A stretch of 64,000 nucleotides of DNA, taken from assembly GCF_001713395.1 (NCBI RefSeq), contig NZ_CP016450.1:1116001-1180000 (forward strand), given 5' to 3'. This DNA comes from Sinorhizobium sp. RAC02. Lineage in GTDB: Bacteria; Pseudomonadota; Alphaproteobacteria; Rhizobiales; Rhizobiaceae. The first letter of the stretch is position 1; each line of letters opens with the position of its first letter. Below are positions 1 through 64,000 of the stretch, piece after piece. The notes under the pieces were generated by a model that had not been told where the DNA came from, did not search any database, and saw only the letters and a list, made by a program, of their open reading frames with translations. The position numbers were made by a program, and so were the translations under genes.

Positions 1-1091
<1,091 letters not shown>

Positions 1092-1122
1092 TCGGAAAAA
1101 CAGTTTCTCCGAAACGGCGAAG

Positions 1123-1150
1123 CCCGCATCTCCGGATGCGGGTTTTTTTT
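1123..1150 (+). terminator. Rho-independent terminator after eno
   Basis: Perfect 8-bp stem CCCGCATC (1123-1130) with GATGCGGG (1135-1142), tetraloop TCCG, followed by eight T residues (1143-1150). It lies 32 bases after the enolase stop codon. Confidence 0.93.
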
Positions 1151-1230
1151 GTCGCCCGTCCATCATGGTCAATGGTCGGTTAACCGCTTGCCGCTAGTGT
1201 CAAATCCGTATTGCGTAGCGGGGCACCTGC

Positions 1231-1539
1231 ATGTGGACCAAACATCATAAAAAGCGGAAATTCGGCCGGCTGGCACTACCGGTGATTACGGTCGCATTCC
1301 TTTCCTACTTCGGCTATCATTCCGTACATGGCGAATTCGGCCTCAGGGGGATGGAGGAGTTCGAACGGCAGAGGGTTGAGCGTCAGGCGCGCGTCGACGT
1401 GCTCGTGCGGCAACGCCAGATCCTGGAAAAAGAAGTGGCCTTGATGAGCGACGGCTCGCTTGAACGCGACATGCTGGATGAGAAGGCGCGCTCCTATCTC
1501 AACATGTCCCGCGCCGACGAAATCGTCATTTTCCACTGA
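1231..1539 (+). CDS. ftsB: FtsB/DivIC-family septum formation initiator
   Basis: A 102-residue bitopic membrane protein of the FtsB/DivIC family, which bridges early and late divisome proteins. It has a short basic N-terminus (KHHKKRK), one transmembrane segment at about residues 13-30 and a coiled-coil stretch at about 41-72 (EEFERQRVERQARVDVLVRQ). The conserved C-terminal part carries ERDMLDEKARSYLNMSRADE. The position between enolase and pdhA is the standard place for this gene in alphaproteobacteria. It starts at ATG 1231 after the eno terminator, so it is probably transcribed from its own promoter in 1151-1230. The family assignment is firm; its role in division here is inferred from the family. 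Confidence 0.85.
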   Translation: MWTKHHKKRKFGRLALPVITVAFLSYFGYHSVHGEFGLRGMEEFERQRVERQARVDVLVRQRQILEKEVALMSDGSLERDMLDEKARSYLNMSRADEIVIFH

Positions 1540-1688
1540 AGAGCTGGATTAACTGAAATCTAGTTAATCGTAAATCTCCCTTACTATTCAGCGGCTTACG
1601 AAGAATATAAGCCATGCATTTATGGCATTGCTGAGCCGGACTTTCTCCCCTATGGTTTTCTTCAAGAGGCAAACATAGGGAGGAACGC

Positions 1689-2735
1689 ATGGCTCCGCGT
1701 AAAACCGCGTCCACGTCCAGCCGTAAGACCACGGCAAGGCCTGTCAAAAAAGACTTCACCGGCGGCACCATCGCCGAATTCTCCAAGGAAGACGATCTCA
1801 AAGCCTACCGCGAAATGCTGCTGATCCGGCGTTTCGAAGAGAAGGCCGGCCAGCTTTACGGCATGGGCTTCATCGGCGGCTTCTGTCACCTCTACATTGG
1901 CCAGGAAGCTGTCGTCGTCGGCATGCAGGCGGCGCTGAAAGAAGGTGACCAGGTCATCACCGGTTATCGCGACCATGGCCACATGCTCGCTTGCGGCATG
2001 AGCCCACGTGGTGTGATGGCCGAACTGACCGGACGTCGCGGCGGCCTTTCCAAGGGCAAGGGCGGCTCCATGCACATGTTCTCCAAGGAAAAGAATTTTT
2101 ACGGCGGTCACGGCATCGTCGGCGGGCAGGTCTCGCTCGGTACCGGTCTTGCCTTCGCAAACCGCTATCGCGGCAACGACAATGTATCGCTTGCCTATTT
2201 CGGTGACGGCGCGGCCAACCAGGGCCAGGTCTACGAGAGCTTCAACATGGCAGCGCTTTGGAAGCTGCCGGTGGTCTACGTGATCGAGAACAACCGCTAC
2301 GCCATGGGCACGTCCGTTTCGCGTGCCTCAGCCCAGACCGACTTCTCGCATCGCGGCGCCTCCTTCAACATCCCCGGTTTCCAGGTGGATGGCATGGATG
2401 TGCGTGCGGTGAAGGCTGCTGCGGATGAGGCTGTCGCGCACTGCCGTGCAGGCAAGGGTCCGGTCATCCTCGAGATGCAGACCTACCGCTACCGCGGCCA
2501 TTCCATGTCCGACCCGGCGAAGTACCGCTCGAAGGACGAAGTGCAGAAGATGCGTTCCGAGCACGACCCGATCGAGCAGGTGCGCGCCCGCCTTCTGGAA
2601 AACAAGTGGGCAAGCGAGGACGATCTCAAGCAGATCGACAAGGACGTCCGTGACATTGTCGCCGACAGTGCCGATTTCGCGCAGGCCGATCCGGAGCCGG
2701 ATGCATCCGAACTCTACACCGACATCCTGCTGTAA
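1689..2735 (+). CDS. pdhA: Pyruvate dehydrogenase E1 component, alpha subunit
   Basis: Thiamine-diphosphate-dependent decarboxylase alpha chain of the pyruvate dehydrogenase complex, 348 residues. The ThDP-binding signature runs from GDG at residues 172-174 to NN at 201-202 (FGDGAANQGQ...VIENN). The phosphorylation-loop region HSMSDPAKYR is present near residue 275. The first 20 residues are basic and Thr/Ser-rich and probably disordered. ATG 1689 is preceded by GGGAGGA at 1678-1684. It opens a pdhA-pdhB-pdhC run with gaps of only 18 and 15 bases, so the complex is co-expressed. The 149-base gap upstream (1540-1688) should hold the promoter. Confidence 0.97.
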   Translation: MAPRKTASTSSRKTTARPVKKDFTGGTIAEFSKEDDLKAYREMLLIRRFEEKAGQLYGMGFIGGFCHLYIGQEAVVVGMQAALKEGDQVITGYRDHGHMLACGMSPRGVMAELTGRRGGLSKGKGGSMHMFSKEKNFYGGHGIVGGQVSLGTGLAFANRYRGNDNVSLAYFGDGAANQGQVYESFNMAALWKLPVVYVIENNRYAMGTSVSRASAQTDFSHRGASFNIPGFQVDGMDVRAVKAAADEAVAHCRAGKGPVILEMQTYRYRGHSMSDPAKYRSKDEVQKMRSEHDPIEQVRARLLENKWASEDDLKQIDKDVRDIVADSADFAQADPEPDASELYTDILL

Positions 2736-2753
2736 TCCGGGGAGGGACGAAAA

Positions 2754-4133
2754 ATGCCTATCGAAATTCTCATGCCCGCCCTGTCTCCGACCATGGAAGA
2801 GGGAACGCTCTCCAAGTGGATCAAGAACGAGGGTGACACCGTAAAGTCCGGCGATGTGATCGCTGAAATCGAAACCGACAAGGCGACGATGGAAGTCGAA
2901 GCCGTCGATGAAGGCGTGATCGGCAAGATCCTGATCGCCGCCGGCACTGAAGGCGTCAAGGTCAACACGGCAATCGCCGTGCTGCTGCAGGACGGCGAAA
3001 GCGCCGATTCGGTCGCAGCCCCCAAGGCCGCCGCAAAGCCGGCAGAAGCCGAAGCACCGAAGGCCGCCGAACCGGCCCCTGCCGCCGCATCCGTCCCGGC
3101 TCAGCCGAAGGGCGAAGTCACCGCCGATCCGGATATTCCGGCCGGCACCGAAATGGTGATGACGACGGTGCGTGAAGCGCTGCGCGATGCCATGGCGGAA
3201 GAAATGCGCCGCGACGAAGACGTCTTCGTCATGGGTGAGGAAGTCGCCGAATACCAGGGTGCCTACAAGATCACCCAGGGTCTTCTGCAAGAATTCGGCG
3301 ACCGCCGCGTCATCGATACGCCGATCACTGAACATGGCTTTGCCGGCGTCGGCGTCGGTGCGGCCATGACGGGCCTCAAGCCCATCGTCGAGTTCATGAC
3401 CTTCAACTTCGCCATGCAGGCGATCGACCAGATCATCAACTCCGCTGCCAAGACGCTCTACATGTCCGGTGGCCAGATGGGCGCGCCGATCGTCTTCCGC
3501 GGCCCGAATGGCGCGGCTGCCCGCGTCGCGGCCCAGCACTCGCAGTGCTATGCCGCCTGGTACAGCCACATTCCGGGCCTCAAGGTCGTCATGCCGTACA
3601 CGGCTGCCGATGCTAAGGGTCTGCTGAAGGCCGCCATCCGCGATCCGAACCCGGTCATCTTCCTCGAAAACGAAATCCTCTACGGCCAGAGCTTCGAAGT
3701 GCCGAAGATGGATGATTTCGTGCTGCCGATCGGCAAGGCGCGCATCCACAAGAAGGGCAACGACGTCACCGTCGTCTCCTTCGGCATCGGCATGACCTAT
3801 GCGCTGAAGGCGATTGCGGAGCTCGAGAAGGACGGCATCGACGTCGAACTGATCGACCTGCGCACCATCCGCCCGATGGACCTGCCGACCGTCATCGAAT
3901 CGGTCAAGAAGACCGGCCGCCTGGTCGTCGTTGAGGAAGGCTACCCGCAGTCCTCCGTCGGCACCGAGATCGCGACCCGCGTCATGCAGCAGGCTTTCGA
4001 CTATCTCGATGCGCCGATCCTGACGATTGCCGGCAAGGACGTTCCGATGCCCTACGCCGCGAACCTCGAAAAGCTGGCGCTGCCGAATGTCGGCGAAGTC
4101 GTCCAGGCGGTCAAAACCGTCTGCTACAAATAA
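2754..4133 (+). CDS. pdhB: Pyruvate dehydrogenase E1 component, beta subunit with N-terminal lipoyl domain
   Basis: Beta chain of E1, forming the heterotetramer with PdhA. Unlike most E1-beta proteins (about 330 residues) this one has 459, because residues 1-80 are a biotinyl/lipoyl domain with the lipoyl-lysine motif [11 protein letters not shown] (K43). An Ala/Pro/Glu-rich hinge (about 82-125) leads to the transketolase-like pyrimidine-binding and C-terminal domains, with [33 protein letters not shown] and [15 protein letters not shown]. This architecture is known in rhizobia and some other alphaproteobacteria. The lipoyl domain closely matches that of the adjacent pdhC. It starts at ATG 2754 with a purine-rich GGGGAGGGA upstream. 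Confidence 0.97.
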
Positions 4134-4148
4134 GGGGAGGGTTGAGAC

Positions 4149-5489
4149 ATGCCGATCAACATCACGATGCCCGCCCTGTCACCTACCATGGAAGAGGGCA
4201 ACCTCGCCAAGTGGCTCGTCAAGGAAGGCGACACCGTGAAATCCGGTGACGTCATCGCCGAGATCGAGACCGATAAGGCGACGATGGAAGTCGAAGCTGT
4301 CGACGAGGGCGTTGTCGCCAAGATCGTCGTGCCGGCCGGTACGGAAGGCGTGAAGGTCAACAGCCTCATTGCCATCCTCGCCGCCGATGGCGAAGATGTT
4401 GGCGCTGCCGCCGCTGGTGGCGGTGCTGCTGCTCCGAAGGCGGAAGCAAAGACCCCCGAAGCGCCGAAGGAAGCGGAAAAGCCGGCTGCTGCTGCAGCGG
4501 CTCCCGCTGCGACCGCCTCTGCCGGTCCGGCTCCGGCCAAGGACGGCAACCGCGTGTTCTCCTCGCCGCTCGCCCGCCGCATCGCCAAGGAAGCCGGTGT
4601 CGACATTTCGGCGGTTTCCGGTTCCGGCCCGCATGGTCGCGTGGTGAAGAGCGACGTCGAAAAGGCTGTCACCTCCGGTGGAGCCAAGCCCGCCGCTGCC
4701 GCAGCCCCGGCTGCTGCTGCCTCGGCCGCTCCGGCCGCTGCTCCGAAGGGCATGTCGGAAGACGCCGTGCTCAAGCTGTTCGAGCAGGGCTCCTACGACC
4801 TCGTGCCGCATGACGGCATGCGCAAGACCATTGCCAAGCGCCTGCAGGAATCCAAGCAGACGATCCCGCACTTCTACGTCTCGGTCGATGTCGAGCTCGA
4901 TGCGCTTCTGGCGCTGCGCGCCCAGATCAACGGTTCCGCACCGGAGAAGGACGGCAAGCCGGCCTACAAACTCTCGGTCAACGATATGGTGATCAAGGCC
5001 ATGGCACTTGCCCTGCGCGATGTGCCGGACGCCAACGTCTCCTGGACCGACAGCAACATGGTGAAACATAAACACGCCGATGTCGGCGTTGCCGTGTCGA
5101 TCCCGGGCGGTCTGATCACCCCGATCATCCGCAAGGCGGAGCTGAAGAGCCTGTCGGCCATCTCCAACGAGATGAAGGACCTCGGCAAGCGCGCCAAGGA
5201 ACGCAAGCTGAAGCCGGAAGAGTACCAGGGCGGCACGACTGCGGTCTCCAACATGGGCATGATGGGCGTCTCGAATTTCGCCGCCGTCGTCAACCCGCCG
5301 CATGCGACGATCCTGGCGGTTGGTGCCGGCACGGAGCGGGTCGTGGTCAAGAAGGGCCAGATGGTAATCGTCAATGCGATGACGGTTACGCTCTCCACCG
5401 ACCACCGCGCCGTCGACGGAGCGCTCGGCGCCGAACTGCTCGGAGCCTTCAAGCGCTACATCGAAAGCCCGATGGGGATGCTCGTCTGA
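4149..5489 (+). CDS. pdhC: Dihydrolipoamide acetyltransferase (E2)
   Basis: Core E2 of the pyruvate dehydrogenase complex, 446 residues. Domains in order: one lipoyl domain (1-78, K43 in [11 protein letters not shown]); an Ala/Pro/Lys hinge; a peripheral subunit-binding domain at about 137-173 ([15 protein letters not shown]...[12 protein letters not shown]); a second Ala/Pro hinge; and a catalytic acyltransferase domain. The active-site motif DHRAVDG carries His419 and Asp423. A single lipoyl domain is the norm for alphaproteobacterial E2. It follows pdhB with a GGGGAGGG ribosome-binding site. The SGNH hydrolase and lpd lie directly downstream. Confidence 0.97.
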
Positions 5490-5505
5490 TACGCGGGGTG
5501 CGGCC

Positions 5506-6147
5506 ATGAAGACGGTTCTCTGCTACGGCGACAGCCTGACCTGGGGTTACAGTGCGGAAACGCTCGACCGGCATGCCTTCGAGGATCGCTGGCCGAGCGT
5601 GCTCGCCAAGGCTCTGGGACCGGATGTCACCGTTATCGCAGAGGGCCTGAACGGCCGCACCACCGCCTATGACGATCATCTGGCGGATTGCGACCGCAAC
5701 GGTGTGCGCATCCTGCCGACGATCCTGCACAGCCACGATCCGATCGACCTCGTCATCCTTCTGCTCGGCGCCAACGACATGAAGCCGACGATCTGCGGAA
5801 CGGCATTTGGCGCGGTGCGCGGCGTGGAACGGCTGGTGGAGCTGGTGCGCCACCACGCCTGGTCGTTCAGCGGCGAGGGCGGGCCGGAGATCCTCATCGT
5901 TTCGCCGCCGCCGATCTGCGAGACGGCGAACGTTGCCTTTTCGGCGATGTATACCGGCGGCGTCGAACAGTCGGCGATGCTGGCGACACTTTACGCGGAC
6001 CTCGCGGATGAGACCGGTTGCGGCTTCTTCGATGCCGGATCGGTCGCCAGGACAACGCCGCTCGATGGCGTGCACCTCGATGCTGAAAACACACGGGCGA
6101 TTGGCCGCGGGCTCGAGCCCGTCGTGCGCATGATGCTCGGATTGTAA
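5506..6147 (+). CDS. SGNH/GDSL-family hydrolase (arylesterase-like)
   Basis: A 213-residue esterase of the SGNH superfamily. Block I is GDSLTWG with the nucleophile Ser10; block III is LLLGANDMK; block V is DGVHLD near the C-terminus with the catalytic Asp/His. There is no signal peptide, so it should be cytoplasmic. The substrate is unknown; relatives hydrolyse aryl or acyl esters. It lies 16 bases after pdhC and 59 bases before lpd, so it sits inside the pyruvate dehydrogenase operon. Whether it serves acyl or thioester metabolism there or is a passenger cannot be told from the sequence. Confidence 0.88.
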   Translation: MKTVLCYGDSLTWGYSAETLDRHAFEDRWPSVLAKALGPDVTVIAEGLNGRTTAYDDHLADCDRNGVRILPTILHSHDPIDLVILLLGANDMKPTICGTAFGAVRGVERLVELVRHHAWSFSGEGGPEILIVSPPPICETANVAFSAMYTGGVEQSAMLATLYADLADETGCGFFDAGSVARTTPLDGVHLDAENTRAIGRGLEPVVRMMLGL

Positions 6148-6206
6148 AAAGACAACAGGCGGCAGCAGCAATCCGCGCGCGGCCCAGAGAAAAGGCAGGA
6201 AACGAC

Positions 6207-7652
6207 ATGGCTCAGACTTACGACGTCATCGTTATCGGTTCGGGTCCGGGCGGCTACATCGCCGCGATCCGCGCCGCCCAGCTTGGCCTGAAGACGGCCA
6301 TCGTCGAGCGCGAGCATCTCGCCGGCATCTGCTCGAACTGGGGTTGCATTCCGACCAAGGCGCTGCTGCGCTCGGCCGAAATCTTCCACTACGCACAGCA
6401 CCCGGGCGACTACGGCATCAAGATCGAAGGCTCGGTGACACCGGACCTGAAGGCCATCGTCGCCCGCTCGCGCGGCATCGCGCAGCGCATGAACGGCGGC
6501 GTCGGTTTCCTGATGAAGAAGAACAAGGTCGATATCATCTGGGGCGAGGCCAAGATCACCAAGCCGGGCGAGATCGTCGTGTCCAAGACGACCAAGGCGA
6601 TCCAGCAGCCGCAGGCGCCACTGCCGAAGACCGTGCTGCCGGAAGGCACCTATACGGCCAAGAACATCGTGATCGCGACCGGTGCGCGTCCGCGTGCGCT
6701 GCCCGGCATCGAGCCGGATGGCAAGCTGATCTGGACCTATTTCGAGGCGATGAAGCCGGAGGAAATGCCGAAGTCGCTGCTCGTCATGGGCTCGGGCGCC
6801 ATCGGCATCGAATTCGCGTCCTTCTACCGCACGCTTGGTGTCGACGTGACAGTCGTCGAAGTGATGAAGACGGTGATGCCGGTCGAGGATGCCGAAATCT
6901 CTGCGCTCGCCAAGAAGCAGTTCGAGAAGCAGGGCATGAAGATCCATCTGGAGGCCAAGGTCACCAAGGTGGAGAAGGGCGCCAACTCGATCACCGCGCA
7001 TGTCGAGATGAAGGACGGCAAGGTTGAGAAGATCACCGCCGACCGTATGATCTCCGCCGTCGGCGTGCAGGCGAATGTGGAAAATATCGGCCTTGAGGCG
7101 CTCGGCGTGAAGACCGACCGTGGCTTCATCGCCATCGACGGCTACGGTAAGACCAACGTGCCGGGCATCTACGCCATCGGCGACGTCGCAGGTCCCCCGA
7201 TGCTCGCCCACAAGGCTGAACATGAGGCCGTCATCTGCATCGAGAAGATCGCCGGCCTGCCGAACGTCCACCCGATGGACAAGTCGAAGATCCCGGGCTG
7301 CACCTATTGCCACCCGCAGGTCGCTTCGGTTGGCCTCACGGAAGCCAAGGCCAAGGAACAGGGCCGTGACATTCGCGTCGGCCGTTTCCCCTTCGTCGCC
7401 AATGGCAAGGCGATTGCGCTTGGCGAAGACCAGGGTCTCGTCAAGACGATCTTCGACAAGAAGACCGGCGAGTTGCTCGGCGCCCATCTCGTCGGCGCGG
7501 AAGTAACGGAACTCATCCAGGGCTTCGTCATCGCCATGAACCTCGAAACCACCGAGGAAGAGCTGATGCACACGATCTTCCCGCATCCGACGATCTCGGA
7601 AACGCTGAAGGAAAGCGTGCTGGATGCCTATGGGCGTGCGCTCAACGCTTGA
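6207..7652 (+). CDS. lpdA: Dihydrolipoyl dehydrogenase (E3)
   Basis: FAD-dependent disulfide oxidoreductase that reoxidises dihydrolipoamide on E2 with NAD+; 481 residues, usual length. The N-terminal FAD motif is GSGPGGYIAAIRAAQLG. The redox-active disulfide is Cys42/Cys47 in GICSNWGCIPTKALL. A second dinucleotide motif, VMGSGAIGIEFASF, binds NAD. YAIGDVAGPPMLAHKAEHE is the second FAD motif, and the C-terminal dimer interface carries the catalytic HPHPTISETLKE. It is placed after the pdh genes, so this is the pyruvate dehydrogenase E3. ATG 6207 has AGGAAACGAC upstream. Confidence 0.97.
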   Translation: MAQTYDVIVIGSGPGGYIAAIRAAQLGLKTAIVEREHLAGICSNWGCIPTKALLRSAEIFHYAQHPGDYGIKIEGSVTPDLKAIVARSRGIAQRMNGGVGFLMKKNKVDIIWGEAKITKPGEIVVSKTTKAIQQPQAPLPKTVLPEGTYTAKNIVIATGARPRALPGIEPDGKLIWTYFEAMKPEEMPKSLLVMGSGAIGIEFASFYRTLGVDVTVVEVMKTVMPVEDAEISALAKKQFEKQGMKIHLEAKVTKVEKGANSITAHVEMKDGKVEKITADRMISAVGVQANVENIGLEALGVKTDRGFIAIDGYGKTNVPGIYAIGDVAGPPMLAHKAEHEAVICIEKIAGLPNVHPMDKSKIPGCTYCHPQVASVGLTEAKAKEQGRDIRVGRFPFVANGKAIALGEDQGLVKTIFDKKTGELLGAHLVGAEVTELIQGFVIAMNLETTEEELMHTIFPHPTISETLKESVLDAYGRALNA

Positions 7653-7661
7653 ACGTGCTAA

Positions 7662-7690
7662 AGCCCGCCTCCACATGAGGCGGGCTGCTG
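7662..7690 (+). terminator. Hairpin after lpdA, probable weak terminator
   Basis: Perfect 10-bp stem AGCCCGCCTC (7662-7671) with GAGGCGGGCT (7677-7686), loop CACAT. Only a short T run (four T within 7692-7695) follows, so termination may be partial, allowing read-through into lipA. Confidence 0.55.
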
Positions 7691-7744
7691 ATTTTCGGTC
7701 CGCAGGATGAACGCGAAGGCGTTCACCAGGAAAGTGGAAACGAC

Positions 7745-8722
7745 ATGGTCACCATTCTCGACCGCACCAACCCTTCACCCGATGGCAAGCGGGTACGCCA
7801 CCCGGAAAAGGCCAACCGGCCGGACACCGAAGTGCTGCGCAAACCGGAATGGATCCGCGTGCGCGCGCCGGTCTCCAAGGGCTACCAGGAGACGCGCGAT
7901 CTCGTGCGCAGCCACAAGCTGGTGACGGTGTGCGAGGAAGCGGGTTGCCCGAACATCGGTGAGTGCTGGGACAAGAAGCACGCGACCTTCATGATCATGG
8001 GCGAGATCTGTACCCGCGCCTGCGCCTTCTGCAACGTGGCGACGGGCAAGCCGAATGCGCTCGACCTGGCTGAGCCGGAAAACGTCGCCAAGGCCGTCAA
8101 GCAGATGGGCCTCAGCCACGTCGTCATCACCTCGGTGGACCGTGATGATCTGGCCGATGGTGGTGCAGAACATTTCGAGAAGGTGATCTGGGCGATCCGC
8201 GCGGCCTCGCCGCTGACGACGATCGAAATCCTGACACCCGACTTCCTGAAGAAGCCCGGTGCCCTGGAACGCGTCGTCGCTGCCAAGCCCGACGTGTTCA
8301 ACCACAACATGGAGACCGTGCCGGGCAATTACCTGACCGTCCGCCCGGGTGCGCGCTACTTCCACTCCGTCCGCCTGCTGCAGCGCGTGAAGGAACTCGA
8401 CCCGACCATGTTCACCAAGTCGGGCATCATGGTGGGCCTCGGCGAAGAGCGCAACGAAGTGCTCCAGCTGATGGACGACCTTCGCACCGCCGACGTCGAT
8501 TTCCTCACCATCGGTCAGTATCTTCAACCGACCCGCAAGCACCACGCCGTCATGAGCTTCGTCACGCCGGACGAGTTCAAGTCCTACGAGACGGTCGCCT
8601 ACAGCAAGGGCTTCCTGATGGTTTCGTCGAGCCCGCTGACGCGCTCCTCGCACCATGCCGGAGATGATTTCGCCCGACTTCGCGCCGCTCGCGAGCGCAA
8701 GCTTCTCGCCGCCGCGGAATAG
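7745..8722 (+). CDS. lipA: Lipoyl synthase
   Basis: Radical-SAM enzyme that inserts two sulfurs into octanoyl groups on E2, E1-beta and GcvH lipoyl domains; 325 residues. Both cluster motifs are complete. The auxiliary [4Fe-4S] cluster is held by Cys63, Cys68 and Cys74 ([12 protein letters not shown]), and the radical-SAM cluster by Cys89, Cys93 and Cys96 (CTRACAFC). Later segments such as [11 protein letters not shown] and [13 protein letters not shown] are typical LipA. Its position behind pdh-lpd couples cofactor assembly to its main client enzymes. AGGAAAG upstream supports ATG 7745. An intrinsic terminator follows at 8745-8776. Confidence 0.97.
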
Positions 8723-8744
8723 ACATTTTCAAGACCTTCCTCTA

Positions 8745-8776
8745 AACCCCGCCGTCCTGCCCGACGGCGGGGTTTT
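8745..8776 (+). terminator. Rho-independent terminator after lipA
   Basis: Perfect 12-bp stem AACCCCGCCGTC (8745-8756) with GACGGCGGGGTT (8763-8774), loop CTGCCC, ending in TTTT. It marks the end of the pdh-lip unit. Confidence 0.85.
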
Positions 8777-8793
8777 GCATTTGGGGGACGGCC

Positions 8794-9360
8794 ATGACGG
8801 TTTCGATCACCGTAGAGGAGGCAGCCGAACGGCTGAGGACGGCAGAGCGTGTGCTGGTGATCGGCTGCTCGGGGAGCGGCAAGAGTACGCTGGCGCAGGG
8901 GCTCTCGGCGCGTCTTGCTGTGCCCTACGTCTCCATGGATCGCGAGATTTTCTGGCTGCCGGGCTGGGAGACGCGGCCAAGGGTGGAGGCTTTGGCGCGC
9001 TTGCAGACGATCGTTGCTCAAGAGCGCTGGGTCCTTGACGGTACGAGCCCCGGCACGCTGCCGCTGCGTCTGCCGCGCAGCCACCTGGTGCTCTGGCTGC
9101 GCCCGCCGCGCTGGATGTCGCTTTATGGGGTGATCTCGCGCTGGTTAAGACTTCGCGGCCAGTCGCGGCCGGAAATGGCGGATGGATGCCCGGAACGGAT
9201 CAGCCGGGAATTTCTCAGCTATGTCTGGAATTTCGAGCGGACGGAAAGCCCGGAAATCGCGGAAAATCTTGCGGCATATGGCCCTGATGTGTCGGTTTGC
9301 GTGTTGAAATCGCGACGCCAGAACCAACAGCTACTTGCGATTCTGGGGCCAAAATATTAG
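8794..9360 (+). CDS. P-loop NTPase of the adenylate-kinase-like / FlaR group
   Basis: A 188-residue P-loop protein. The Walker A motif GCSGSGKSTLAQGLSARL lies at about residues 28-45. It is followed by the VPYVSMDREIFWLPGW pattern seen in small AAA/kinase-like proteins often named 'topology modulation protein FlaR' or adenylate-kinase-like. VLWLRPPRWMSLYGVISRW is also characteristic of that group. The biochemical activity is not established for these proteins; phosphoryl transfer to a small molecule is plausible. It starts shortly after the lipA terminator and is followed nine bases later by the COQ10/RatA-like gene, so the two are probably co-transcribed. Confidence 0.75.
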   Translation: MTVSITVEEAAERLRTAERVLVIGCSGSGKSTLAQGLSARLAVPYVSMDREIFWLPGWETRPRVEALARLQTIVAQERWVLDGTSPGTLPLRLPRSHLVLWLRPPRWMSLYGVISRWLRLRGQSRPEMADGCPERISREFLSYVWNFERTESPEIAENLAAYGPDVSVCVLKSRRQNQQLLAILGPKY

Positions 9361-9369
9361 CTCTCGGCC

Positions 9370-9822
9370 ATGCCCCAATACGAAACCCGCCGTCCGGTTC
9401 CCCACACGCCTGAACAGATGTACGACCTCGTTGCCGATGTGGAGCGGTATCCGGAATTCCTGCCGCTCTGCGAGGGGCTGACGGTTCGCTCGCGCAAGGA
9501 GCGGGATGGCAAGGATTTGCTGGTTGCCGACATGACGGTCGGCTACAAGGCGATCCGCGAGACCTTTACCACGCAGGTGTTGCTCAACCGGGTGGAACGT
9601 GCAATCGACGTCAAGTATATCGACGGGCCATTCCGCTACCTCGACAATCGCTGGCGGTTCGAGGCGCTGCCGGACGGCGGGTGTTCTGTGCATTTCTTCA
9701 TCGACTACGAGTTCAAGAGCCGCATTCTCGGTGCGCTGATGGGCTCGATGTTCGACCGCGCCTTTCGTATGTTCACCGAGGCGTTCGAGAAGCGCGCCGA
9801 CGCGATCTATCCAACCACCTGA
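9370..9822 (+). CDS. COQ10/RatA-family START-domain protein (ubiquinone-binding)
   Basis: A 150-residue single START/SRPBCC-fold protein. The N-terminus YETRRPVPHTPEQMYDLVAD followed by VERYPEFLPLCEGLTVRSR is diagnostic for the COQ10/RatA family. In eukaryotes and proteobacteria these proteins bind ubiquinone and help respiratory electron transfer. The 'RatA toxin' label from E. coli is not appropriate without evidence. FIDYEFKSRILGALMGSMFD near the C-terminus is the conserved amphipathic end. It starts at ATG 9370, nine bases after the preceding gene. Confidence 0.85.
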   Translation: MPQYETRRPVPHTPEQMYDLVADVERYPEFLPLCEGLTVRSRKERDGKDLLVADMTVGYKAIRETFTTQVLLNRVERAIDVKYIDGPFRYLDNRWRFEALPDGGCSVHFFIDYEFKSRILGALMGSMFDRAFRMFTEAFEKRADAIYPTT

Positions 9823-9853
9823 ATTTTTCCGCCTGCTCACCCGTTACCGGGGC

Positions 9854-10663
9854 ATGATCACCCGGTTTGCGCCCTTCGTCCTGATCGCCTTGTTCTGCAC
9901 GTCTGCGGCCGCGCAGGAAGCGCCGGGAGACTACATCCTGCTTCTCGACGAACAGAACCGGCCGCTTGCTGGTAGTTATCGCATCGGGCCGGATGTGAAG
10001 ATGACGATCCGGGGCACCGATGGCGGCTTGCCACGAAATCCCGTTTATCTGGATCGCGCCTTCTTCCCAACACGCGAAGCGGAGATGCTGGCCTTCTACA
10101 ATGCGCGCCACGCCTATTCCTCCGATCCGGTGGCGATCGACGTCGGCGGTGAGATGCGCATCGTGGACAAGGAGACGTTGCAGCCCCCGCTCTTCAAGGA
10201 TCAGAAGCCGGAGCACGAGAAGGCGTTGATAGTAAAGATCTCGGCGCGTTTGGCCTTCGAGGTGAGCGGCTACAAGCTCGTCGGCAAGGCCTATACCGTC
10301 GAGGGGCCCGAACTTGGCGATGAGGACCGGCGCCTCGGTGATTTTTTCCATGTCGAGACGTTCGATATCGTGCTGCCCGCACCGGCGGCCCGCAAGATCG
10401 CTGCCGTCGAGACTGGTAAGGCATTGAGTTCCAGTGACTTCGAGGCGCTCTTTGTGGAGCGGACAAGCCCCATCCCGGATTTCACGACATGTGTCAGCGA
10501 AAAGCGCAGGACGCCCGATTACAAGGTGCTCGCCGAAAAGCAGAAGGCGAGTGTTGACGCTTTCCTCGCAAATAATTTTTCCGCGGGTCAGGTCTTCTGG
10601 AGCGATGCGGCACGCTACGAGGCGAATTTCGCCATGAGCGTCTATTCCCTCTGCCCGAACTAA
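9854..10663 (+). CDS. Exported protein of unknown function
   Basis: A 269-residue protein with a clear signal peptide: MITRFAPFVLIALFCTSAAAQ, predicted cleavage after AAA or AAAQ near residue 20. The mature part has no motif I recognise. It looks beta-rich (GDYILLLDEQNRPLAGSYRI) and has two Cys (in TTCVSEKRR and the C-terminal SLCPN) that could form a periplasmic disulfide. It begins 31 bases after the COQ10-like gene. Its stop codon TAA (10661-10663) overlaps the TAG stop of the convergent cinA gene (10660-10662). Confidence 0.72.
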   Translation: MITRFAPFVLIALFCTSAAAQEAPGDYILLLDEQNRPLAGSYRIGPDVKMTIRGTDGGLPRNPVYLDRAFFPTREAEMLAFYNARHAYSSDPVAIDVGGEMRIVDKETLQPPLFKDQKPEHEKALIVKISARLAFEVSGYKLVGKAYTVEGPELGDEDRRLGDFFHVETFDIVLPAPAARKIAAVETGKALSSSDFEALFVERTSPIPDFTTCVSEKRRTPDYKVLAEKQKASVDAFLANNFSAGQVFWSDAARYEANFAMSVYSLCPN

Positions 10664-11160
10664 TCCCGCGCGATCTCGATCAGCATTTCCAGCGCGGTGC
10701 GCACCGTCGCAAGCCGGACGGCACTGCGGCCGATATCGCCGTAGCGCATCTCGCGGTGAAGCGTTTCGCGGTCTGTACGGGCTGCGGCGAGGTGGACGAG
10801 GCCGACCGGCTTTTCATCCGAGCCGCCGCCGGGGCCGGCAATACCTGTCACGGCGATAGAGATGTTGGCGCCGGAATTTCCGATGGCACCTTGCGCCATT
10901 TCGAGGGCCGTCGCGCGGGAGACGGCGCCATGGGCCTTCAGCGTCGCATTGGCGACGCCGATCATCTCGCGCTTGGCCTCGTTGGAATAGGTGACGAAAC
11001 CGCGGTCGAAGACGTTTGAAGAGCCGGCGATCTCGGTGATCGCGCCGGCAATCAGGCCGGCGGTGCAGGATTCGGCGGTGGCGATCAGCAGCTTGCGTTC
11101 CGTGAAATCGGCAACGATTGTGCGGGCGGCATTTTCGATGTCTTCCGGCCAGATGCTCAT
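10660..11160 (-). CDS. cinA: CinA C-terminal-domain nicotinamide-nucleotide amidohydrolase
   Basis: A 166-residue stand-alone CinA C-terminal domain (PncC-type), half the size of full CinA. The family deamidates NMN to nicotinate mononucleotide in pyridine-nucleotide recycling. Conserved features are [21 protein letters not shown] near residue 30, the [14 protein letters not shown] segment and [20 protein letters not shown]. The start codon overlaps the ispDF stop as ATGA (11157-11160), indicating translational coupling downstream of ispDF. The N-terminal molybdopterin-like domain of longer CinA proteins is absent, as is common in alphaproteobacteria. Confidence 0.9.
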
Positions 11161-12368
11161 GCGTCGGTCCCCCTGTAGACGACGGTCGCGGTGGCAATGG
11201 CGGCAATGCCCTCGCGGCGGCCGATGAAGCCTATCTTCTCGTTGGTCGTTGCCTTCACCGAGCAGCGGTCGATCGAAATTCCAAGGAAGTCCGAAAGGTT
11301 TTGACGCATCGCATCGCGGTGCGGACCGACCTTCGGGGCTTCGGCGATCAGCGAGACGTCGGCATTCATGATCGTGCCACCGTTGGCACGCACGATGCCG
11401 GCGGCATGCTCAAGGAAGATGCGCGAGGCCGCACCCTTCCACTGCATATCCGAAGGCGGAAAATGGTCGCCGATATCGCCGGCGCCACAGGTCGCGAGCA
11501 GGGCGTCCGTCAGGGCGTGCAGGGCGACGTCAGCGTCGGAATGGCCGGAAAGCCTCTGGTCGTGCGGGATGAAGAGGCCACAGAGCGTCACGCCGTCGCC
11601 TTCCACAAGCTGATGCACATCGTAGCCGTTGCCGGTGCGAACATCCGGCAAGCCGTGGGAGAGGCGCTGGTCGGCCATGGTGATGTCCTTCTGCAATGTA
11701 AGCTTGACGTTACCGGCGCTGCCTTCGACGAGATGCACGCGCACGCCGGCCCATTCGGCAATCGAGGCGTCGTCGGTGAAGTCCGTGCGGCCGGAGGCGG
11801 CAGCGCGGCGATGCGCTTCGAGGATGGTGGCGAGGTGGAAGGATTGCGGCGTCTGGGCGGCGAACAGGCCCGAGCGGGACACGGTTTCCGCGACATTGCC
11901 GTTGGCATCCGCCCGCTTCAGCGTGTCGGCAACGGCGACGGCTGGAAGAACCGCACGCGCCCCGTGATGGAAGGCAGCGAGTGTGCGCACGAGGATGGCG
12001 GGCTCGACGAAGGGACGCACGGCATCCTGGATGAGGACGTGGCTGATATCGTCATCGGCGAGGACTTCGAGGCCGGAAAGCACGGATTGCTGGCGGGTCG
12101 CGCCGCCGTGCACGACGGTGAGGCGATCACCGGCGGGCAGGGCTGTGGCGCGGGCGGTCTCGAACAGCGCTTCGTCATCGGGATGTATCACGACCACGAT
12201 ACGCCGGGCCGGCTGCCAATTGACAAAGAGATCGAGCGTATGGGAGATGACCGGCCTTCCGCCGATGCGGCGGTATTGCTTGGGGCCTTCGGCATGACTT
12301 CCGGCCCGTTCACCTCGCCCGGCGGCAACGATCACCACAGCGCAGGATAGCGTGTTTTCCGCCTGCAT
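11157..12368 (-). CDS. ispDF: Bifunctional IspD/IspF isoprenoid biosynthesis enzyme
   Basis: A fusion of 4-diphosphocytidyl-2-C-methyl-D-erythritol synthase (IspD, about residues 1-230) and 2-C-methyl-D-erythritol 2,4-cyclodiphosphate synthase (IspF, about 245-403), steps 3 and 5 of the MEP pathway. The IspD half has AAGRGERAG near the N-terminus and [11 protein letters not shown]. The IspF half has the metal-binding [12 protein letters not shown] and the [16 protein letters not shown] segment. The 403-residue fused form is typical of alphaproteobacteria. It is divergent from dusB across 146 bases and coupled to cinA by an ATGA overlap. Confidence 0.96.
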
Positions 12369-12514
12369 TTCGGTCTCGCACCTCTCGTTTCAAAGCGTTT
12401 TGAGGTGGTTTAGCCGGAAGGATGACGCAATTCCAGCGTCCTTGGGAAAATTACGGGGCGATGTGATTGCGTCTTGGCAAGAACGATAACAATGGCTAAA
12501 AATAGTGCAGAGAC

Positions 12515-13540
12515 ATGACCTGCTTGAAAGATGAGCATTTGACGATCCCCGCCTTGTCAGCGCCGCTCGCGGTTGGTGGCCAGACCCTTCGGAACCGCGT
12601 GGTTCTTGCGCCGATGTCCGGCGTTACGGACCTGCCGTTCCGCGATCTTGCCTGGCGTTTTGGCGCCGGCCTGGTGGTGACCGAGATGGTGGCGAGCCGG
12701 GAACTGGCGCTGAATGCACGGGAAAGCTGGTCGCGCATCCGCAATTGCGGCATCCGGCCCCATATGGTGCAACTCGCCGGCCGCGAGGCACACTGGATGG
12801 CGGAGGCGGCGAAGATCGCGGAGGGCGAGGGCGCCGATATTATCGACATCAACATGGGCTGCCCCGCCAAGAAGGTGATCGGTGGCTATTCGGGCTCGGC
12901 GCTGATGCGGGATCCGGACCATGCGCTCGGCCTGATCGAGGCGACCGTCAACGCGGTCAAGGTGCCGGTGACGGTGAAGATGCGGCTCGGCTGGGATCAT
13001 AATTCGCTCAACGCGCCGCACATTGCTTCGCGCGCGGAGGCTGCTGGTGCTGCGATGATCACCGTGCATGGGCGCACGCGCATGCAGTTCTACGAAGGCC
13101 GGGCCGATTGGGATGCGATTCGCGCGGTGCGTGACGTTCTCACCATTCCGCTCGTGGCGAACGGCGACGTCGATACGGCAGAGGATGCGCAGGAGATTCT
13201 GCGCCGCTCGGGCGCCGATGCCGTCATGGTCGGACGGTCGGCACAGGGGCGGCCCTGGCATCCGGCAGTGCTGGCGGGTGCTTCAGCGCATCCATCGGCG
13301 GAAAAGGTCGCCGCGGTTGCGGTCGAGCACTATCGCATGATGCTTGATTTCTATGGCGATGAAGCGGGCCTGCGCCATGCGCGAAAACATGTTGGCTGGT
13401 ATCTGGAGCGTTTTGCGCCCGGCCTGACCGGACCGGACAAGGCCGCGATCATGACGGCGCGCGACAGCACCTTCGTGGCGGATCGGCTCGCTACCGCCGT
13501 GCTGGGCAACGACACGGCCAGGATTGGAGAGGCCGCATGA
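12515..13540 (+). CDS. dusB: tRNA-dihydrouridine synthase B
   Basis: FMN-dependent reductase that makes dihydrouridine in tRNA; 341 residues. The TIM-barrel N-terminus carries [20 protein letters not shown]. The catalytic cysteine is Cys116 in [19 protein letters not shown]. Other conserved parts are [21 protein letters not shown] and the FMN phosphate-binding ANGDVDT...[11 protein letters not shown]. Placement immediately before ntrB, as the old 'nifR3' gene, is the classical alphaproteobacterial arrangement. Its stop overlaps the ntrB start as ATGA (13537-13540). Confidence 0.96.
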
Positions 13541-14685
13541 CGGACAAGGCCGCAGACCAGAATGCCGCGAAGGCGCCGGATCTCGCGCTCGCCGTGCTCA
13601 ACGCCATCCAGAACCCGGTCATCCTCGTCGACGTCAACGGGTTCATCGCCTTTGCCAACTGGGAGGCCGAATCCTTCTTCGGCGCGAGCGCCAACCATCT
13701 CGCCAGGCACAAGGTTTCCGCCGTCATCCCCTTCGGCAGCCCGCTCTTGACGCTGATCGACCAGGTGCGTGAGCGCAAGGCGCCGGTCAGCGAATATCGG
13801 GTGGATCTCAGCTCGCCGCGGCTCGGCGCGGAAAAGCTCGTCGATATCTACGTGGCGCCGGTGACGACCGAGCCGGGCGCGGTGGTGGTCGTCATCCAGG
13901 AGCGCTCTATGGCGGACAAGATCGACCGCCAGCTCACCCATCGCGCTGCCGCGCGTTCGGTGACGGGGCTCGCCTCCATGCTGGCGCACGAGATCAAGAA
14001 CCCGCTTTCCGGCATTCGCGGCGCAGCGCAGCTTTTGGAAACCTCCGTGCTCGATGAGGACCGGGCGCTGACCCGACTCATCTGCGACGAGACCGACCGC
14101 ATCGTCTCGCTGGTCGACCGGATGGAAGTGTTTTCCGACGAGCGGCCGATCGACCGCGTGCCGCTCAACATTCATTCCGTGCTCGACCATGTGAAGGCTG
14201 TCGCCAAGGCGGGGTTCGGGCGGGATATCAAGATCACCGAGCTTTATGATCCCTCGTTGCCGGCGGTCTATGCCAATCGCGACCAGCTCGTTCAGGTGTT
14301 TCTCAACCTCATCAAGAATGCGGCCGAGGCTGTCGGCAACCGGCCGGATGGGGAAATCCAGCTGACGACTGCCTACCGGCCCGGCATTCGGCTTTCGGTG
14401 GCCGGCACGCGCGAAAAGATTTCGCTGCCGCTCGAGTTCTGTGTGCATGACAATGGCCCCGGCGTGCCGGCGGATCTCGTCCCGCACCTCTTCGATCCTT
14501 TCATCACGACCAAGACCAACGGCTCCGGCCTAGGTCTCGCACTGGTCGCAAAGATTATCGGTGGCCATGGCGGCATTGTCGAATGCGACAGCCAGGGTTC
14601 CCGCACCACCTTCCGCGTGCTGATGCCGGCCTCTCGCGGCGTCAGTGAAGACGACGACTTTCCCAAGACCAAAGGACGTATCTAA
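13537..14685 (+). CDS. ntrB: Nitrogen regulation sensor histidine kinase NtrB
   Basis: Cytoplasmic two-component kinase that phosphorylates or dephosphorylates NtrC in response to PII proteins; 382 residues. An N-terminal PAS domain (about 15-120, with [20 protein letters not shown]) is followed by the H-box [20 protein letters not shown] with His151. The kinase domain has the N box ([11 protein letters not shown]), the G1 box (DNGPGVP) and the G2 box (GSGLGLALV). It is translationally coupled to dusB upstream and ntrC downstream (TAATG, one-base overlap). Confidence 0.97.
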
Positions 14686-16139
14686 TGACAGGCGCCACAG
14701 TCCTCGTTGCCGATGACGATGCCGCGATCCGCACGGTGCTCAACCAAGCCCTCAGCCGTGCGGGATATGATGTGCGCATCACCTCCAACGCAGCGACCCT
14801 GTGGCGCTGGATTTCTGCCGGCGAGGGCGACATCGTCGTGACCGATGTCGTGATGCCGGACGAGAACGCCTTCGACCTGCTGCCGCGCATCAAGAAGGCC
14901 CGCCCGGAGCTGCCGGTGCTCGTGATGAGCGCGCAAAACACCTTCATGACGGCGATCAAGGCCTCGGAGAAGGGCGCCTACGACTATCTTCCGAAGCCTT
15001 TCGACCTCACTGAACTCATTGCCATCATCGGCCGGGCGCTTTCGGAGCCGAAGCGCAAGCCCGCCCGCCTCGACGACGACACGCAGGACGGCATGCCGCT
15101 CGTCGGCCGCTCGGCCGCGATGCAGGAAATCTACCGCGTGCTCGCCCGCCTGATGCAGACCGACCTGACGCTGATGATCACCGGCGAATCGGGCACGGGC
15201 AAAGAACTTGTCGCGCGGGCGCTGCATGATTACGGCAAGCGCCGCAACGGCCCTTTCGTCGCCATCAACATGGCGGCGATCCCGCGCGACCTCATCGAAT
15301 CGGAACTGTTCGGGCATGAGAAGGGCGCCTTTACCGGGGCTCAGAACCGTTCGACCGGCCGCTTTGAGCAGGCAGAAGGCGGCACGCTCTTCCTCGACGA
15401 GATCGGCGACATGCCGATGGACGCCCAGACCCGTCTGCTGCGCGTGCTTCAGCAGGGCGAATATACGACAGTGGGTGGGCGCACGCCGATCCGTACGGAT
15501 GTGCGCATCGTGGCGGCGACCAACAAGGACCTGAAGCAGTCGATCAATCAGGGCCTCTTTCGCGAAGACCTCTATTACCGTCTGAACGTCGTGCCGTTGC
15601 GCCTGCCGCCGCTGCGCGACCGGGCGGAGGATATCCCCGATCTGGTGCGCCATTTCGTGCAGCAGGCGGAAAAGGAAGGGCTCGACGCCAAGCGATTCGA
15701 TCAGGAGGCGCTGGAACTGATGAAGGCGCATCCTTGGCCGGGCAACGTGCGCGAACTGGAAAATGTGGTGCGCCGGCTCACCGCACTCTATCCGCAGGAC
15801 GTGATCAGCCGCGAAATCATCGAGACGGAGCTGCGTGCCGACATTCCCGACAGCCCGATCGAGAAGACGGTGGCGCGCACGTGGTCGTTGTCGATTTCGC
15901 AGGCCGTCGAGGAAAATATGCGGCAGTACTTTGCCGGCTTCGGTGATGGCCTGCCGCCGGTCGGGCTGTACGATCGTGTGTTGGCCGAGGTGGAGTATCC
16001 GCTGATCCTGGCGGCTCTGACTGCAACGCGCGGCAATCAGATCAAGGCCGCCGACCTGCTCGGCCTCAACCGCAACACGCTGCGCAAGAAAATTCGCGAA
16101 CTGGGTGTATCCGTGTACAGAAGTTCCCGCTCCGCTTGA
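14685..16139 (+). CDS. ntrC: Nitrogen regulation response regulator NtrC
   Basis: Sigma-54-dependent activator of nitrogen-assimilation genes; 484 residues. The receiver domain has the acidic pair at Asp10-12 and phospho-acceptor Asp54 ([10 protein letters not shown]). The AAA+ domain holds Walker [15 protein letters not shown], an intact sigma-54 contact loop EKGAFTGAQ, Walker [12 protein letters not shown] and the arginine-finger region. A Fis-type HTH lies at the C-terminus ([21 protein letters not shown]). The intact GAFTGA contrasts with NtrX downstream. Confidence 0.97.
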
Positions 16140-16336
16140 CTTATCGGTTGGGGGCGTTGCATTTTGGCCACAATCTGTTGCTTGAGGGTAACAGAGGGGT
16201 TTGCGGCCGAATAGGTTCGCGTGCCTGATCGTTCTGGATGTGGGTGCAAAATGCAGCCGATCCTTACGCGATCGGCGCTACTCCGGAAAACACGAGAAAA
16301 ACGTCGGCGCCCTTCGGGTATCCGGTCGGGGAAGCG

Positions 16337-18616
16337 ATGCGGCAGATGAATGAGGGCGTAAGCCTGCTTTCGGCAACGAGCGACGCGGGAACGGGTGGCG
16401 ACCGCCGCGCGTCCTTTGCTCTGCCTGGCCTGCTGCTGGCCGGCGGCGCGCTTGTCGCGGCGACGATCTCTCTGTTCATCCTGCTCGGCCTGACGCCGAT
16501 CAAGCCTGAAGCCAATGTCGTCATTGCATCGGCGGCGATCAACGCGATCTTCATCGTCGGCCTGATGTTCCTGATCGGCCGCGAAATCCTGCGGCTTTTG
16601 CGCGCCCGACGGCGCGGCCGTGCCGCGGCGCGCCTGCATGTGCGGATCGTGGCGCTTTTCTCCATTGTCGCGATCACGCCGGCCGTGCTGGTCGCGATCT
16701 TTGCGTCCATCACGCTGGATGTCGGCCTCGATCGCTGGTTTTCGCTCCGGACCCAGTCGATCGTCAGCTCGTCGCTCAATGTGGCGCAGGCCTATATGCT
16801 TGAAAATGCGAGCTATCTTCAGGGCCAGACCGTGTCGATGGCAAACGACCTTGATCGCAATCGCCAGCTCTACAGCCTCGACCGCACGGGCTTCATAGAA
16901 TTGATGACACGGCAGGCACGCGGTCGCGGCATGCTCGGTGCTTTCCTTCTGCGTGCCGATGGCTCGACCCTCGTTCAAGCCAACATCCACACCGAAAGCC
17001 CGTTGCCGGCGGTGCCCGAGGAAGCGTTGCGCGCGTCAGCCGCGGGCCAGCCGACACTGATTCCACCGGGAACGACGAACCTCGTCGGTGCCATCATCAA
17101 GCTCGACAACATTCCGGACGCCTTCCTCTATACGATCCGCACCGTCGACCCCGAAGTCATGCGCTCGATGCGGCTGATGGAGGAGAACACGGCGGAGTAT
17201 CGCGCACTTGAGGCAGGCCGCACGACGCTGCAGATTGCCTTCGGCGTGCTTTATCTCGGTTTCGCCCTCATCGTGCTTCTCGCTGCGATCTGGACGGCAA
17301 TCGCCGTCGCCGACCGGATCGTTCGCCCGATCCGTCAGCTTATCGGTGCGGCCGACAGCGTCGCCTCCGGCAATCTGGATGTGAGCGTTCCGGTGCGCAC
17401 TGTGGACGGCGACGTTGGTAACCTTTCGCGCACCTTCAACAAGATGATTGCAGAAATCCGCGCGCAGCAGGACCAGATCCTTGACGCGAAGGACGAGGTC
17501 GAACATCGCCGCCGGTTTATCGAGGCCGTGCTTTCCGGCGTGACTGCCGCGGTCATTGGCGTCGAGCAAGATGGGCGGGTGACGATCGCCAACCTTTCGG
17601 CAGAACTGCTTTTGGGGCGCAATGTCAGCGACCTCATCGGCAAGCCGCTGGCAGAGGTGGCACCGGAAATTGCAGCCGTGCTCACCGAAGGGTCTGGTCG
17701 CTACCGCAACGACCACCGCAAGCAGGTCAATATCATGCATGGCGGCAAGGAGCGGACGCTCAACGTGCAGGTGACGCGCGAGGAGGCCAAGGATGCGAAG
17801 GAGTCCTATGTCGTCACCATCGACGACATTACCGACCTGGTCATCGCACAGCGCTCGACGGCTTGGGCGGATGTGGCGCGGCGAATCGCGCACGAGATCA
17901 AGAACCCGCTGACGCCGATCCAGCTCTCCGCAGAACGCCTTCGCCGCCGCTACGGCAAGCAGATCGACCCCGAGGATCGGGCGGTGTTCGACCAGTGTAC
18001 GGACACGATCGTGCGGCAGGTGGAAGACATCGGCCGCATGGTGGACGAGTTTTCGACCTTCGCCCGCATGCCCAAGCCGACCAAGGAGCGTTCTGACCTG
18101 CGGAACATCCTGAAGGATGCGGTGTTCCTGCGCGAAATGGGCAACAACCACGTCACGTTCCATAAGGACCTGGGCGAGGTGCCGCTGACGGGGCTGTTCG
18201 ATGCGCGCATGCTGGGCCAGGCTTTTGGCAATCTTATCAAGAATGCGGTGGAAGCAATCGAGGCGCTGCCGCCGGATGGCTCGCGTGAGGAACGCAAGGT
18301 TCTCGTTCGCGCGACGCCCGACGATGCGGGACGGCGGTTCGTCGTCGATGTCATTGACAACGGCAAAGGTCTGCCGACGGAGAACCGGCATCGTATTCTA
18401 GAACCCTATATGACGATGCGCGAGAAGGGCACGGGGCTCGGCCTCGCCATCGTGAAGAAGATCATCGAAGACCATGGCGGGCAGCTGGAACTGCACGATG
18501 CCCCTGCGGACTTCGACAATGGCCATGGGGCGATGATCCGCGTGATCCTGCCCTACGAGGAAACGGTGGCCATCGGTGCGGAAAAGAAGAGCAAGGAAAT
18601 GAGCCATGGCGTCTGA
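16337..18616 (+). CDS. ntrY: Membrane nitrogen sensor histidine kinase NtrY
   Basis: Membrane-bound partner kinase of NtrX. The N-terminus has three or four transmembrane segments (GLLLAGGALVAATISLFILL, NAIFIVGLMFLIG, IVALFSIVAITPAVLVAIFA). A periplasmic loop, another membrane segment (LYLGFALIVLLAAIWTAIAV) and a HAMP domain follow (RPIRQLIGAADSVASGNLDV). A PAS domain precedes the H-box [20 protein letters not shown] and the ATP-binding domain with GTGLGLAIVKKI. I place the start at ATG 16337, preceded by GGGGAA at 16328-16333, giving 759 residues. An upstream in-frame ATG at 16238 lacks a ribosome-binding site. It overlaps ntrX by 11 bases. Confidence 0.94.
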   Translation: MRQMNEGVSLLSATSDAGTGGDRRASFALPGLLLAGGALVAATISLFILLGLTPIKPEANVVIASAAINAIFIVGLMFLIGREILRLLRARRRGRAAARLHVRIVALFSIVAITPAVLVAIFASITLDVGLDRWFSLRTQSIVSSSLNVAQAYMLENASYLQGQTVSMANDLDRNRQLYSLDRTGFIELMTRQARGRGMLGAFLLRADGSTLVQANIHTESPLPAVPEEALRASAAGQPTLIPPGTTNLVGAIIKLDNIPDAFLYTIRTVDPEVMRSMRLMEENTAEYRALEAGRTTLQIAFGVLYLGFALIVLLAAIWTAIAVADRIVRPIRQLIGAADSVASGNLDVSVPVRTVDGDVGNLSRTFNKMIAEIRAQQDQILDAKDEVEHRRRFIEAVLSGVTAAVIGVEQDGRVTIANLSAELLLGRNVSDLIGKPLAEVAPEIAAVLTEGSGRYRNDHRKQVNIMHGGKERTLNVQVTREEAKDAKESYVVTIDDITDLVIAQRSTAWADVARRIAHEIKNPLTPIQLSAERLRRRYGKQIDPEDRAVFDQCTDTIVRQVEDIGRMVDEFSTFARMPKPTKERSDLRNILKDAVFLREMGNNHVTFHKDLGEVPLTGLFDARMLGQAFGNLIKNAVEAIEALPPDGSREERKVLVRATPDDAGRRFVVDVIDNGKGLPTENRHRILEPYMTMREKGTGLGLAIVKKIIEDHGGQLELHDAPADFDNGHGAMIRVILPYEETVAIGAEKKSKEMSHGV

Positions 18617-19970
18617 TATTCTCGTAGTCGACGACGAAGAGGACATTCGCGAGATCGTCTCGGGCATCCTTTCGGACGAGGGTCACGAAACGCGCACCGC
18701 CTATGACAGCGACAGCGCGCTGGCCGCGATCAGCGATCGCGTGCCGCGTCTCGTCTTCCTCGATATCTGGATGCAGGGCAGCAAGCTCGACGGGCTGGCG
18801 CTGCTCGACGAAATCAAGAGCCGTTACCCGGATCTGCCGGTCGTGATGATCTCGGGCCACGGCAATATCGAGACGGCCGTCTCGGCGATCCGCCGCGGCG
18901 CCTACGATTTTATCGAGAAGCCGTTCAAGGCGGACCGGCTGATTCTCATCGCCGAGCGGGCACTGGAGAATTCCAAGCTGCGCCGCGAGGTGACGGAACT
19001 CAAGAAGCGGTCCGGTGATCCGGCCGAGTTGATCGGCACCTCCGTTGCCGTCTCGCAGCTGCGCCAGAACATCGACAAGGTCTCGCCGACCAACAGCCGC
19101 ATCATGATTCTCGGCCCCTCCGGTTCCGGCAAGGAACTGGTGGCGCGCATGATTCACCGCAAATCGACCCGTGCGACTGGACCGTTCGTCGTGCTCAACG
19201 CCGCGGCAATCACGCCGGAACGCATGGAAGTCGCGCTGTTCGGGACGGAAGGCACGCCCGGCCAGTCGCGCAAGACGGGTGCGCTGGAAGAGGCGCATGG
19301 CGGCATCCTCTATCTCGACGAGATCGGCGAAATGCCGCGCGAGACGCAGAACAAGATTCTTCGCGTGCTGGTCGACCAGCAGTTCGAGCGCGTCGGCGGT
19401 TCCAAGCGGGTGAGGGTGGATGTGCGCATCATCTCCTCCACGGCCTACAATCTCGAAAGCCTGATCGCCGAAGGCGGCTTTCGCGAGGACCTTTATCACC
19501 GCCTTGCCGTCGTGCCGGTGCGTGTACCGCCGCTCGCAGAACGCCGTGAGGATATTCCGTTCCTCGTCGACATGTTCATGCGACAGGTCAGCGAGCAGGC
19601 GGGCATCCGCGCGCGGAAAATCGGCGACGACGCACTCGCCGTGCTGCAGGCCCACGACTGGCCGGGCAACATCCGCCAGCTGCGCAACAATATCGAGCGC
19701 CTGATGATTCTCGCGCGCAGCGACGGCCCGGACACGCCGATCACTGCCGACATGCTGCCGACGGAAGTGGGCGACATGCTGCCGAAGATTTCGACCCAGG
19801 GCGACCAGCACATCATGACGCTGCCGCTGCGCGAAGCGCGTGAAATGTTCGAGCGTGACTATCTCATCGCCCAGATCAACCGCTTCGGCGGCAACATTTC
19901 CCGTACCGCCGAATTTGTCGGCATGGAACGCTCCGCGCTCCATCGCAAACTGAAGTCGCTTGGCGTATAA
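18606..19970 (+). CDS. ntrX: Response regulator NtrX
   Basis: NtrC-family response regulator paired with NtrY, 454 residues. The receiver domain has phospho-acceptor Asp53 (LVFLDIWMQGS). The AAA+ domain has Walker A GPSGSGKELVARM and Walker B ILYLDEIGEMP. In the place of the sigma-54 contact loop GAFTGA it has GTEGTPGQSRKTGALEEA, so it lacks the residues needed to remodel sigma-54 holoenzyme. A Fis-type HTH closes the protein (ISRTAEFVGMERSALHRKL). The loss is known for alphaproteobacterial NtrX, which can act on sigma-70 promoters. Confidence 0.96.
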   Translation: MASDILVVDDEEDIREIVSGILSDEGHETRTAYDSDSALAAISDRVPRLVFLDIWMQGSKLDGLALLDEIKSRYPDLPVVMISGHGNIETAVSAIRRGAYDFIEKPFKADRLILIAERALENSKLRREVTELKKRSGDPAELIGTSVAVSQLRQNIDKVSPTNSRIMILGPSGSGKELVARMIHRKSTRATGPFVVLNAAAITPERMEVALFGTEGTPGQSRKTGALEEAHGGILYLDEIGEMPRETQNKILRVLVDQQFERVGGSKRVRVDVRIISSTAYNLESLIAEGGFREDLYHRLAVVPVRVPPLAERREDIPFLVDMFMRQVSEQAGIRARKIGDDALAVLQAHDWPGNIRQLRNNIERLMILARSDGPDTPITADMLPTEVGDMLPKISTQGDQHIMTLPLREAREMFERDYLIAQINRFGGNISRTAEFVGMERSALHRKLKSLGV

Positions 19971-20000
19971 GGCCGTCCGGGGACTGCGGGGTTTTAGGGT

Positions 20001-21377
20001 ATGAAGGTCATCATCTGTGGCGCCGGACGCGTCGGCTACGGTATCGCAGAACGGCTCTCGGAAGAGGGTAACGACGTTTCGGTGATCGACACGCAGCCGT
20101 CGCTGATCGCCGCCATCACCGAGACGCTCGATGTCCGCGGCATCGTCGGCCATGGCGCCCATCCGGAAGTGCTGGCCAAGGCGGGCGCCGACCAGGCGGA
20201 CATGCTGATTGCCGTCACGCTGTTCGACGAGATCAACATGGTCGCCTGCCAGGTGGCGCATTCGTTGTTCAACGTGCCGACCAAGATCGCCCGCATTCGC
20301 TCGCAGAGCTACCTTGTGCCGGAGTACTCCGACCTCTTTTCGCGCGACGACATGCCGATCGACGTCACGATCTCGCCGGAGGTGGAGGTCGGCAAGATGG
20401 TGCTGCGGCGCATCTCCTTCCCGGGGGCGACCGATGTCGTACGCTTTGCCGACGACCGCATCGTCATGGTGGCGATCGAATGCATGGAGGATTGCCCGGT
20501 CGTCGAGACGCCGCTGAAGCAGTTGAGCGAACTCTTTCCGGATTTGAACGCCACCGTCACCGGCATCTTCTCGAACGGCAAGCTCTTCGTGCCGACCTCC
20601 ACCGATCAGCTGCATTCGGGCGATCTCGCCTATGTGGTCTGCGACAAGGGGCATGTGCGCCGTACGCTTGCGCTGTTCGGCCACGAGGAGCAGGAGGCGG
20701 CGCGCATCGTCATCGCCGGCGGGGGGAATATCGGCTACTTTGTCGCCAAGGCGATCGAGGACTATCAGCCGAAGACCCGGCTGAAGATCATCGAGAACGA
20801 TCGGGAGCGCGCGGTTTCCGTTGCCGACAAGCTGCGCAATGCCGTCGTGCTGCACGGTTCGGCACTCGACCAGAAGATGCTGCTGCAGGCCGATATCCAG
20901 GATGCCGACCTGATCGTGGCGCTGACCAACAACGACCAGATCAACATTCTCGGCAGCGTGATGGCCAAGCGCCTCGGCTGCAAGCAGAACCTCGTTCTGA
21001 TCAACGATCCGATGTACCAGGATTTCACCAAGACGCTCGGCATCGACGCCCATATCAATCCGCGCGCCGTAACGATCTCCGGCATTCTGCAACACGTGCG
21101 CAAGGGCCGTATCCGCTCGGTCTATGCGGTGCAGAAGGGCTCGGCCGAGGTTGTCGAGGCGGAAGCCCTGGAAACGTCACCGCTCGTCGGCAAGCCGCTG
21201 CGCGACATCGAATTGCCGCCGGGCATCCGCATCGGCGCGATCTACCGGGACAAGATGGTGATTCGGCCGGATGGCGACACGAAGATCAAGGCGAAGGATC
21301 GCGTGGTGCTCTTTGCCGCCGCTGCCGCCGTGCGCCATGTCGAGCAACTGTTCCGCGTCAGCATTCAGTATTTTTAG
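20001..21377 (+). CDS. trkA: Trk system potassium uptake regulator TrkA
   Basis: Cytoplasmic NAD(H)-binding gating subunit of the Trk potassium transporter, 458 residues. It contains two RCK units: the first Rossmann motif MKVIICGAGRVGYGIAERL at the N-terminus and the second IVIAGGGNIGYFVAKAIED near residue 235, each followed by a TrkA-C domain. The membrane subunit TrkH is not in the window. The position after ntrYX is conserved in rhizobia. The gap from ntrX is 30 bases, so it may share its transcript. Confidence 0.95.
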   Translation: MKVIICGAGRVGYGIAERLSEEGNDVSVIDTQPSLIAAITETLDVRGIVGHGAHPEVLAKAGADQADMLIAVTLFDEINMVACQVAHSLFNVPTKIARIRSQSYLVPEYSDLFSRDDMPIDVTISPEVEVGKMVLRRISFPGATDVVRFADDRIVMVAIECMEDCPVVETPLKQLSELFPDLNATVTGIFSNGKLFVPTSTDQLHSGDLAYVVCDKGHVRRTLALFGHEEQEAARIVIAGGGNIGYFVAKAIEDYQPKTRLKIIENDRERAVSVADKLRNAVVLHGSALDQKMLLQADIQDADLIVALTNNDQINILGSVMAKRLGCKQNLVLINDPMYQDFTKTLGIDAHINPRAVTISGILQHVRKGRIRSVYAVQKGSAEVVEAEALETSPLVGKPLRDIELPPGIRIGAIYRDKMVIRPDGDTKIKAKDRVVLFAAAAAVRHVEQLFRVSIQYF

Positions 21378-21385
21378 GGTTGTCC

Positions 21386-22249
21386 ATGCCGCGTTTTGCC
21401 TATGTCAACGGCCGCTATGTCCGCCATGCCGATGCAGCGGTGCATATCGATGACCGCGGCCTCGTCTTTGCGGATGCGATCTATGAGGTCTGTCAGGTAC
21501 AGCAGGGCCTCATCATCGACATGACGCGCCATCTCGACCGGCTGGACCGGTCGCTCGGCGAAATCCGCATTCGCCCGCCCATGCCGCGCGCTGCCCTGAC
21601 CGGCATCATGCGGGAGGTGCTGCGCCGCAACCGCGTCGTCAACGGCATGGTCTACCTCCAGGTGACACGCGGGCGCGCAAAGCGCGACCATGTTTTCCCC
21701 TCGCCGGAGGTGCGGGCAACGCTGATCGTGACGGCCAAGGCCCTGAACCCCGCCGTGAATGCCGCGAAATATGCGGCAGGCATCAAGGCTGTCACGGTTG
21801 CCGACAATCGCTGGGGCCGGGTGGACATCAAGACGGTCGGTCTCCTGCCGAATGTGCTGGCGCGCCAGCAGGCTAAGGAGGCGGGCGCGCAGGAGGCGAT
21901 TTTCGTCGATGCCGACGGCAACGTCACCGAGGGCGGCGCGACGAACCTGTGGATCGTCGACCGCGACGGAAAACTCGTCACGCGCCCGGCCGATCACGCC
22001 ATTCTGCGTGGCATCACGCGCACGACGCTGCTGGACGTGGCGGAAAAATTAGGGATTGTCGTCGAGGAGCGCCGCTTTTCGGTTGCGGATATGCTGGAGG
22101 CGCGGGAAGTTTTCATCACCGGGGCGACGACGATCTGTCTGCCGGTCGTTTCCATTGATGGACAGACGATCGCCAACGGCCATCCGGGCATGACGGCGCA
22201 GAAAATCCGGGAGGCCTTTTTCGCCGTTGCGGAGAAGACCGCGATTTGA
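21386..22249 (+). CDS. dat: D-amino-acid transaminase (PLP fold type IV)
   Basis: A 287-residue class IV aminotransferase, the family of D-alanine aminotransferase, branched-chain aminotransferase and aminodeoxychorismate lyase. The N-terminus FAYVNGRYVRHADAAVHIDDRGLVFADAIYEV is typical of D-amino-acid transaminases. The PLP lysine lies in VDIKTVGLLPNVLARQ, and the phosphate-binding segment is VTEGGATNLWIV. ATG 21386 follows the trkA stop by eight bases. It probably supplies or removes D-alanine/D-glutamate. The exact substrate is inferred from the family. Confidence 0.87.
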   Translation: MPRFAYVNGRYVRHADAAVHIDDRGLVFADAIYEVCQVQQGLIIDMTRHLDRLDRSLGEIRIRPPMPRAALTGIMREVLRRNRVVNGMVYLQVTRGRAKRDHVFPSPEVRATLIVTAKALNPAVNAAKYAAGIKAVTVADNRWGRVDIKTVGLLPNVLARQQAKEAGAQEAIFVDADGNVTEGGATNLWIVDRDGKLVTRPADHAILRGITRTTLLDVAEKLGIVVEERRFSVADMLEAREVFITGATTICLPVVSIDGQTIANGHPGMTAQKIREAFFAVAEKTAI

Positions 22250-22346
22250 TACCAAAATCGACGGTCCCGGAATTTCTTGCCGGGCTGGGGACATTTATTT
22301 TTAGGCAACCGGTCTCAAGGGCCGGCAATCAGAAAGAAGCGGCGCG

Positions 22347-22589
22347 ATGGCGGAACGTTCTCAAAACCTGCAGGATCTTTTTCTTAATACCGTTCGCAAG
22401 CAAAAGATTTCTCTCACAATCTTTCTCATCAACGGGGTCAAGCTGACCGGGGTTGTCACCTCTTTTGACAACTTCTGCGTGCTTCTCCGTCGCGACGGTC
22501 ACTCGCAGCTCGTGTACAAACACGCGATCTCGACCATCATGCCGGGCCAGCCGCTGCAGATGTTCGAGACCGAGGAAAGCGGCTCCTGA
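22347..22589 (+). CDS. hfq: RNA chaperone Hfq
   Basis: An 80-residue Sm-like RNA-binding protein that forms a hexamer and mediates sRNA-mRNA pairing. Sm1 and Sm2 motifs are complete: [40 protein letters not shown] and the proximal-face YKHAISTI motif. The short C-terminus (MFETEESGS) is typical of rhizobial Hfq. The linkage hfq-hflX is widely conserved. The 97-base gap from dat probably carries its promoter. Confidence 0.98.
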
Positions 22590-22666
22590 CAGGACCCACG
22601 AAAATTAGCAAATCCGATGTAAACAAGGATTCCGTCGTCCCGGACGTTGAAAAGCGCCGGGACGAT

Positions 22667-23989
22667 ATGCGCGCTGTCGTCATTGCACCCGTCTTGAAGG
22701 CGGCGCGCGCAAAATCCAACCCGACCGTTGTCACGCGCTCCGACGAGGCGCGCCTGGAAGAGGCTGTCGGCCTCGCCCGCGCCATCGATCTGACGATCGT
22801 TCACGCTGCTGTCGTGCCCGTCAGCCAGCCGAAACCCGGCACACTGCTCGGCACCGGCAAGATCGCGGAGATCAAGGCCGCGCTCGATGAACACGATGCC
22901 GGTCTCGTCATCGTCGATCATCCGCTGACGCCCGTGCAGCAGCGCAATCTCGAGAAGGAATGGAACGCCAAGGTCATCGACCGGACGGGCCTCATTCTTG
23001 AAATTTTCGGCCGGCGCGCCTCCACCAAGGAAGGCACGCTGCAGGTCGAGCTTGCGCATCTCAACTACCAGAAGGGCCGTCTGGTCCGCAGCTGGACCCA
23101 CCTTGAACGCCAGCGCGGTGGCGCGGGTTTCATGGGCGGTCCGGGTGAAACGCAGATCGAAGCCGACCGCCGGCTGTTGCAGGACAAGATCATCAAGCTG
23201 GAACGCGAGTTGGAGCAGGTGCGCCGCACCCGCCAGCTGCACCGTTCCAAGCGCAAGAAGGTGCCGCACCCGATCGTGGCGCTCGTCGGCTATACCAATG
23301 CCGGCAAGTCGACGCTGTTCAACCTGATTACCGGGGCAGGGGTTCTTGCCGAGGACATGCTGTTTGCGACGCTCGACCCGACGCTGCGCCGCATGAAGCT
23401 GCCGCAGGGCCGCACCGTCATCCTGTCGGATACCGTTGGTTTCATTTCGAACCTGCCTACCCACCTTGTCGCCGCGTTCCGCGCAACGCTGGAAGAGGTG
23501 CTCGAAGCCGATTTGATTCTCCATGTGCGCGACATGTCCGACCCGGACAATGGTGCGCAATCGACGGATGTGCTGCGTATTCTGGGCGATCTCGGCATCG
23601 ACGAGAAGGACGGCGCGGAGCGTATCCTCGAAGTCTGGAACAAGATCGACCGGCTGGAGCCGGAGGCCCGCGAGGCGCTTGTGCAGAAGTCCGAGAACCA
23701 GCCGAACGTGATCGCCGTTTCCGCGATTTCGGGCGAGGGTGTCGATACGCTGCTGGCCGAAATCAATCGGCGGCTCTCCGGCGTGCTCGTCGATCGCGAC
23801 GTCATCGTGCCGGTGAGACAGTTGCAGCTTCTGCCATGGATCTACGATCATTCGATCATCGATCTGCGCGAGGATATGGAAGACGGCAATGTGCGGCTGG
23901 AACTGCGGCTGACGGAAACCGAAGCCGCCGAACTCGACCGCCGGCTCGGCATCGGGCAGAAGGCCCAGCGCGAGGATTGGGAGCGCTAG
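22667..23989 (+). CDS. hflX: Ribosome-associated GTPase HflX
   Basis: Obg-HflX-superfamily GTPase that rescues or splits stalled ribosomes; 440 residues from ATG 22667. The N-terminal HflX domain has GTGKIAEIKAALDEHDAGLVI and the linker helix GGPGETQIEADRRLLQDKI. The G domain has G1 GYTNAGKSTLF, G3 DTVGFISNLP and G4 WNKIDRL. The frame is open for 27 more codons upstream with plausible protein sequence but no ATG, GTG or TTG, only a CTG overlapping the hfq stop, so ATG 22667 is kept. It lies 77 bases after hfq. Confidence 0.95.
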   Translation: MRAVVIAPVLKAARAKSNPTVVTRSDEARLEEAVGLARAIDLTIVHAAVVPVSQPKPGTLLGTGKIAEIKAALDEHDAGLVIVDHPLTPVQQRNLEKEWNAKVIDRTGLILEIFGRRASTKEGTLQVELAHLNYQKGRLVRSWTHLERQRGGAGFMGGPGETQIEADRRLLQDKIIKLERELEQVRRTRQLHRSKRKKVPHPIVALVGYTNAGKSTLFNLITGAGVLAEDMLFATLDPTLRRMKLPQGRTVILSDTVGFISNLPTHLVAAFRATLEEVLEADLILHVRDMSDPDNGAQSTDVLRILGDLGIDEKDGAERILEVWNKIDRLEPEAREALVQKSENQPNVIAVSAISGEGVDTLLAEINRRLSGVLVDRDVIVPVRQLQLLPWIYDHSIIDLREDMEDGNVRLELRLTETEAAELDRRLGIGQKAQREDWER

Positions 23990-24092
23990 AGCATTTCCGC
24001 TTTTCTTCGAATCGCGAAAACGCTCCACCTCCTTGTTTTCATGCAATTCCGGACGCAAAACCGCTGCGCACTTTTGCTGGAATTCCTCTAAC
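23990..24092. repeat. Rhizobial dispersed intergenic palindromic repeat, copy 1
   Basis: Sequence between the hflX stop and the mazG end. It contains the dyad GAGCATTTCCGCTTTTC...GAATCGCGAAAACGCTC and then, read on the opposite strand, the motif AAGTGCGCAGCGGTTTTGCG / TCCGGAATTGCATGAAAAC. This element is familiar from many rhizobial intergenic regions. A diverged second copy is at 60318-60375. It lies between convergent genes and could form a long structured 3' end for both. Confidence 0.75.
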
Positions 24093-24098
24093 GCAACG

Positions 24099-24950
24099 TC
24101 ATTCTGCTGACGTTGCGTTACCCAGGCTGCGCTCGATCTGCTTGGCGGCCTGCCACAGTTCTTCCATGCGCTCCAGTGTCGCCGCCTCCAGGCTTTCGCC
24201 GTTGGCGGCGAGGCTGTCCTCGATATGGGAGAATCGGTTGCGGAACTTGGTGTTCGTGCCCCGCAGCGCCATTTCCGGATCGGCGCCGACATGGCGGCCG
24301 ATATTGACCAACGCGAAGATCAGGTCGCCGAGTTCGTCGGCGACCGCCTTCTGGTCGTCGCTGCGAAGCGCCTCGCGCAACTCGCCGATTTCCTCCTCGA
24401 TCTTGTCGAGGATCGGTGCTGGCTCCGACCAGTCGAAACCCACCTTGGCGGCGCGTTCCTGAAGCTTCAGGGCTTCGACAAGGGCTGGGAAAGACCGCTG
24501 CACGGAGCCGAGATGACCACGCAACGGGTCGTCCGGCAGGCCGCGTCGGGTGCGACGCGCCTTGCGCTCGCGTTTTTCCGCTTGCTTGATTTCGTCCCAC
24601 TGCAGCTTCACGGCTGCCGGCGTGTCGGCATCCGAGCGGGCGAAGACATGCGGATGGCGGCGGATCATCTTGCGCGTGACGGCCTCGACGACACTGCCGA
24701 AATCGAATTCGCCGCGCTCCTCTGCCATGCGGGCGTGGAAGACCACTTGCAGGAGAAGGTCGCCCAGCTCCTCGCAGAGGTCGTCCATGTCGTTCCGCTC
24801 GATCGCGTCGGCAACCTCGTAGGCTTCTTCGATCGTGTAGGGCTTGATGGTCTCGAAGGTCTGGACGATGTCCCAGGGGCAGCCGGTTTCCGGCTGGCGC
24901 AGGGCGGCCATGATGTCGATCAGGCGCTCGATGTCGCGGCTCGATTCCAT
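24099..24950 (-). CDS. mazG: Nucleoside triphosphate pyrophosphohydrolase MazG
   Basis: House-cleaning NTP pyrophosphatase with tandem MazG folds; 283 residues. The first domain has LRQPETGCPWDIVQTFETIKPYTIEEAYEV with the acidic metal site EELGDLLLQVVFHARMAEE. The second has KIEEEIGELREAL and ADELGDLIFALVNIGRHVG. It is convergent with hflX across the repeat and eight bases downstream of the deaminase gene, with which it is probably co-transcribed. Confidence 0.95.
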   Translation of the reverse strand: MESSRDIERLIDIMAALRQPETGCPWDIVQTFETIKPYTIEEAYEVADAIERNDMDDLCEELGDLLLQVVFHARMAEERGEFDFGSVVEAVTRKMIRRHPHVFARSDADTPAAVKLQWDEIKQAEKRERKARRTRRGLPDDPLRGHLGSVQRSFPALVEALKLQERAAKVGFDWSEPAPILDKIEEEIGELREALRSDDQKAVADELGDLIFALVNIGRHVGADPEMALRGTNTKFRNRFSHIEDSLAANGESLEAATLERMEELWQAAKQIERSLGNATSAE

Positions 24951-24958
24951 GGTGCGTC

Positions 24959-25546
24959 TCAGTTGAGCGGAATGCTGTTGTCAGCCTTGCCGGACTGGTA
25001 GGTCTCGGACAGGGCGTCATAGGCGGCGCGGATTTCGGCATCCTGCTTTCGGAGGTCTGCTTTCGCAGTCTCGTCGGCGGTGGCAATGAGGTCGGAAATG
25101 GCGGCGGAATGCCAGAAGGCGTTGGTCTTCGCGTAGCCGCTCGGATCGAGCCGGAAGACTTCCTTCAGGATGCGCAGGTCGTGCGGGATGGCAAAGCTGT
25201 CGCGCGAATCTTCATGGCTGAAGAAATAGTAGAAATTGTCGAAGCCGGCCCAGGTGATGGCGGAAAGGCACATGGAGCAGGGCTCGTGCGTCGAGAGGAA
25301 GAGGTAGTCCTTGGTGTCCGGCTTCTCCACGCGCTCGTAAAGGCGTTTCAGCGTGTGAATTTCGCCGTGCCAGAGCGGGTTTTCAGTCTCGTTGTTGGTT
25401 TCGGCCAGAACGATCGAGAGGTCGGCCTTGCGGAGAATGGCCGCGCCAAAAATCTTGTTGCCGGCCGCGACGCCGTCGCGTGTCAGCGGCAGGATGTCGA
25501 ACTCCATGACGTCGAGCAGACGTTTTGCGAGGGCGGCCTGGTCCAT
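24959..25546 (-). CDS. Zinc-dependent nucleoside/base deaminase family protein
   Basis: A 195-residue member of the cytidine deaminase-like superfamily. The zinc site is complete: WHGEIHTL supplies His and the catalytic Glu, and STHEPCSMCLSAITWAGF supplies the two Cys (PCxxC). Length and C-terminal extension (DLRILKEVFRLDPSGYAKTNAFW) are not those of TadA or a plain guanine deaminase, and the substrate is unknown. It lies upstream of mazG on the same strand and divergent from cysG. Confidence 0.82.
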   Translation of the reverse strand: MDQAALAKRLLDVMEFDILPLTRDGVAAGNKIFGAAILRKADLSIVLAETNNETENPLWHGEIHTLKRLYERVEKPDTKDYLFLSTHEPCSMCLSAITWAGFDNFYYFFSHEDSRDSFAIPHDLRILKEVFRLDPSGYAKTNAFWHSAAISDLIATADETAKADLRKQDAEIRAAYDALSETYQSGKADNSIPLN

Positions 25547-25743
25547 GATGGGATCCCCGATTGGCGTATGGTGGCATCCTTAGCGGGCGCCCGGGCGGAC
25601 GGGCAAGGGGGCCCGGTGACTTATGCTCAAAATGCCGGACCTCAGAGCAAAACAATACGCCCCTCCTTGGGCATTGGAATTTCTGTTTCTTTTGTTTGTG
25701 GCCATTTTTCGCGATAGTGCGCACACTTCAACCGGACCAGACC

Positions 25744-27183
25744 ATGACTGAATCGCAGCAGAAGCTTTCGACATTCCCGGCGTTCTTCCGTACCACCGGC
25801 AGAACGGTCGTTGTCGTGGGCGAAGGCGACGAGGCTTTTGCCAAGGCCCGCCTGCTGTTCAACACGGATGCCCGGATCGTCATTCTGGCGGAAGAGCCTG
25901 AAGCAGATTTTGCACGGTTCATCGCCGACAAGGGCCTCGTGCTCGCTCGTGCGCCCTTCTCGAAGCAGACGATCGTGGATGCGACGCTCGTCTTCGCGGC
26001 GACGGGCGATGCGGCGGCCGACCGCGCCATCTCCGCGGCTGCCCGCGAGCTGCGCATCCCCGTCAATGCCGTCGACCAGCCGGATCATTGCGATTTCTTC
26101 ACGCCCGCCCTCGTCAACCGCGCACCGGTCGCCGTCGCCATCGGCACGGAGGGCGCCGGCCCGGTGCTGGCGCAGATGATCCGCGCGCAGGTCGACCAGA
26201 TCCTGTCGCCGTCGCTTGGCCGTCTTGCAAGCCTGGCCAATGGTTATCGGCAGGCCGTTGATAACATTCTGCCGCGCGGCGTGACGCGCCGCGTCTTCTG
26301 GCGGCGTTTCTTCCAGGGCGCCGTTGCCGATGCCGTCAACAATGGCGATATCGAGCTGGCACGCCGCTCCGCCACGGCACTTTTGAACTCGCAGGGCAAG
26401 GCCGCAGGTCATGTCTGGCTCGTTGGCGCCGGCCCGGGTGCCGAAGACCTGCTGACGCTGCGCGCCCAGCGCGTGATGATGGAAGCCGATGTGATCGTCT
26501 TTGACGCACTCGTGCCGCAGGCGATCGTCGACATGGGGCGTCGCGACGCCGAGCGCCTGTCTGTCGGCAAGCGCAAGGGCTGTCACTCCAAGTCACAGGA
26601 AGAGATCAACGACCTGCTTGTCGAGCTTGGCAAGGCTGGAAAACGTGTCGTTCGCCTGAAATCCGGCGATCCGCTCGTCTACGGTCGTGCCGGTGAGGAA
26701 ATGGCAGCGCTGCGCCAGGCGGGCGTGACCTATGAGGTCGTGCCCGGCATCACCTCCGCTTTTGCGGCGGCCGCCGATTTCGAACTGCCGCTGACACTGC
26801 GCGGCGTTGCCTCATCGCTCGTCTTCACGACGGGCCACGATCTCACGGGCGCTGTCCTGCCGGATTGGGCACGGCTTGCGATTTCCGGCGCGACCGTTGC
26901 CGTCTATATGGGGCGCACCGTGGCCGCCTCCGTCGCCGCGCGGCTGATGGATGCCGGCCTGCCGGCGGAAACGACGGTCGCCGTCGTGGAGAATGCCAGC
27001 CGCCGCGACAAGCGGCTGCTGCACGGCACGCTCAAGGACCTTCCGGGCCTGGAGCATCGCGACGAACTGTCCGGCCCGGTCATGGTGATCATCGGCGAGG
27101 CCGTTGCCGGCGCCAACTTCGAACATTCCACGCCGCTTGCCCTGCGCGAGACGGTTCGTGATACAGTAGCATTGGGAGCATGA
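25744..27183 (+). CDS. cysG: Siroheme synthase CysG
   Basis: Multifunctional siroheme enzyme, 479 residues from ATG 25744. The N-terminal half is the precorrin-2 dehydrogenase/sirohydrochlorin ferrochelatase (FFRTTGRTVVVVGEGDEAFAKARLLF). The C-terminal half is uroporphyrinogen-III C-methyltransferase, with VWLVGAGPGAEDLLTLRAQR and RLKSGDPLVYGRAGEE. It makes the siroheme used by the sulfite reductase-like protein two genes downstream. The next gene starts one base after its stop, indicating a tight operon. Confidence 0.96.
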   Translation: MTESQQKLSTFPAFFRTTGRTVVVVGEGDEAFAKARLLFNTDARIVILAEEPEADFARFIADKGLVLARAPFSKQTIVDATLVFAATGDAAADRAISAAARELRIPVNAVDQPDHCDFFTPALVNRAPVAVAIGTEGAGPVLAQMIRAQVDQILSPSLGRLASLANGYRQAVDNILPRGVTRRVFWRRFFQGAVADAVNNGDIELARRSATALLNSQGKAAGHVWLVGAGPGAEDLLTLRAQRVMMEADVIVFDALVPQAIVDMGRRDAERLSVGKRKGCHSKSQEEINDLLVELGKAGKRVVRLKSGDPLVYGRAGEEMAALRQAGVTYEVVPGITSAFAAAADFELPLTLRGVASSLVFTTGHDLTGAVLPDWARLAISGATVAVYMGRTVAASVAARLMDAGLPAETTVAVVENASRRDKRLLHGTLKDLPGLEHRDELSGPVMVIIGEAVAGANFEHSTPLALRETVRDTVALGA

Positions 27184-27184
27184 C

Positions 27185-27502
27185 ATGACCGACAAGGTTC
27201 TGACAGCCAATCGCCTTTCCGACGGTATCTCCGTCTGGCTGGATGCCGCCGGCACCTGGAACGAGCACCTTCAGTCCGCCTTCGTGGCGCGCCACAAGGA
27301 GGCCGTCGATGCGCTGGAAGCGACCGGCAAGCAGGCCTATGCCGACAACAAGGTGGTTGACGTCAACGTTGTCGATGTCGAAGAAGTGGATGGTGTGCTT
27401 CGGCCGCTGCGCATGCGTGAACGCATCCGCGCCGAAGGCCCTTCGATTGTTTACGCCGCCGGTTATGCCGGCTTGACTGCGACGGTCAATTCGGCCGCCT
27501 GA
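27185..27502 (+). CDS. DUF2849 protein of the sulfite-reduction operon
   Basis: A 105-residue protein recognisable as DUF2849 by its N-terminus VLTANRLSDGISVWLDAAGTW and its constant place between cysG and cysI in Rhizobiales. There is no membrane segment or known catalytic motif. The function is not established; by context it may assist siroheme delivery or sulfite reductase assembly. The gap from cysG is one base and to cysI ten bases. Confidence 0.85.
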   Translation: MTDKVLTANRLSDGISVWLDAAGTWNEHLQSAFVARHKEAVDALEATGKQAYADNKVVDVNVVDVEEVDGVLRPLRMRERIRAEGPSIVYAAGYAGLTATVNSAA

Positions 27503-27512
27503 GGACTTTTCC

Positions 27513-29189
27513 ATGTATCGCTACGACGAATTCGACCACGCCTTTGTCTCCGACCGCGTTGAGCAGTTCCGCGATCAGGTCGGTCGCCGGCTGTCCGGCG
27601 AACTGGCGGAGGATGCCTTCAAGCCGCTGCGCCTGATGAACGGCGTCTATCTGCAGCTGCATGCCTACATGCTGCGCGTCGCCATTCCCTATGGCACGCT
27701 GAACGCGCGCCAGATGCGCATGCTGGCCTATATCGCGCGCAAATATGACCGCGGCTATGGCCATTTCACCACGCGCCAGAACATCCAGTACAACTGGCCG
27801 AAGCTGAACGAGCTGCCGGACGCACTCGCCGATCTCGCGACAGTCGAGATGCATGCGCTCCAGACCTCGGGCAATTGCATTCGCAACGTGACGGCCGACC
27901 ATTTCGCGGGGGCAGCCGCCGATGAGGTCGCCGATCCGCGGCCCTATGCGGAAATCCTGCGCCAGTGGTCGTCCGTGCATCCGGAATTCTCCTTCCTGCC
28001 GCGCAAGTTCAAGATCGCCGTCACCGGGGCCGAGCGCGACCGCGCGGCGATCCAGGTGCATGACATCGGCCTGCACCTGAAGAAGAACGAAAAGGGCGAG
28101 ATCGGCTTTGCCGTCTATGTCGGCGGCGGGCAGGGCCGCACGCCGATGATCGCCAAGAAGATCCGCGACTTCCTGCCGGAAGAAGACCTGTTGTCCTACA
28201 CGACCGCCGTCATGCGCGTGTACAATCTCCATGGCCGTCGCGACAACAAGTACAAGGCGCGCATCAAGATCCTCGTGCACGAGACGGGCGCCGAGGAATT
28301 GGCACGGCAGGTGGAAGTGGAGTTCGCTGAACTCAGGGATACCGAACTGAAGCTGCCGGAAAAGGACGTGGCCGCCATCTCCGCCTATTTCGCGCCGCCG
28401 GAACTGGCGCCCCGCGCCGAGGGCTGGGCGAGCCTGGCGCAGTGGAAGAAGGCGGATACGGATCTTGCCCGCTGGGTGCAGAACAACGTGCAGCCGCACA
28501 AGCATCCCGACTACGGCATGGTGACGATTTCGCTGAAGCCGATCGGCGGCATTCCGGGCGACGCTACCGACGTGCAGATGGAGGCGGTTGCCGACATCGC
28601 GGAAGAATATGCCTTCGACGAAATCCGCGTCAGCCATGAGCAGAACCTGATCCTGCCGCATGTGGCGTTGGCCGATCTTGAACCGATCTACCGTGGCCTC
28701 GTCGCCGCCGGTCTCGCGACCGCCAATGCCGGCCTCATCACGGATATCATTGCCTGTCCCGGGCTGGACTATTGCGCGCTGGCGAATGCCCGCTCGATCC
28801 CGGTTTCGCAGGAAATTTCGAACCGCTTCGGCTCACCGGAACGTCAGGCCGAAATCGGCGAGCTGAAGATCAAGATTTCGGGCTGCATCAATGCCTGCGG
28901 CCATCACCATGTCGGCCATATCGGCCTGCTTGGCGTGGAGAAAAAAGGCGAAGAGCTCTACCAGATCACGCTCGGCGGTTCCGGTGACGAGAACACGTCT
29001 ATCGGCGAGATCATCGGCCGTGGCTTCGAGCCGGAAAAGGTGACGGATGCCATCGAGGTCATCGTCGATACCTATCTGGGTCTTCGTCTCGATCCCTCCG
29101 AAATCTTCCTCGCCGCCTACCGTCGCGTCGGACCGCAGCCCTTCAAGGATGCGCTCTACGGTGATAAGGCAGCGGCTGCGGCAGCTTGA
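27513..29189 (+). CDS. cysI: Nitrite/sulfite reductase (siroheme hemoprotein), assimilatory sulfite reductase type
   Basis: Siroheme/[4Fe-4S] enzyme reducing sulfite to sulfide (or nitrite to ammonia), 558 residues. The cluster and siroheme ligands are present as C-x5-C (CPGLDYC) and C-x3-C (CINAC) in the C-terminal half. The substrate-binding basic region YGHFTTRQNIQYNW is in the N-terminal half. The context (cysG, DUF2849, DUF934, ferredoxin-NADP reductase nearby) favours ferredoxin-linked sulfite reduction. Confidence 0.93.
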   Translation: MYRYDEFDHAFVSDRVEQFRDQVGRRLSGELAEDAFKPLRLMNGVYLQLHAYMLRVAIPYGTLNARQMRMLAYIARKYDRGYGHFTTRQNIQYNWPKLNELPDALADLATVEMHALQTSGNCIRNVTADHFAGAAADEVADPRPYAEILRQWSSVHPEFSFLPRKFKIAVTGAERDRAAIQVHDIGLHLKKNEKGEIGFAVYVGGGQGRTPMIAKKIRDFLPEEDLLSYTTAVMRVYNLHGRRDNKYKARIKILVHETGAEELARQVEVEFAELRDTELKLPEKDVAAISAYFAPPELAPRAEGWASLAQWKKADTDLARWVQNNVQPHKHPDYGMVTISLKPIGGIPGDATDVQMEAVADIAEEYAFDEIRVSHEQNLILPHVALADLEPIYRGLVAAGLATANAGLITDIIACPGLDYCALANARSIPVSQEISNRFGSPERQAEIGELKIKISGCINACGHHHVGHIGLLGVEKKGEELYQITLGGSGDENTSIGEIIGRGFEPEKVTDAIEVIVDTYLGLRLDPSEIFLAAYRRVGPQPFKDALYGDKAAAAAA

Positions 29190-29197
29190 GGGGAGCG

Positions 29198-29701
29198 ATG
29201 ATGACGAAAATCTGGAACGAAGCCGGCTTCGTGACCGACGATCCCTGGATCATCGAGACGGAAGAGACCAAGGCCGGCTCGAACGAAAAGGTCATTCTCG
29301 GCCTCGAGGACTTCCTGGTGAAGGCAGCAGAGACCGAGGAAACGGAACTCGGCGTGCTGATCAATCCGGCGGACGACGTGCGCAAGCTGGAAGGTCATCT
29401 CGACCGGCTGGCGCTCGTGGCTGTCGCTTTCCCGGCCTTCAACGATGGTCGCGCCTTTAGCCATGCGTCGCTGCTGCGCGCACGCCTCGGTTTCTCGCGT
29501 GAGGTTCGGGCGGTTGGCGACGTGCTGATCGACCAGATCCCGCTGATGCTGCGCTGTGGCATCGACAGCTTTGCCGTGACCAACGCGACCGCGCTGAAGC
29601 GGCTTGCGGAAAACCGGCTGCCGGGCATCGACAACCACTACCAGCCGACGGCCCGCCCCTCGGAAGATGTCGGTTCCTACAGCTGGCGTCGTCGGGCCTG
29701 A
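29198..29701 (+). CDS. DUF934 protein, sulfur assimilation accessory
   Basis: A 167-residue protein of the DUF934 family, which almost always follows cysI in alphaproteobacteria. It contains GVLINPADDVRKLEGHL, AVAFPAFNDGRAFSHASLLR and AVGDVLIDQIPLMLRCGID, all conserved in the family. Start taken at ATG 29198 after GGGGAG (29190-29195); ATG 29201 directly next is equally possible. No enzymatic activity is established. The tight spacing to cysI indicates a role in the same step. Confidence 0.85.
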   Translation: MMTKIWNEAGFVTDDPWIIETEETKAGSNEKVILGLEDFLVKAAETEETELGVLINPADDVRKLEGHLDRLALVAVAFPAFNDGRAFSHASLLRARLGFSREVRAVGDVLIDQIPLMLRCGIDSFAVTNATALKRLAENRLPGIDNHYQPTARPSEDVGSYSWRRRA

Positions 29702-29904
29702 ATTTTCAGGTCCGATTGCCGGTTGGGCCGGTGAAAGGCCGCAATCGCGTATTAGGCTTGCGCGAGATCAAAGCCGGGCAGCGCGAAAGAGAGAACTATT
29801 GCGCGGCCAATCAGCGCATTGGAACGGGATACCTTCCTTTGTCGCTCAACATGTAATATCTGCCTATCGTCAAGATTTTAGACGCAGCCAGGATCGATCC
29901 CGAA

Positions 29905-30717
29905 ATGAACGCACCTGCCAAGACCGAAGATTTCGTGCCCGCCATTCCCGCCGGTGTTTTTGCCGAGACGGTGACGAGCGTGCAGCATTATACGGATCGC
30001 CTGTTCAGCTTCCGCATGACGCGCCCGGAAAGCTTCCGTTTCCGCTCCGGCGAATTCGCCATGATCGGCCTGATGGTCGGTGAAAAGCCGGTCTACCGCG
30101 CGTACTCGATCGCAAGCCCGTCCTGGGACGAGGAACTCGAATTCTTCTCGATCAAGGTGCCGGACGGCCCGCTGACGTCGCATCTCCAGCAGATCCAGCC
30201 GGGTGATACCGTGCTGATGCGCAAGAAGCCGACCGGCACGCTCGTCCTCGATGCGCTGACGCCCGGGAAGCGCTTGTACATGTTCTCGACCGGCACCGGC
30301 ATTGCGCCTTTCGCAAGCCTGATGCGTGATCCGGAAACCTATGAAAAGTTCGACGAAGTCATCCTCACGCACACCTGCCGCGAGGTCGCCGAACTGAAAT
30401 ACGGTTTCGACCTCGTCGAGGAAATCCGCAACCACGAATTCCTGGCCGAAGTGGTCGGCAACAAGCTGCGCCACTATGCGACGGTGACCCGCGAGGACTA
30501 TTCACTCAAGGGCCGCATCACCGATCTTATCCGCGATGGCAAGATGTTCGCCGATCTCGGCGTGCCGCATTTCGACCCGGCGGTCGATCGTGGCATGATC
30601 TGCGGTTCTTCCGCGATGCTGAAGGAAACCAAGGCGCTGCTGGAAGAGTCGGGCCTCGTCGAAGGCTCCAACAACAAGCCCGGCGAATTCGTCATCGAAC
30701 GCGCCTTCGTCGATTAG
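29905..30717 (+). CDS. fpr: Ferredoxin-NADP+ reductase
   Basis: A 270-residue FAD flavoprotein exchanging electrons between NADPH and ferredoxin/flavodoxin. The FAD-binding motif is VYRAYSIASPSWDEELEFFS (RxYS). The NADP pyrophosphate motif is FSTGTGIAPFASLMRD, and the C-terminus ends in the family pattern FVIERAFVD. It is separated from the cys genes by 203 bases, so it has its own promoter. It is still positioned to feed electrons to the sulfite reductase. An intrinsic terminator follows at 30740-30763. Confidence 0.94.
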   Translation: MNAPAKTEDFVPAIPAGVFAETVTSVQHYTDRLFSFRMTRPESFRFRSGEFAMIGLMVGEKPVYRAYSIASPSWDEELEFFSIKVPDGPLTSHLQQIQPGDTVLMRKKPTGTLVLDALTPGKRLYMFSTGTGIAPFASLMRDPETYEKFDEVILTHTCREVAELKYGFDLVEEIRNHEFLAEVVGNKLRHYATVTREDYSLKGRITDLIRDGKMFADLGVPHFDPAVDRGMICGSSAMLKETKALLEESGLVEGSNNKPGEFVIERAFVD

Positions 30718-30739
30718 TCGACGGGCAGGATGAAAAGCG

Positions 30740-30763
30740 GGGCGGCCTTCGGGGCGCCCTTTT
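30740..30763 (+). terminator. Rho-independent terminator between fpr and GntR gene
   Basis: Stem GGGCGGCC (30740-30747) with GGGCGCCC (30752-30759), one G-G mismatch, loop TTCG, followed by TTTT. It lies between convergent genes. Confidence 0.7.
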
Positions 30764-30772
30764 CGTTTGTCC

Positions 30773-31390
30773 TCAGGCGGAGAGATAGCCGATCAGAGCG
30801 GTCATCGCCGTTTCGGCAGCGAGCCTGTCGCCGTTGCGGATGGCGCGAATGACTTTCACATGCCGATCGACCGAGCCATCCATGTGCCGGTTGTCCGCGC
30901 GGGTAAACCAGAGACGGCGTGAATGGGTTTGCAGGGGGGCGAGCGCCGCCGTCAGATAGCGGTTGGGGCAGGCTTCCTCCATGATCTCGTCGAAGGTTTT
31001 GTCTGCTGCCAGAAAGCCCTCCAGATCGGAGTGGATCGAGCACGCCGTCATGGCCTGCGCGCAGGCGACGAGCTGCTCCCGGTGATGGTCTTCGGCATGC
31101 TCGGCAACCAGGGCGGCGGCGAGGGGTTCTAGCTGCCGGCGCGTCGTCATGACATTGGCATGGTCGTCCGGCCGGATTGCCGTAATCTGCAAGCCGGCGC
31201 GCGGACGCACCGCGATCAATCCCTGCCATTCGAGCTTCTGGATCGCCTCGCGCACCGGCGTGCGCCCATGACCGGCAAGCTCGATGAGCTGGCGCTCGGT
31301 CACCAGCGAGCCCGGCTTCAGTTTGAGCGTGACGATCAGCCCTTCGAGGGCGAGATAGGCGAGGTGGGCTTGCGACGCCGCGTTATCCAC
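30773..31390 (-). CDS. GntR-family (FCD-domain) transcriptional regulator
   Basis: Repressor-type regulator with an N-terminal winged helix (RQLIELAGHGRTPVREAIQK, classic GntR) and a C-terminal FadR-like FCD ligand domain; 205 residues. I prefer the GTG start at 31390, with GGAG nine bases upstream; an ATG at 31426 has no ribosome-binding site and would place an operator-like box inside the gene. With the GTG start, two identical palindromes TGATATATCA (31406-31415 and 31452-31461) both lie upstream, pointing to autoregulation and control of the divergent VOC gene. FCD-domain regulators generally sense small organic acids. Confidence 0.88.
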   Translation of the reverse strand: MDNAASQAHLAYLALEGLIVTLKLKPGSLVTERQLIELAGHGRTPVREAIQKLEWQGLIAVRPRAGLQITAIRPDDHANVMTTRRQLEPLAAALVAEHAEDHHREQLVACAQAMTACSIHSDLEGFLAADKTFDEIMEEACPNRYLTAALAPLQTHSRRLWFTRADNRHMDGSVDRHVKVIRAIRNGDRLAAETAMTALIGYLSA

Positions 31391-31405
31391 GTTCTGGTGC
31401 TCCGC

Positions 31406-31415
31406 TGATATATCA
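31406..31415. promoter_or_regulatory. Operator-like palindrome TGATATATCA, proximal box
   Basis: A perfect 10-bp palindrome, 16 bases upstream of the preferred GTG start of the GntR gene. An identical second copy lies 46 bases away. The type and position suit a GntR/FCD operator. Confidence 0.6.
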
Positions 31416-31451
31416 CATACTGGCATGTCGCAATTCGACTGGCAAGTCGAC

Positions 31452-31461
31452 TGATATATCA
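31452..31461. promoter_or_regulatory. Operator-like palindrome TGATATATCA, distal box
   Basis: Second identical perfect palindrome, in the divergent region between the GntR and VOC genes. The copies share a preceding C (CTGATATATCA). Confidence 0.6.
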
Positions 31462-31679
31462 GGGACAGTTCGGAAAGGGGGGTGTGCTAATTCCGTAATG
31501 TCGTTCTACTCGATCTTTCGCTTTGAAAGTCGATGCCGCAGCCATTCTCTCGACAATAGCATTCACGTTGACGGCGGCAGATACCGGGCCTTATGCAGGA
31601 TGACGGGCGTTGTGCGGACAGCCCGAGAATGGGCAGCCACCCAGCCAACCAGCCCCCAGTCGTCATGAGGAAACGTTTC

Positions 31680-32084
31680 ATGAATCAGAGCCTCGCCCAT
31701 ATCGCCCTCATCGTCCGCGACTATGACGAAGCCATCGACTTCTACGTGAACACGCTGGGCTTCGAACTGGTCGACGACAGTTACCAGGCGGAGCAGGACA
31801 AGCGATGGGTTGTGGTGCGACCGAGGGGAACGGGTACGTGCTCGATCCTGCTTGCCCGCGCGTCGTCGCCCGACCAGGAGCGCTATGTCGGCGACCAGGC
31901 GGGTGGGCGGGTTTTTCTCTTCCTGCGCACCGACGATTTCTGGCGCGACTATCATGCTCTTGTCGAAAAGGGTGTGGCCTTCGAGCGGGAACCGAAGACC
32001 GCTGAATACGGGATCGTCGCGGTGTTCAAGGACCTCTACGGCAATCTCTGGGATCTCATCGAGTTCACCGACGGCCGGCCCTGA
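31680..32084 (+). CDS. Glyoxalase/VOC-superfamily protein
   Basis: A 134-residue vicinal-oxygen-chelate fold protein with paired beta-alpha-beta-beta-beta modules: LAHIALIVRDYDEAIDFYVN followed by LGFELVDD, and the second module VFLFLRTDDFWRDYHALV ending KDLYGNLWDLIEF. The His at the start and Glu at the end match VOC metal ligands. The start at ATG 31680 is supported by GAGGAAA at 31667-31673. The substrate is unknown. It is divergent from the GntR gene with two operator-like boxes between, and may be its target. Confidence 0.85.
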   Translation: MNQSLAHIALIVRDYDEAIDFYVNTLGFELVDDSYQAEQDKRWVVVRPRGTGTCSILLARASSPDQERYVGDQAGGRVFLFLRTDDFWRDYHALVEKGVAFEREPKTAEYGIVAVFKDLYGNLWDLIEFTDGRP

Positions 32085-32103
32085 TGCGGATGTGAGGGAA
32101 CGG

Positions 32104-32955
32104 CTATAGTTCCTCCAGCGTGTCGCCGAAGCGCTCGATGCCGCGCAGGCGCGTGCGACCGGCAGCGCCGGCGCGTTCGATGGCGCGCGTTGCGATCAGG
32201 TGACAGATGGCCATGACCGAGACATGGTTGAAGAGTGGGCCCGGCGCCAGTGTCTGGCAACGGAAATGCCATGTCGCCGTCGCGCGGTGCGCGACCCCTT
32301 CGTCCGTCAGATAGAGGAGCTTGGCGCCGCTTTTCTCGATGGCGGATAGGATGGTCTCCATCTGTGCCACGCGCCGGCGCAGGCCGAAGACGATCGCGAC
32401 ATCCTTGTCGGTGACGCTGACGAGGTGTTCGCCAAGCGTTTGCCCGGCGCCCGGAATGGCGACGATGTTTTCCACCACCTGCGTCATCTGCCATTGCAGA
32501 TAATCGGCGAAGGCGTGGCTGCTGCGAAAACCCAGGACCCAGGTCTTGCGCGCATTGAGGATCGCATCGGCGACCGCGTCCACCTGCGTATCGGTGATCG
32601 TCGCGAAGGTGCCCTCCAGATTGGCGATGCCCTGGGCGACATGGGCAGCCACCGACTGGGCCGCCGCGGCATCGGTGGAGGCGGCGAGGAACAGGCGCGA
32701 GCCCGTCTGTTTTTCCTCGCGCGCATGGCGGCGCGCTTCCTCGTAGCTTTCATAGCCGAGCCGGCGGACGAAGCGGGTAACCGTGGCGTTCGAGACCTGG
32801 GCGAGCTTGGCAAGTTCGGACGCGGAATAGCTCGCAAGCTCTCCTGGAAAGTCGCAGACGAAGTCACCGAGTCGCCGCTCGGCGGGATGCAGTTCGTTGA
32901 GCGCGTCGCGCACGCGAAACAGGAACGAACGATCCGTGGAACTCATCTCATTCAT
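32104..32955 (-). CDS. RpiR-family transcriptional regulator (HTH + SIS domains)
   Basis: A 283-residue regulator with an N-terminal RpiR HTH (about 15-90, ASELAKLAQVSNATVTRFVRRLGYESYEE) and a C-terminal SIS domain (about 125-260, KTWVLGFRSSHAFADYLQ). SIS domains in this family bind phosphosugars or other small ligands. It is divergent from the MFS transporter gene, and the 153-base gap has two RpiR-type boxes of form TGAAA-N6-TTTC. This makes it the likely controller of the MFS-racemase unit. Confidence 0.9.
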   Translation of the reverse strand: MNEMSSTDRSFLFRVRDALNELHPAERRLGDFVCDFPGELASYSASELAKLAQVSNATVTRFVRRLGYESYEEARRHAREEKQTGSRLFLAASTDAAAAQSVAAHVAQGIANLEGTFATITDTQVDAVADAILNARKTWVLGFRSSHAFADYLQWQMTQVVENIVAIPGAGQTLGEHLVSVTDKDVAIVFGLRRRVAQMETILSAIEKSGAKLLYLTDEGVAHRATATWHFRCQTLAPGPLFNHVSVMAICHLIATRAIERAGAAGRTRLRGIERFGDTLEEL

Positions 32956-33036
32956 CGCCTTCTTTCATTAAATCAAGGTTGTAACGGACTGGCAGGACTT
33001 CGCAAGCGTGTGTGGCGAAACTGTCATCAAGTTTGT

Positions 33037-33081
33037 TGAAAAATTGATTTCATTAATGTATTGTATGAAAATCAATTTTCT
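33037..33081. promoter_or_regulatory. Two tandem RpiR-type operator boxes
   Basis: TGAAA-N6-TTTCA at 33037-33052 (perfect dyad) and TGAAA-N6-TTTCT at 33066-33081 (one mismatch), start-to-start 29 bases. They lie in the gap between divergent rpiR-like and MFS genes, close upstream of the MFS start at 33109. The form matches operators described for RpiR-family regulators. The wider region 33038-33080 is also an imperfect 16-bp inverted repeat. Confidence 0.6.
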
Positions 33082-33108
33082 TATTGATGCCAGAAGGAGG
33101 AGGAGACT

Positions 33109-34566
33109 ATGGCAGCAGAAGGTATGGTGCAGTCCGGCAAATCATCGCCGGCAATCCGTCAATTGGAGGGGGCGCTCACCCGCATCGGGGTCACCGGTGC
33201 GCATAAGCAGATCATCGTGCTGGTGCTGATCGGGTGCCTGTTCGACAGTTTCGAGCAGAATACGATCGGCGTGTCCGGGCCGCTCCTGAAGGAGCATTGG
33301 GGTCTGACCGGCACGGATATCGGCTTCCTAAATACGATCACGTTCGGCAGTGCGGCCATCGGGCGCCTGCTTTCGGGCATCCTCGGCGATCGCTACGGCC
33401 GCCGCGTCATGCTGACCTTCAATCTCTTGCTGTTTTCGCTCGGCTCGGCAGCCTGCGCGCTGGCACCGGACTTCATGTTCCTCTGCATCGCCCGGGCAAT
33501 CGTCGGCTTTGGCGTCGGCGGGGAAATCTCGACAGCCGTCACCATGCTCTCGGAATTCTGCTCGCCGAAATTCCGAGGAACGGCGGCCGGCCTCGTCAAT
33601 GTGGGCGCGGGCGGTTTTGGCAACTTCCTGGCACCCGTCTACGGACTGATGATCTTCAGCATCTTCCCGGGTGAGGATAGCTGGCGCTGGCTGTTTGCCT
33701 CGCTTGCACTGCCGGCCCTGCTGGTCGTGTTCTACCGCCGCTACGTGCCGGAAACGCCACGGTTCCTTGCATCTCAAGGGCGCATCGACGAGGCGAACAA
33801 GGTGCTCTCGGTGCTGGAATCCGGATCACTCCGGCCGAACAACCTCGTGGTGAAGGAATATCTGACGAAGGACAAGGAGAGCGAAGCGCCAGCCGCCAAG
33901 GGTGCCTGGCAGGAGCTTTTCCGCGCGCCGTTCCTTGGCCGTATCATTCCGGTATCGATCGCCATCCTCATGAGCTATGGCGCACAGCTTTCCGTGCTCA
34001 CGCTGATGCCGATCATCTTCATCGAGATGGGCTACACGCTGCAGGGCAGCCTGCTCTACAGCATGATCATCCAGAGCGGCAGCGTTCTCGGCGCCATTGC
34101 GGCCTCGATGTTCGGCTACTACTTCCCGCGCAAACGGGTGCTGACGACCGGTGCAATCTGCGCCTGCCTTGCCGCACTCGCCATCATGTATCTCGGCACC
34201 ACCATCTACCTGGTGCTGTTCTTCGGCGCGCTCTTCCAATTCTTCGTGCTTCTGCTGAACACCTCGATCTGGATCTATGCGCCGGAACTCTTCCCGACCC
34301 GCATCCGCGCCTTCGGCGTCGCCTTCATCCTGGCGACGGGTTCGGCTGCCGGTTCCTTCGTGCCGACCATTTCGGGCGCCCTCTTCGATAGCTACGGCAT
34401 GGGCGGCGTCTTCGGTCTCGCGGCTGCCATGTATGCGGTCTTCGCCGTCTGCATCCGCCTCGGGCCGGAAACCTACGGCATGTCGATGGAAGACCTCACG
34501 CAGCGTGCGGATGTCATCGGCAAGAGCGACGACATCGCAGTCGAACCCCTCAAGGCAGGAGCATAA
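33109..34566 (+). CDS. MFS transporter, sugar/aromatic-acid proton symporter type
   Basis: A 485-residue 12-helix major facilitator. The signature between helices 2 and 3 is GRLLSGILGDRYGRRVML, and helix 4 begins CIARAIVGFGVGGEISTAV. The second half repeats the pattern (SMFGYYFPRKRVLTTG) and ends in the sugar-porter-like WIYAPELFPTRIRAFGVA. The substrate cannot be deduced; relatives carry organic and aromatic acids. It starts at ATG 33109 after GGAGGAGGAG. The racemase-like gene begins five bases after its stop. Control by the divergent RpiR protein is likely. Confidence 0.9.
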   Translation: MAAEGMVQSGKSSPAIRQLEGALTRIGVTGAHKQIIVLVLIGCLFDSFEQNTIGVSGPLLKEHWGLTGTDIGFLNTITFGSAAIGRLLSGILGDRYGRRVMLTFNLLLFSLGSAACALAPDFMFLCIARAIVGFGVGGEISTAVTMLSEFCSPKFRGTAAGLVNVGAGGFGNFLAPVYGLMIFSIFPGEDSWRWLFASLALPALLVVFYRRYVPETPRFLASQGRIDEANKVLSVLESGSLRPNNLVVKEYLTKDKESEAPAAKGAWQELFRAPFLGRIIPVSIAILMSYGAQLSVLTLMPIIFIEMGYTLQGSLLYSMIIQSGSVLGAIAASMFGYYFPRKRVLTTGAICACLAALAIMYLGTTIYLVLFFGALFQFFVLLLNTSIWIYAPELFPTRIRAFGVAFILATGSAAGSFVPTISGALFDSYGMGGVFGLAAAMYAVFAVCIRLGPETYGMSMEDLTQRADVIGKSDDIAVEPLKAGA

Positions 34567-34571
34567 GCGTA

Positions 34572-35249
34572 ATGACCCCGCACATACTGTTGATCAATCC
34601 CAACAGTTCCGAGACCACCAGCGACATGATGCAGGCCATCGCGCTGAGGTCCGCAGCCGAGAGGCTGGACGTGAAGGCCGTGACGGCCAGCCGCAGCCCG
34701 GCCATGATCGTCACGCCCCAGCAGTTGACAGCCTCGGCCGCGCAGGTGGTCGAGTTGGGCACCGCGCACGGTCGGGATTGTGCGGGGATCATCGTCAGCG
34801 CCTTCGGCGATCCCGGCCTTGCCGAGCTTCGCCGCAAGGTCACTGTTCCCGTGGTCGGCATCTGCGAGGCCTCGATGATCGAGGCCTCGCAGGGCGGCAA
34901 GAAGTTCGGCGTCGCAACCTCGACGCCGGATCTCATCGAAGCCATCGACCAGCGCGCCCATGACCTCGGCCTTGCCCATCTCTATACGGGCGTGCGCTGT
35001 ACGCAGGGCGATCCGATCGCACTTGCATCCAATACCGGCCTTCTGACTGGAGCGCTGGCGGGCGCGGTGCGCGCCTGTATCGAGCTGGACGGTGCGGAAG
35101 CCGTGATCATCGGCGGCGGCCCGCTCGGCCAGGCCGCCGATCAGCTGCGGCAGATTTTCGATACACCTGTGATCGGGCCGATCCCTTCGGCTGTGGAGCG
35201 GGTCATCAACCTGATAGGACAGGACACGAGCGTGCCGCAGACGGTGTAG
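34572..35249 (+). CDS. Asp/Glu/hydantoin racemase superfamily protein lacking both canonical cysteines
   Basis: A 225-residue two-domain racemase-superfamily protein (HILLINPNSSETTSDMMQAI, then FGDPGLAEL and VVGICEASMIEAS). Hydantoin and allantoin racemases use two cysteines, one just before the FGDPG-like motif and one in a late GC(A/G)GM segment. Here these positions read IVSAFGDPG and VIIGGGPLGQ, so both are replaced. Four other cysteines are present elsewhere. The protein may be a non-racemising member, such as a cis-trans isomerase or a lyase-like enzyme. It is translated with the MFS gene, so it acts on or near the imported substrate. Confidence 0.83.
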   Translation: MTPHILLINPNSSETTSDMMQAIALRSAAERLDVKAVTASRSPAMIVTPQQLTASAAQVVELGTAHGRDCAGIIVSAFGDPGLAELRRKVTVPVVGICEASMIEASQGGKKFGVATSTPDLIEAIDQRAHDLGLAHLYTGVRCTQGDPIALASNTGLLTGALAGAVRACIELDGAEAVIIGGGPLGQAADQLRQIFDTPVIGPIPSAVERVINLIGQDTSVPQTV

Positions 35250-35278
35250 CGCAACCCGGACCTTCGAAAACAAAGGGC

Positions 35279-35306
35279 AGGGCGCTCCGTGAAAACGAGG
35301 CGCCCT
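35279..35306. terminator. Hairpin between convergent racemase-like and LysR genes
   Basis: AGGGCGCTC (35279-35287) can pair with GAGGCGCCCT (35297-35306) with one bulged G. No long T run follows on either strand, so it is at best a weak or Rho-assisted end signal. Confidence 0.35.
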
Positions 35307-36220
35307 CAACTGCGAATGGCGGGTCCCGTCTTCTCGGCAGCCCAGGCAACGAACACAGCCTTCAAATGTTCGGCGGCGGGCGAGAGGCTATGATGACGCC
35401 GTTGCAGCACGGAGACGTCGCGCATAACATGCGGCTCGATGAGATCGACCGTCATCACCCGCACGGCTGAGGCGAGCTGGCTTGAATTTTCCGGCAAGAC
35501 GGCGACCCCCATGCCGGCGGCAATCATGCTGATCGCGGTGGTCGAGAAGCGCACCTCGTATTTCGGCCGGTAGCTCGGCACGACACGGATGAGATTGTGC
35601 TCGACGATGTTGCGCAGCGGATTGGACGCGGCAAGCGTGATGAGGGTTTCGTCCTTCAACTCGGCCCAGCGCACGGATTTTCGCTTGGCGAAGCGGTGAT
35701 CCTCCCGGCAGACGAGCATCAGCTTGTCGCGCAGCAGCGGCGTAGCGGCAATCTCGGGATCGTCTTCCGAAAGCGTGCCGATCGCGATGTCGACCTCGTT
35801 GCGCTTGAGGGCGGGCGTGATCTGCTCCTCCGGCATGTCGCGGATGTTGACGGTGATCTCCGGATACATGCGCAGGAACCGCGCGAGGATCGGCGGAACG
35901 ACGGTGGCGGCGAGCACGATTGCGGCTGCGATCGTCACCTGGCCGCGTTTCAACGAGGCATTGTCGCGCACGTCACCGACGGCCAGCTCCAGGTCCTTCA
36001 GGATCTTTCGCGCCTGCGGCAGGAATTCCTGGCCGACGAGGGTGAGCGAGACCATCCGGGTGTGCCGGTCGAAGAGGCGCACGCCGATCTCCGTTTCCAG
36101 GTCGCGGACGAGGATGCTGACTGCCGACTGGGTGAGGTGGAGGTGCCGGGCGGCGAGATTGAACTGGCCAAGCTCGGCCACCGCGATGAAGGCCCTGAGT
36201 TGCCGCAGGGTTATGTTCAT
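35306..36220 (-). CDS. LysR-family transcriptional regulator (first of a paralogous pair)
   Basis: A 304-residue LysR protein: winged helix at 1-60 (MNITLRQLRAFIAVAELGQF...LTQSAVSILVRDLE) and a two-lobe effector domain. The N-terminus is strikingly like that of the second LysR gene at 44111-45007; both share GQF, QSAVS, LFDRHTR and MxITLxQLRAF. It lies 59 bases downstream of the ABC ATPase gene on the same strand, so it may be the last gene of the ABC operon. ATG 36220 is preceded by AGGAGGGC. Confidence 0.92.
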   Translation of the reverse strand: MNITLRQLRAFIAVAELGQFNLAARHLHLTQSAVSILVRDLETEIGVRLFDRHTRMVSLTLVGQEFLPQARKILKDLELAVGDVRDNASLKRGQVTIAAAIVLAATVVPPILARFLRMYPEITVNIRDMPEEQITPALKRNEVDIAIGTLSEDDPEIAATPLLRDKLMLVCREDHRFAKRKSVRWAELKDETLITLAASNPLRNIVEHNLIRVVPSYRPKYEVRFSTTAISMIAAGMGVAVLPENSSQLASAVRVMTVDLIEPHVMRDVSVLQRRHHSLSPAAEHLKAVFVAWAAEKTGPAIRS

Positions 36221-36279
36221 GGGCGTACTGCCCTCCTGTTTATGCGACCGCCATCAAACCCTGCCGCAGCCATCCCTGT

Positions 36280-37812
36280 CTAGCCCGCAAGCGCCGGTTG
36301 TTCCGTTTTGCCCGCCATCAGCAAACCGAGTTCCTCGAGACGGGTGCGGTCCGGCGGCAGCTCGCCGAGGATTTCGCCGTGGAACATCACGAGGATGCGG
36401 TCGCAGATTGCGAAGAGTTCTTCCAGCTCCGTGGAGATGAGCAGGATGGCGCGCCCGTTGTCGCGCTGCTTCAGCATCTCCTCCATGACGAACTCCATTG
36501 CGCCGATATCGATGCCGCGGGCGAGCTGATTGACGAGGATGAAATCCGGATTACGGGCGAGTTCCCGCGCGACGACCAGCTTCTGCTGGTTGCCGCCGGA
36601 AAGGTCGCCGATACGCTGGTCCTCGTTGCGGGATTTGACGCGGAAACGCTTGATGAGATCGCGGGTGTGTTCGCCGATCACGTTGCGGTTCAGCATGCCG
36701 CGCGCGGCAAAGGGCGGCTGGTCGTAGCGCTGGAGGATGGTGTTCTCGCTGAGCGACAGCGACATGACGATACCGTGTTTGTGCCGGTCTTCCGGGATGT
36801 GGGAAAAGCCGCAGGCATTGATGCGGGCGGGATCGAGGCCCGTGATGTCCTTGCCGTTGAGCACGACGCGGCCGGAATCGACCGGTAGCAGGCCGGACAG
36901 TGCTAGCGACAGTTCGGTCTGGCCATTGCCGGAAACGCCGGCGATGCCGACGATCTCGCCGGCGCGCACGTGAAGGCTCACACCCCGCACCGCCGGAAGC
37001 CCGGCCTCGCTGCGACAGGTGAGATTTTCGACTGACAGCACGAGCGGGCCGGGAGCGGCGGGGTTGCGAGGCAGTTCCATGCCGACGTCGCGGCCCACCA
37101 TCATGCGCGCAAGTCCGCGCGCATCCGTATCGGCAACATTGACGGTGTTGACCACACGCCCGTCGCGCATGACGCTGATGCGGTCGCTGACGCGCATCAC
37201 CTCGTCCAGCTTGTGGGAGATGAAGACGACGGTCTTCCCATCCTTGACGAGGTCGCGCATCAGGGCGAGCAGGCGGTCTGTTTCCTGGGGGGTGAGCACG
37301 GCGGTCGGCTCGTCGAGGATCAAGAGGTCGATGCCGTGGAACAGGGTTTTCAGGATTTCCACGCGCTGCTGTTCGCCGACGGAAAGATCCTCAATGAGCG
37401 CATCCGGGCGCACGTCGAGCGCATAGCGGTCGCTGAGTTCGCGGATTTTTCCGTGCACCTTGTCCATGTCGTTGATGACGCGCAGCCCCGAACCCTGTCC
37501 GAGGATGTAGTTTTCCGCGACCGTGAGGTTCGGCACGAGCATGAAATGCTGGTGCACCATGCCGATATGCTGGCGGATCGCCTCGCGCGGGCTGTTGAAG
37601 CGCACGGTCTCGCCCTTGTAGACGATCTCGCCCTCGTCGGGCCGCACCATGCCGCAGATCATGCTCATCAGCACGCTCTTGCCGGCGCCGTTCTCACCGA
37701 GCAGTGAATGGATCTCGCCCTCTTGGATTTCCAGGGATACGCCGTCGCTGGCGATGATCGGGCCGAAGCGCTTGCGGATATTGTCGATGCGCAGGAAGGG
37801 TTTTTTGGACAT
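36280..37812 (-). CDS. ABC transporter ATPase, nucleoside/BMP type (two ATP-binding domains)
   Basis: A 510-residue fused double ATPase of the type that energises BMP-family nucleoside importers and sugar importers. The first domain has Walker A LLGENGAGKSVLMSMICG, signature LSVGEQQRVEILK and Walker B LLILDEPTAVL. The second has degenerate Walker A GVSGNGQTELSLAL, signature LSGGNQQKLVVAREL and the degenerate Walker B LVNQLARGID, a normal asymmetry for this family. Start at ATG 37812 (MSKKPFLRID). It is five bases from the permease gene upstream. Confidence 0.95.
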   Translation of the reverse strand: MSKKPFLRIDNIRKRFGPIIASDGVSLEIQEGEIHSLLGENGAGKSVLMSMICGMVRPDEGEIVYKGETVRFNSPREAIRQHIGMVHQHFMLVPNLTVAENYILGQGSGLRVINDMDKVHGKIRELSDRYALDVRPDALIEDLSVGEQQRVEILKTLFHGIDLLILDEPTAVLTPQETDRLLALMRDLVKDGKTVVFISHKLDEVMRVSDRISVMRDGRVVNTVNVADTDARGLARMMVGRDVGMELPRNPAAPGPLVLSVENLTCRSEAGLPAVRGVSLHVRAGEIVGIAGVSGNGQTELSLALSGLLPVDSGRVVLNGKDITGLDPARINACGFSHIPEDRHKHGIVMSLSLSENTILQRYDQPPFAARGMLNRNVIGEHTRDLIKRFRVKSRNEDQRIGDLSGGNQQKLVVARELARNPDFILVNQLARGIDIGAMEFVMEEMLKQRDNGRAILLISTELEELFAICDRILVMFHGEILGELPPDRTRLEELGLLMAGKTEQPALAG

Positions 37813-37817
37813 ATCCG

Positions 37818-38750
37818 TTACCTCATCTCGTAGGGCTGGCCGAGCTTGCTCGGTGCTGCACCCTTGCCGCGGACCACGACGAGCGTGATGATCGTCATGA
37901 TGTAGGGAAGCGCCTGCAGAACCTGGTAGGGCACGACGATGGATGCCTGGGCCTGAAGCATGAGCTGCAAGGCATAGAACAGGCCGAAGAGCAGCGAGAC
38001 GAAGAAGGCGCCGATCGGCGACCACCTTGCGAACACGACCACGGCCAGCACGATGAAGCCGCGACCGGAGGTGATGCCTTCGACGAACTGGTTGGAATGG
38101 CCGAGTGTCAGGAACGCGCCGCCGAGCCCCGCAAGCCCCGTGCCGACCAGGACTGCGCCGTAGCGGTAGGCCGCGACATTGCGGCCGGCGACATCGACGG
38201 CTTTCGGATGTTCGCCGACGGCGCGCAGCGTCAGGCCGAACGAGGTGCGGTAGAGAATGAGGGTGGCGAGGACGGCGACGAGGATCGTCGAATAGACGAT
38301 AAGGTTCTGCTGGAAAAAAGCCTCGCCGAGAAAGGGCAGGTCACTGAGCCAGGGAATACGGACTGGCTGGGCGATCTCGATGCCTTTGCCGGTCGAGACA
38401 TAGTAGGTGCGGAAGAGGAAGGCCGTGAGGCCCATGCCGAGCAGGTTGAGTGCTGCGCCAACCACGATCTGGTCCGCCTTGATGGTGATCGTGAAGAAGG
38501 CGAAGATGAGGCCGAACAGCATACCACCCGCGACCCCGGTGAGAAGACCGAGAAGAACGCTGCCGGTGGCAAAGGCCGCCGCGAAGCCGCAGAAGGCGCC
38601 GACAAGCATGGTGCCTTCCAGGCCGATATTGAGCACGCCCGCCCGCTCGGAAAAGACCTCACCGATCGAGGCGAAGATGAGGGGTGTCGCAAGCCTCCAG
38701 GCGGCGCCGGCGAGCGTCGCGAGGAAGGTGAGGAACATCATGTCGTCCAT
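37818..38750 (-). CDS. ABC transporter permease, nucleoside/BMP type (second permease)
   Basis: A 310-residue integral membrane protein of the BPD_transp_2 family, about eight to ten helices. The typical motif IGEVFSERAGVLNIGLEGTM is near residue 30, and the EAA-like cytoplasmic loop LRAVGEHPKAVDVAGRNV near residue 188. It pairs with the larger permease encoded upstream (38828-39922) to form the channel. The ATPase gene follows after five bases. Confidence 0.94.
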   Translation of the reverse strand: MDDMMFLTFLATLAGAAWRLATPLIFASIGEVFSERAGVLNIGLEGTMLVGAFCGFAAAFATGSVLLGLLTGVAGGMLFGLIFAFFTITIKADQIVVGAALNLLGMGLTAFLFRTYYVSTGKGIEIAQPVRIPWLSDLPFLGEAFFQQNLIVYSTILVAVLATLILYRTSFGLTLRAVGEHPKAVDVAGRNVAAYRYGAVLVGTGLAGLGGAFLTLGHSNQFVEGITSGRGFIVLAVVVFARWSPIGAFFVSLLFGLFYALQLMLQAQASIVVPYQVLQALPYIMTIITLVVVRGKGAAPSKLGQPYEMR

Positions 38751-38827
38751 TAAGAAAACCCTTCAGGAGTGTCGCCTAAGTTTTTGTTTTCACGCAAGGT
38801 AAATTCCTTGCGGGAGTTTCCATTCTT

Positions 38828-39922
38828 TCAGGCCACGATCCTTATGATGTCGCGCAACTTGGCAAAGGCGACGACAGACAGGATGACGATTCCCTGGATG
38901 ACCAGCACGAGGACCTGAGGCACCTGCGAGGAGATCTGGAGGACTTCCGAGCCGGAGCGGAGCGTCGCAAACAGCCCGCCCGAGAGGATTGCTGCCAGCG
39001 GATTGTTGCTGGCCAGCAGCGCCACGGCGATGCCCTCGAAGCCGTAGCCGGGCGAAATGTTCTGGTAGAGCCGATGCGTGACACCGGCGACCTCGAAGGC
39101 GCCTGCAAGGCCAGCCATCGCGCCGCTGATACAGATGGCGATCATGATGTTGCGGCCGACATTCATGCCGGCATAGCGCGCCGCATGCGGGTTGAGGCCG
39201 ACGACGCGCAGGGCAAATCCGCGGCTGCTTCTTTGCAGGAAGATGTAGAGCGCGACCGCCAGCACCACGGCGACGAGAATGCCGATATGGAGACGCATGT
39301 CGGAGACGATGCGCGGCGTCCAGGCCTCGCGCACAAGGCGGGCGGACTGCGGATAGGCAGCACTGGCATCTTTCATTGGCCCGGTGACGAGGTAGCTCGT
39401 CAGGATGATGGCGATGTAGTTGAGCATGATCGTCGTGACGATTTCGCTCGCCTGGAAGCGCACCTTGAGATAACCGGCAATCCCGGCCCAGGCCGCACCC
39501 GCGACGGCGCCGGCCAGCATGACGAGTGGCGCATGTACCCAGACAGAAAGGCCATCGATGCTGGTGCCGACCAGCGTTGCGGCGATCGCCCCGACATAGA
39601 GCTGGCCCTCCGCGCCGATGTTCCAGATGCTGCATCGGAAGGCGACGCAGAGCCCCGCGCCGATCAGGATGAGCGGGGTTGCCTTCAGCAGGATTTCGCC
39701 GACCGAGCGCATGTCCTGGAACGACCCGAAAATCATCACCGTGACGACGTCGCTTCCATTGAAGCCGTTGAGCCAGAGCAGGACGGCGCCGCAGGCAAGG
39801 GCGACGAGGACTGCGGCGAGGGGTGTCACGAGGCTGATCGCGGCCTGCGAGAGCGTGCGGTAGAGGGCGTTGACGGTCTGAGGATACACGTTCTCACGCA
39901 CTCCCTGGTTTATCTGTGCCAT
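38828..39922 (-). CDS. ABC transporter permease, nucleoside/BMP type (first permease)
   Basis: A 364-residue permease of the BPD_transp_2 family with a short cytoplasmic N-terminus and about ten helices. CSIWNIGAEGQLYVGAIAAT is the conserved substrate-channel motif, and FALRVVGLNPHAARYAGMNV is the ATPase-coupling loop. It is preceded by the BMP binding-protein gene, with a strong hairpin in the 74-base gap, and followed after 77 bases by the partner permease. Confidence 0.94.
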   Translation of the reverse strand: MAQINQGVRENVYPQTVNALYRTLSQAAISLVTPLAAVLVALACGAVLLWLNGFNGSDVVTVMIFGSFQDMRSVGEILLKATPLILIGAGLCVAFRCSIWNIGAEGQLYVGAIAATLVGTSIDGLSVWVHAPLVMLAGAVAGAAWAGIAGYLKVRFQASEIVTTIMLNYIAIILTSYLVTGPMKDASAAYPQSARLVREAWTPRIVSDMRLHIGILVAVVLAVALYIFLQRSSRGFALRVVGLNPHAARYAGMNVGRNIMIAICISGAMAGLAGAFEVAGVTHRLYQNISPGYGFEGIAVALLASNNPLAAILSGGLFATLRSGSEVLQISSQVPQVLVLVIQGIVILSVVAFAKLRDIIRIVA

Positions 39923-39957
39923 GGATTGGTCCGGATGTTGGTGTGGCGCGCAAGGAT

Positions 39958-39987
39958 GCGCTGCGGCCGGATGGTCGGCCGCAGCGC
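39958..39987 (-). terminator. Strong hairpin between binding-protein and permease genes
   Basis: Perfect 12-bp stem GCGCTGCGGCCG (39958-39969) with CGGCCGCAGCGC (39976-39987), loop GATGGT, no T run. In ABC operons such hairpins behind the binding-protein gene protect its mRNA and lower downstream expression. This is more likely here than full termination, since the permease genes have no evident promoter. Confidence 0.6.
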
Positions 39988-39996
39988 GGGGTCCGG

Positions 39997-40974
39997 TTAC
40001 TCGCCGGTCTTGATTTCGCCAGCCACGATCTTGTCGCTGATCGCCTTCACTTCGGCGCGGATGTCTTCCGGCACGGAGACCGGGCCGTCATCGCGGAAGG
40101 TGAAGGACATGACCTTCGGGTCCTTGAGGCCGAAGATGACGTTTTCCGTCGGCGGGCTGCCATCCTTGATCGAGCGCACCACTTCCACCACGCCCTGTGC
40201 ATAGTCGGCGACATAAAGGCCGAGAATGTTGTTGGGCGCGACCGGGGTGAAGTCGCTGAAGATCGAGAAGGAGCGCACGTCCGGACCGGATTCGGAGATT
40301 GCCTGATAGCCGCCGACCGTGGCGCCCGAGGCGTTCGGCACGACGAAGTCGGCACCCTGGGCGATCATGCTGAGCGCCGCTTCCTTGGCCGCCGTCGTAT
40401 CGGTGAAGTTGCCGATATAGGCTTCGCTGATCGGGAAGTCCGGGTTGATGCTCTTCGCGCCATTCTTGAAACCGGCAAAGGCCTGCTGGATCGGCGGAAT
40501 TTCCATGCCGCCGACGAGGCCGGCCTTGCGGCCCATCTTCGCGGCGATGACGCCCATCAGATAGAAGGGCTGGCTGGTATCGGTGTTGAGGCCGATGACA
40601 TTGCCTTCATGAATGCTGCTCGACGAGATCAGGAAGTAGGTGTCCGGATAGTCGAGGGCGACCTCAAGCGCGGCATCCTGGAATTCAAAGCCATGGCCGA
40701 GGATGACCTTGTAACCCTGGCTGGCATAGTCGCGAAACGCCTTTTCGAACGAAGCGGGGTTCTGTTGCAGTTCGACATAGCTGATCTTGGCGCCGAGCTG
40801 GTCTTCCACGCCCTTCAGCGCGTTGTAACCAATGCGGTTCCAGCCTTCTTCCGAAACGCTGCCGGGCACGAGAAGGCCCATTTTCAGGTCTTCGGCATAG
40901 GCCATTGCCGGCGTGGACATGGCGATGGACAATGCGGCCACGCCTTCCAGGAATGTTCTTCTTGAAAGTTTCAT
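39997..40974 (-). CDS. BMP-family ABC transporter substrate-binding protein (intact copy)
   Basis: A 325-residue periplasmic binding protein of the BMP/PnrA-like family, which binds purine nucleosides or related heterocycles. The N-terminus MKLSRRTFLEGVAALSIAMS carries a twin-arginine-like SRRTFL motif, so export by Tat is likely. Family segments include KMGLLVPGSVSEEGWNRIGY, VILGHGFEFQDAALEVA, GADFVVPNASGA and PNNILGLYVADYAQGV. The start is ATG 40974 with GGGAGGAAG upstream. A truncated relative lies 39 bases upstream. Confidence 0.95.
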   Translation of the reverse strand: MKLSRRTFLEGVAALSIAMSTPAMAYAEDLKMGLLVPGSVSEEGWNRIGYNALKGVEDQLGAKISYVELQQNPASFEKAFRDYASQGYKVILGHGFEFQDAALEVALDYPDTYFLISSSSIHEGNVIGLNTDTSQPFYLMGVIAAKMGRKAGLVGGMEIPPIQQAFAGFKNGAKSINPDFPISEAYIGNFTDTTAAKEAALSMIAQGADFVVPNASGATVGGYQAISESGPDVRSFSIFSDFTPVAPNNILGLYVADYAQGVVEVVRSIKDGSPPTENVIFGLKDPKVMSFTFRDDGPVSVPEDIRAEVKAISDKIVAGEIKTGE

Positions 40975-41013
40975 TGATCTTCCTCCCATTTGATAAGTTC
41001 CCATAAACCGCGC

Positions 41014-41567
41014 TTATTTCGCGCGTGTCTGGATCTCGCCCGCAACGATCTTCGCGCTCACCTCCTCCAGGTGTTTGCGCAGGTCCTGCGGTATCGATCT
41101 GGCGGCTTCGTCGTTGAAGGTGAACTTGATGACGTCCTTATCCTTCAGGCCGAAGTCGACATTGCTTTGCGGCACGGTGCCGTCCCGAATGTCCGAGACG
41201 ATGCGCACGATGCCTTGACCGTAATCGGCGATGAACGTGCCGAGGATGTTCTTGGGGGCGACCTCCGTGTAGTCGCTGTAGACGCTGAACGTGCCGGATT
41301 GCGCGCCCGATTCCTGCGTGGCCTGGATGACGCCCAGTCCCGCAGCGTTCGCATTGGGAACGACGAAGTCGGCGCCCTGCGACATCATGCTAACGGCGGC
41401 TTCCTTGGCAGCGCTGGCGTCGGTGATTCTTCCGCGACGCTGCCGGGCACAAGCAAGCCCATCTTGAAGTCGCCGGCATGGGCCGGCTCCTGCCAGATCA
41501 AGCCGGCGAGGGCGAATGCGAAGGTGGATGCAAGCAGCGAACGACGTGAAACTGAAGTCTTCTTCAT
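41014..41567 (-). pseudogene. Decayed duplicate of the BMP binding-protein gene (internal deletion and frameshift)
   Basis: The 5' part (41567 down to about 41432) encodes a signal sequence MKKTSVSRRSLLASTFAFAL and mature start DFKMGLLVPGSVAEE, equivalent to the intact neighbour. The frame then jumps: bases 41385-41430 read in another frame give TDASAAKEAAVSMMSQGADF, corresponding to residues near 190 of the neighbour, and continue to a normal C-terminus ending IVAGEIQTRAK. Comparison with the intact gene indicates about 147 codons missing at the join plus a shift of frame. The upstream frame ends after PRKPPLA. The product cannot be a working binding protein. Confidence 0.9.
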
Positions 41568-41617
41568 TCTGTTCCTCCCATTAGATTGCGTATCAATCCC
41601 CCCGGAGTGGTCGTTCT

Positions 41618-42913
41618 CTATGCATCCTCCTGCGAGCGGATATTTTCTGTGGCGCTGTGCGAGACCAGCCGCCCCTTCGAGAAGACGAAGGCACGGTCCG
41701 GCCCACCGGCCACCAATGTGTCGGTGTCGATGCAGTCGGTGACGATGAAGTCGGCGCGCGCACCGGCCTTGAAGCCATAGTCCTTGCCAAGGCCCATCAG
41801 GCGGGCCGGCGCGGTAGTGATCATGCGGTGGGCGGCGGCAAGTTCGTCGCCGCGCAGATGTCCGGCCAGCAATGTCCAGCGGGCGATTTCCAACATGTCG
41901 CCGGAGCCGGTCGGCACGAACGGGTCCTGGATATTGTCGGAGGCGGTGGCGATAGTGACGCCGGCCCGGTACAATTCGGCGACACGGGTCAGGCCGCGCG
42001 GCGGCAGCATCTCGGCGTCGCGGCCCTGCAGGTAGAGGTTTGCCGCCGGCAGCGTCACGACGCCGACATCGAGGGCGAGCATGCGCTCGGCGATGCGTTG
42101 GAAATCCGCGCGGGGCAGGGCGCTCAGCACGGAGACGTGGCTGAACACGGTGCGACCCTGCATGCCGAAGCGCTCGACCCGTTCGAGGGCGGCGTCCAGC
42201 AGGTGGACGTCGGCCTTGAGGTGCTCGTCGAGATGCAGGTCGACCGGCTTTGCGGCCTTCACGGCGGCGGAGAACAGCATGTCGAGGTAGCGCGGCGGAT
42301 CCTCCGAGACGGCGGGCGTGCCGCCCACGGCATCGGCCAGCGCCACCGCGCCGTCGATATTCTTCGCCAGCCAGTCGAAGTCCTGGCCGGGATGCGGCGT
42401 CATGAAGGCAACGAGCTGGAGGATGATGCGGTCTCTTTCGGCATTACGGACACCGGCCAGCGTCTCGATGCCGTGGAAGCCGGCATCCTTGTCGACGTTG
42501 ATGTGGCTTCGGATGGCCGTCGTGCCGCGTGACAGACATCGCTCGACGGTGTGCGTGGCACGCTTGAGAATGTCATCGGGGCCGGCGGTGCGGGCATATT
42601 TGGCGAAGGCTTCGCGGGCCCCCTGCAGCGTGCCGGAGGGGTTGGGCGTGAAGCGCAGCACGCCCGTCTTGTCGAGGTGCTGGTGCGCATCGAGGAAGCC
42701 GGACGAAACCAGCATGCCGGTGATGTCCACGCAGGCGCCGCAGCTTCCAGTGTCGAGGTAGGGCTCGACGGCGACGATGCGCCCATCTGCTCCAACGATG
42801 ATGTCGCTGAGCGATTGCGAACCATCGTCGTGAATGACGGTTCCGCCCGTGAGCGCAAAGGACTGGCCAGATGCCAGATTTGCAAGCGACGGAGTTTGAG
42901 TATCACGTACCAT
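41618..42913 (-). CDS. Cytosine-deaminase-like metal-dependent amidohydrolase
   Basis: A 431-residue amidohydrolase closest in pattern to CodA-type cytosine deaminases. Metal ligands and active-site motifs are present: DAHQHLDKT (HxH), DLHLDEHLKAD (HxDE), FSHVSVLSAL and ASDNIQDPFVPTGSGDML, the equivalent of the CodA DDxxDPW segment. It should hydrolyse an exocyclic amine or a ring amide of a heterocycle. The start is taken at ATG 42913 (MVRDTQ) with GGTGGGGA upstream; an upstream ATG at 42946 is less likely. It lies at the head of the binding-protein and ABC genes, suggesting its substrate is what the ABC system imports. Confidence 0.9.
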   Translation of the reverse strand: MVRDTQTPSLANLASGQSFALTGGTVIHDDGSQSLSDIIVGADGRIVAVEPYLDTGSCGACVDITGMLVSSGFLDAHQHLDKTGVLRFTPNPSGTLQGAREAFAKYARTAGPDDILKRATHTVERCLSRGTTAIRSHINVDKDAGFHGIETLAGVRNAERDRIILQLVAFMTPHPGQDFDWLAKNIDGAVALADAVGGTPAVSEDPPRYLDMLFSAAVKAAKPVDLHLDEHLKADVHLLDAALERVERFGMQGRTVFSHVSVLSALPRADFQRIAERMLALDVGVVTLPAANLYLQGRDAEMLPPRGLTRVAELYRAGVTIATASDNIQDPFVPTGSGDMLEIARWTLLAGHLRGDELAAAHRMITTAPARLMGLGKDYGFKAGARADFIVTDCIDTDTLVAGGPDRAFVFSKGRLVSHSATENIRSQEDA

Positions 42914-43133
42914 TCGTCCCCACCTTCTTGTTATGGCAGAAAACAAAGCACGGGCGATTAGTTAAAACAAATTCATTATTTCAATTATTTAATGAAAAAA
43001 CAGTAACAATCGCAGGTGCTAAGGTTTCTCGCAATCGCGAAATTTCCTCTGGAAAGACAAGCGCAATCAAGGGATTGGAAATTCTCCGGAGCAGCGCCGA
43101 TGGCACGGCCGGCGGCGCCATCTCCTCGAAAAT
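42914..43133. promoter_or_regulatory. AT-rich promoter region between aldolase and amidohydrolase genes
   Basis: A 220-base gap, markedly AT-rich at 42955-43010 against a GC-rich background. It contains the dyad TTTCA-N9-TGAAA (42979-42997) within ATTCATT...AATGAA (42971-42996). It probably holds the promoter of the amidohydrolase-ABC unit with a regulator site. Confidence 0.5.
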
Positions 43134-43934
43134 TCAATGCCGATATTGCGGTTCTTCCGCGTCGAGTTGCCGGCGGATGGCGCTGAGATGGGCGCTCGCG
43201 GAGGCGGCGTCGCCCTCGCGCATCTGCCTGTAGGCGGCTTCCGCGATCGCCGGATCGACTGGGGATACCGTGCGTCCCGTCGACATGGCGAGAACCTGCA
43301 CCTCGGCCGCCCGCTCGAGATAGTAGAGATCGTCCCACGCCTCGGCGATGGTTGGCGCCAGAACGAGCACGCCGTGGTGCTTCAGGAAGACGATGTCCGC
43401 ATCGCCGGCTGCCGCGGCAATGCGCGCACCTTCGCGGTGATCGAGCGCCAGGCCATTGTAATTCTCGTCCACCGCGGTGCGGCCGTAGAATTTGAGCGCC
43501 GTCTGTCCGGCCCAGATCAGCGGCGGACCGTCCGTCATGGAGAGAGCGGTGGCGTAGGGCATGTGCGTGTGGAAGGCCACCCTGGCGCGCGGCAGGCGCC
43601 GGTGGATTTCGGCGTGGATGTAGAAGGCGGTCGCCTCTGGTGCGCCGTCACCGTCGATGACGGTGCCGTCGAAATCACAGATTAGAAGTTTGGAAGCCGT
43701 CAGCTCGCGGAAGGCATGGCCATAGGGATTGACGATGAAGAGATCGTCGTGCCCCGGCACGACCGCCGAAAAATGGTTGCAGATGCCTTCTTCGAACCCG
43801 TTGCGCGCCGCCATGCGGAAACAGGCGGCAAGGTCTTCCCTCGCGGCACGGATGGCGTCGGAGGAAAGGTCGGGACGATTGGGCTGCGTGGGGGCATCGG
43901 AAGGGGCGGCGTTGCCCTTGAGGGAGTGAGCCAT
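43134..43934 (-). CDS. Class II aldolase/adducin-family protein
   Basis: A 266-residue protein of the class II aldolase/adducin fold (fuculose-phosphate aldolase family). The zinc ligands are visible as HTHMPYATAL and KHHGVLVLA, with the earlier NHFSAVVPG segment (the family's GN(x)S region). It lacks clear phosphate-binding hallmarks of sugar-phosphate aldolases, so the substrate may be a carboxylated compound; some relatives act as decarboxylases. It is encoded between the second LysR gene and the amidohydrolase on the same strand, and is probably part of the same pathway. Confidence 0.87.
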   Translation of the reverse strand: MAHSLKGNAAPSDAPTQPNRPDLSSDAIRAAREDLAACFRMAARNGFEEGICNHFSAVVPGHDDLFIVNPYGHAFRELTASKLLICDFDGTVIDGDGAPEATAFYIHAEIHRRLPRARVAFHTHMPYATALSMTDGPPLIWAGQTALKFYGRTAVDENYNGLALDHREGARIAAAAGDADIVFLKHHGVLVLAPTIAEAWDDLYYLERAAEVQVLAMSTGRTVSPVDPAIAEAAYRQMREGDAASASAHLSAIRRQLDAEEPQYRH

Positions 43935-44110
43935 GGGTGCTCCTGGTCTGGCGTGGGAGCGGCGGCTGGCCGGAGCACCTATCGGCGCCAGCCTCCGCGC
44001 GCAGCAAAAGCCAATGGCCGCTGCGCCCTGCCTGCCCGTGCCTCGCGCGGTCCAGCAGCGCCATCAGGATAACGCGTGAATTTTCGTGCGGTCAATCGTG
44101 CGACGGTCGG

Positions 44111-45007
44111 CTAATGCACCGACTTCAGCAGGAAATCGCGAAACCGCCGCGCGGCGGGAGACAGCGAGCGTGTCCGCTTCTGGATCAGGCTGACCTCGCG
44201 CTTGATATGCGGCTCGGTGGGTGTGCGCACGATGAGCCCCATCGAGGTCGCCAGCCGCGTGACTGCCGAGGTCATGATCGCAACGCCGAGGCCACCCTCG
44301 ACCATGCCGATGATCGTCAGCGGCAGCGCAACCTCCTGCATCGCCTTGTCGAGCGGCAGCACGATGCCGTTGCGCACCAGTTCGCTTTCCAGCCGGTCGC
44401 GTATGGGGTTGCCGCGTTGCGGGCCGATCAGTTTGCAGTCGGCAAGATCGGTCCAGCGAAGCTCCGACAGCTTTACTAGCGGGTCTTCGGGGTGGAGGAC
44501 CACCAGGAATTCGTCCGTGGTGAGGCGCGTGCCCATAAGCTCGGTGTCGTCATCCGGCACCGTACCGATGCCGACATCCACCGAGCCGTTGGCGACCTGC
44601 TCCAGCACGGCCTTTTCCGCCACATCATGCAGCGCGACCTCGATTTCCGGGTACAGCTTGGTGAAGCCGAAGACGAGCTGCGGCAGCATCAGGGCCGCCT
44701 GAACCGTGCCGGCCGCAACGGAGACCTTGCCGCGCCGGAGTGCATTCAGCTCCCGCGAGCTTTCCACCATGCCCTCGATGTCCGAGACGGCGCGCGCGGC
44801 GATCGGCAGGATGTCCATGCCCGCCTGCGTGAGGCGCAGCAGTCGCGTGTGCCGGTCGAAGAGGCGCAGATTGAGGTTCGTTTCCAACTGCCGCACCAGC
44901 GTGCTGACGGCCGATTGCGACGAGCCGAGCTTGTCGGCGGCCAGTGTGAACTGTCCGAGATTGGCCACCGTGACGAAGGCCCGAAGTTGCTTAAGCGTGA
45001 TGTCCAT
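44111..45007 (-). CDS. LysR-family transcriptional regulator (second of a paralogous pair)
   Basis: A 298-residue LysR protein starting at ATG 45007 (MDITLKQLRAFVTVANLGQF); the frame runs on to a TTG at 45025, but that would cover an operator-like site. The HTH is SSQSAVSTLVRQLE. It is paralogous to the LysR gene at 35306-36220 with the same FDRHTR core. It is divergent from the permease/molybdenum-hydroxylase operon, with an ATTCAT-N11-ATGAAT element (45016-45038) between them. It is therefore the probable activator of that operon in response to a pathway intermediate. Confidence 0.92.
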   Translation of the reverse strand: MDITLKQLRAFVTVANLGQFTLAADKLGSSQSAVSTLVRQLETNLNLRLFDRHTRLLRLTQAGMDILPIAARAVSDIEGMVESSRELNALRRGKVSVAAGTVQAALMLPQLVFGFTKLYPEIEVALHDVAEKAVLEQVANGSVDVGIGTVPDDDTELMGTRLTTDEFLVVLHPEDPLVKLSELRWTDLADCKLIGPQRGNPIRDRLESELVRNGIVLPLDKAMQEVALPLTIIGMVEGGLGVAIMTSAVTRLATSMGLIVRTPTEPHIKREVSLIQKRTRSLSPAARRFRDFLLKSVH

Positions 45008-45015
45008 GGCCGCCA

Positions 45016-45038
45016 ATTCATTCAATTGTTGGATGAAT
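45016..45038. promoter_or_regulatory. LysR-type T-N11-A box
   Basis: Perfect dyad ATTCAT (45016-45021) and ATGAAT (45033-45038) separated by 11 bases, containing the LysR T-N11-A signature. It is nine bases upstream of the LysR start and about 130 bases upstream of the divergent permease start. Confidence 0.65.
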
Positions 45039-45169
45039 AAATATAATTATGCCGATTGTTTACTGATTTGGCCAGCCGCATGATCCGCATTGTACGGCGT
45101 GCGGTGACAAAACCACGAGGCCAAGAAGCCCGCACCGCGCCGGAACGCTATTCGCTGGGAGGAAAGCGA

Positions 45170-46561
45170 ATGACCAAACCTGTAACGACGGATCCCGTCG
45201 AAAAAATGTATCCGGTCCCGAGCCTCGTGGCTCTGGGCCTGCAACACGTTCTCGTCATGTATGCCGGCGCGGTCGCCGTGCCACTTATTATCGGCAGCGC
45301 GCTTCACCTGCCGAAAGAACAGATCGCCATGCTGGTCAGTGCGGACCTGTTCTGTTGTGGCATCGTCACTATCATCCAGGCGCTCGGCATCGGTAATGTC
45401 GGCATTCGCCTGCCGATTATGATGGGCATCGCCTTCACGGCCGTCCCCTCGATCATCGCGACCGGCACCAACCCGGAACTTGGAATGCCCGGCGTCATCG
45501 GCGCTGTCATAGGCTCCGGCATCTTTACGCTTCTCGCCGCGCCGTATTTCGGCCGATGGGTGCGGTTCTTCCCACCGATCGTCACAGGCACGGTCATGCT
45601 GATCATCGGCCTCTCGCTGATGCGTGTCGGCGTGAACTGGGCGGCCGGCGGGCAGCCGATGATTAGGGGGCCGGAAGGCATGATCCCCAACCCGGCCTAT
45701 GGTGCGCCCTTCGCGCTCGCCGTGGCCTCGATCGTGCTCGTCTCGATCCTGCTTTTGACGCGGTTCCTGAAGGGCTTCCTGGCCAATCTCGCCGTGTTGC
45801 TCGGCATCTGTATCGGCTTCGCCATCGCGGTTGTGGCCGGCAAGGTGAGCTTCAGCGGCGTGGGGGATGCCAATTGGGTGCAGATCATCCACCCGCTCGC
45901 CTTCGGCTGGCCGATCTTCGAGTTCTGGTCGATCTTCTCGCTCTGTGCCGTCATGACGGTGATGATGGTCGAGTCGACCGGGCAGATCCTTGCTGTCGGC
46001 GACATGGCGGGCCGCAAGATTTCCCAGGCGGACCTCGCTCGCGGCCTTCGTACCGACGGCGTCGGCAACATCATCGGCGGCATCCTCAACACCTTCACCT
46101 ACACCACTTATGCGCAGAATGTCGGCCTGCTGCAGATCACCGGCGTCATGAGCCGCTGGGTGGTGGCAACGGGTGGCGTCATCCTGATCCTGCTTGGCTT
46201 GCTGCCGAAGGTCGCCTTCATCAGCGCATCCATCCCGAGCTATGTGGTGGGTGGCGCAGCGATTGTGATGTTCGGCATGGTCTCGGCCACCGGCGTCAAG
46301 ATCCTCGCCAAGGTGGATTTCACCAACAACCGGCGCAATCTCTACATCGTGGCCGTCAGCGTCGGCCTCGCCATGGTGCCGGTCGTCGCGGACAGGATCT
46401 TCGACCAGCTGCCCGAGGCAATGGAGAAGTTCCTGCACAGCGGCGTGCTCGTCGGCACCTTTGCCGCAGCGCTCCTCAATATCCTCTTCAACGGCATCCC
46501 CGCGAAAGAGACCGAGGAGACGAACCTCAAGAACGGTGCACCGGCGGCCGATCCGGCCTGA
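45170..46561 (+). CDS. NCS2-family nucleobase permease (uracil/xanthine type)
   Basis: A 463-residue proton symporter of the nucleobase-cation-symporter-2 family, about 14 helices. Typical segments are LGLQHVLVMYAGAVAVPLIIG, IRLPIMMGIAFTAVPSI, the substrate-site stretch AVMTVMMVESTGQILAVGDM and NTFTYTTYAQNVGLLQITGV with an Asn-Gly-like functional motif region. Substrates of the family are purines, pyrimidines, urate and ascorbate. The start is ATG 45170 with GGGAGGAAAG upstream. It is the first gene of the molybdenum-hydroxylase operon, so the pathway substrate is probably a purine- or pyrimidine-like ring. Confidence 0.93.
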   Translation: MTKPVTTDPVEKMYPVPSLVALGLQHVLVMYAGAVAVPLIIGSALHLPKEQIAMLVSADLFCCGIVTIIQALGIGNVGIRLPIMMGIAFTAVPSIIATGTNPELGMPGVIGAVIGSGIFTLLAAPYFGRWVRFFPPIVTGTVMLIIGLSLMRVGVNWAAGGQPMIRGPEGMIPNPAYGAPFALAVASIVLVSILLLTRFLKGFLANLAVLLGICIGFAIAVVAGKVSFSGVGDANWVQIIHPLAFGWPIFEFWSIFSLCAVMTVMMVESTGQILAVGDMAGRKISQADLARGLRTDGVGNIIGGILNTFTYTTYAQNVGLLQITGVMSRWVVATGGVILILLGLLPKVAFISASIPSYVVGGAAIVMFGMVSATGVKILAKVDFTNNRRNLYIVAVSVGLAMVPVVADRIFDQLPEAMEKFLHSGVLVGTFAAALLNILFNGIPAKETEETNLKNGAPAADPA

Positions 46562-46623
46562 CGCGCAACCGACAATAGTCCGGCGGCGCTGAGCCGCCGG
46601 AGCCCCGAACCAAGGGAAATCCC

Positions 46624-47487
46624 ATGAGACGCTTTGAATACCATCGGGCGGAAACGCTGGAGCATGCCTCGCGCCTTCTTGTCGAGCTTGGCGACGACAG
46701 CTTCCTGTTTGCCGGCGGAACGGACCTGTTGGTCGAAATCCGGGAGCGGCTGCGCCGCGTGCGCAATGTCATCGACATCAAGCCGATCCCCGGCCTTTCC
46801 GATATTACCTATGACGAAGCGCGCGGCCTGACATTTGGCGCGCTGGTGACTGTGGGAAGGCTCGAGCGCCTGCCACTGGTGTGCCAGCGCTATCCGAACC
46901 TGCGCGCGGCCTTCGCGTCGCTCGGCTCCATCCAGGTGCGCAACCGCGCCACGGTTGTCGGCAACATCTGTCGTGCCTCGCCGTCGGCGGACACGATCCC
47001 GCCGCTGATCGCCGATGGCGCCTTCGTGCACATCTACAGCCGCACCAACATGCGGGTGGTGCCGCTTGCCGAATTCTTCACCGGACCTGGCAAGAGCGTG
47101 CTCGCCAAGGGCGAGATCGTCACCGGCATCACCGTGCCGCCGGCGCTGGACAACAGCGGCAAGGCCTATCTGAAACATGGACGCCGCAAGGCAATGGAAC
47201 TGTCCACCGTCGGCGTCGCCGTCAGCCTCACCATGGAGGACGGCCTCTGCAACGACATCCGCATCGCACTCGGCGCGGTTGGCGCGACCGTGCTGCGGGC
47301 CCCGGAGGCAGAAGCCATGCTGCGCGGCACGGCGCTCGATGCGGCGACGATCAAGAATGCCGCGAACAAGGCGATGGAAGAGTGCACGCCGATCAGCAAC
47401 GTGCGCGCCAGCGCCGATTATCGTCGCGACATGGTGGGCGTGCTGACTGGTCGCGCCATCAAACAGGCACTGGAGGCTTTTGCATGA
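46624..47487 (+). CDS. Molybdenum hydroxylase, FAD-binding subunit
   Basis: A 287-residue medium subunit of a xanthine-oxidase-family enzyme (CoxM/XdhB/HcrB-like). FAD contacts are visible in SFLFAGGTDLLVEIRER and SLGSIQVRNRATVVGNI followed by ASPSADTIPPLIADGA. It passes electrons from the 2Fe-2S subunit to an acceptor. It does not carry the extra [4Fe-4S] insertion of 4-hydroxybenzoyl-CoA reductase: no four-Cys loop is present in the middle. The stop overlaps the start of the next gene as ATGA. Confidence 0.92.
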   Translation: MRRFEYHRAETLEHASRLLVELGDDSFLFAGGTDLLVEIRERLRRVRNVIDIKPIPGLSDITYDEARGLTFGALVTVGRLERLPLVCQRYPNLRAAFASLGSIQVRNRATVVGNICRASPSADTIPPLIADGAFVHIYSRTNMRVVPLAEFFTGPGKSVLAKGEIVTGITVPPALDNSGKAYLKHGRRKAMELSTVGVAVSLTMEDGLCNDIRIALGAVGATVLRAPEAEAMLRGTALDAATIKNAANKAMEECTPISNVRASADYRRDMVGVLTGRAIKQALEAFA

Positions 47488-47966
47488 AACGGATCGTCGA
47501 ACTCACCATTAATGGCGAGGCGCGCGACATGGCGGTGGAGACCTGCTGCTCGCTGCTCGACGCGCTGCGCGACGATGTCGGCCTTACCGGCACCAAGAAG
47601 GGGTGCGACGTCGGCGATTGCGGGGCCTGCACCGTGCTGGTCGATGGCGAGCCGGTCAATGCCTGCCTGATGCTCGCCGTCGAGGCTGAAGGCCGCTCGG
47701 TCGAGACCGTCGAGGGGCTCCAGCCCAGCGTCGATACGCTGCATCCGTTGCAGGATGCCTTCATGCAGCACGGTGCCTCGCAATGCGGCTTCTGCACGCC
47801 GGGCATCCTGATGATGGCCAAGAAGCTGCTTGCCGACAATCCGCGCCCGACCGATGAAGACATTCGCTTCGGCCTCAGCGGCAACATCTGCCGCTGCACC
47901 GGCTACACCAAGATTTTCGACGCGATCAAATCCGCCGCGCGTGAGATGGAGGCTGCAAGATCATGA
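47484..47966 (+). CDS. Molybdenum hydroxylase, [2Fe-2S] subunit
   Basis: A 160-residue small subunit with both clusters complete: the plant-ferredoxin type by Cys41, Cys46, Cys49 and Cys61 (GCDVGDCGACT...NAC), and the second by Cys101, Cys104, Cys136 and Cys138 (CGFC...CRC). It moves electrons from the molybdenum site to FAD. ATGA overlaps on both sides (47484-47487 and 47963-47966) show strict coupling with the other subunits. Confidence 0.96.
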   Translation: MKRIVELTINGEARDMAVETCCSLLDALRDDVGLTGTKKGCDVGDCGACTVLVDGEPVNACLMLAVEAEGRSVETVEGLQPSVDTLHPLQDAFMQHGASQCGFCTPGILMMAKKLLADNPRPTDEDIRFGLSGNICRCTGYTKIFDAIKSAAREMEAARS

Positions 47967-50269
47967 ACATCAACACCCCTATCGAAGAGCGCGAATTCAA
48001 GATCGTCGGCAAGAGCGTGCGCCGCGACGACGTGCTGGAAAAGGTGACGGGCGAGGCCGAATATACCGGTGACGTCAAGCTTGCCGGCATGCTGTACGGC
48101 AAGACCAAGCGCGCGACCGTCGCCCATGCGCGTATCAAGAGCATCGATGTCAGCAAGGCGCTCGCCTATCCGGGCGTCAAGGCGGTGCTGACGCACGAAA
48201 ATGTGCCGCGCGTGCTGCATTACGGCTCGCCGCATCCGCGCTCGGCTTCCTGCACCAAGGACCAGTATATCCTTGACGACAAGGTGCGATTCTGGGGAGA
48301 GGGCGTCGCCGTCGTTGCTGCCATCAGCGAGGAGATCGCCGACGAGGCGCTCGACCTGATCGACGTCGAATACGAAGCCTTGCCGGCCGTCTTCGAGCCG
48401 GAAGACGCGGCTCAGCCGGGTGCCCCGCTGATCCACGAAGTCGGGCCGGGCGGCAACCTGGTGCTCGATCCGGTACGCGTCAATCGCGGGAACGTCGAGG
48501 CCGGTTTTGCCGAGGCGGATTTCGTGCTTGAAGGCACGTTTTCCGGCGGTCGTCCGCATCCTGCCTATATGGAGCCGAATGTCTGTATCGCGGACTGGGA
48601 CGGCTCGAACAAGCTGACCTTCTGGACCTCCACACAGTCCTCCTTCATGGTGCGCGGCATCCTTGCCGAAGTGCTCGGCCTGCCGCTCACCAAGGTGCGC
48701 GTGCTCGTCGACCATATGGGCGGCGGCTTCGGTGCCAAGCAGGACTGTTTCCAGCACGAATTCCTGTGTGCGCTGCTTGCGAAAGAGACGCGTCGTCCGG
48801 TGAAGATGGAATTCACCCGTCACGAGACCTTCATTGCGGGCCGTGCGCGCCACCCCTGCAAGATCTGGCTGAAGCAAGGCTTCAAGAACGACGGCACCCT
48901 CGTCGCCCGTGACATGAAGCTGGTCTACGATTCGGGCGCCTACGGCTCGCACGGCCCGGGCGTGACGATCGTCGGCACCACCGCCGCCACCTCGCTCTAT
49001 CGCTGCGAGAACGTGCGGCTGGAAGGGCGCTGCGTCTACACCAATACGCCGATCAACGGTGCTTTCCGCGGCTATGGCGTGGTGCAGAGCTATTATGCGC
49101 TCGACATCCAGATGGACGAGGCGGCCGAACGGCTGGGCATGGACCCGGCGGAGCTGAAGCTGAAGAACGTCGTGCGGGAAGGCGACATCGCGCCGTCAGG
49201 TCATCCGATCCTCGGCCACGGGCTGGAAATCTGCCTTCAGCACGGCATCGACGTGCTCGACTGGAAGAAGCTGCGCAACCGCGACCGCACGCCGGATCCC
49301 AAGCAGCCGCACATCCGCACCGGCTGGGGCGTCGGTTGTGAAATGCACGGTTCTTCCGCCTATCCCGGCATCAAGGAACAGGGCAACGCCACCGTGAAGG
49401 TCAATGAGGACGGCACGGTGACGCTGCTGACGGGGGCGGCCGGCCTCGGCACCGGCGCGCACACTGCGCTGGCACAGATCGTTGCCGAAGAACTCGGCGT
49501 GCGCTTCGAGGATGTCGGCACGATCCATGGCGATACGGACGTGGTGCCATGGGATATCGGCGCCTTTGCCAGCCACACGACCTATCTCGTCGGCACCGCC
49601 GCCAAGATGGCTGCCACCAAGGTGCGTACGTCCGTTCTCGAACGGGCTGCAATGAAGGTTCAGGTTAAGGCCGACGAACTTGACCTTTCCGAGGGAAAAA
49701 TCTTCGTCAAGGCTGAGCCTGGTCGCTTCATGACTGTCGCCGAGGCGATGGGTCCTTCGCGTGGCATTCCCGCCGCCAACATCGTCGCGAACGGTACCTA
49801 CGAGCCGACGAAATCCTATTCCTTCGCCGCGCATTTTACCGAGGTGCATGTCGATACGGAAACCGGCATCGTCGAGGTCAAGCGCGTCATACCGGTGCAC
49901 GATATCGGCCGGGTCATCCACCCGATCGCGGCGCAGGGCCAGATCGAGGGCGGCATCCAGCAGGGTATCGGTCACACGCTGACCGAGGACTACGTCATCG
50001 ACAAGAAGACCGGCCGGTCGCTCAATGCCGGCCTCGTCGACTACAAGATGCCGCTCTCCATGGACATGCCGGACATCGAGACGATCATCCTCGAAGCTGC
50101 ACCCGATCCGGGCGGCCCCTGGGGCGCCAAGGGTGTCGGCGAGGACCCGATCATCGCCATCGGCCCGGCCATCGCCAACGCCATCCACGACGCCATCGGC
50201 GTCCGTTTCCACCACTATCCGATCACTCCGGAAGACATCCTGAAAGCACTGAGGGAGAAGGGCGCATGA
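47963..50269 (+). CDS. Molybdenum hydroxylase, molybdopterin (catalytic) subunit
   Basis: A 768-residue large subunit of the xanthine-oxidase family. The N-terminal aldehyde-oxidase a/b hammerhead is at about 25-140. Molybdenum-site motifs are MGGGFGAKQD, NGAFRGYG and the catalytic glutamate in GAKGVGEDPI near the C-terminus. It lacks the AYRCSFR loop with the Cu-binding Cys of form I CO dehydrogenase, so it is a hydroxylase of another substrate. Such enzymes add water-derived oxygen to electron-poor heterocycles or aldehydes. The partner XdhC-like factor is encoded at the end of the cluster. Confidence 0.93.
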   Translation: MNINTPIEEREFKIVGKSVRRDDVLEKVTGEAEYTGDVKLAGMLYGKTKRATVAHARIKSIDVSKALAYPGVKAVLTHENVPRVLHYGSPHPRSASCTKDQYILDDKVRFWGEGVAVVAAISEEIADEALDLIDVEYEALPAVFEPEDAAQPGAPLIHEVGPGGNLVLDPVRVNRGNVEAGFAEADFVLEGTFSGGRPHPAYMEPNVCIADWDGSNKLTFWTSTQSSFMVRGILAEVLGLPLTKVRVLVDHMGGGFGAKQDCFQHEFLCALLAKETRRPVKMEFTRHETFIAGRARHPCKIWLKQGFKNDGTLVARDMKLVYDSGAYGSHGPGVTIVGTTAATSLYRCENVRLEGRCVYTNTPINGAFRGYGVVQSYYALDIQMDEAAERLGMDPAELKLKNVVREGDIAPSGHPILGHGLEICLQHGIDVLDWKKLRNRDRTPDPKQPHIRTGWGVGCEMHGSSAYPGIKEQGNATVKVNEDGTVTLLTGAAGLGTGAHTALAQIVAEELGVRFEDVGTIHGDTDVVPWDIGAFASHTTYLVGTAAKMAATKVRTSVLERAAMKVQVKADELDLSEGKIFVKAEPGRFMTVAEAMGPSRGIPAANIVANGTYEPTKSYSFAAHFTEVHVDTETGIVEVKRVIPVHDIGRVIHPIAAQGQIEGGIQQGIGHTLTEDYVIDKKTGRSLNAGLVDYKMPLSMDMPDIETIILEAAPDPGGPWGAKGVGEDPIIAIGPAIANAIHDAIGVRFHHYPITPEDILKALREKGA

Positions 50270-51399
50270 ACATGCATATCGAACCGGCCAACAAGAAGCT
50301 CCCGATCACGATCCTCACCGGCTTCCTGGGATCGGGAAAGACGACGCTGCTCAACTACATCCTCACCGAACGGCACGGCCACCGCATCGCGGTGATCGAG
50401 AACGAGTTCGGCGAAGTGGATGTCGACAGCGACCTGGTGCTCGCCTCCGACGAGGAAATCTTCCAGATGCAGAACGGCTGCATCTGCTGCTTCGTCGACG
50501 TGCGCAACGACCTCATCGACGTGATGAAAAAGCTGCTCAGCCACAAGGACAAGTTCGACCACATCATCGTCGAGACGTCGGGCCTGGCTGACCCAACCCC
50601 CGTCGCCACCGCCTTTTTCGTCGACCGCAGCGTCGCTGACGAGGTCGATCTTGACGCTATCGTCACGCTTGTCGACGCCATGCATATCGACCAGCACCTC
50701 TACGATCCGGTGCTCGACGGCAGCGACAACCAGGCGGTCAACCAGATCGTCGCGGCCGACCGCATTCTCGTCAACAAGATCGACCTCGCGTCAGAAGAAG
50801 CCCTCGGCTCGCTCGAAACGTCGCTGCGCAAGCTCAACCAGACGGCGCCGATCCTGCGTTCCACCTATGGCAAGGTGGATCTGTCCAACATCCTCGGCGT
50901 CAACGGCTTCCGGCCGTCCTATGTGCGCGAGCGGGCAGAAATCCTGGATATCGACATGGATAATGACCACGACACGCATGGCCATCATCACCATGAATGC
51001 CACGACGCGGCCTGTGACCACCCGGACCATGACCATGCGCACCATCACGATCATGACCACGGCCACCCGCCCACATCCGCCCTGCGCCCGCACAGCCACG
51101 ATGCGACGGTAAAATCCCACTCCTTCGTCTATCCGCATTCCTTCGACGGCGACAAGCTTGCCACCTTCCTGAAGGACTATCTCGGCGAGCGCGGCGACGA
51201 CATCTTCCGCACCAAGGGGATCGTCTCTGTGGCCAATGACGAGCGCTTCTTCGTGCTCCAGGCGGTGCACAAGCTGGTCGATTTTCGCCCGGACCACGCC
51301 TGGGGCGAGGACACGCGGAAGTCGAAGTTCGTCTTCATCGGCCGCAATCTCGACCGTGACGGCATAGACCGGAACTTGCGCGCATGCCTTGCGGCCTAG
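50266..51399 (+). CDS. CobW/COG0523-family GTPase (metallochaperone)
   Basis: A 377-residue G3E GTPase. Walker A is TGFLGSGKTTLLN (19-30), the metal-binding CxCC motif is Cys72-Ile-Cys74-Cys75 (NGCICCF), and the NKID G4 motif follows. A His/Asp-rich stretch at about residues 231-280 (DHDTHGHHHHECHD and DHAHHHDHDHGH) separates it from the C-terminal CobW domain. This points to zinc or another transition metal. The ATGA overlap with the hydroxylase gene ties it to this cluster; clients could be the amidohydrolases encoded next. It is followed by a terminator at 51446-51481. Confidence 0.92.
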   Translation: MNMHIEPANKKLPITILTGFLGSGKTTLLNYILTERHGHRIAVIENEFGEVDVDSDLVLASDEEIFQMQNGCICCFVDVRNDLIDVMKKLLSHKDKFDHIIVETSGLADPTPVATAFFVDRSVADEVDLDAIVTLVDAMHIDQHLYDPVLDGSDNQAVNQIVAADRILVNKIDLASEEALGSLETSLRKLNQTAPILRSTYGKVDLSNILGVNGFRPSYVRERAEILDIDMDNDHDTHGHHHHECHDAACDHPDHDHAHHHDHDHGHPPTSALRPHSHDATVKSHSFVYPHSFDGDKLATFLKDYLGERGDDIFRTKGIVSVANDERFFVLQAVHKLVDFRPDHAWGEDTRKSKFVFIGRNLDRDGIDRNLRACLAA

Positions 51400-51445
51400 C
51401 GGGGCTTCTCCCCTCGTAGATCGCTTGCTCAAGTCCCTGTCTGAA

Positions 51446-51481
51446 CCGCCCGCGCACCCTCCAGCGCGCGGGCGGGCTTTT
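51446..51481 (+). terminator. Rho-independent terminator after the CobW gene
   Basis: Perfect 10-bp stem CCGCCCGCGC (51446-51455) with GCGCGGGCGG (51466-51475), followed by GC and four T. It divides the plus-strand cluster into two transcription units. Confidence 0.78.
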
Positions 51482-51799
51482 CTGTTTTCATAAATAATCA
51501 TTTAAAAATAATAGCTTAGATTGATTTTTTAATTGACATAAAGCCTGCCGCGTGGTTTTTTCGACGTCGAGTAGAAGCACCGACAATTGCTCACCGTCTG
51601 TTGGAAGATGAGGCCGCGATGTCGATGCTCACTGTAAAAGGAACACCTGTTGGTTGTGGTTGCCCTGCGGCGTCCGCACCAATTTTCCTTTCCTGTCATC
51701 GGCATTCCTGAGATCGCGCATCCATGCCGGCTTTTCGCCGGCCTGGCGTTTATCGCGCGGCCCCGCATCGACCGGACCCTCTACGACAGGAGAACAAGA
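51482..51799 (+). promoter_or_regulatory. Gene-free leader and promoter region before the amidohydrolase pair
   Basis: About 320 bases without a convincing gene. The first 60 (51483-51545) are very AT-rich and include TTGACA at 51533-51538 as a possible -35 element, but no clear -10 at the right distance. The remainder is ordinary GC content and shows no riboswitch or hairpin that I can support. AGGAGAA at 51788-51794 is the ribosome-binding site of the next gene. Confidence 0.5.
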
Positions 51800-52723
51800 A
51801 TGATCATTGACCTAAGCTGCTACCCCACCGATCTGGTGGACCTGGCTTGGCGCCACGACGGACCGCCGTTCACCGGCGACAAGCTTTTGAAGATGATGGA
51901 CGGCCCGTACTACGTGAACGGCAAGCCGCGCCGCATCGACAAGGCTTTCATCCAGCCGCCGCAGGGCAACACCATCTACACCCATGAAGTCATGGACCTG
52001 GAAGGCAAGGCCGCCATCCGTCAGTACATGGCCTATACGGAAAAGATGGTGACGGAGCATCCCGACCGTTTCCTCGGCTGCTTCGTCTACAACCCGCGCT
52101 ACGGCACGCAGAACGGCGCCGAAGAAATCGAACGCTACGCCAAGGAATTCGATTTCAAGATGGTGCAGCTGCAGGCGAACATGCACGCCTACCGCCCAGA
52201 CCGCGCGCTCGACTGGCTGCGTCCGGCCCTGAAGAAGTGCGCCGAGCTCGGCCTGATGGTGAAGGTGCACACCGGTGACGGTCCGTACTCGATCCCGACG
52301 GAATTCTACCCGATCATCCGCGAGTTCCCGGAAGTGAACTTCATCCTTGCGCATTTCGGCGTGCAGACCGGTGGCGTCTACGTGTTCGAGCCGATGCAGA
52401 TGGCCCTGGACACGCCGAGCGTCTACGTCGAATCCGGCTGGTGCCTCCAGTCGCGCATTGTCGAATTCGCCAAGGTGCTGCCCAAGCACAAGATCCTCTT
52501 CGGCTCCGATACGCCGCCGAACGAGCCGGGCATGTGGATCAATCTTCTCGAAGTCCTCTGCCATGAGCCGCCGCAGGGCCTCAACCTCGATGAGGATACG
52601 CTGGAGGATTACCTCGGCAACAACACCGCCCGCATGATCGGTCTCGAGCCGACCAAGCCGCCGGCAAGCGTCGAAGAAGCCGAGGCGTATCTGCGCCAGC
52701 ACGGCGTCTCGCTCGCCGCGTAA
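51800..52723 (+). CDS. Amidohydrolase-2 family protein A, lacking the HxH metal ligands
   Basis: A 307-residue TIM-barrel protein of the ACMSD/gamma-resorcylate decarboxylase-like amidohydrolase-2 family, paralogous along its whole length to the next gene. The later motifs are kept: VKVHTGDGP (His157), ILAHFGVQTGG (His185) and LFGSDTPPNEPGMW (Asp237). The N-terminal metal motif is not: residues 4-9 read DLSCYP where the paralogue has DTHLHP, and QLQANMH replaces KLHANMH. It is therefore probably a non-catalytic or altered partner subunit. ATG 51800 has AGGAGAA upstream. Confidence 0.9.
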   Translation: MIIDLSCYPTDLVDLAWRHDGPPFTGDKLLKMMDGPYYVNGKPRRIDKAFIQPPQGNTIYTHEVMDLEGKAAIRQYMAYTEKMVTEHPDRFLGCFVYNPRYGTQNGAEEIERYAKEFDFKMVQLQANMHAYRPDRALDWLRPALKKCAELGLMVKVHTGDGPYSIPTEFYPIIREFPEVNFILAHFGVQTGGVYVFEPMQMALDTPSVYVESGWCLQSRIVEFAKVLPKHKILFGSDTPPNEPGMWINLLEVLCHEPPQGLNLDEDTLEDYLGNNTARMIGLEPTKPPASVEEAEAYLRQHGVSLAA

Positions 52724-52740
52724 ACTGAACGGAGTGAACA

Positions 52741-53685
52741 ATGATTATCGATACCCATCTTCACCCGACGAACCTCGTGGACGAGGCATGGCGTCATACG
52801 GGTTCGCCCTTCACCGGCGAGCGCATGCTGAAGCTGATGGACGGCCCCTATATGATCAATGGCAAGCCGCGCCGGATCGACATGGGCTTCATCCAGCCGC
52901 CGCCGGGTAACACCGGCTACCGCGACGGCAACCGCAAGGGCCGCGAGGGCATTCGCGACTACATGGCCTATTGCGCCGAGCTGTGCCAGACCTATCCGGA
53001 CCGCTTCATCGGCAACTTCAACTACAACCCGCGCTGGGGCCCTGAAAACGGCGCGGCGGAGCTGGAATTCCACGTCAAGGAGTACGGCTTCAAGATGCTG
53101 AAGCTGCATGCCAACATGCACGGCTACCGCCCCGACCGTGCACTCGACTGGCTGCGCCCGGCGATGAAGAAGTGCGCCGAACTCGGCGTGGTCGTTTTGA
53201 TCCACACCGGCGACGGTCCGTACACGATCCCGACGATGTTCTACCCGATCATCCGCGAGTTCCCGATGGTCAACTTCATCATCGGCCATTTCGGCATCCA
53301 GACGGGCGGCAACTACTCGTTCGAATCCTTCTGGATGGCGATGGATACGCCGAACGTCTACTGCGAATCCGGCTGGTGCTTCCAGTCGCGCATCGTGGAG
53401 TTCGCCCAGCAGCTGCCGAAGAACAAGATCGTCTTCGGCACGGACAGCCCACCGAACGATCCGGGCATGTGGCTGCGCGAATTGGAAGTGCTCTGCAAGG
53501 ACCCGCCGCACGGCATCAACCTCTCCGAGGACGATCTGGAAGGCTATCTCGGCAACAACATCGCCAAGCTCGTCGGCATCGACCCGTCACCACCACCGCG
53601 CGACGTGAAGGACGCCCAGGCGCGCCTGACGGATTCCTACGCCGGCGTCGACCGCGCCACCGGCAGGCATCTGGAATTCGCCTGA
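52741..53685 (+). CDS. Amidohydrolase-2 family protein B (metal site intact)
   Basis: A 314-residue TIM-barrel metal-dependent enzyme. The HxH motif is His6-Leu-His8 (IIDTHLHPTN); further likely ligands are His155 (VVLIHTGDG), His183 (IIGHFGIQTG) and Asp235 (FGTDSPPND). Family members are non-oxidative decarboxylases (ACMSD, isoorotate, gamma-resorcylate) or hydrolases. It starts 17 bases after its paralogue A, so the pair is made from one transcript. It is likely the active member of a heteromeric enzyme in the cluster. Confidence 0.92.
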   Translation: MIIDTHLHPTNLVDEAWRHTGSPFTGERMLKLMDGPYMINGKPRRIDMGFIQPPPGNTGYRDGNRKGREGIRDYMAYCAELCQTYPDRFIGNFNYNPRWGPENGAAELEFHVKEYGFKMLKLHANMHGYRPDRALDWLRPAMKKCAELGVVVLIHTGDGPYTIPTMFYPIIREFPMVNFIIGHFGIQTGGNYSFESFWMAMDTPNVYCESGWCFQSRIVEFAQQLPKNKIVFGTDSPPNDPGMWLRELEVLCKDPPHGINLSEDDLEGYLGNNIAKLVGIDPSPPPRDVKDAQARLTDSYAGVDRATGRHLEFA

Positions 53686-53695
53686 TTTAACAATG

Positions 53696-53717
53696 GCGGC
53701 GCCTTTCGGGGCGCCGC
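53696..53717 (+). other. Intercistronic hairpin before ubiD
   Basis: Perfect 8-bp stem GCGGCGCC (53696-53703) with GGCGCCGC (53710-53717), loop TTTCGG, no T run. It may adjust mRNA stability or the ratio of the amidohydrolases to UbiD rather than terminate. Confidence 0.55.
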
Positions 53718-53745
53718 TATCTACCCGCAGCATCGAGGCCGAGAC

Positions 53746-55119
53746 ATGACCCAGTACCACAAGCAAGACGTCCGCCGCTTCCTGGCCGACTACAAGGCCG
53801 ACCATCCCGAGGACGTTATCACCATCGACCGGCCGGTCTCGGACGATCAGGACGCCACGGCGCTGATCTGGAACCTTGCGGAGAAGGGCCAGCATCCGAT
53901 GCTGCATCTCAAGGATGTCAGCGGCATCGACAGTCCGGTGATCTGCAACATCTTTGCCTCGCGTGATCGTATTGCGCGGCTGCTCGGCTCGACGGCGGAA
54001 AACCTGCATGAGGCCTATCAGGCCCGCTCCAACCGGCCATTCACGCCGGAGATTCTGGAAAGCGGCCCGATCACCGAGGAAATCATCTCCGGCGACGCTG
54101 TCGATCTTCACGCGCTACCGATGCTGAAGCACTTCGATACCGACCGAGCGAAATACATCACCAGCGGCATCATCATCGGCGAGCACCCCGAAACCGGGGC
54201 CGGCAATCTCAGCTACCACCGCGCGATGATCCACTCGAAGAATTCGCTGGCCACCTCGCTGCATTCGCGCGGCCATCTCTGGCGCCTGATGAACATGGCG
54301 AAGGAGAAGGGCGAGCCGATGCCGGTCGCCATGGTGATCGGCGGCCATCCGCTGTTCATGATCGCTGCCTCCGCCCGCCTAGCCTTCGGCGAGGACGAGC
54401 GGGATGTGGCGGGTGGCCTGATGGGCGAGCCCTTGCAGGTCGTGCGCACGCCAAAATATGGCATTCGCGTTCCCGCCCATGCCGAGATCGTGCTCGAGGG
54501 CGTGCTGGATCCCGAGGCCCATGTGGAGGAGGGGCCGTTCGGTGAATTCACTGGCTATTCCTCCGACCGCTCGACCAACAACCTCTTCACCGTCGAGACG
54601 ATCATGCGTCGGCGCGATGCCATCCTCGTCTCCGTGGCGGGTGGCAATTCGGCCGAACACCTGAACCTCGGCCGCGTGCCGCGCGAAGCGGAGGTCGTGG
54701 AGAAGCTGAAGGCGCGCTTCCCCTCCATCACCGCCGTGCACTACCCGTCCTCCGGCACCCATTTCCACGCCTACATCGCGATGAACCAAACGCGCGAGGG
54801 CGAGGCCCGTCAGATCATGCTCGGCCTGCTCGGCTGGGACCAGTATCTGAAGACCGTCGTCGTGGTGGATGCCGACGTGGACATTACCCGCGACAGCGAG
54901 GTGCTCTGGGCGCTCGCCACCCACTTCCAGCCGCATAAGGATGTCGTCATCATCGAGGGCCTGCCGGGGAATGCGCTCGACCCGTCGGCAAGCGGTATCG
55001 GCACGACCTCTCGCATGGGCCTCGATGCCACGCGCGGGCCGAATTTCCACGGCGTGCGCGCCCGCATCAGCGATGAGGCTTCGGCCCGCGCTGTAGCCCT
55101 TCTCAAAAGCGTGGGATAG
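53746..55119 (+). CDS. UbiD-family prenylated-FMN-dependent decarboxylase
   Basis: A 457-residue (de)carboxylase of the UbiD family. The catalytic set is visible: Arg159 in LSYHRAM and the two glutamates Glu262 and Glu267 in EEGPFGEFTGY, matching the Arg-Glu-Glu triad of Fdc1. Metal and prFMN contacts are in NLSYHR and the preceding segment. UbiD enzymes decarboxylate aromatic, heteroaromatic or alpha,beta-unsaturated acids. Being in a catabolic cluster rather than with ubiquinone genes, it is unlikely to be the ubiquinone UbiD. The dedicated UbiX gene follows after three bases. Confidence 0.93.
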   Translation: MTQYHKQDVRRFLADYKADHPEDVITIDRPVSDDQDATALIWNLAEKGQHPMLHLKDVSGIDSPVICNIFASRDRIARLLGSTAENLHEAYQARSNRPFTPEILESGPITEEIISGDAVDLHALPMLKHFDTDRAKYITSGIIIGEHPETGAGNLSYHRAMIHSKNSLATSLHSRGHLWRLMNMAKEKGEPMPVAMVIGGHPLFMIAASARLAFGEDERDVAGGLMGEPLQVVRTPKYGIRVPAHAEIVLEGVLDPEAHVEEGPFGEFTGYSSDRSTNNLFTVETIMRRRDAILVSVAGGNSAEHLNLGRVPREAEVVEKLKARFPSITAVHYPSSGTHFHAYIAMNQTREGEARQIMLGLLGWDQYLKTVVVVDADVDITRDSEVLWALATHFQPHKDVVIIEGLPGNALDPSASGIGTTSRMGLDATRGPNFHGVRARISDEASARAVALLKSVG

Positions 55120-55122
55120 GTC

Positions 55123-55710
55123 ATGACGACGCGGCCAAGACGCATGATTGTCGGCATTTCAGGTGCTTCCGGCGTGGTCTACGGCAAGCGCATCCTCGAA
55201 GTGCTGCGCGACCTGGAGATCGAGACGCATCTCATCATGTCTCGCGCCGCCTGCATCACGCTCGCGGCCGAGGCGGATTTTACCAAGCAGGACCTTGAAG
55301 CGCTGGCGACGACCACGCATTCCAACAAGGATATCGGCGCGGTCTGTTCCTCCGGCTCCTACAAGACTCTCGGCATGATCGTTGCCCCCTGTTCGGTGAA
55401 GACCATGGCGGAAATCGCCACCGGCACGACCGACAACCTGCTGTCGCGCGCCGCCGACGTGGTGCTGAAGGAGCGCCGCCGTCTGGTGCTGATGCTGCGC
55501 GAAACGCCGCTCCATCTCGGCCACATCCGCAACATGGCGCAGGTGACGGAAATGGGCGGCATAATCTACCCGCCCGTGCCGGCCTTCTACGCCAAGCCGC
55601 AAAGCCTCGCCGACATGGTCGACCACACCGTCGGTCGCGTGCTCGACCTCTTTGATCTGGACCCCGGCATCGTGCGCCGCTGGCAAGGTACGCAAGACGG
55701 GGTGGCGTGA
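55123..55710 (+). CDS. ubiX: UbiX-family flavin prenyltransferase
   Basis: Makes the prenylated FMN cofactor for UbiD from FMN and dimethylallyl phosphate; 195 residues. Conserved features are GISGASGVVYG, CSSGSYKTLGMIVAPCSVKT, NLLSRAADVVLKERRRLVL, RETPLH and PPVPAFY. It lies directly behind ubiD and is presumably its dedicated cofactor enzyme. The XdhC gene begins one base after its stop. Confidence 0.93.
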   Translation: MTTRPRRMIVGISGASGVVYGKRILEVLRDLEIETHLIMSRAACITLAAEADFTKQDLEALATTTHSNKDIGAVCSSGSYKTLGMIVAPCSVKTMAEIATGTTDNLLSRAADVVLKERRRLVLMLRETPLHLGHIRNMAQVTEMGGIIYPPVPAFYAKPQSLADMVDHTVGRVLDLFDLDPGIVRRWQGTQDGVA

Positions 55711-55711
55711 C

Positions 55712-56638
55712 ATGGCCGGCCGCATCGCCCCCGAACCGGAAACGCTGGAGCCTCGCGCCGCCTTCCTTTCGGACGATGCGATCGAGATCCTTGCCTTCGC
55801 CGCGCAATCCATGACCGATGGCCATGCAGTGGCCCTCGTCACGCTCGTCGAAATCCGTGGCGGCGCGGCCCGCGCGATCGGCGCGCAGATGGCGGTGTGT
55901 GCAGACGGCCGCTATTGCGGTTTCGTTTCCGGTGGTTGTACGGAGGCAGCTGTTGCCGCCGAAGCCGTGATTGCCCTTCAAAAAGGCTTGGACCGCAATC
56001 TTTGCCTCGGCGAGGGATCACCTTTCTTCGATATCGTCCTGCCGTGCGGCGGCGGCATCACGCTCGCCATTCACGTTCTTCGTGACACCGCCGTACTGCA
56101 TCGTGCGCTGACGGCTCTGCAGCGCCGTATCCCCGTGTGCCTGCGCTATCATGCTGGCGCCCAGGCACTTGATCTGGAGGCGGGTGAGGGGAAGGCCGGT
56201 TGGGATGGGGATGCTTTCGTCCGCGCCTACCGGCCAAGGGAAAGGCTTGTGCTTGGCGGCACCGGAATGGAAGCCAGTGCGGTGGCGCAGATTGCGTCCG
56301 CGTCCGGCTACGAGGTCTTGCTGCTAGAACGAGGCCAGGTGCCAACAGACGACCAATTGGATCGCGATACCGCCGTGGCACTTCTGTTCCACGACGTCGA
56401 CCGGGAACTGGTATTGCTCGAACGCGTTCTGGCATCGAGGGCTTTCTACATCGGCGCACTCGGAAGCCGCCGCACGCACGGGACGCGCTGCGCAGCCTTG
56501 CGGCAGCGTGGTTACTGTGACGCCGACCTCGCCCGGATAAAGGCCCCCATCGGAATCTTCGACAAGGCGAGGGATGCACGCACGCTCGCCCTCTCGATCG
56601 TCGCCGATATTGCACAGGCGCGGTTGCACGGTCTCTGA
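55712..56638 (+). CDS. XdhC/CoxI-family molybdenum-cofactor maturation protein
   Basis: A 308-residue XdhC-like protein that binds molybdenum cofactor, protects its sulfurated form and inserts it into xanthine-dehydrogenase-family enzymes. The N-terminal XdhC/CoxI domain has VSGGCTEAAVAAEAV. The C-terminal Rossmann domain has RLVLGGTGMEASAVAQI and YIGALGSRRTHGTRCAALR. Its presence ties the operon end to the molybdenum hydroxylase at 46.6-50.3 kb. It starts at ATG 55712 and is followed by an intrinsic terminator. Confidence 0.92.
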   Translation: MAGRIAPEPETLEPRAAFLSDDAIEILAFAAQSMTDGHAVALVTLVEIRGGAARAIGAQMAVCADGRYCGFVSGGCTEAAVAAEAVIALQKGLDRNLCLGEGSPFFDIVLPCGGGITLAIHVLRDTAVLHRALTALQRRIPVCLRYHAGAQALDLEAGEGKAGWDGDAFVRAYRPRERLVLGGTGMEASAVAQIASASGYEVLLLERGQVPTDDQLDRDTAVALLFHDVDRELVLLERVLASRAFYIGALGSRRTHGTRCAALRQRGYCDADLARIKAPIGIFDKARDARTLALSIVADIAQARLHGL

Positions 56639-56701
56639 AAAACCGATGCCTTACCAAGGTTTGTGAAAGTTGCTGTAAATAAACCAACGACCTACGCAGA
56701 C

Positions 56702-56729
56702 AAAAGGCTCGGCGAAGCCGAGCCTTTTT
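56702..56729. terminator. Bidirectional intrinsic terminator after the cluster
   Basis: Perfect 12-bp stem AAAAGGCTCGGC (56702-56713) with GCCGAGCCTTTT (56717-56728), loop GAA, T-rich on both strands. It ends the plus-strand cluster and could also stop transcription from the convergent protease gene. Confidence 0.9.
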
Positions 56730-56792
56730 ATGTCGATTGCAAAACGATCCCCTCCGGAAAGCGGGAGCGTTGCAGCTCGGCTGCCCTCGCGC

Positions 56793-58409
56793 CTAGAGGA
56801 TAAAGTCACTCGCGTTGAGGTCGCTCAACTTGAAGTTACTGAGAACGATAATGTCCGTGCTGGCGAGTTTGATTTGCACGTCAGCGCCGACCTGAGTAGA
56901 TTTGCTCAGGACCGAGCTGATCGATGAGAAGTTGTACGAACTCAAATCGATATCATCGACGTTGTTCTGGAAGTCGGAAATTATGTCCCTGCCATAGCCC
57001 GTGGCAAAATAGAAGGCATCGGCGCCGCCGCCGCCGGTCAGCGTATCGTTGCCTTTGCCGCCGGCAATCTTGTTGATGCCGCTGTTGCCGATCAACCTGT
57101 CGTTGAAGGCGCTGCCCAACAGATTTTCGATGGACGAATAGGTGTCTCCTCCCGCATCCCCAGTATTGATTGACGGATTCGCTAGGCTGGCCCGCACGGA
57201 TGCTATCGCGTCGGCATAGGAGGCCGTGTCCACTCCGCTGCCGCCAATCAGCTTGTCAGCACCTGCACCACCAGTCAGCGCGTCGTTTCCGTTGCCGCCG
57301 GAGAGCACGTCGCGGCCCGCTCCACCATAGAGCTTGTCATTGCCGTCGAAGCCATAAAGGACGTCGTTGCCGTTGTTGCCCTGCAGTACGTTGGCCGCCT
57401 GATTGCCGCGAATCGCGTCGTTACCGCTGCCGCCTTTCGCATTTTCGATAAGGGATCGCAGATCGCCCTTGAACAGAAGTGCGTTGAAGATGTTGCCACG
57501 GGCAAAAGCATCCGTGTCGAAGTTCAACAACGCAAGTTGCACGTCGCTGAACTTGGAATGGTAGCCAGGGCGCAGATCGACCGAGAGGGCCGTCTTATAG
57601 GACGAAAGGTCATAGGTATCGTTGCCGCCGCCGTCCCAGATTGTTGCGAAAATGCGATTGCCGCCGGCATCGATGGCAACCTTGCCGTTGACCAAGGTAT
57701 CGCCGCTATTTGGATTCCACTTGTAGACTGTTGCACCGGCATTTGTTGTGAAGTCGGCGCCATACATTCGCTGCAGCGCGGCGATGTCGTACATCATGTA
57801 GCTTTGTGCGTAGCCGAATTCTTCGTTCATGTAGCCATCGGTCGGGCCGCCGATGTTGGAGCGATAGGTCATGATGGAATATTCCATCGAGTCCTTCGAG
57901 GCGGGTAATGCCGGGAAGCCGTCTTCCACTTCGTGTCCGTGTTTCAGGCCGAGTGCATGGCCGATCTCGTGCAGCATGGTCGCCCAGGCGTAGTTGCCAG
58001 CGACAGGTGAGCGGTAATTGAAGGCACGACCGAACCAGACATCGCCACCGACATCTGCCGTGGTCGGGTAATAGGCATGAGCCGTTCCTGAACCATCCGT
58101 CTCGGCAAAGCGGAGCGTCGAGGTTGCGGTCGACCCCACCGAAATGTTTACGGCGGTGAAGCCCTCGACGGAGAACCCATCATTCGCGGAAGTACCCGCA
58201 GCCGCGTCCAGCGCAAAGCGCGCTGCCGTCTGCTGTTGGGTCGAAATCGTGCCGAAATTGTTCGTGGGCTCGCCCGTATAGGTGTAATCGTCCGATGTCG
58301 TGGGAAACGCATAGGTGATCGGACCGGACCAGGCGTAGCCAGAAAACAGCCCATCGACCGACGTTCCGGTTGCCGTTATGGTTTTGATGGTTTTACTTGT
58401 ACCTGTCAC
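56793..58409 (-). CDS. Serralysin-like M10 metalloprotease with RTX repeats
   Basis: A 538-residue secreted zinc protease. The zinc motif HEIGHALGLKHGHE puts ligands at His147, His151 and His157 with Glu148 as the base; Met180 in YSIMTYRS is the Met-turn of metzincins. Residues from about 340 onward are calcium-binding RTX nonapeptides of GGxGxD type (for example GGNGNDALTGGAGADKLIGG), and the C-terminus ends in hydrophobic residues (LNASDFIL), as in type I secretion signals. There is no N-terminal signal peptide. No type I exporter gene is adjacent. Confidence 0.93.
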   Translation of the reverse strand: MTGTSKTIKTITATGTSVDGLFSGYAWSGPITYAFPTTSDDYTYTGEPTNNFGTISTQQQTAARFALDAAAGTSANDGFSVEGFTAVNISVGSTATSTLRFAETDGSGTAHAYYPTTADVGGDVWFGRAFNYRSPVAGNYAWATMLHEIGHALGLKHGHEVEDGFPALPASKDSMEYSIMTYRSNIGGPTDGYMNEEFGYAQSYMMYDIAALQRMYGADFTTNAGATVYKWNPNSGDTLVNGKVAIDAGGNRIFATIWDGGGNDTYDLSSYKTALSVDLRPGYHSKFSDVQLALLNFDTDAFARGNIFNALLFKGDLRSLIENAKGGSGNDAIRGNQAANVLQGNNGNDVLYGFDGNDKLYGGAGRDVLSGGNGNDALTGGAGADKLIGGSGVDTASYADAIASVRASLANPSINTGDAGGDTYSSIENLLGSAFNDRLIGNSGINKIAGGKGNDTLTGGGGADAFYFATGYGRDIISDFQNNVDDIDLSSYNFSSISSVLSKSTQVGADVQIKLASTDIIVLSNFKLSDLNASDFIL

Positions 58410-58545
58410 GTCGTGATCTCCGGCTTGGTGGCGTTCGGTTCGGATGGCATCCTGCCATGGATAGGCCGCAATCTGCTTCGAGAATCGTAATGCAGCAACT
58501 CGTTATGCAATTGAAAACGTCCTAACATAAACGGATGATCGAGAC

Positions 58546-58812
58546 ATGCTATTCGGGTGGAGAATGAAATTGATCTCTAAAATGTCCATGATTGCGACAA
58601 CCGGCTTCGTGCTTGCGGCAGCAGGCGACGGCCCTCCGGGTACGGGTGGCACCATGATACTGCCGACCGACCCCGAGATCGTCATCGAGGCCGAATACAA
58701 GAACTTCAAGGCGAAGGGTACGCGCGAAGCTCTTGAACTGTTCATCGCGCGCCATCCTGACCATCCGCTCGCCGAACAGGCGCGGGAAGATATTCGCCAC
58801 CTCGGAAAATGA
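58546..58812 (+). CDS. Small exported protein of unknown function
   Basis: An 88-residue product with a hydrophobic N-terminal segment (MKLISKMSMIATTGFVLAAA) resembling a signal peptide or membrane anchor, a Gly/Pro-rich linker, and a short helical end (AEYKNFKAKGTREALELFIA followed by HPDHPLAEQAREDI) resembling a tetratricopeptide-like half repeat. Start uncertain: ATG 58546, 58564 or 58582. It is divergent from the protease gene. No function can be assigned. Confidence 0.55.
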   Translation: MLFGWRMKLISKMSMIATTGFVLAAAGDGPPGTGGTMILPTDPEIVIEAEYKNFKAKGTREALELFIARHPDHPLAEQAREDIRHLGK

Positions 58813-59056
58813 CGGATCGAACAGTTGGGGCCGACGGCCGGAAGCGGATAGAGAGCGTTTCTATGTACCTATTTCCGTTGCAATATTAGGCCCTGATACA
58901 ACCTAGCCCACCTCTGTTTTCCCCACACGGCAGATACACCCGAATAAAGCCGCAGGCCCGTCCGTCGATTAGAGGATTGCGGTTGACGAATGTCATGGGG
59001 CTTGCCAGCATACCCCCGGAATTCTGACCGGCCAGTTGAATTTGTGGGGGCATACA

Positions 59057-60316
59057 TTGACTGCGGGTTCCATCATCGCGACGCTTCTGATCGTCTTTGC
59101 CGGCCTTCTGGCCGTGCCGGCCGTCAGCCATACCAATGCGGGAACCACGTTTTCGCTGATGGCCTCTTCGATGGCCTTCGTCGCCATGGGGATCGCCCAG
59201 TTCATGGCGACGCGTCCGCCTTTCATCGAACGGCTGTTTGGCGGGCTCGACCGCATCTACCAGTTCCATCGCAAGATCGGGATTGCGGTGCTCTGTCTTA
59301 TCCTGGTGCACTATTTCATTGCACCGGATTTCCAGGGGCTTTCCGTAACGAGCGGGCTCAACCAACTCGCCAAGACGGCGGGCGAATGGGCGTTCTACGC
59401 CTTCGTCTTCCTGTTGATCCTCAGCCTCGTCAAGGTGATCCCGAAGACGCGGTTCCAGATCCCCTATCAGTATTGGCGCATCACGCACCGCTTCATCGGC
59501 CTGCTCTTCGTCATGGTGGCGTTCCATCAGATGTTCATCAAGCGCCCCTATGACGGCACGGCGCTGCTGGCGACCTATCTCAATCTTTTCGCTCTCATCG
59601 GCATCGTCAGCTACGCCTATACGCAGCTCCTGCCATGGCTTCGCACGCGCAGATACGAGGTTGTGAATGTCGAGCGCCATGACGGAGCGACGATCATTTC
59701 GGCAAGGCCGATCGGCGGCAAGCTTCGGGCGAAACCTGGCCAGTTCGGCTTTTTCCGCGTCAACAAGACGGGCCTTCGCGAGCCGCATCCCTTCACCATC
59801 GCCGGGATAGAGGACGATGGTTCGGTGCGCTTCGCCATCAAGCCGCTCGGCGATTATACCAAGGCGCTGCGCGAGACGGTTGCGGTTGGTGATGCGCTGA
59901 CGCTCGAGGGCGGATACGGGCATTTCAATCATAAGCGCGGCGGCAAGAAGCAGATCTGGCTTGCCGGCGGCATCGGAGTCACGCCGTTTCTCGCCATGGC
60001 GAGCCGGCTGAAGGGCGACGAGGGGCAGGATATCCACATGGTCTACTGTGTGCGCGACGGAGCGGAGGCGATCGGCCTCGAGACATTCCGGGCGCAGGCG
60101 GAAAAGCTCGAGAATTTCAACTTCGTTCTGCACAATTCGGCGACCGACGGGCGCTTCGATGCAACGAAGCTCGTCTCCGGCACGACGATGAATCCGGCCG
60201 AGGCCGACCTGTGGTTCTGCGGCCCGCCGCCTTTGCGGCTGGCCATCGAAAAGGGATTGAAGGAACTCGGCAAGGCACCGCGCCGCGTCGAGTTCGAGCG
60301 TTTCGAGTTTCGATAG
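59057..60316 (+). CDS. Ferric-reductase-like membrane flavocytochrome
   Basis: About 420 residues. The N-terminal half has six to seven membrane segments with a ferric-reductase-type pattern of histidines (YQFHRKIGIAVLCLILVHYF and ITHRFIGLLFVMVAFHQMF) suited to two b-haems. The C-terminal half is an FAD/NAD-binding reductase with REPHPFTIAG, LAGGIGVTPFLAM and LWFCGPPPLR. It should move electrons from NAD(P)H across the membrane. The start is uncertain: TTG 59057 follows GGGGG at 59046-59050; TTG 59036 is possible. It precedes the tetraheme protein gene, so the two may work together. Confidence 0.85.
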   Translation: MTAGSIIATLLIVFAGLLAVPAVSHTNAGTTFSLMASSMAFVAMGIAQFMATRPPFIERLFGGLDRIYQFHRKIGIAVLCLILVHYFIAPDFQGLSVTSGLNQLAKTAGEWAFYAFVFLLILSLVKVIPKTRFQIPYQYWRITHRFIGLLFVMVAFHQMFIKRPYDGTALLATYLNLFALIGIVSYAYTQLLPWLRTRRYEVVNVERHDGATIISARPIGGKLRAKPGQFGFFRVNKTGLREPHPFTIAGIEDDGSVRFAIKPLGDYTKALRETVAVGDALTLEGGYGHFNHKRGGKKQIWLAGGIGVTPFLAMASRLKGDEGQDIHMVYCVRDGAEAIGLETFRAQAEKLENFNFVLHNSATDGRFDATKLVSGTTMNPAEADLWFCGPPPLRLAIEKGLKELGKAPRRVEFERFEFR

Positions 60317-60317
60317 G

Positions 60318-60375
60318 ACAGTTCCCGAAGAAACTGCGAAGCGGTTTTGCATCCGGAATTGTGTGAGAGAGATTG
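60318..60375 (+). repeat. Rhizobial dispersed intergenic repeat, copy 2 (diverged)
   Basis: Contains CTGCGAAGCGGTTTTGCATC followed by CGGAATTGTGTGA, matching the reverse strand of copy 1 near 24000-24092. It sits in the gap before the tetraheme gene, covering an alternative TTG start at 60373 and so favouring ATG 60421. Confidence 0.65.
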
Positions 60376-60420
60376 AATTTCCAGCCGGTCCGCCGGCCTC
60401 TTGGAGCGAGGGAACAAGCC

Positions 60421-63400
60421 ATGCGCATGTTCAAGACATCATTTTCCCGCCGAAGCTCGGGCATTGCCGCAACGCTTGGCCTCGCCATGCTGGCTATCTG
60501 TCCCACCGGGGCATTGGCGATCGACCAGTTCGCGCCGGATGCCTTCGGCACCTACCAGCCGAATGTCGACAACGGCAAGGTCATGTTCGGTGCGGCCGGC
60601 TGCGGCGCCTGCCATGGCTCGGGTGACAACACGGAGCTGCTGTCCGGCGGCATGGAGATGCAGACGGCGATCGGCAAGTTCTTCGCGCCGAACATTTCCG
60701 CCCATCCGAACGGCATCGGCGGCTGGTCGAATGCGGACTTCCTGAACGCCGTGATGGTCGGCCTCGACAAGGAGGGCAACAACCTCTACCCGGTCATGCC
60801 CTATACGTCCTATGGCGGCATGAAGCCGGAGGATGTGCTGGATATCAAAGCCTATATCGACACGCTGCCGCAATCGGATGCCGCCTCGCACGAGCATGAG
60901 ATTGCCTTCCCGTTCAATCGGCAGACCACGCTGACGCTTTGGAAGCGCAGCCATTTCACCGTGCAGGCCTATCAGCCGCGCGAGGAAACGCAGATGGAGC
61001 GTGGCCGCTACCTCATCGAGAATGTCGGCGGCTGCGGCGATTGCCATACGCCGCGCACCACGACCTACGGCCTCGATCTCGCCCGCGCCTATGAAGGCGA
61101 GAAGGGCCTCACCGGCGCCGTCGCGCCGGATATCACCAAGGCGCGCATGAGCGGTCTTGCTTCGCATGAAGTCTTCACCAAGGGCCTGATCGACGAGGGC
61201 AAGAAGCTCTCCGGTTCACCGCTGTCCGATCCGGTCATGCGCCGGATCGCGCAGGGCCTTTCGACGCTTTCCGATGAGGACAAGCAGGCGATGTACGCCT
61301 TCCTTGCCGATCGCGAGGTGAAGGTAACGCCCGTCGAGACCAGCACCGCGCCGGTCTGCAGCGAGGCGACCGCCGAAAGCGCCCTCGGTGCTGCCGGGGG
61401 CAGTGCGGATTTGGCCTCTGCGGCCGATGCCTTCATCGGCAAATACTGCCGCAATTGCCATGGCCCGGGCGAAAGCTCGCAAGGGTCCTTCCCATCGGGT
61501 GACCTTGCCTCGATTGCTGCAAACCCGGCCTTCGTGACGCCCGGCGATGCCGCCAAGTCGCTGCTCTACACCAGCGTTACCAGCGGCCGCATGCCGCTCG
61601 GCAAACGCCCGGACGATGCCGAAGTGCAGGGCCTTGCCGACTGGATCAATTCGCTGAACCAGTCTGATATTCCAACCGCGGTCTCCGCAACGCAGACCAA
61701 GCGCTCGCGGCCGATGCTGAAATATCTCGATTTCGTCGAGCTGGCGCTGCGCGATATCTCCAAGGTGGACGAGCACGACCAGCCGTTCATGCGCTATTTC
61801 AGCTATCGCGACCAGTATAACGGCATGATGAGCTGCGAGACGCATGAAACCTTCCTGAAGCGCATGCGAGTTCTCGCCGGCGGCTTCAAGAAGCTCTTGA
61901 ATTCGCTGTCCTATGGCCCGGAACTGGTGCTGCCCAAGGAAGTGGAGGGCTCCGACGGCCTGCTCGTTCGCGTCGACCTGCGTGACCTCGAATGGAGCCA
62001 GGAAGACTACGACTTCCTGATCAACGAATACTTCTATGGCGTGGAACCGACGAGCGATGCCCAGCTGCATTCGCTTGCCAAGGCGACGCAGTCGCAGCTT
62101 CCCATCATGCGTGTCGACTGGTTCATGAGCAACGGCGCGCGGCCGAAGGTCTATAACCGTCTCATGAAGCTGCCGACCAATATTTCCGAGCTTGAAAAGC
62201 GCTTCCAGGTGCCTGTCGATCAAAACATCGAGCGTCGCCGTATCGTCCGTGCGGGCTTTGCCGATGGCTCTTCGGGTGTTTCCGATCACAATCGCATGCT
62301 GGAGCGCCACGACATGCCGTTCGGCGGCTATTACTGGAAGTCCTATGACTTCGCCGGCGATGTCGGCAAGCAGGTGCTGAAGCGCTTCCCGGCGGGTCCG
62401 GAAGGCGTTCGCCTGAAAGCCGGTCTCGAAGCCTTCGACCATGACGGCGGCGAAATGATCTTCTCGCTTCCGAACGGCATGCAGGGCTACTATCTCTCGA
62501 CCGACAAGGGCGACCAGCTCGATATCGGCCCGACGGCGATCGTCTCCTTCCGCAAGCGACCGATCGGCAAGGGTGTCGAGATCATCAATGCCCGCTCGTG
62601 CTTCGACTGCCACTTCGACGGCATTCTCTCCAAGCGCGACCAGTTGCGTGAGCATATCGAAACCTCCACGCTGTTCTCCAAGGACCAGCAGGACGAGCTG
62701 CTCGCCGTCTATGTGCCGCAGGAGGAGTTGAACGAGGTCTACAAGCGCGACACGGATCGTTTCGTCGCTGCGCTCGATCGTCTCGGCATCACCGAAGCGA
62801 CTTCCGGCGGTGGCAAGACCAGCCTGAAGGCACCCGGCGGCGCGGAAATCTTCACCTACTTCGCCGACAAGTACGAGGATGAGTTGAACTTCGAACAGCT
62901 GGCTGCCGAGTTCGACATGACGCCGGAGGAGTTCTCCTCCGACATCCGCCGCCTCACCGACGTGAATGCACTGCGCATCGGCATCGATTGGGTTGCGACG
63001 CTCGAATCGGGCGCCACGATCCCGCGCACCGAGGTTGAAGAGCAGTATGCCTTCATGCTGGAACCGCTGCTGCAGCTCGAACCGCTGAAGCGCGGCGTCA
63101 ATCCGGACGTGGCCGTCAACAATACCGGCGATGCCTCCTACACCAAGCCGGCCGTGGACAACACGGGCTATCAGCAGCCGGAGCAGAAGCAGGAGCAGGC
63201 CGTCGACAACACCTATGTCACGCCGGCCTACAAGCAGGACGACAAGGCGCAGGCTGAAAAGGTCAAGCTTGCCCTGCATGTCCCGTCGACAAGCGCGAAG
63301 GTGGGGGATTACCTGAGCTTCGAGCTCAGCACGAACCACGCCTGCGAGCTTCAGGTGATGTATGTGGAGGACACCGGCAATGTGGAAATCATTCCGGACG

Positions 63401-63684
63401 TCATGATCGGCAACACCACGCTGAACACCGGTGAACGCCGCCTGATCCCGCAGCCGGGCACGGGCAACCTGACCTTCGATTCGCCGTCACCCGGCGAAAC
63501 GATGATCGCCTACTGCAAGATCGGCGGCCTCGGCGACCAGAAACTGACGGCCGAGCAGGCCAAGCAGCTGGCCGTCAGTTCGAAGCAGCCGACCACGCGC
63601 GGCATTGCCGTCAACCTCGCCAAGCAGGCCGAGAAGGACAATGGCGCGGCCGGTCTTCAGATGGTGACTTTCGAGATCAAATGA
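60421..63684 (+). CDS. Large exported multi-haem c-type cytochrome with C-terminal DUF4384-like region
   Basis: A 1087-residue protein with a signal peptide (MRMFKTSFSRRSSGIAATLG, ending near ALA-33). Four CXXCH haem motifs: residues 61-65 (CGACH), 205-209 (CGDCH), 343-347 (CRNCH) and 727-731 (CFDCH). The first two lie in a di-haem part resembling the cytochrome subunit of sugar/alcohol dehydrogenases; the third is a separate cytochrome c domain; the fourth is in a large middle region I do not recognise. A VDNT-repeated, Gln/Lys-rich linker (about 900-945) precedes a C-terminal DUF4384-like beta domain (KLALHVPSTSAKVGDYLSFE). ATG 60421 has GAGGGA upstream. Terminator at 63692-63724. Confidence 0.88.
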   Translation: MRMFKTSFSRRSSGIAATLGLAMLAICPTGALAIDQFAPDAFGTYQPNVDNGKVMFGAAGCGACHGSGDNTELLSGGMEMQTAIGKFFAPNISAHPNGIGGWSNADFLNAVMVGLDKEGNNLYPVMPYTSYGGMKPEDVLDIKAYIDTLPQSDAASHEHEIAFPFNRQTTLTLWKRSHFTVQAYQPREETQMERGRYLIENVGGCGDCHTPRTTTYGLDLARAYEGEKGLTGAVAPDITKARMSGLASHEVFTKGLIDEGKKLSGSPLSDPVMRRIAQGLSTLSDEDKQAMYAFLADREVKVTPVETSTAPVCSEATAESALGAAGGSADLASAADAFIGKYCRNCHGPGESSQGSFPSGDLASIAANPAFVTPGDAAKSLLYTSVTSGRMPLGKRPDDAEVQGLADWINSLNQSDIPTAVSATQTKRSRPMLKYLDFVELALRDISKVDEHDQPFMRYFSYRDQYNGMMSCETHETFLKRMRVLAGGFKKLLNSLSYGPELVLPKEVEGSDGLLVRVDLRDLEWSQEDYDFLINEYFYGVEPTSDAQLHSLAKATQSQLPIMRVDWFMSNGARPKVYNRLMKLPTNISELEKRFQVPVDQNIERRRIVRAGFADGSSGVSDHNRMLERHDMPFGGYYWKSYDFAGDVGKQVLKRFPAGPEGVRLKAGLEAFDHDGGEMIFSLPNGMQGYYLSTDKGDQLDIGPTAIVSFRKRPIGKGVEIINARSCFDCHFDGILSKRDQLREHIETSTLFSKDQQDELLAVYVPQEELNEVYKRDTDRFVAALDRLGITEATSGGGKTSLKAPGGAEIFTYFADKYEDELNFEQLAAEFDMTPEEFSSDIRRLTDVNALRIGIDWVATLESGATIPRTEVEEQYAFMLEPLLQLEPLKRGVNPDVAVNNTGDASYTKPAVDNTGYQQPEQKQEQAVDNTYVTPAYKQDDKAQAEKVKLALHVPSTSAKVGDYLSFELSTNHACELQVMYVEDTGNVEIIPDVMIGNTTLNTGERRLIPQPGTGNLTFDSPSPGETMIAYCKIGGLGDQKLTAEQAKQLAVSSKQPTTRGIAVNLAKQAEKDNGAAGLQMVTFEIK

Positions 63685-63691
63685 TAACAAG

Positions 63692-63724
63692 GGCAGGGGC
63701 TTTCAGGCCCCTGCCTATTTTTTG
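63692..63724 (+). terminator. Rho-independent terminator after the tetraheme gene
   Basis: Perfect 9-bp stem GGCAGGGGC (63692-63700) with GCCCCTGCC (63707-63715), loop TTTCAG, followed by TATTTTTT. Confidence 0.82.
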
Positions 63725-63751
63725 CCAAACGACACGAGGGCTGAACCGACA

Positions 63752-64000
63752 ATGCTGATGCGATCCCTGGCAGCAACACTCTTCGTCCTGGCCGGAGCCG
63801 CCCCGGCCGCAGCGGCCTGCGATGCCTTCACCGGCGTCATCGAGGCGTTCAATGCCGGCGACGAGCAGAAGGCACGCGCCCTTGCGGAAACCGCCGGCAC
63901 GGCCAATTGCAGTGCAAACGAGCGCACGCTGGTCGGTCGCGTCGCGGCTCTGACGGCCTTCAACCGCATCTCGACGGCGGTGGGCAATGGCGGCAAGCTG
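63752..64000 (+). CDS. Exported protein, start only (cut by window end)
   Basis: The first 83 residues are visible. The signal peptide MLMRSLAATLFVLAGAAPAA ends near AAA at residues 20-22, followed by CDAFTGVIEAFNAGDEQKAR, which looks like the start of a helical repeat (TPR-like) protein. The frame is open to the window edge. It follows the tetraheme gene's terminator by 28 bases. Function unknown. Confidence 0.7.
   Translation, partial: MLMRSLAATLFVLAGAAPAAAACDAFTGVIEAFNAGDEQKARALAETAGTANCSANERTLVGRVAALTAFNRISTAVGNGGKL

What the first reader, a model, noticed from the sequence alone, without database searches (positions are those of the whole stretch)
33109..56638. Candidate undescribed heterocycle-degradation cluster combining Mo hydroxylase, UbiD/UbiX and two amidohydrolase types
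Seen: NCS2 nucleobase permease, three-subunit Mo hydroxylase, CobW, two amidohydrolase-2 paralogues, UbiD, UbiX and XdhC on one strand; divergently, class II aldolase, CodA-like amidohydrolase and a BMP-type ABC importer, with two related LysR genes and an adjacent RpiR-MFS-racemase-like unit. Known families: NCS2 and BMP systems import nucleobases/nucleosides; Mo hydroxylases hydroxylate electron-poor rings; UbiD decarboxylates (hetero)aromatic acids; CodA-like enzymes deaminate rings. Inferred: uptake, then ring hydroxylation, decarboxylation and hydrolytic opening of a carboxylated N-heterocycle. There is no CoA ligase, so it is not the furoate-type HmfABC pathway. I recognise no described pathway with this set.
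Basis: partly seen in the sequence, partly recalled or inferred. Interest (0 to 1): 0.85.

Follow-up and report, generated by a model that had tools for sequence, protein, structure and literature searches.

The report
Candidate bacterial pteridine-to-xanthine degradation cluster
A gene cluster shared by many soil bacteria probably breaks down pteridines (insect-pigment and folate relatives) to the ordinary purine xanthine, and may hold the missing genes of a route described in the 1960s that, as far as I recall, has never been tied to genes.

Summary
The conserved unit is smaller: window 35306-56638 (LysR, BMP-type ABC importer, CodA-like deaminase, aldolase, LysR | NCS2, three-subunit Mo hydroxylase, CobW, amidohydrolase pair AHA/AHB, UbiD, UbiX, XdhC). 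The RpiR-MFS-racemase unit does not belong. In 80 loci found by AHA/AHB, all hold both paralogues and 79 hold UbiD. AHB keeps a metal motif (DTHLHP); AHA has always lost it (SCYP). In betaproteobacteria the CodA slot usually holds another deaminase, F6, closer to 2PAJ (isoxanthopterin deaminase, recalled) than to 8-oxoguanine deaminase. In 284 genomes F6 (68% identity or more) occurs in 57, all with AHB; 60 have AHB. The host also has a canonical xanthine dehydrogenase. Best model, inferred: import, deamination, Mo hydroxylation to tetraoxypteridine, AHA/AHB contraction to xanthine-8-carboxylate, UbiD decarboxylation to xanthine. The formulas balance with each enzyme class used once. This would give genes to a 1960s pathway (EC 5.5.1.3, recalled as orphan). 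Not proven: F6 is a sister subfamily of 2PAJ, not its orthologue, and a xanthinase-like imidazole-carboxylate route remains possible.

The parts
35306..36220 (-). LysR regulator 1, next to the ABC importer
   Evidence: PF00126 + PF03466; same position in L186, L187, L183, L086
36280..37809 (-). BMP-type ABC importer, ATPase
   Evidence: NF047930 465.8 bits, below cut-off 670
37818..38750 (-). BMP-type ABC importer, permease 1
   Evidence: NF047928 235.2 bits, below cut-off 465
38828..39922 (-). BMP-type ABC importer, permease 2
   Evidence: NF047929 180.8 bits, below cut-off 400
39997..41004 (-). BMP-type substrate-binding protein
   Evidence: PF02608 156 bits; NF047927 99.2 bits, below cut-off 400
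41618..42913 (-). CodA-like deaminase (proposed pteridine deaminase)
   Evidence: Amidohydro_3 103.9 bits; nearest PDB 6nbo/4r7w; H-x-D-E motif in 16 of 16
43134..43934 (-). class II aldolase-family protein, peripheral, role unknown
   Evidence: PRK06486 455.8 bits, over cut-off 269; 13 of 80 loci
44111..45007 (-). LysR regulator 2, divergent from the NCS2 operon
   Evidence: PF00126 + PF03466
45170..46561 (+). NCS2 permease of the xanthine-permease subfamily
   Evidence: TIGR03173 517.6 bits, cut-off 414.15; signature QNVGLLQITG
46624..47487 (+). Mo hydroxylase, FAD subunit
   Evidence: NF043083 225.1 bits, below cut-off 310
47484..47966 (+). Mo hydroxylase, 2Fe-2S subunit
   Evidence: NF043084 192.6 bits, below cut-off 217
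47963..50269 (+). Mo hydroxylase, Mo subunit
   Evidence: NF043082 660.1 bits, below cut-off 780; G[VI]GE motif in 37 of 37 rows
50266..51399 (+). CobW-type GTPase, proposed metal chaperone for AHB
   Evidence: PF02492 188.1 + PF07683 75.4 bits; CobW in 74 of 80 loci
51800..52723 (+). AHA: Amidohydro_2 paralogue that lost the HxH metal motif (SCYP)
   Evidence: 131.1 bits PF04909; SCYP in 86 of 86 rows
52741..53685 (+). AHB: Amidohydro_2 with intact DTHLHP, H155, H183, D235; proposed lactam hydrolase / ring contraction
   Evidence: 163.6 bits PF04909; motif in 86 of 86 rows; model pLDDT 80.2, ACMSD/decarboxylase-type barrel
53746..55119 (+). UbiD decarboxylase, proposed to act on xanthine-8-carboxylate
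   Evidence: TIGR00148 304.4 bits; nearest PDB 6h6x, recalled as the furandicarboxylate decarboxylase HmfF; EGP[FY]GE in 85 of 85 rows
55123..55710 (+). UbiX flavin prenyltransferase (makes the UbiD cofactor)
   Evidence: TIGR00421 242.7 bits
55712..56638 (+). XdhC-type Mo-cofactor maturation protein
   Evidence: PF13478 81.8 and PF02625 64.3 bits

Best explanation
An aerobic pteridine-to-xanthine pathway. Step 1: the BMP ABC system and/or the NCS2 permease imports an oxidised pteridine (isoxanthopterin, leucopterin or xanthopterin type, or its lumazine form). Step 2: the CodA-like deaminase (F6 in most betaproteobacteria seen) removes the 2-amino group, giving an oxolumazine. Step 3: the Mo hydroxylase, matured by XdhC, hydroxylates the pyrazine ring to tetraoxypteridine. 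Step 4: AHB hydrolyses one pyrazine lactam, and AHB plus the metal-less AHA close the imidazole ring with loss of water, giving xanthine-8-carboxylate, a net isomerisation (EC 5.5.1.3, recalled). Step 5: UbiD, with prFMN from UbiX, decarboxylates it to xanthine. Step 6: the host's ordinary xanthine dehydrogenase/urate genes finish the job. CobW supplies metal. Shown: gene content, conservation, co-occurrence, motif states, a canonical xanthine dehydrogenase and HIU hydrolase elsewhere in the host. Inferred: every substrate and every step. The 1960s chemistry (McNutt, Alcaligenes faecalis) is recalled, not read here.
For: (1) In 80 loci chosen by AHA/AHB, both paralogues are in 80, UbiD in 79 (the exception, L031, ends at a contig end just after AHB), UbiX 74, CobW 74, NCS2 64. 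(2) F6 and the CodA-like deaminase are never in the same locus (35 and 17 of 80; 28 show neither within the flank). F6 follows NCS2 in beta loci as CodA does in Brucella and Paracoccus loci L046 and L045, so a deamination step seems conserved while the enzyme is swapped. (3) F6's nearest solved structure is 2PAJ (467.6 bits against 309.8 for 8-oxoguanine deaminase), recalled as isoxanthopterin deaminase; F6 carries 2PAJ's APTT (37 of 37) where the two 8-oxoguanine-type chains have APCS, and HHHL[FS]Q (37 of 37). A held review says enzymes of this family deaminate isoxanthopterin and pterin-6-carboxylate (PMC5270733, passages). (4) In 284 genomes: F6 (68% identity or more) 57, AHB 60, both 57, F6 alone 0; 53 pairs within 17.2 kb; in G1041 they are unlinked. 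(5) NCS2 is over the xanthine-permease cut-off in the window and in both beta homologues scanned. (6) The host has canonical XDH (1361.7 bits) 1.5 kb from HIU hydrolase. (7) Formulas close from isoxanthopterin to xanthine with one deamination, one hydroxylation, one isomerisation, one decarboxylation.
Against: F6 is not the 2PAJ orthologue: two tested paralogues, 48-54% identical to F6, are far closer to 2PAJ (718.6 and 889.4 bits), and none of the four such loci fetched has AHA/AHB beside it, so F6's substrate may differ. F6 is absent from the window's cluster type; the CodA-like protein's nearest structures are N-isopropylammelide hydrolase and cytosine deaminase, which do not point to pteridines. 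AHB's fold neighbours are mostly decarboxylases and hydratases (ACMSD, dihydroxybenzoate decarboxylase, LigJ, IDCase), so it could be a second decarboxylase. XDH in 42 of 42 cluster genomes is weak: 135 of 151 in the host's family have it anyway (95 of 385 in the class). The Mo enzyme differs between lineages (three-subunit in 33 loci, two-subunit in 30). NCS2 signatures differ (mainly QNVG or ENVG). 28 of 80 loci show neither deaminase, though many are cut by the 10 kb flank. The aldolase, the Asp/Glu-racemase-like F13 (18 of 80) and the Rhodoplanes N-carbamoylase are unexplained.
Confidence: 0.46

Rival explanations
1. Proteobacterial version of the clostridial xanthinase pathway: xanthine is opened by AHB (AHA) to 4-ureido-5-imidazolecarboxylate, hydrolysed to 4-amino-5-imidazolecarboxylate, decarboxylated by UbiD to 4-aminoimidazole, deaminated by CodA/F6, and the imidazolone oxidised by the Mo hydroxylase.
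For: NCS2 is in the xanthine-permease subfamily. The clostridial route is hydrolytic, then decarboxylative, to glycine (PMC12507026, passages; PMC3519856, passages), and its decarboxylase is prFMN-dependent (Tong 2023 abstract, recalled). UbiD and two amidohydrolases fit.
Against: The host and 42 of 42 cluster genomes searched already have the canonical xanthine dehydrogenase, so a second xanthine route would be redundant. F6 resembles deaminases of 2-amino-4-oxo bicycles, not aminoimidazole. The clostridial enzymes' sequences could not be reached, so no direct comparison was made.
Confidence: 0.15
2. Folate-residue salvage: the deaminase turns pterin-6-carboxylate into lumazine-6-carboxylate, UbiD decarboxylates that to lumazine, the Mo hydroxylase oxidises lumazine, and AHA/AHB open the ring.
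For: Isoxanthopterin-deaminase-type enzymes also accept pterin-6-carboxylate (PMC5270733, passage). Lumazine-6-carboxylate is named as a candidate folate-degradation intermediate (PMC9513972, passages). UbiD on a heteroaromatic carboxylate fits its nearest structure 6h6x (recalled as HmfF).
Against: Leaves the ring-opened product without enzymes in the cluster, whereas the xanthine-8-carboxylate route closes on xanthine. No carboxypeptidase-G-like gene emerged as a recurrent neighbour; an M20-type hydrolase near the Caballeronia NK8 cluster (L084) was scanned as a single case.
Confidence: 0.14
3. Degradation of another bicyclic or monocyclic N-heterocycle (oxidised purine, methylated purine, pyrimidine carboxylate), with AHB and/or AHA acting as metal-dependent decarboxylases like ACMSD or IDCase rather than hydrolases.
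Against: Does not explain the fixed AHA/AHB pair, the F6 motif state or its 57-of-57 co-occurrence with AHB.
Confidence: 0.21

Closest known systems
Tetraoxypteridine/isoxanthopterin degradation in Alcaligenes faecalis (McNutt 1963-64; EC 5.5.1.3) - recalled
   Same: Enzyme classes map one to one: deaminase, hydroxylase, isomerase, decarboxylase, ending in xanthine.
   Different: Known only as activities; no gene assigned as far as I recall. A. faecalis was not examined here.
Anaerobic xanthinase pathway of Clostridia and Bacilli (Tong 2023, cited in PMC12507026)
   Same: Fused-ring N-heterocycle, hydrolases plus a prFMN decarboxylase (recalled abstract).
   Different: Anaerobic, starts from xanthine. 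Whether it uses Amidohydro_2 proteins was not tested.
Hmf furoate/furandicarboxylate pathway (recalled)
   Same: Mo hydroxylase and UbiD/UbiX in one cluster; UbiD's nearest PDB is 6h6x, recalled as HmfF.
   Different: No CoA-ligase family hit here; amidohydrolases, deaminase and NCS2 instead.
Isoxanthopterin deaminase 2PAJ (Hall 2010, recalled) and 8-oxoguanine deaminase
   Same: F6 of the beta clusters shares APTT and HHHLFQ with 2PAJ.
   Different: F6 is a sister subfamily; closer 2PAJ relatives lie elsewhere.
LigW / ACMSD / isoorotate decarboxylase / LigJ (Amidohydro_2)
   Different: 12-22% identity in the 50 rows shown; AHB has a metal-less twin.
XdhABC-type xanthine dehydrogenase
   Same: Nearest NCBIfam models for the FAD, 2Fe-2S and Mo subunits.
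   Different: Below the cut-offs; a canonical XDH is elsewhere in the genome.

Membership tests
UbiD/UbiX prFMN decarboxylase system | UbiD and UbiX families over curated cut-off, conserved EGPFGE motif | tested here: met
   304.4 against 244.85 and 242.7 against 108.9 bits; EGP[FY]GE in 85 of 85 rows
Amidohydro_2 metal-dependent hydrolase (AHB) | PF04909 and HxH ... H ... H ... D | tested here: met
   163.6 bits; DTHLHP in 86 of 86 rows; H155, H183, D235 invariant
Amidohydro_2 metal-dependent hydrolase (AHA) | HxH metal motif | tested here: not met
   S-C-Y instead of H-L-H in 86 of 86 rows; K121Q and H123Q too
Xanthine dehydrogenase (TIGR02965) | score over cut-off 849.5 | tested here: not met
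   cluster Mo subunit 332.4 and 330.8 bits; another locus of the genome 1361.7
XdhA (NF043082) | score over cut-off 780 | tested here: not met
   660.1 bits
NCS2 xanthine-permease subfamily (TIGR03173) | score over cut-off 414.15 | tested here: met
   517.6 bits; 475.9 and 456.4 for two beta homologues
Hmf-type furoyl-CoA pathway | CoA ligase present | tested here: not met
   no CoA-ligase family among the cluster proteins scanned
Isoxanthopterin deaminase (F6 of beta clusters) | orthology to 2PAJ | tested here: not met
   467.6 bits against 718.6 and 889.4 for two paralogues
Isoxanthopterin deaminase (F6 of beta clusters) | substrate-contact motif (Gln, Tyr, two Thr; recalled) | tested here: met
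   HHHL[FS]Q, HHY and APTT in 37 of 37
Pteridine-to-xanthine pathway (EC 5.5.1.3 route) | tetraoxypteridine to xanthine-8-carboxylate to xanthine activity | not testable with these tools
   needs enzyme assay
Clostridial xanthinase pathway | homology of its hydrolases and decarboxylase to this set | not tested
   paper and sequences not held; a Bacillota genome could not be made a search centre

The most novel reading that the evidence does not exclude
AHA/AHB are the missing tetrahydroxypteridine cycloisomerase: a two-paralogue enzyme in which a metal-dependent amidohydrolase and its metal-less twin open one ring and close a smaller one. The neighbouring UbiD is the missing xanthine-8-carboxylate decarboxylase, to my knowledge the first prFMN enzyme acting on an intact purine. 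Together they form a widespread soil pathway returning pteridines to the purine pool.
Probability: 0.4. Interest if true: 0.87.

Novelty: new variant of a known kind. Interest (0 to 1): 0.74.

Why it matters
If right, a long-known but (as recalled) gene-less bacterial pathway gets genes, two orphan reactions become testable with four purified proteins, and UbiD chemistry extends to a purine. It would show how soil and root-nodule bacteria (S. meliloti carries the cluster on pSymB) recover nitrogen from insect pigments and folate debris. If the substrate turns out to be different, there is still a strictly conserved enzyme pair, one partner without its metal motif, in many genera and without a match in the NCBIfam library (0 families for each).

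Tried and rejected
The clostridial xanthinase reading was my first hypothesis; it lost ground when the host proved to have canonical XDH/HIU hydrolase and F6 proved closest to 2PAJ. I first took F6 for a 2PAJ orthologue and corrected this. XDH co-occurrence (42 of 42; 42 of the 80 loci's genomes were given) looked strong until the base rate in the host's family (135 of 151) showed it is weak. I lowered two odds slightly for this. My notebook calls the group searched Actinomycetota after the record title 'Enemella evansiae'; that is wrong, because genomes drawn (such as G259) come up again in the family of the Caballeronia genome G003, so it is the same phylum.

The 80 loci were chosen by AHA/AHB and are the best 80 of 316, so remote contexts are missing and the presence of AHB is by construction. 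The 86-row motif counts are those 80 plus L083, L084, L085, L111, L112 and L113; L113 is the same stretch as L024. Counts of RpiR/MFS/racemase (0 of 80) are uninformative because those genes lie 17-20 kb from AHB, beyond the 10 kb flanks; their exclusion rests on L086, L183/L184, L186 and L187, of which L186 and L187 reach only 2-3 kb past LysR1. For the same reason CodA (17 of 80) and BMP (8 of 80) are lower bounds; CodA is present in the six longer alphaproteobacterial loci read (L083, L085, L086, L183, L186, L187). ORF calling in the loci was by script, so those family counts are approximate. Whole Bacillota genomes were not searched; among plasmids the Bacillota UbiD hits listed are distant (Priestia 25.6%, Ligilactobacillus 27.4%). 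No Alcaligenes name appeared in the 120 proteins listed of 298, but few bear names.

Literature: UbiD + amidohydrolase + xanthine dehydrogenase + purine gave 0 papers; two or more of UbiD, prenylated FMN and xanthine gave 38, of which 25 listed, none on this by title and abstract start; UbiD + pterin gave 2, neither on this by title and abstract start; 'tetrahydroxypteridine cycloisomerase' and 'tetraoxypteridine' gave 0 and 'xanthine-8-carboxyl' gave 1, a human urine metabolomics study by title. Only open papers are held. The AHB fold search cannot tell hydrolase from decarboxylase. The ARAGORN tRNA-Leu at 8465-8558 is probably spurious: Rfam finds nothing over gathering score in the window.

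Full report
OBSERVATION. The window lies at C1:1116001-1180000 of a 6.63 Mb, three-contig genome. The closest named CodA-like protein is from Shinella kummerowiae (96%), and the same-genus genome G800 matches the Shinella sp. WSJ-2 locus L017 in contig length and position, so the host is probably a Shinella. The genome has a second UbiD on C3, the better Pfam match (257.3 against 210.5 bits), so the cluster's UbiD is probably an accessory copy.

BOUNDARIES. In Ensifer adhaerens plasmid p1 (L186), a Shinella zoogloeoides plasmid (L187) and G800 (L183-L185), the same genes occur in the same order from LysR1 through the BMP importer, CodA-like protein, aldolase, LysR2, NCS2, Mo hydroxylase, CobW, AHA, AHB, UbiD and UbiX to XdhC; L187 and G800 have a second, tandem BMP protein. 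S. meliloti pSymB has most of the set in another arrangement, with LysR1 and the importer; no aldolase or XdhC match was seen in the stretches read (L083, L086). None shows RpiR, MFS or racemase beside LysR1, so 33109-35249 is a neighbour, not a member.

CONSERVATION. A scan of genome contigs with an AHA/AHB alignment found 316 relatives; the best 80 loci were kept. In these: AHA 80, AHB 80 (the search key), UbiD 79, UbiX 74, CobW 74, NCS2 64, three-subunit Mo enzyme 33, a different two-subunit Mo enzyme (which I call IorB-like from recall) 30, F6 35, CodA 17 (identity thresholds set per gene in the script). The cluster is patchy: 1 of 385 genomes of the host's class (the host itself); 5 of 151 of its family, each with two matches, AHA and AHB; 3 of 299 drawn from the phylum of G001; 60 of 284 of the family of G003, the genome of Caballeronia locus L037. 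Ninety-one plasmids carry AHB, and 91 carry a UbiD of more than 60% identity, while the other rows listed are at 38% or less; I did not check that they are the same 91.

THE PAIR. AHA and AHB are 63% identical. In 86 rows (85 distinct stretches) AHB always reads DTHLHP and AHA always SCYP at the same place; K121 and H123 are also replaced in AHA, while H155, H183 and D235 are kept in both. AHB is modelled with pLDDT 80 and pTM 0.83 as an amidohydrolase_2 barrel, nearest to CAC3332, ACMSD, dihydroxybenzoate decarboxylase, LigJ and isoorotate decarboxylase. So one partner can hold the usual metal and the other probably cannot, yet both are fixed. A hydrolysis plus dehydrating ring closure, or a catalytic/structural heteromer, would explain this; neither is shown.

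SUBSTRATE CLASS. In most beta and gamma loci the CodA-like slot holds F6, another amidohydrolase-superfamily deaminase with no useful BLASTP similarity to it. F6 is over the PRK12393 cut-off (769.2 against 543 bits) and nearest to 2PAJ. I recall 2PAJ as isoxanthopterin deaminase (Hall 2010); [quoted passage not shown] All 37 F6 proteins compared have APTT and HHHL[FS]Q as 2PAJ does; the two 8-oxoguanine-type chains aligned have APCS. In 284 genomes 161 have some F6-like match at E 1e-90 or better, mostly 8-oxoguanine-deaminase-like at 41-44% identity; F6 proper (68% identity or more) occurs in 57 and every one has AHB. Three have AHB without it: one has an F6 fragment of 78% identity, one a 53% paralogue, one nothing listed (Fisher p 8e-57, which ignores kinship). 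53 pairs lie within 17.2 kb on one contig; G1041 carries F6 with an NCS2 and a Mo enzyme on one contig and AHA/AHB/UbiD/UbiX/CobW on another. Against this, two paralogues at 48-54% identity to F6 proved much closer to 2PAJ, so F6 is a sister family.

MODEL. A 2-amino-4-oxo bicycle is deaminated, hydroxylated by the Mo enzyme, contracted and decarboxylated. The recalled McNutt route (isoxanthopterin, 7-oxylumazine, tetraoxypteridine, xanthine-8-carboxylate, xanthine) uses these classes once each and the formulas balance. Xanthine then meets the host's canonical xanthine dehydrogenase at C1:3173532-3175820 with HIU hydrolase 1.5 kb away. All 42 cluster-bearing genomes given, of the 80, have that dehydrogenase, but so do 135 of 151 in the host's family and 95 of 385 in its class, so this is only consistent.

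RIVALS AND KNOWN SYSTEMS. The xanthinase pathway (PMC12507026, passages; Tong 2023 recalled) is the nearest described use of a prFMN decarboxylase in purine breakdown that I know; it could not be compared by sequence. Folate debris (PMC9513972, passages) is a second rival. The insect-pteridine review (PMC11121863, passages) describes isoxanthopterin, xanthopterin and leucopterin as insect pteridines, a plausible soil source. For S. meliloti one passage lists SMb20132, a probable dehydrogenase (EC 1.17.1.4), in a table of a PhaR study with a value of -1.44 whose meaning I did not check (PMC12542648); I take it by position to be the Mo subunit, unverified.

VERDICT. A real, widely shared and, as far as the searches here show, uncharacterised catabolic cluster; substrate class probably pteridine; mechanism plausible but untested.

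Noticed in passing
32104-35249: RpiR regulator, MFS transporter and Asp/Glu (hydantoin) racemase-like gene form a separate unit beside the cluster.
   Followed up: partly
56793-58409 (-): Serralysin-like M10 metalloprotease with RTX repeats next to the cluster.
   Followed up: no
8465-8558 (-): ARAGORN tRNA-Leu(aag) call not supported by Rfam; probably spurious.
   Followed up: partly
L187:6760-8773; L183:12022-14052: Some relatives carry two tandem BMP binding proteins with the same ABC importer.
   Followed up: no
L068:14213-14986 and 18 of 80 loci: Asp/Glu-racemase/arylmalonate-decarboxylase-like protein F13 recurs beside these clusters; role unknown.
   Followed up: partly
L061:3039-4298: A Rhodoplanes locus carries an N-carbamoyl amidohydrolase-like gene; the three Rhodoplanes loci have a UbiD of only about 40% identity beside AHA/AHB.
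   Followed up: no
L024 / L113 (genome G001): A record titled Enemella evansiae (an actinobacterial name) has the gene layout of Mameliella locus L020; its genome is grouped in the same phylum as the Caballeronia genome G003 (shared genomes), so the title is probably wrong.
   Followed up: partly
L181, L182 (genome G1041): F6 sits with its own NCS2 and two-subunit Mo enzyme on one contig, AHA/AHB/UbiD/UbiX/CobW/F13 on another with a second NCS2 and Mo enzyme: the pathway split in two modules.
   Followed up: partly
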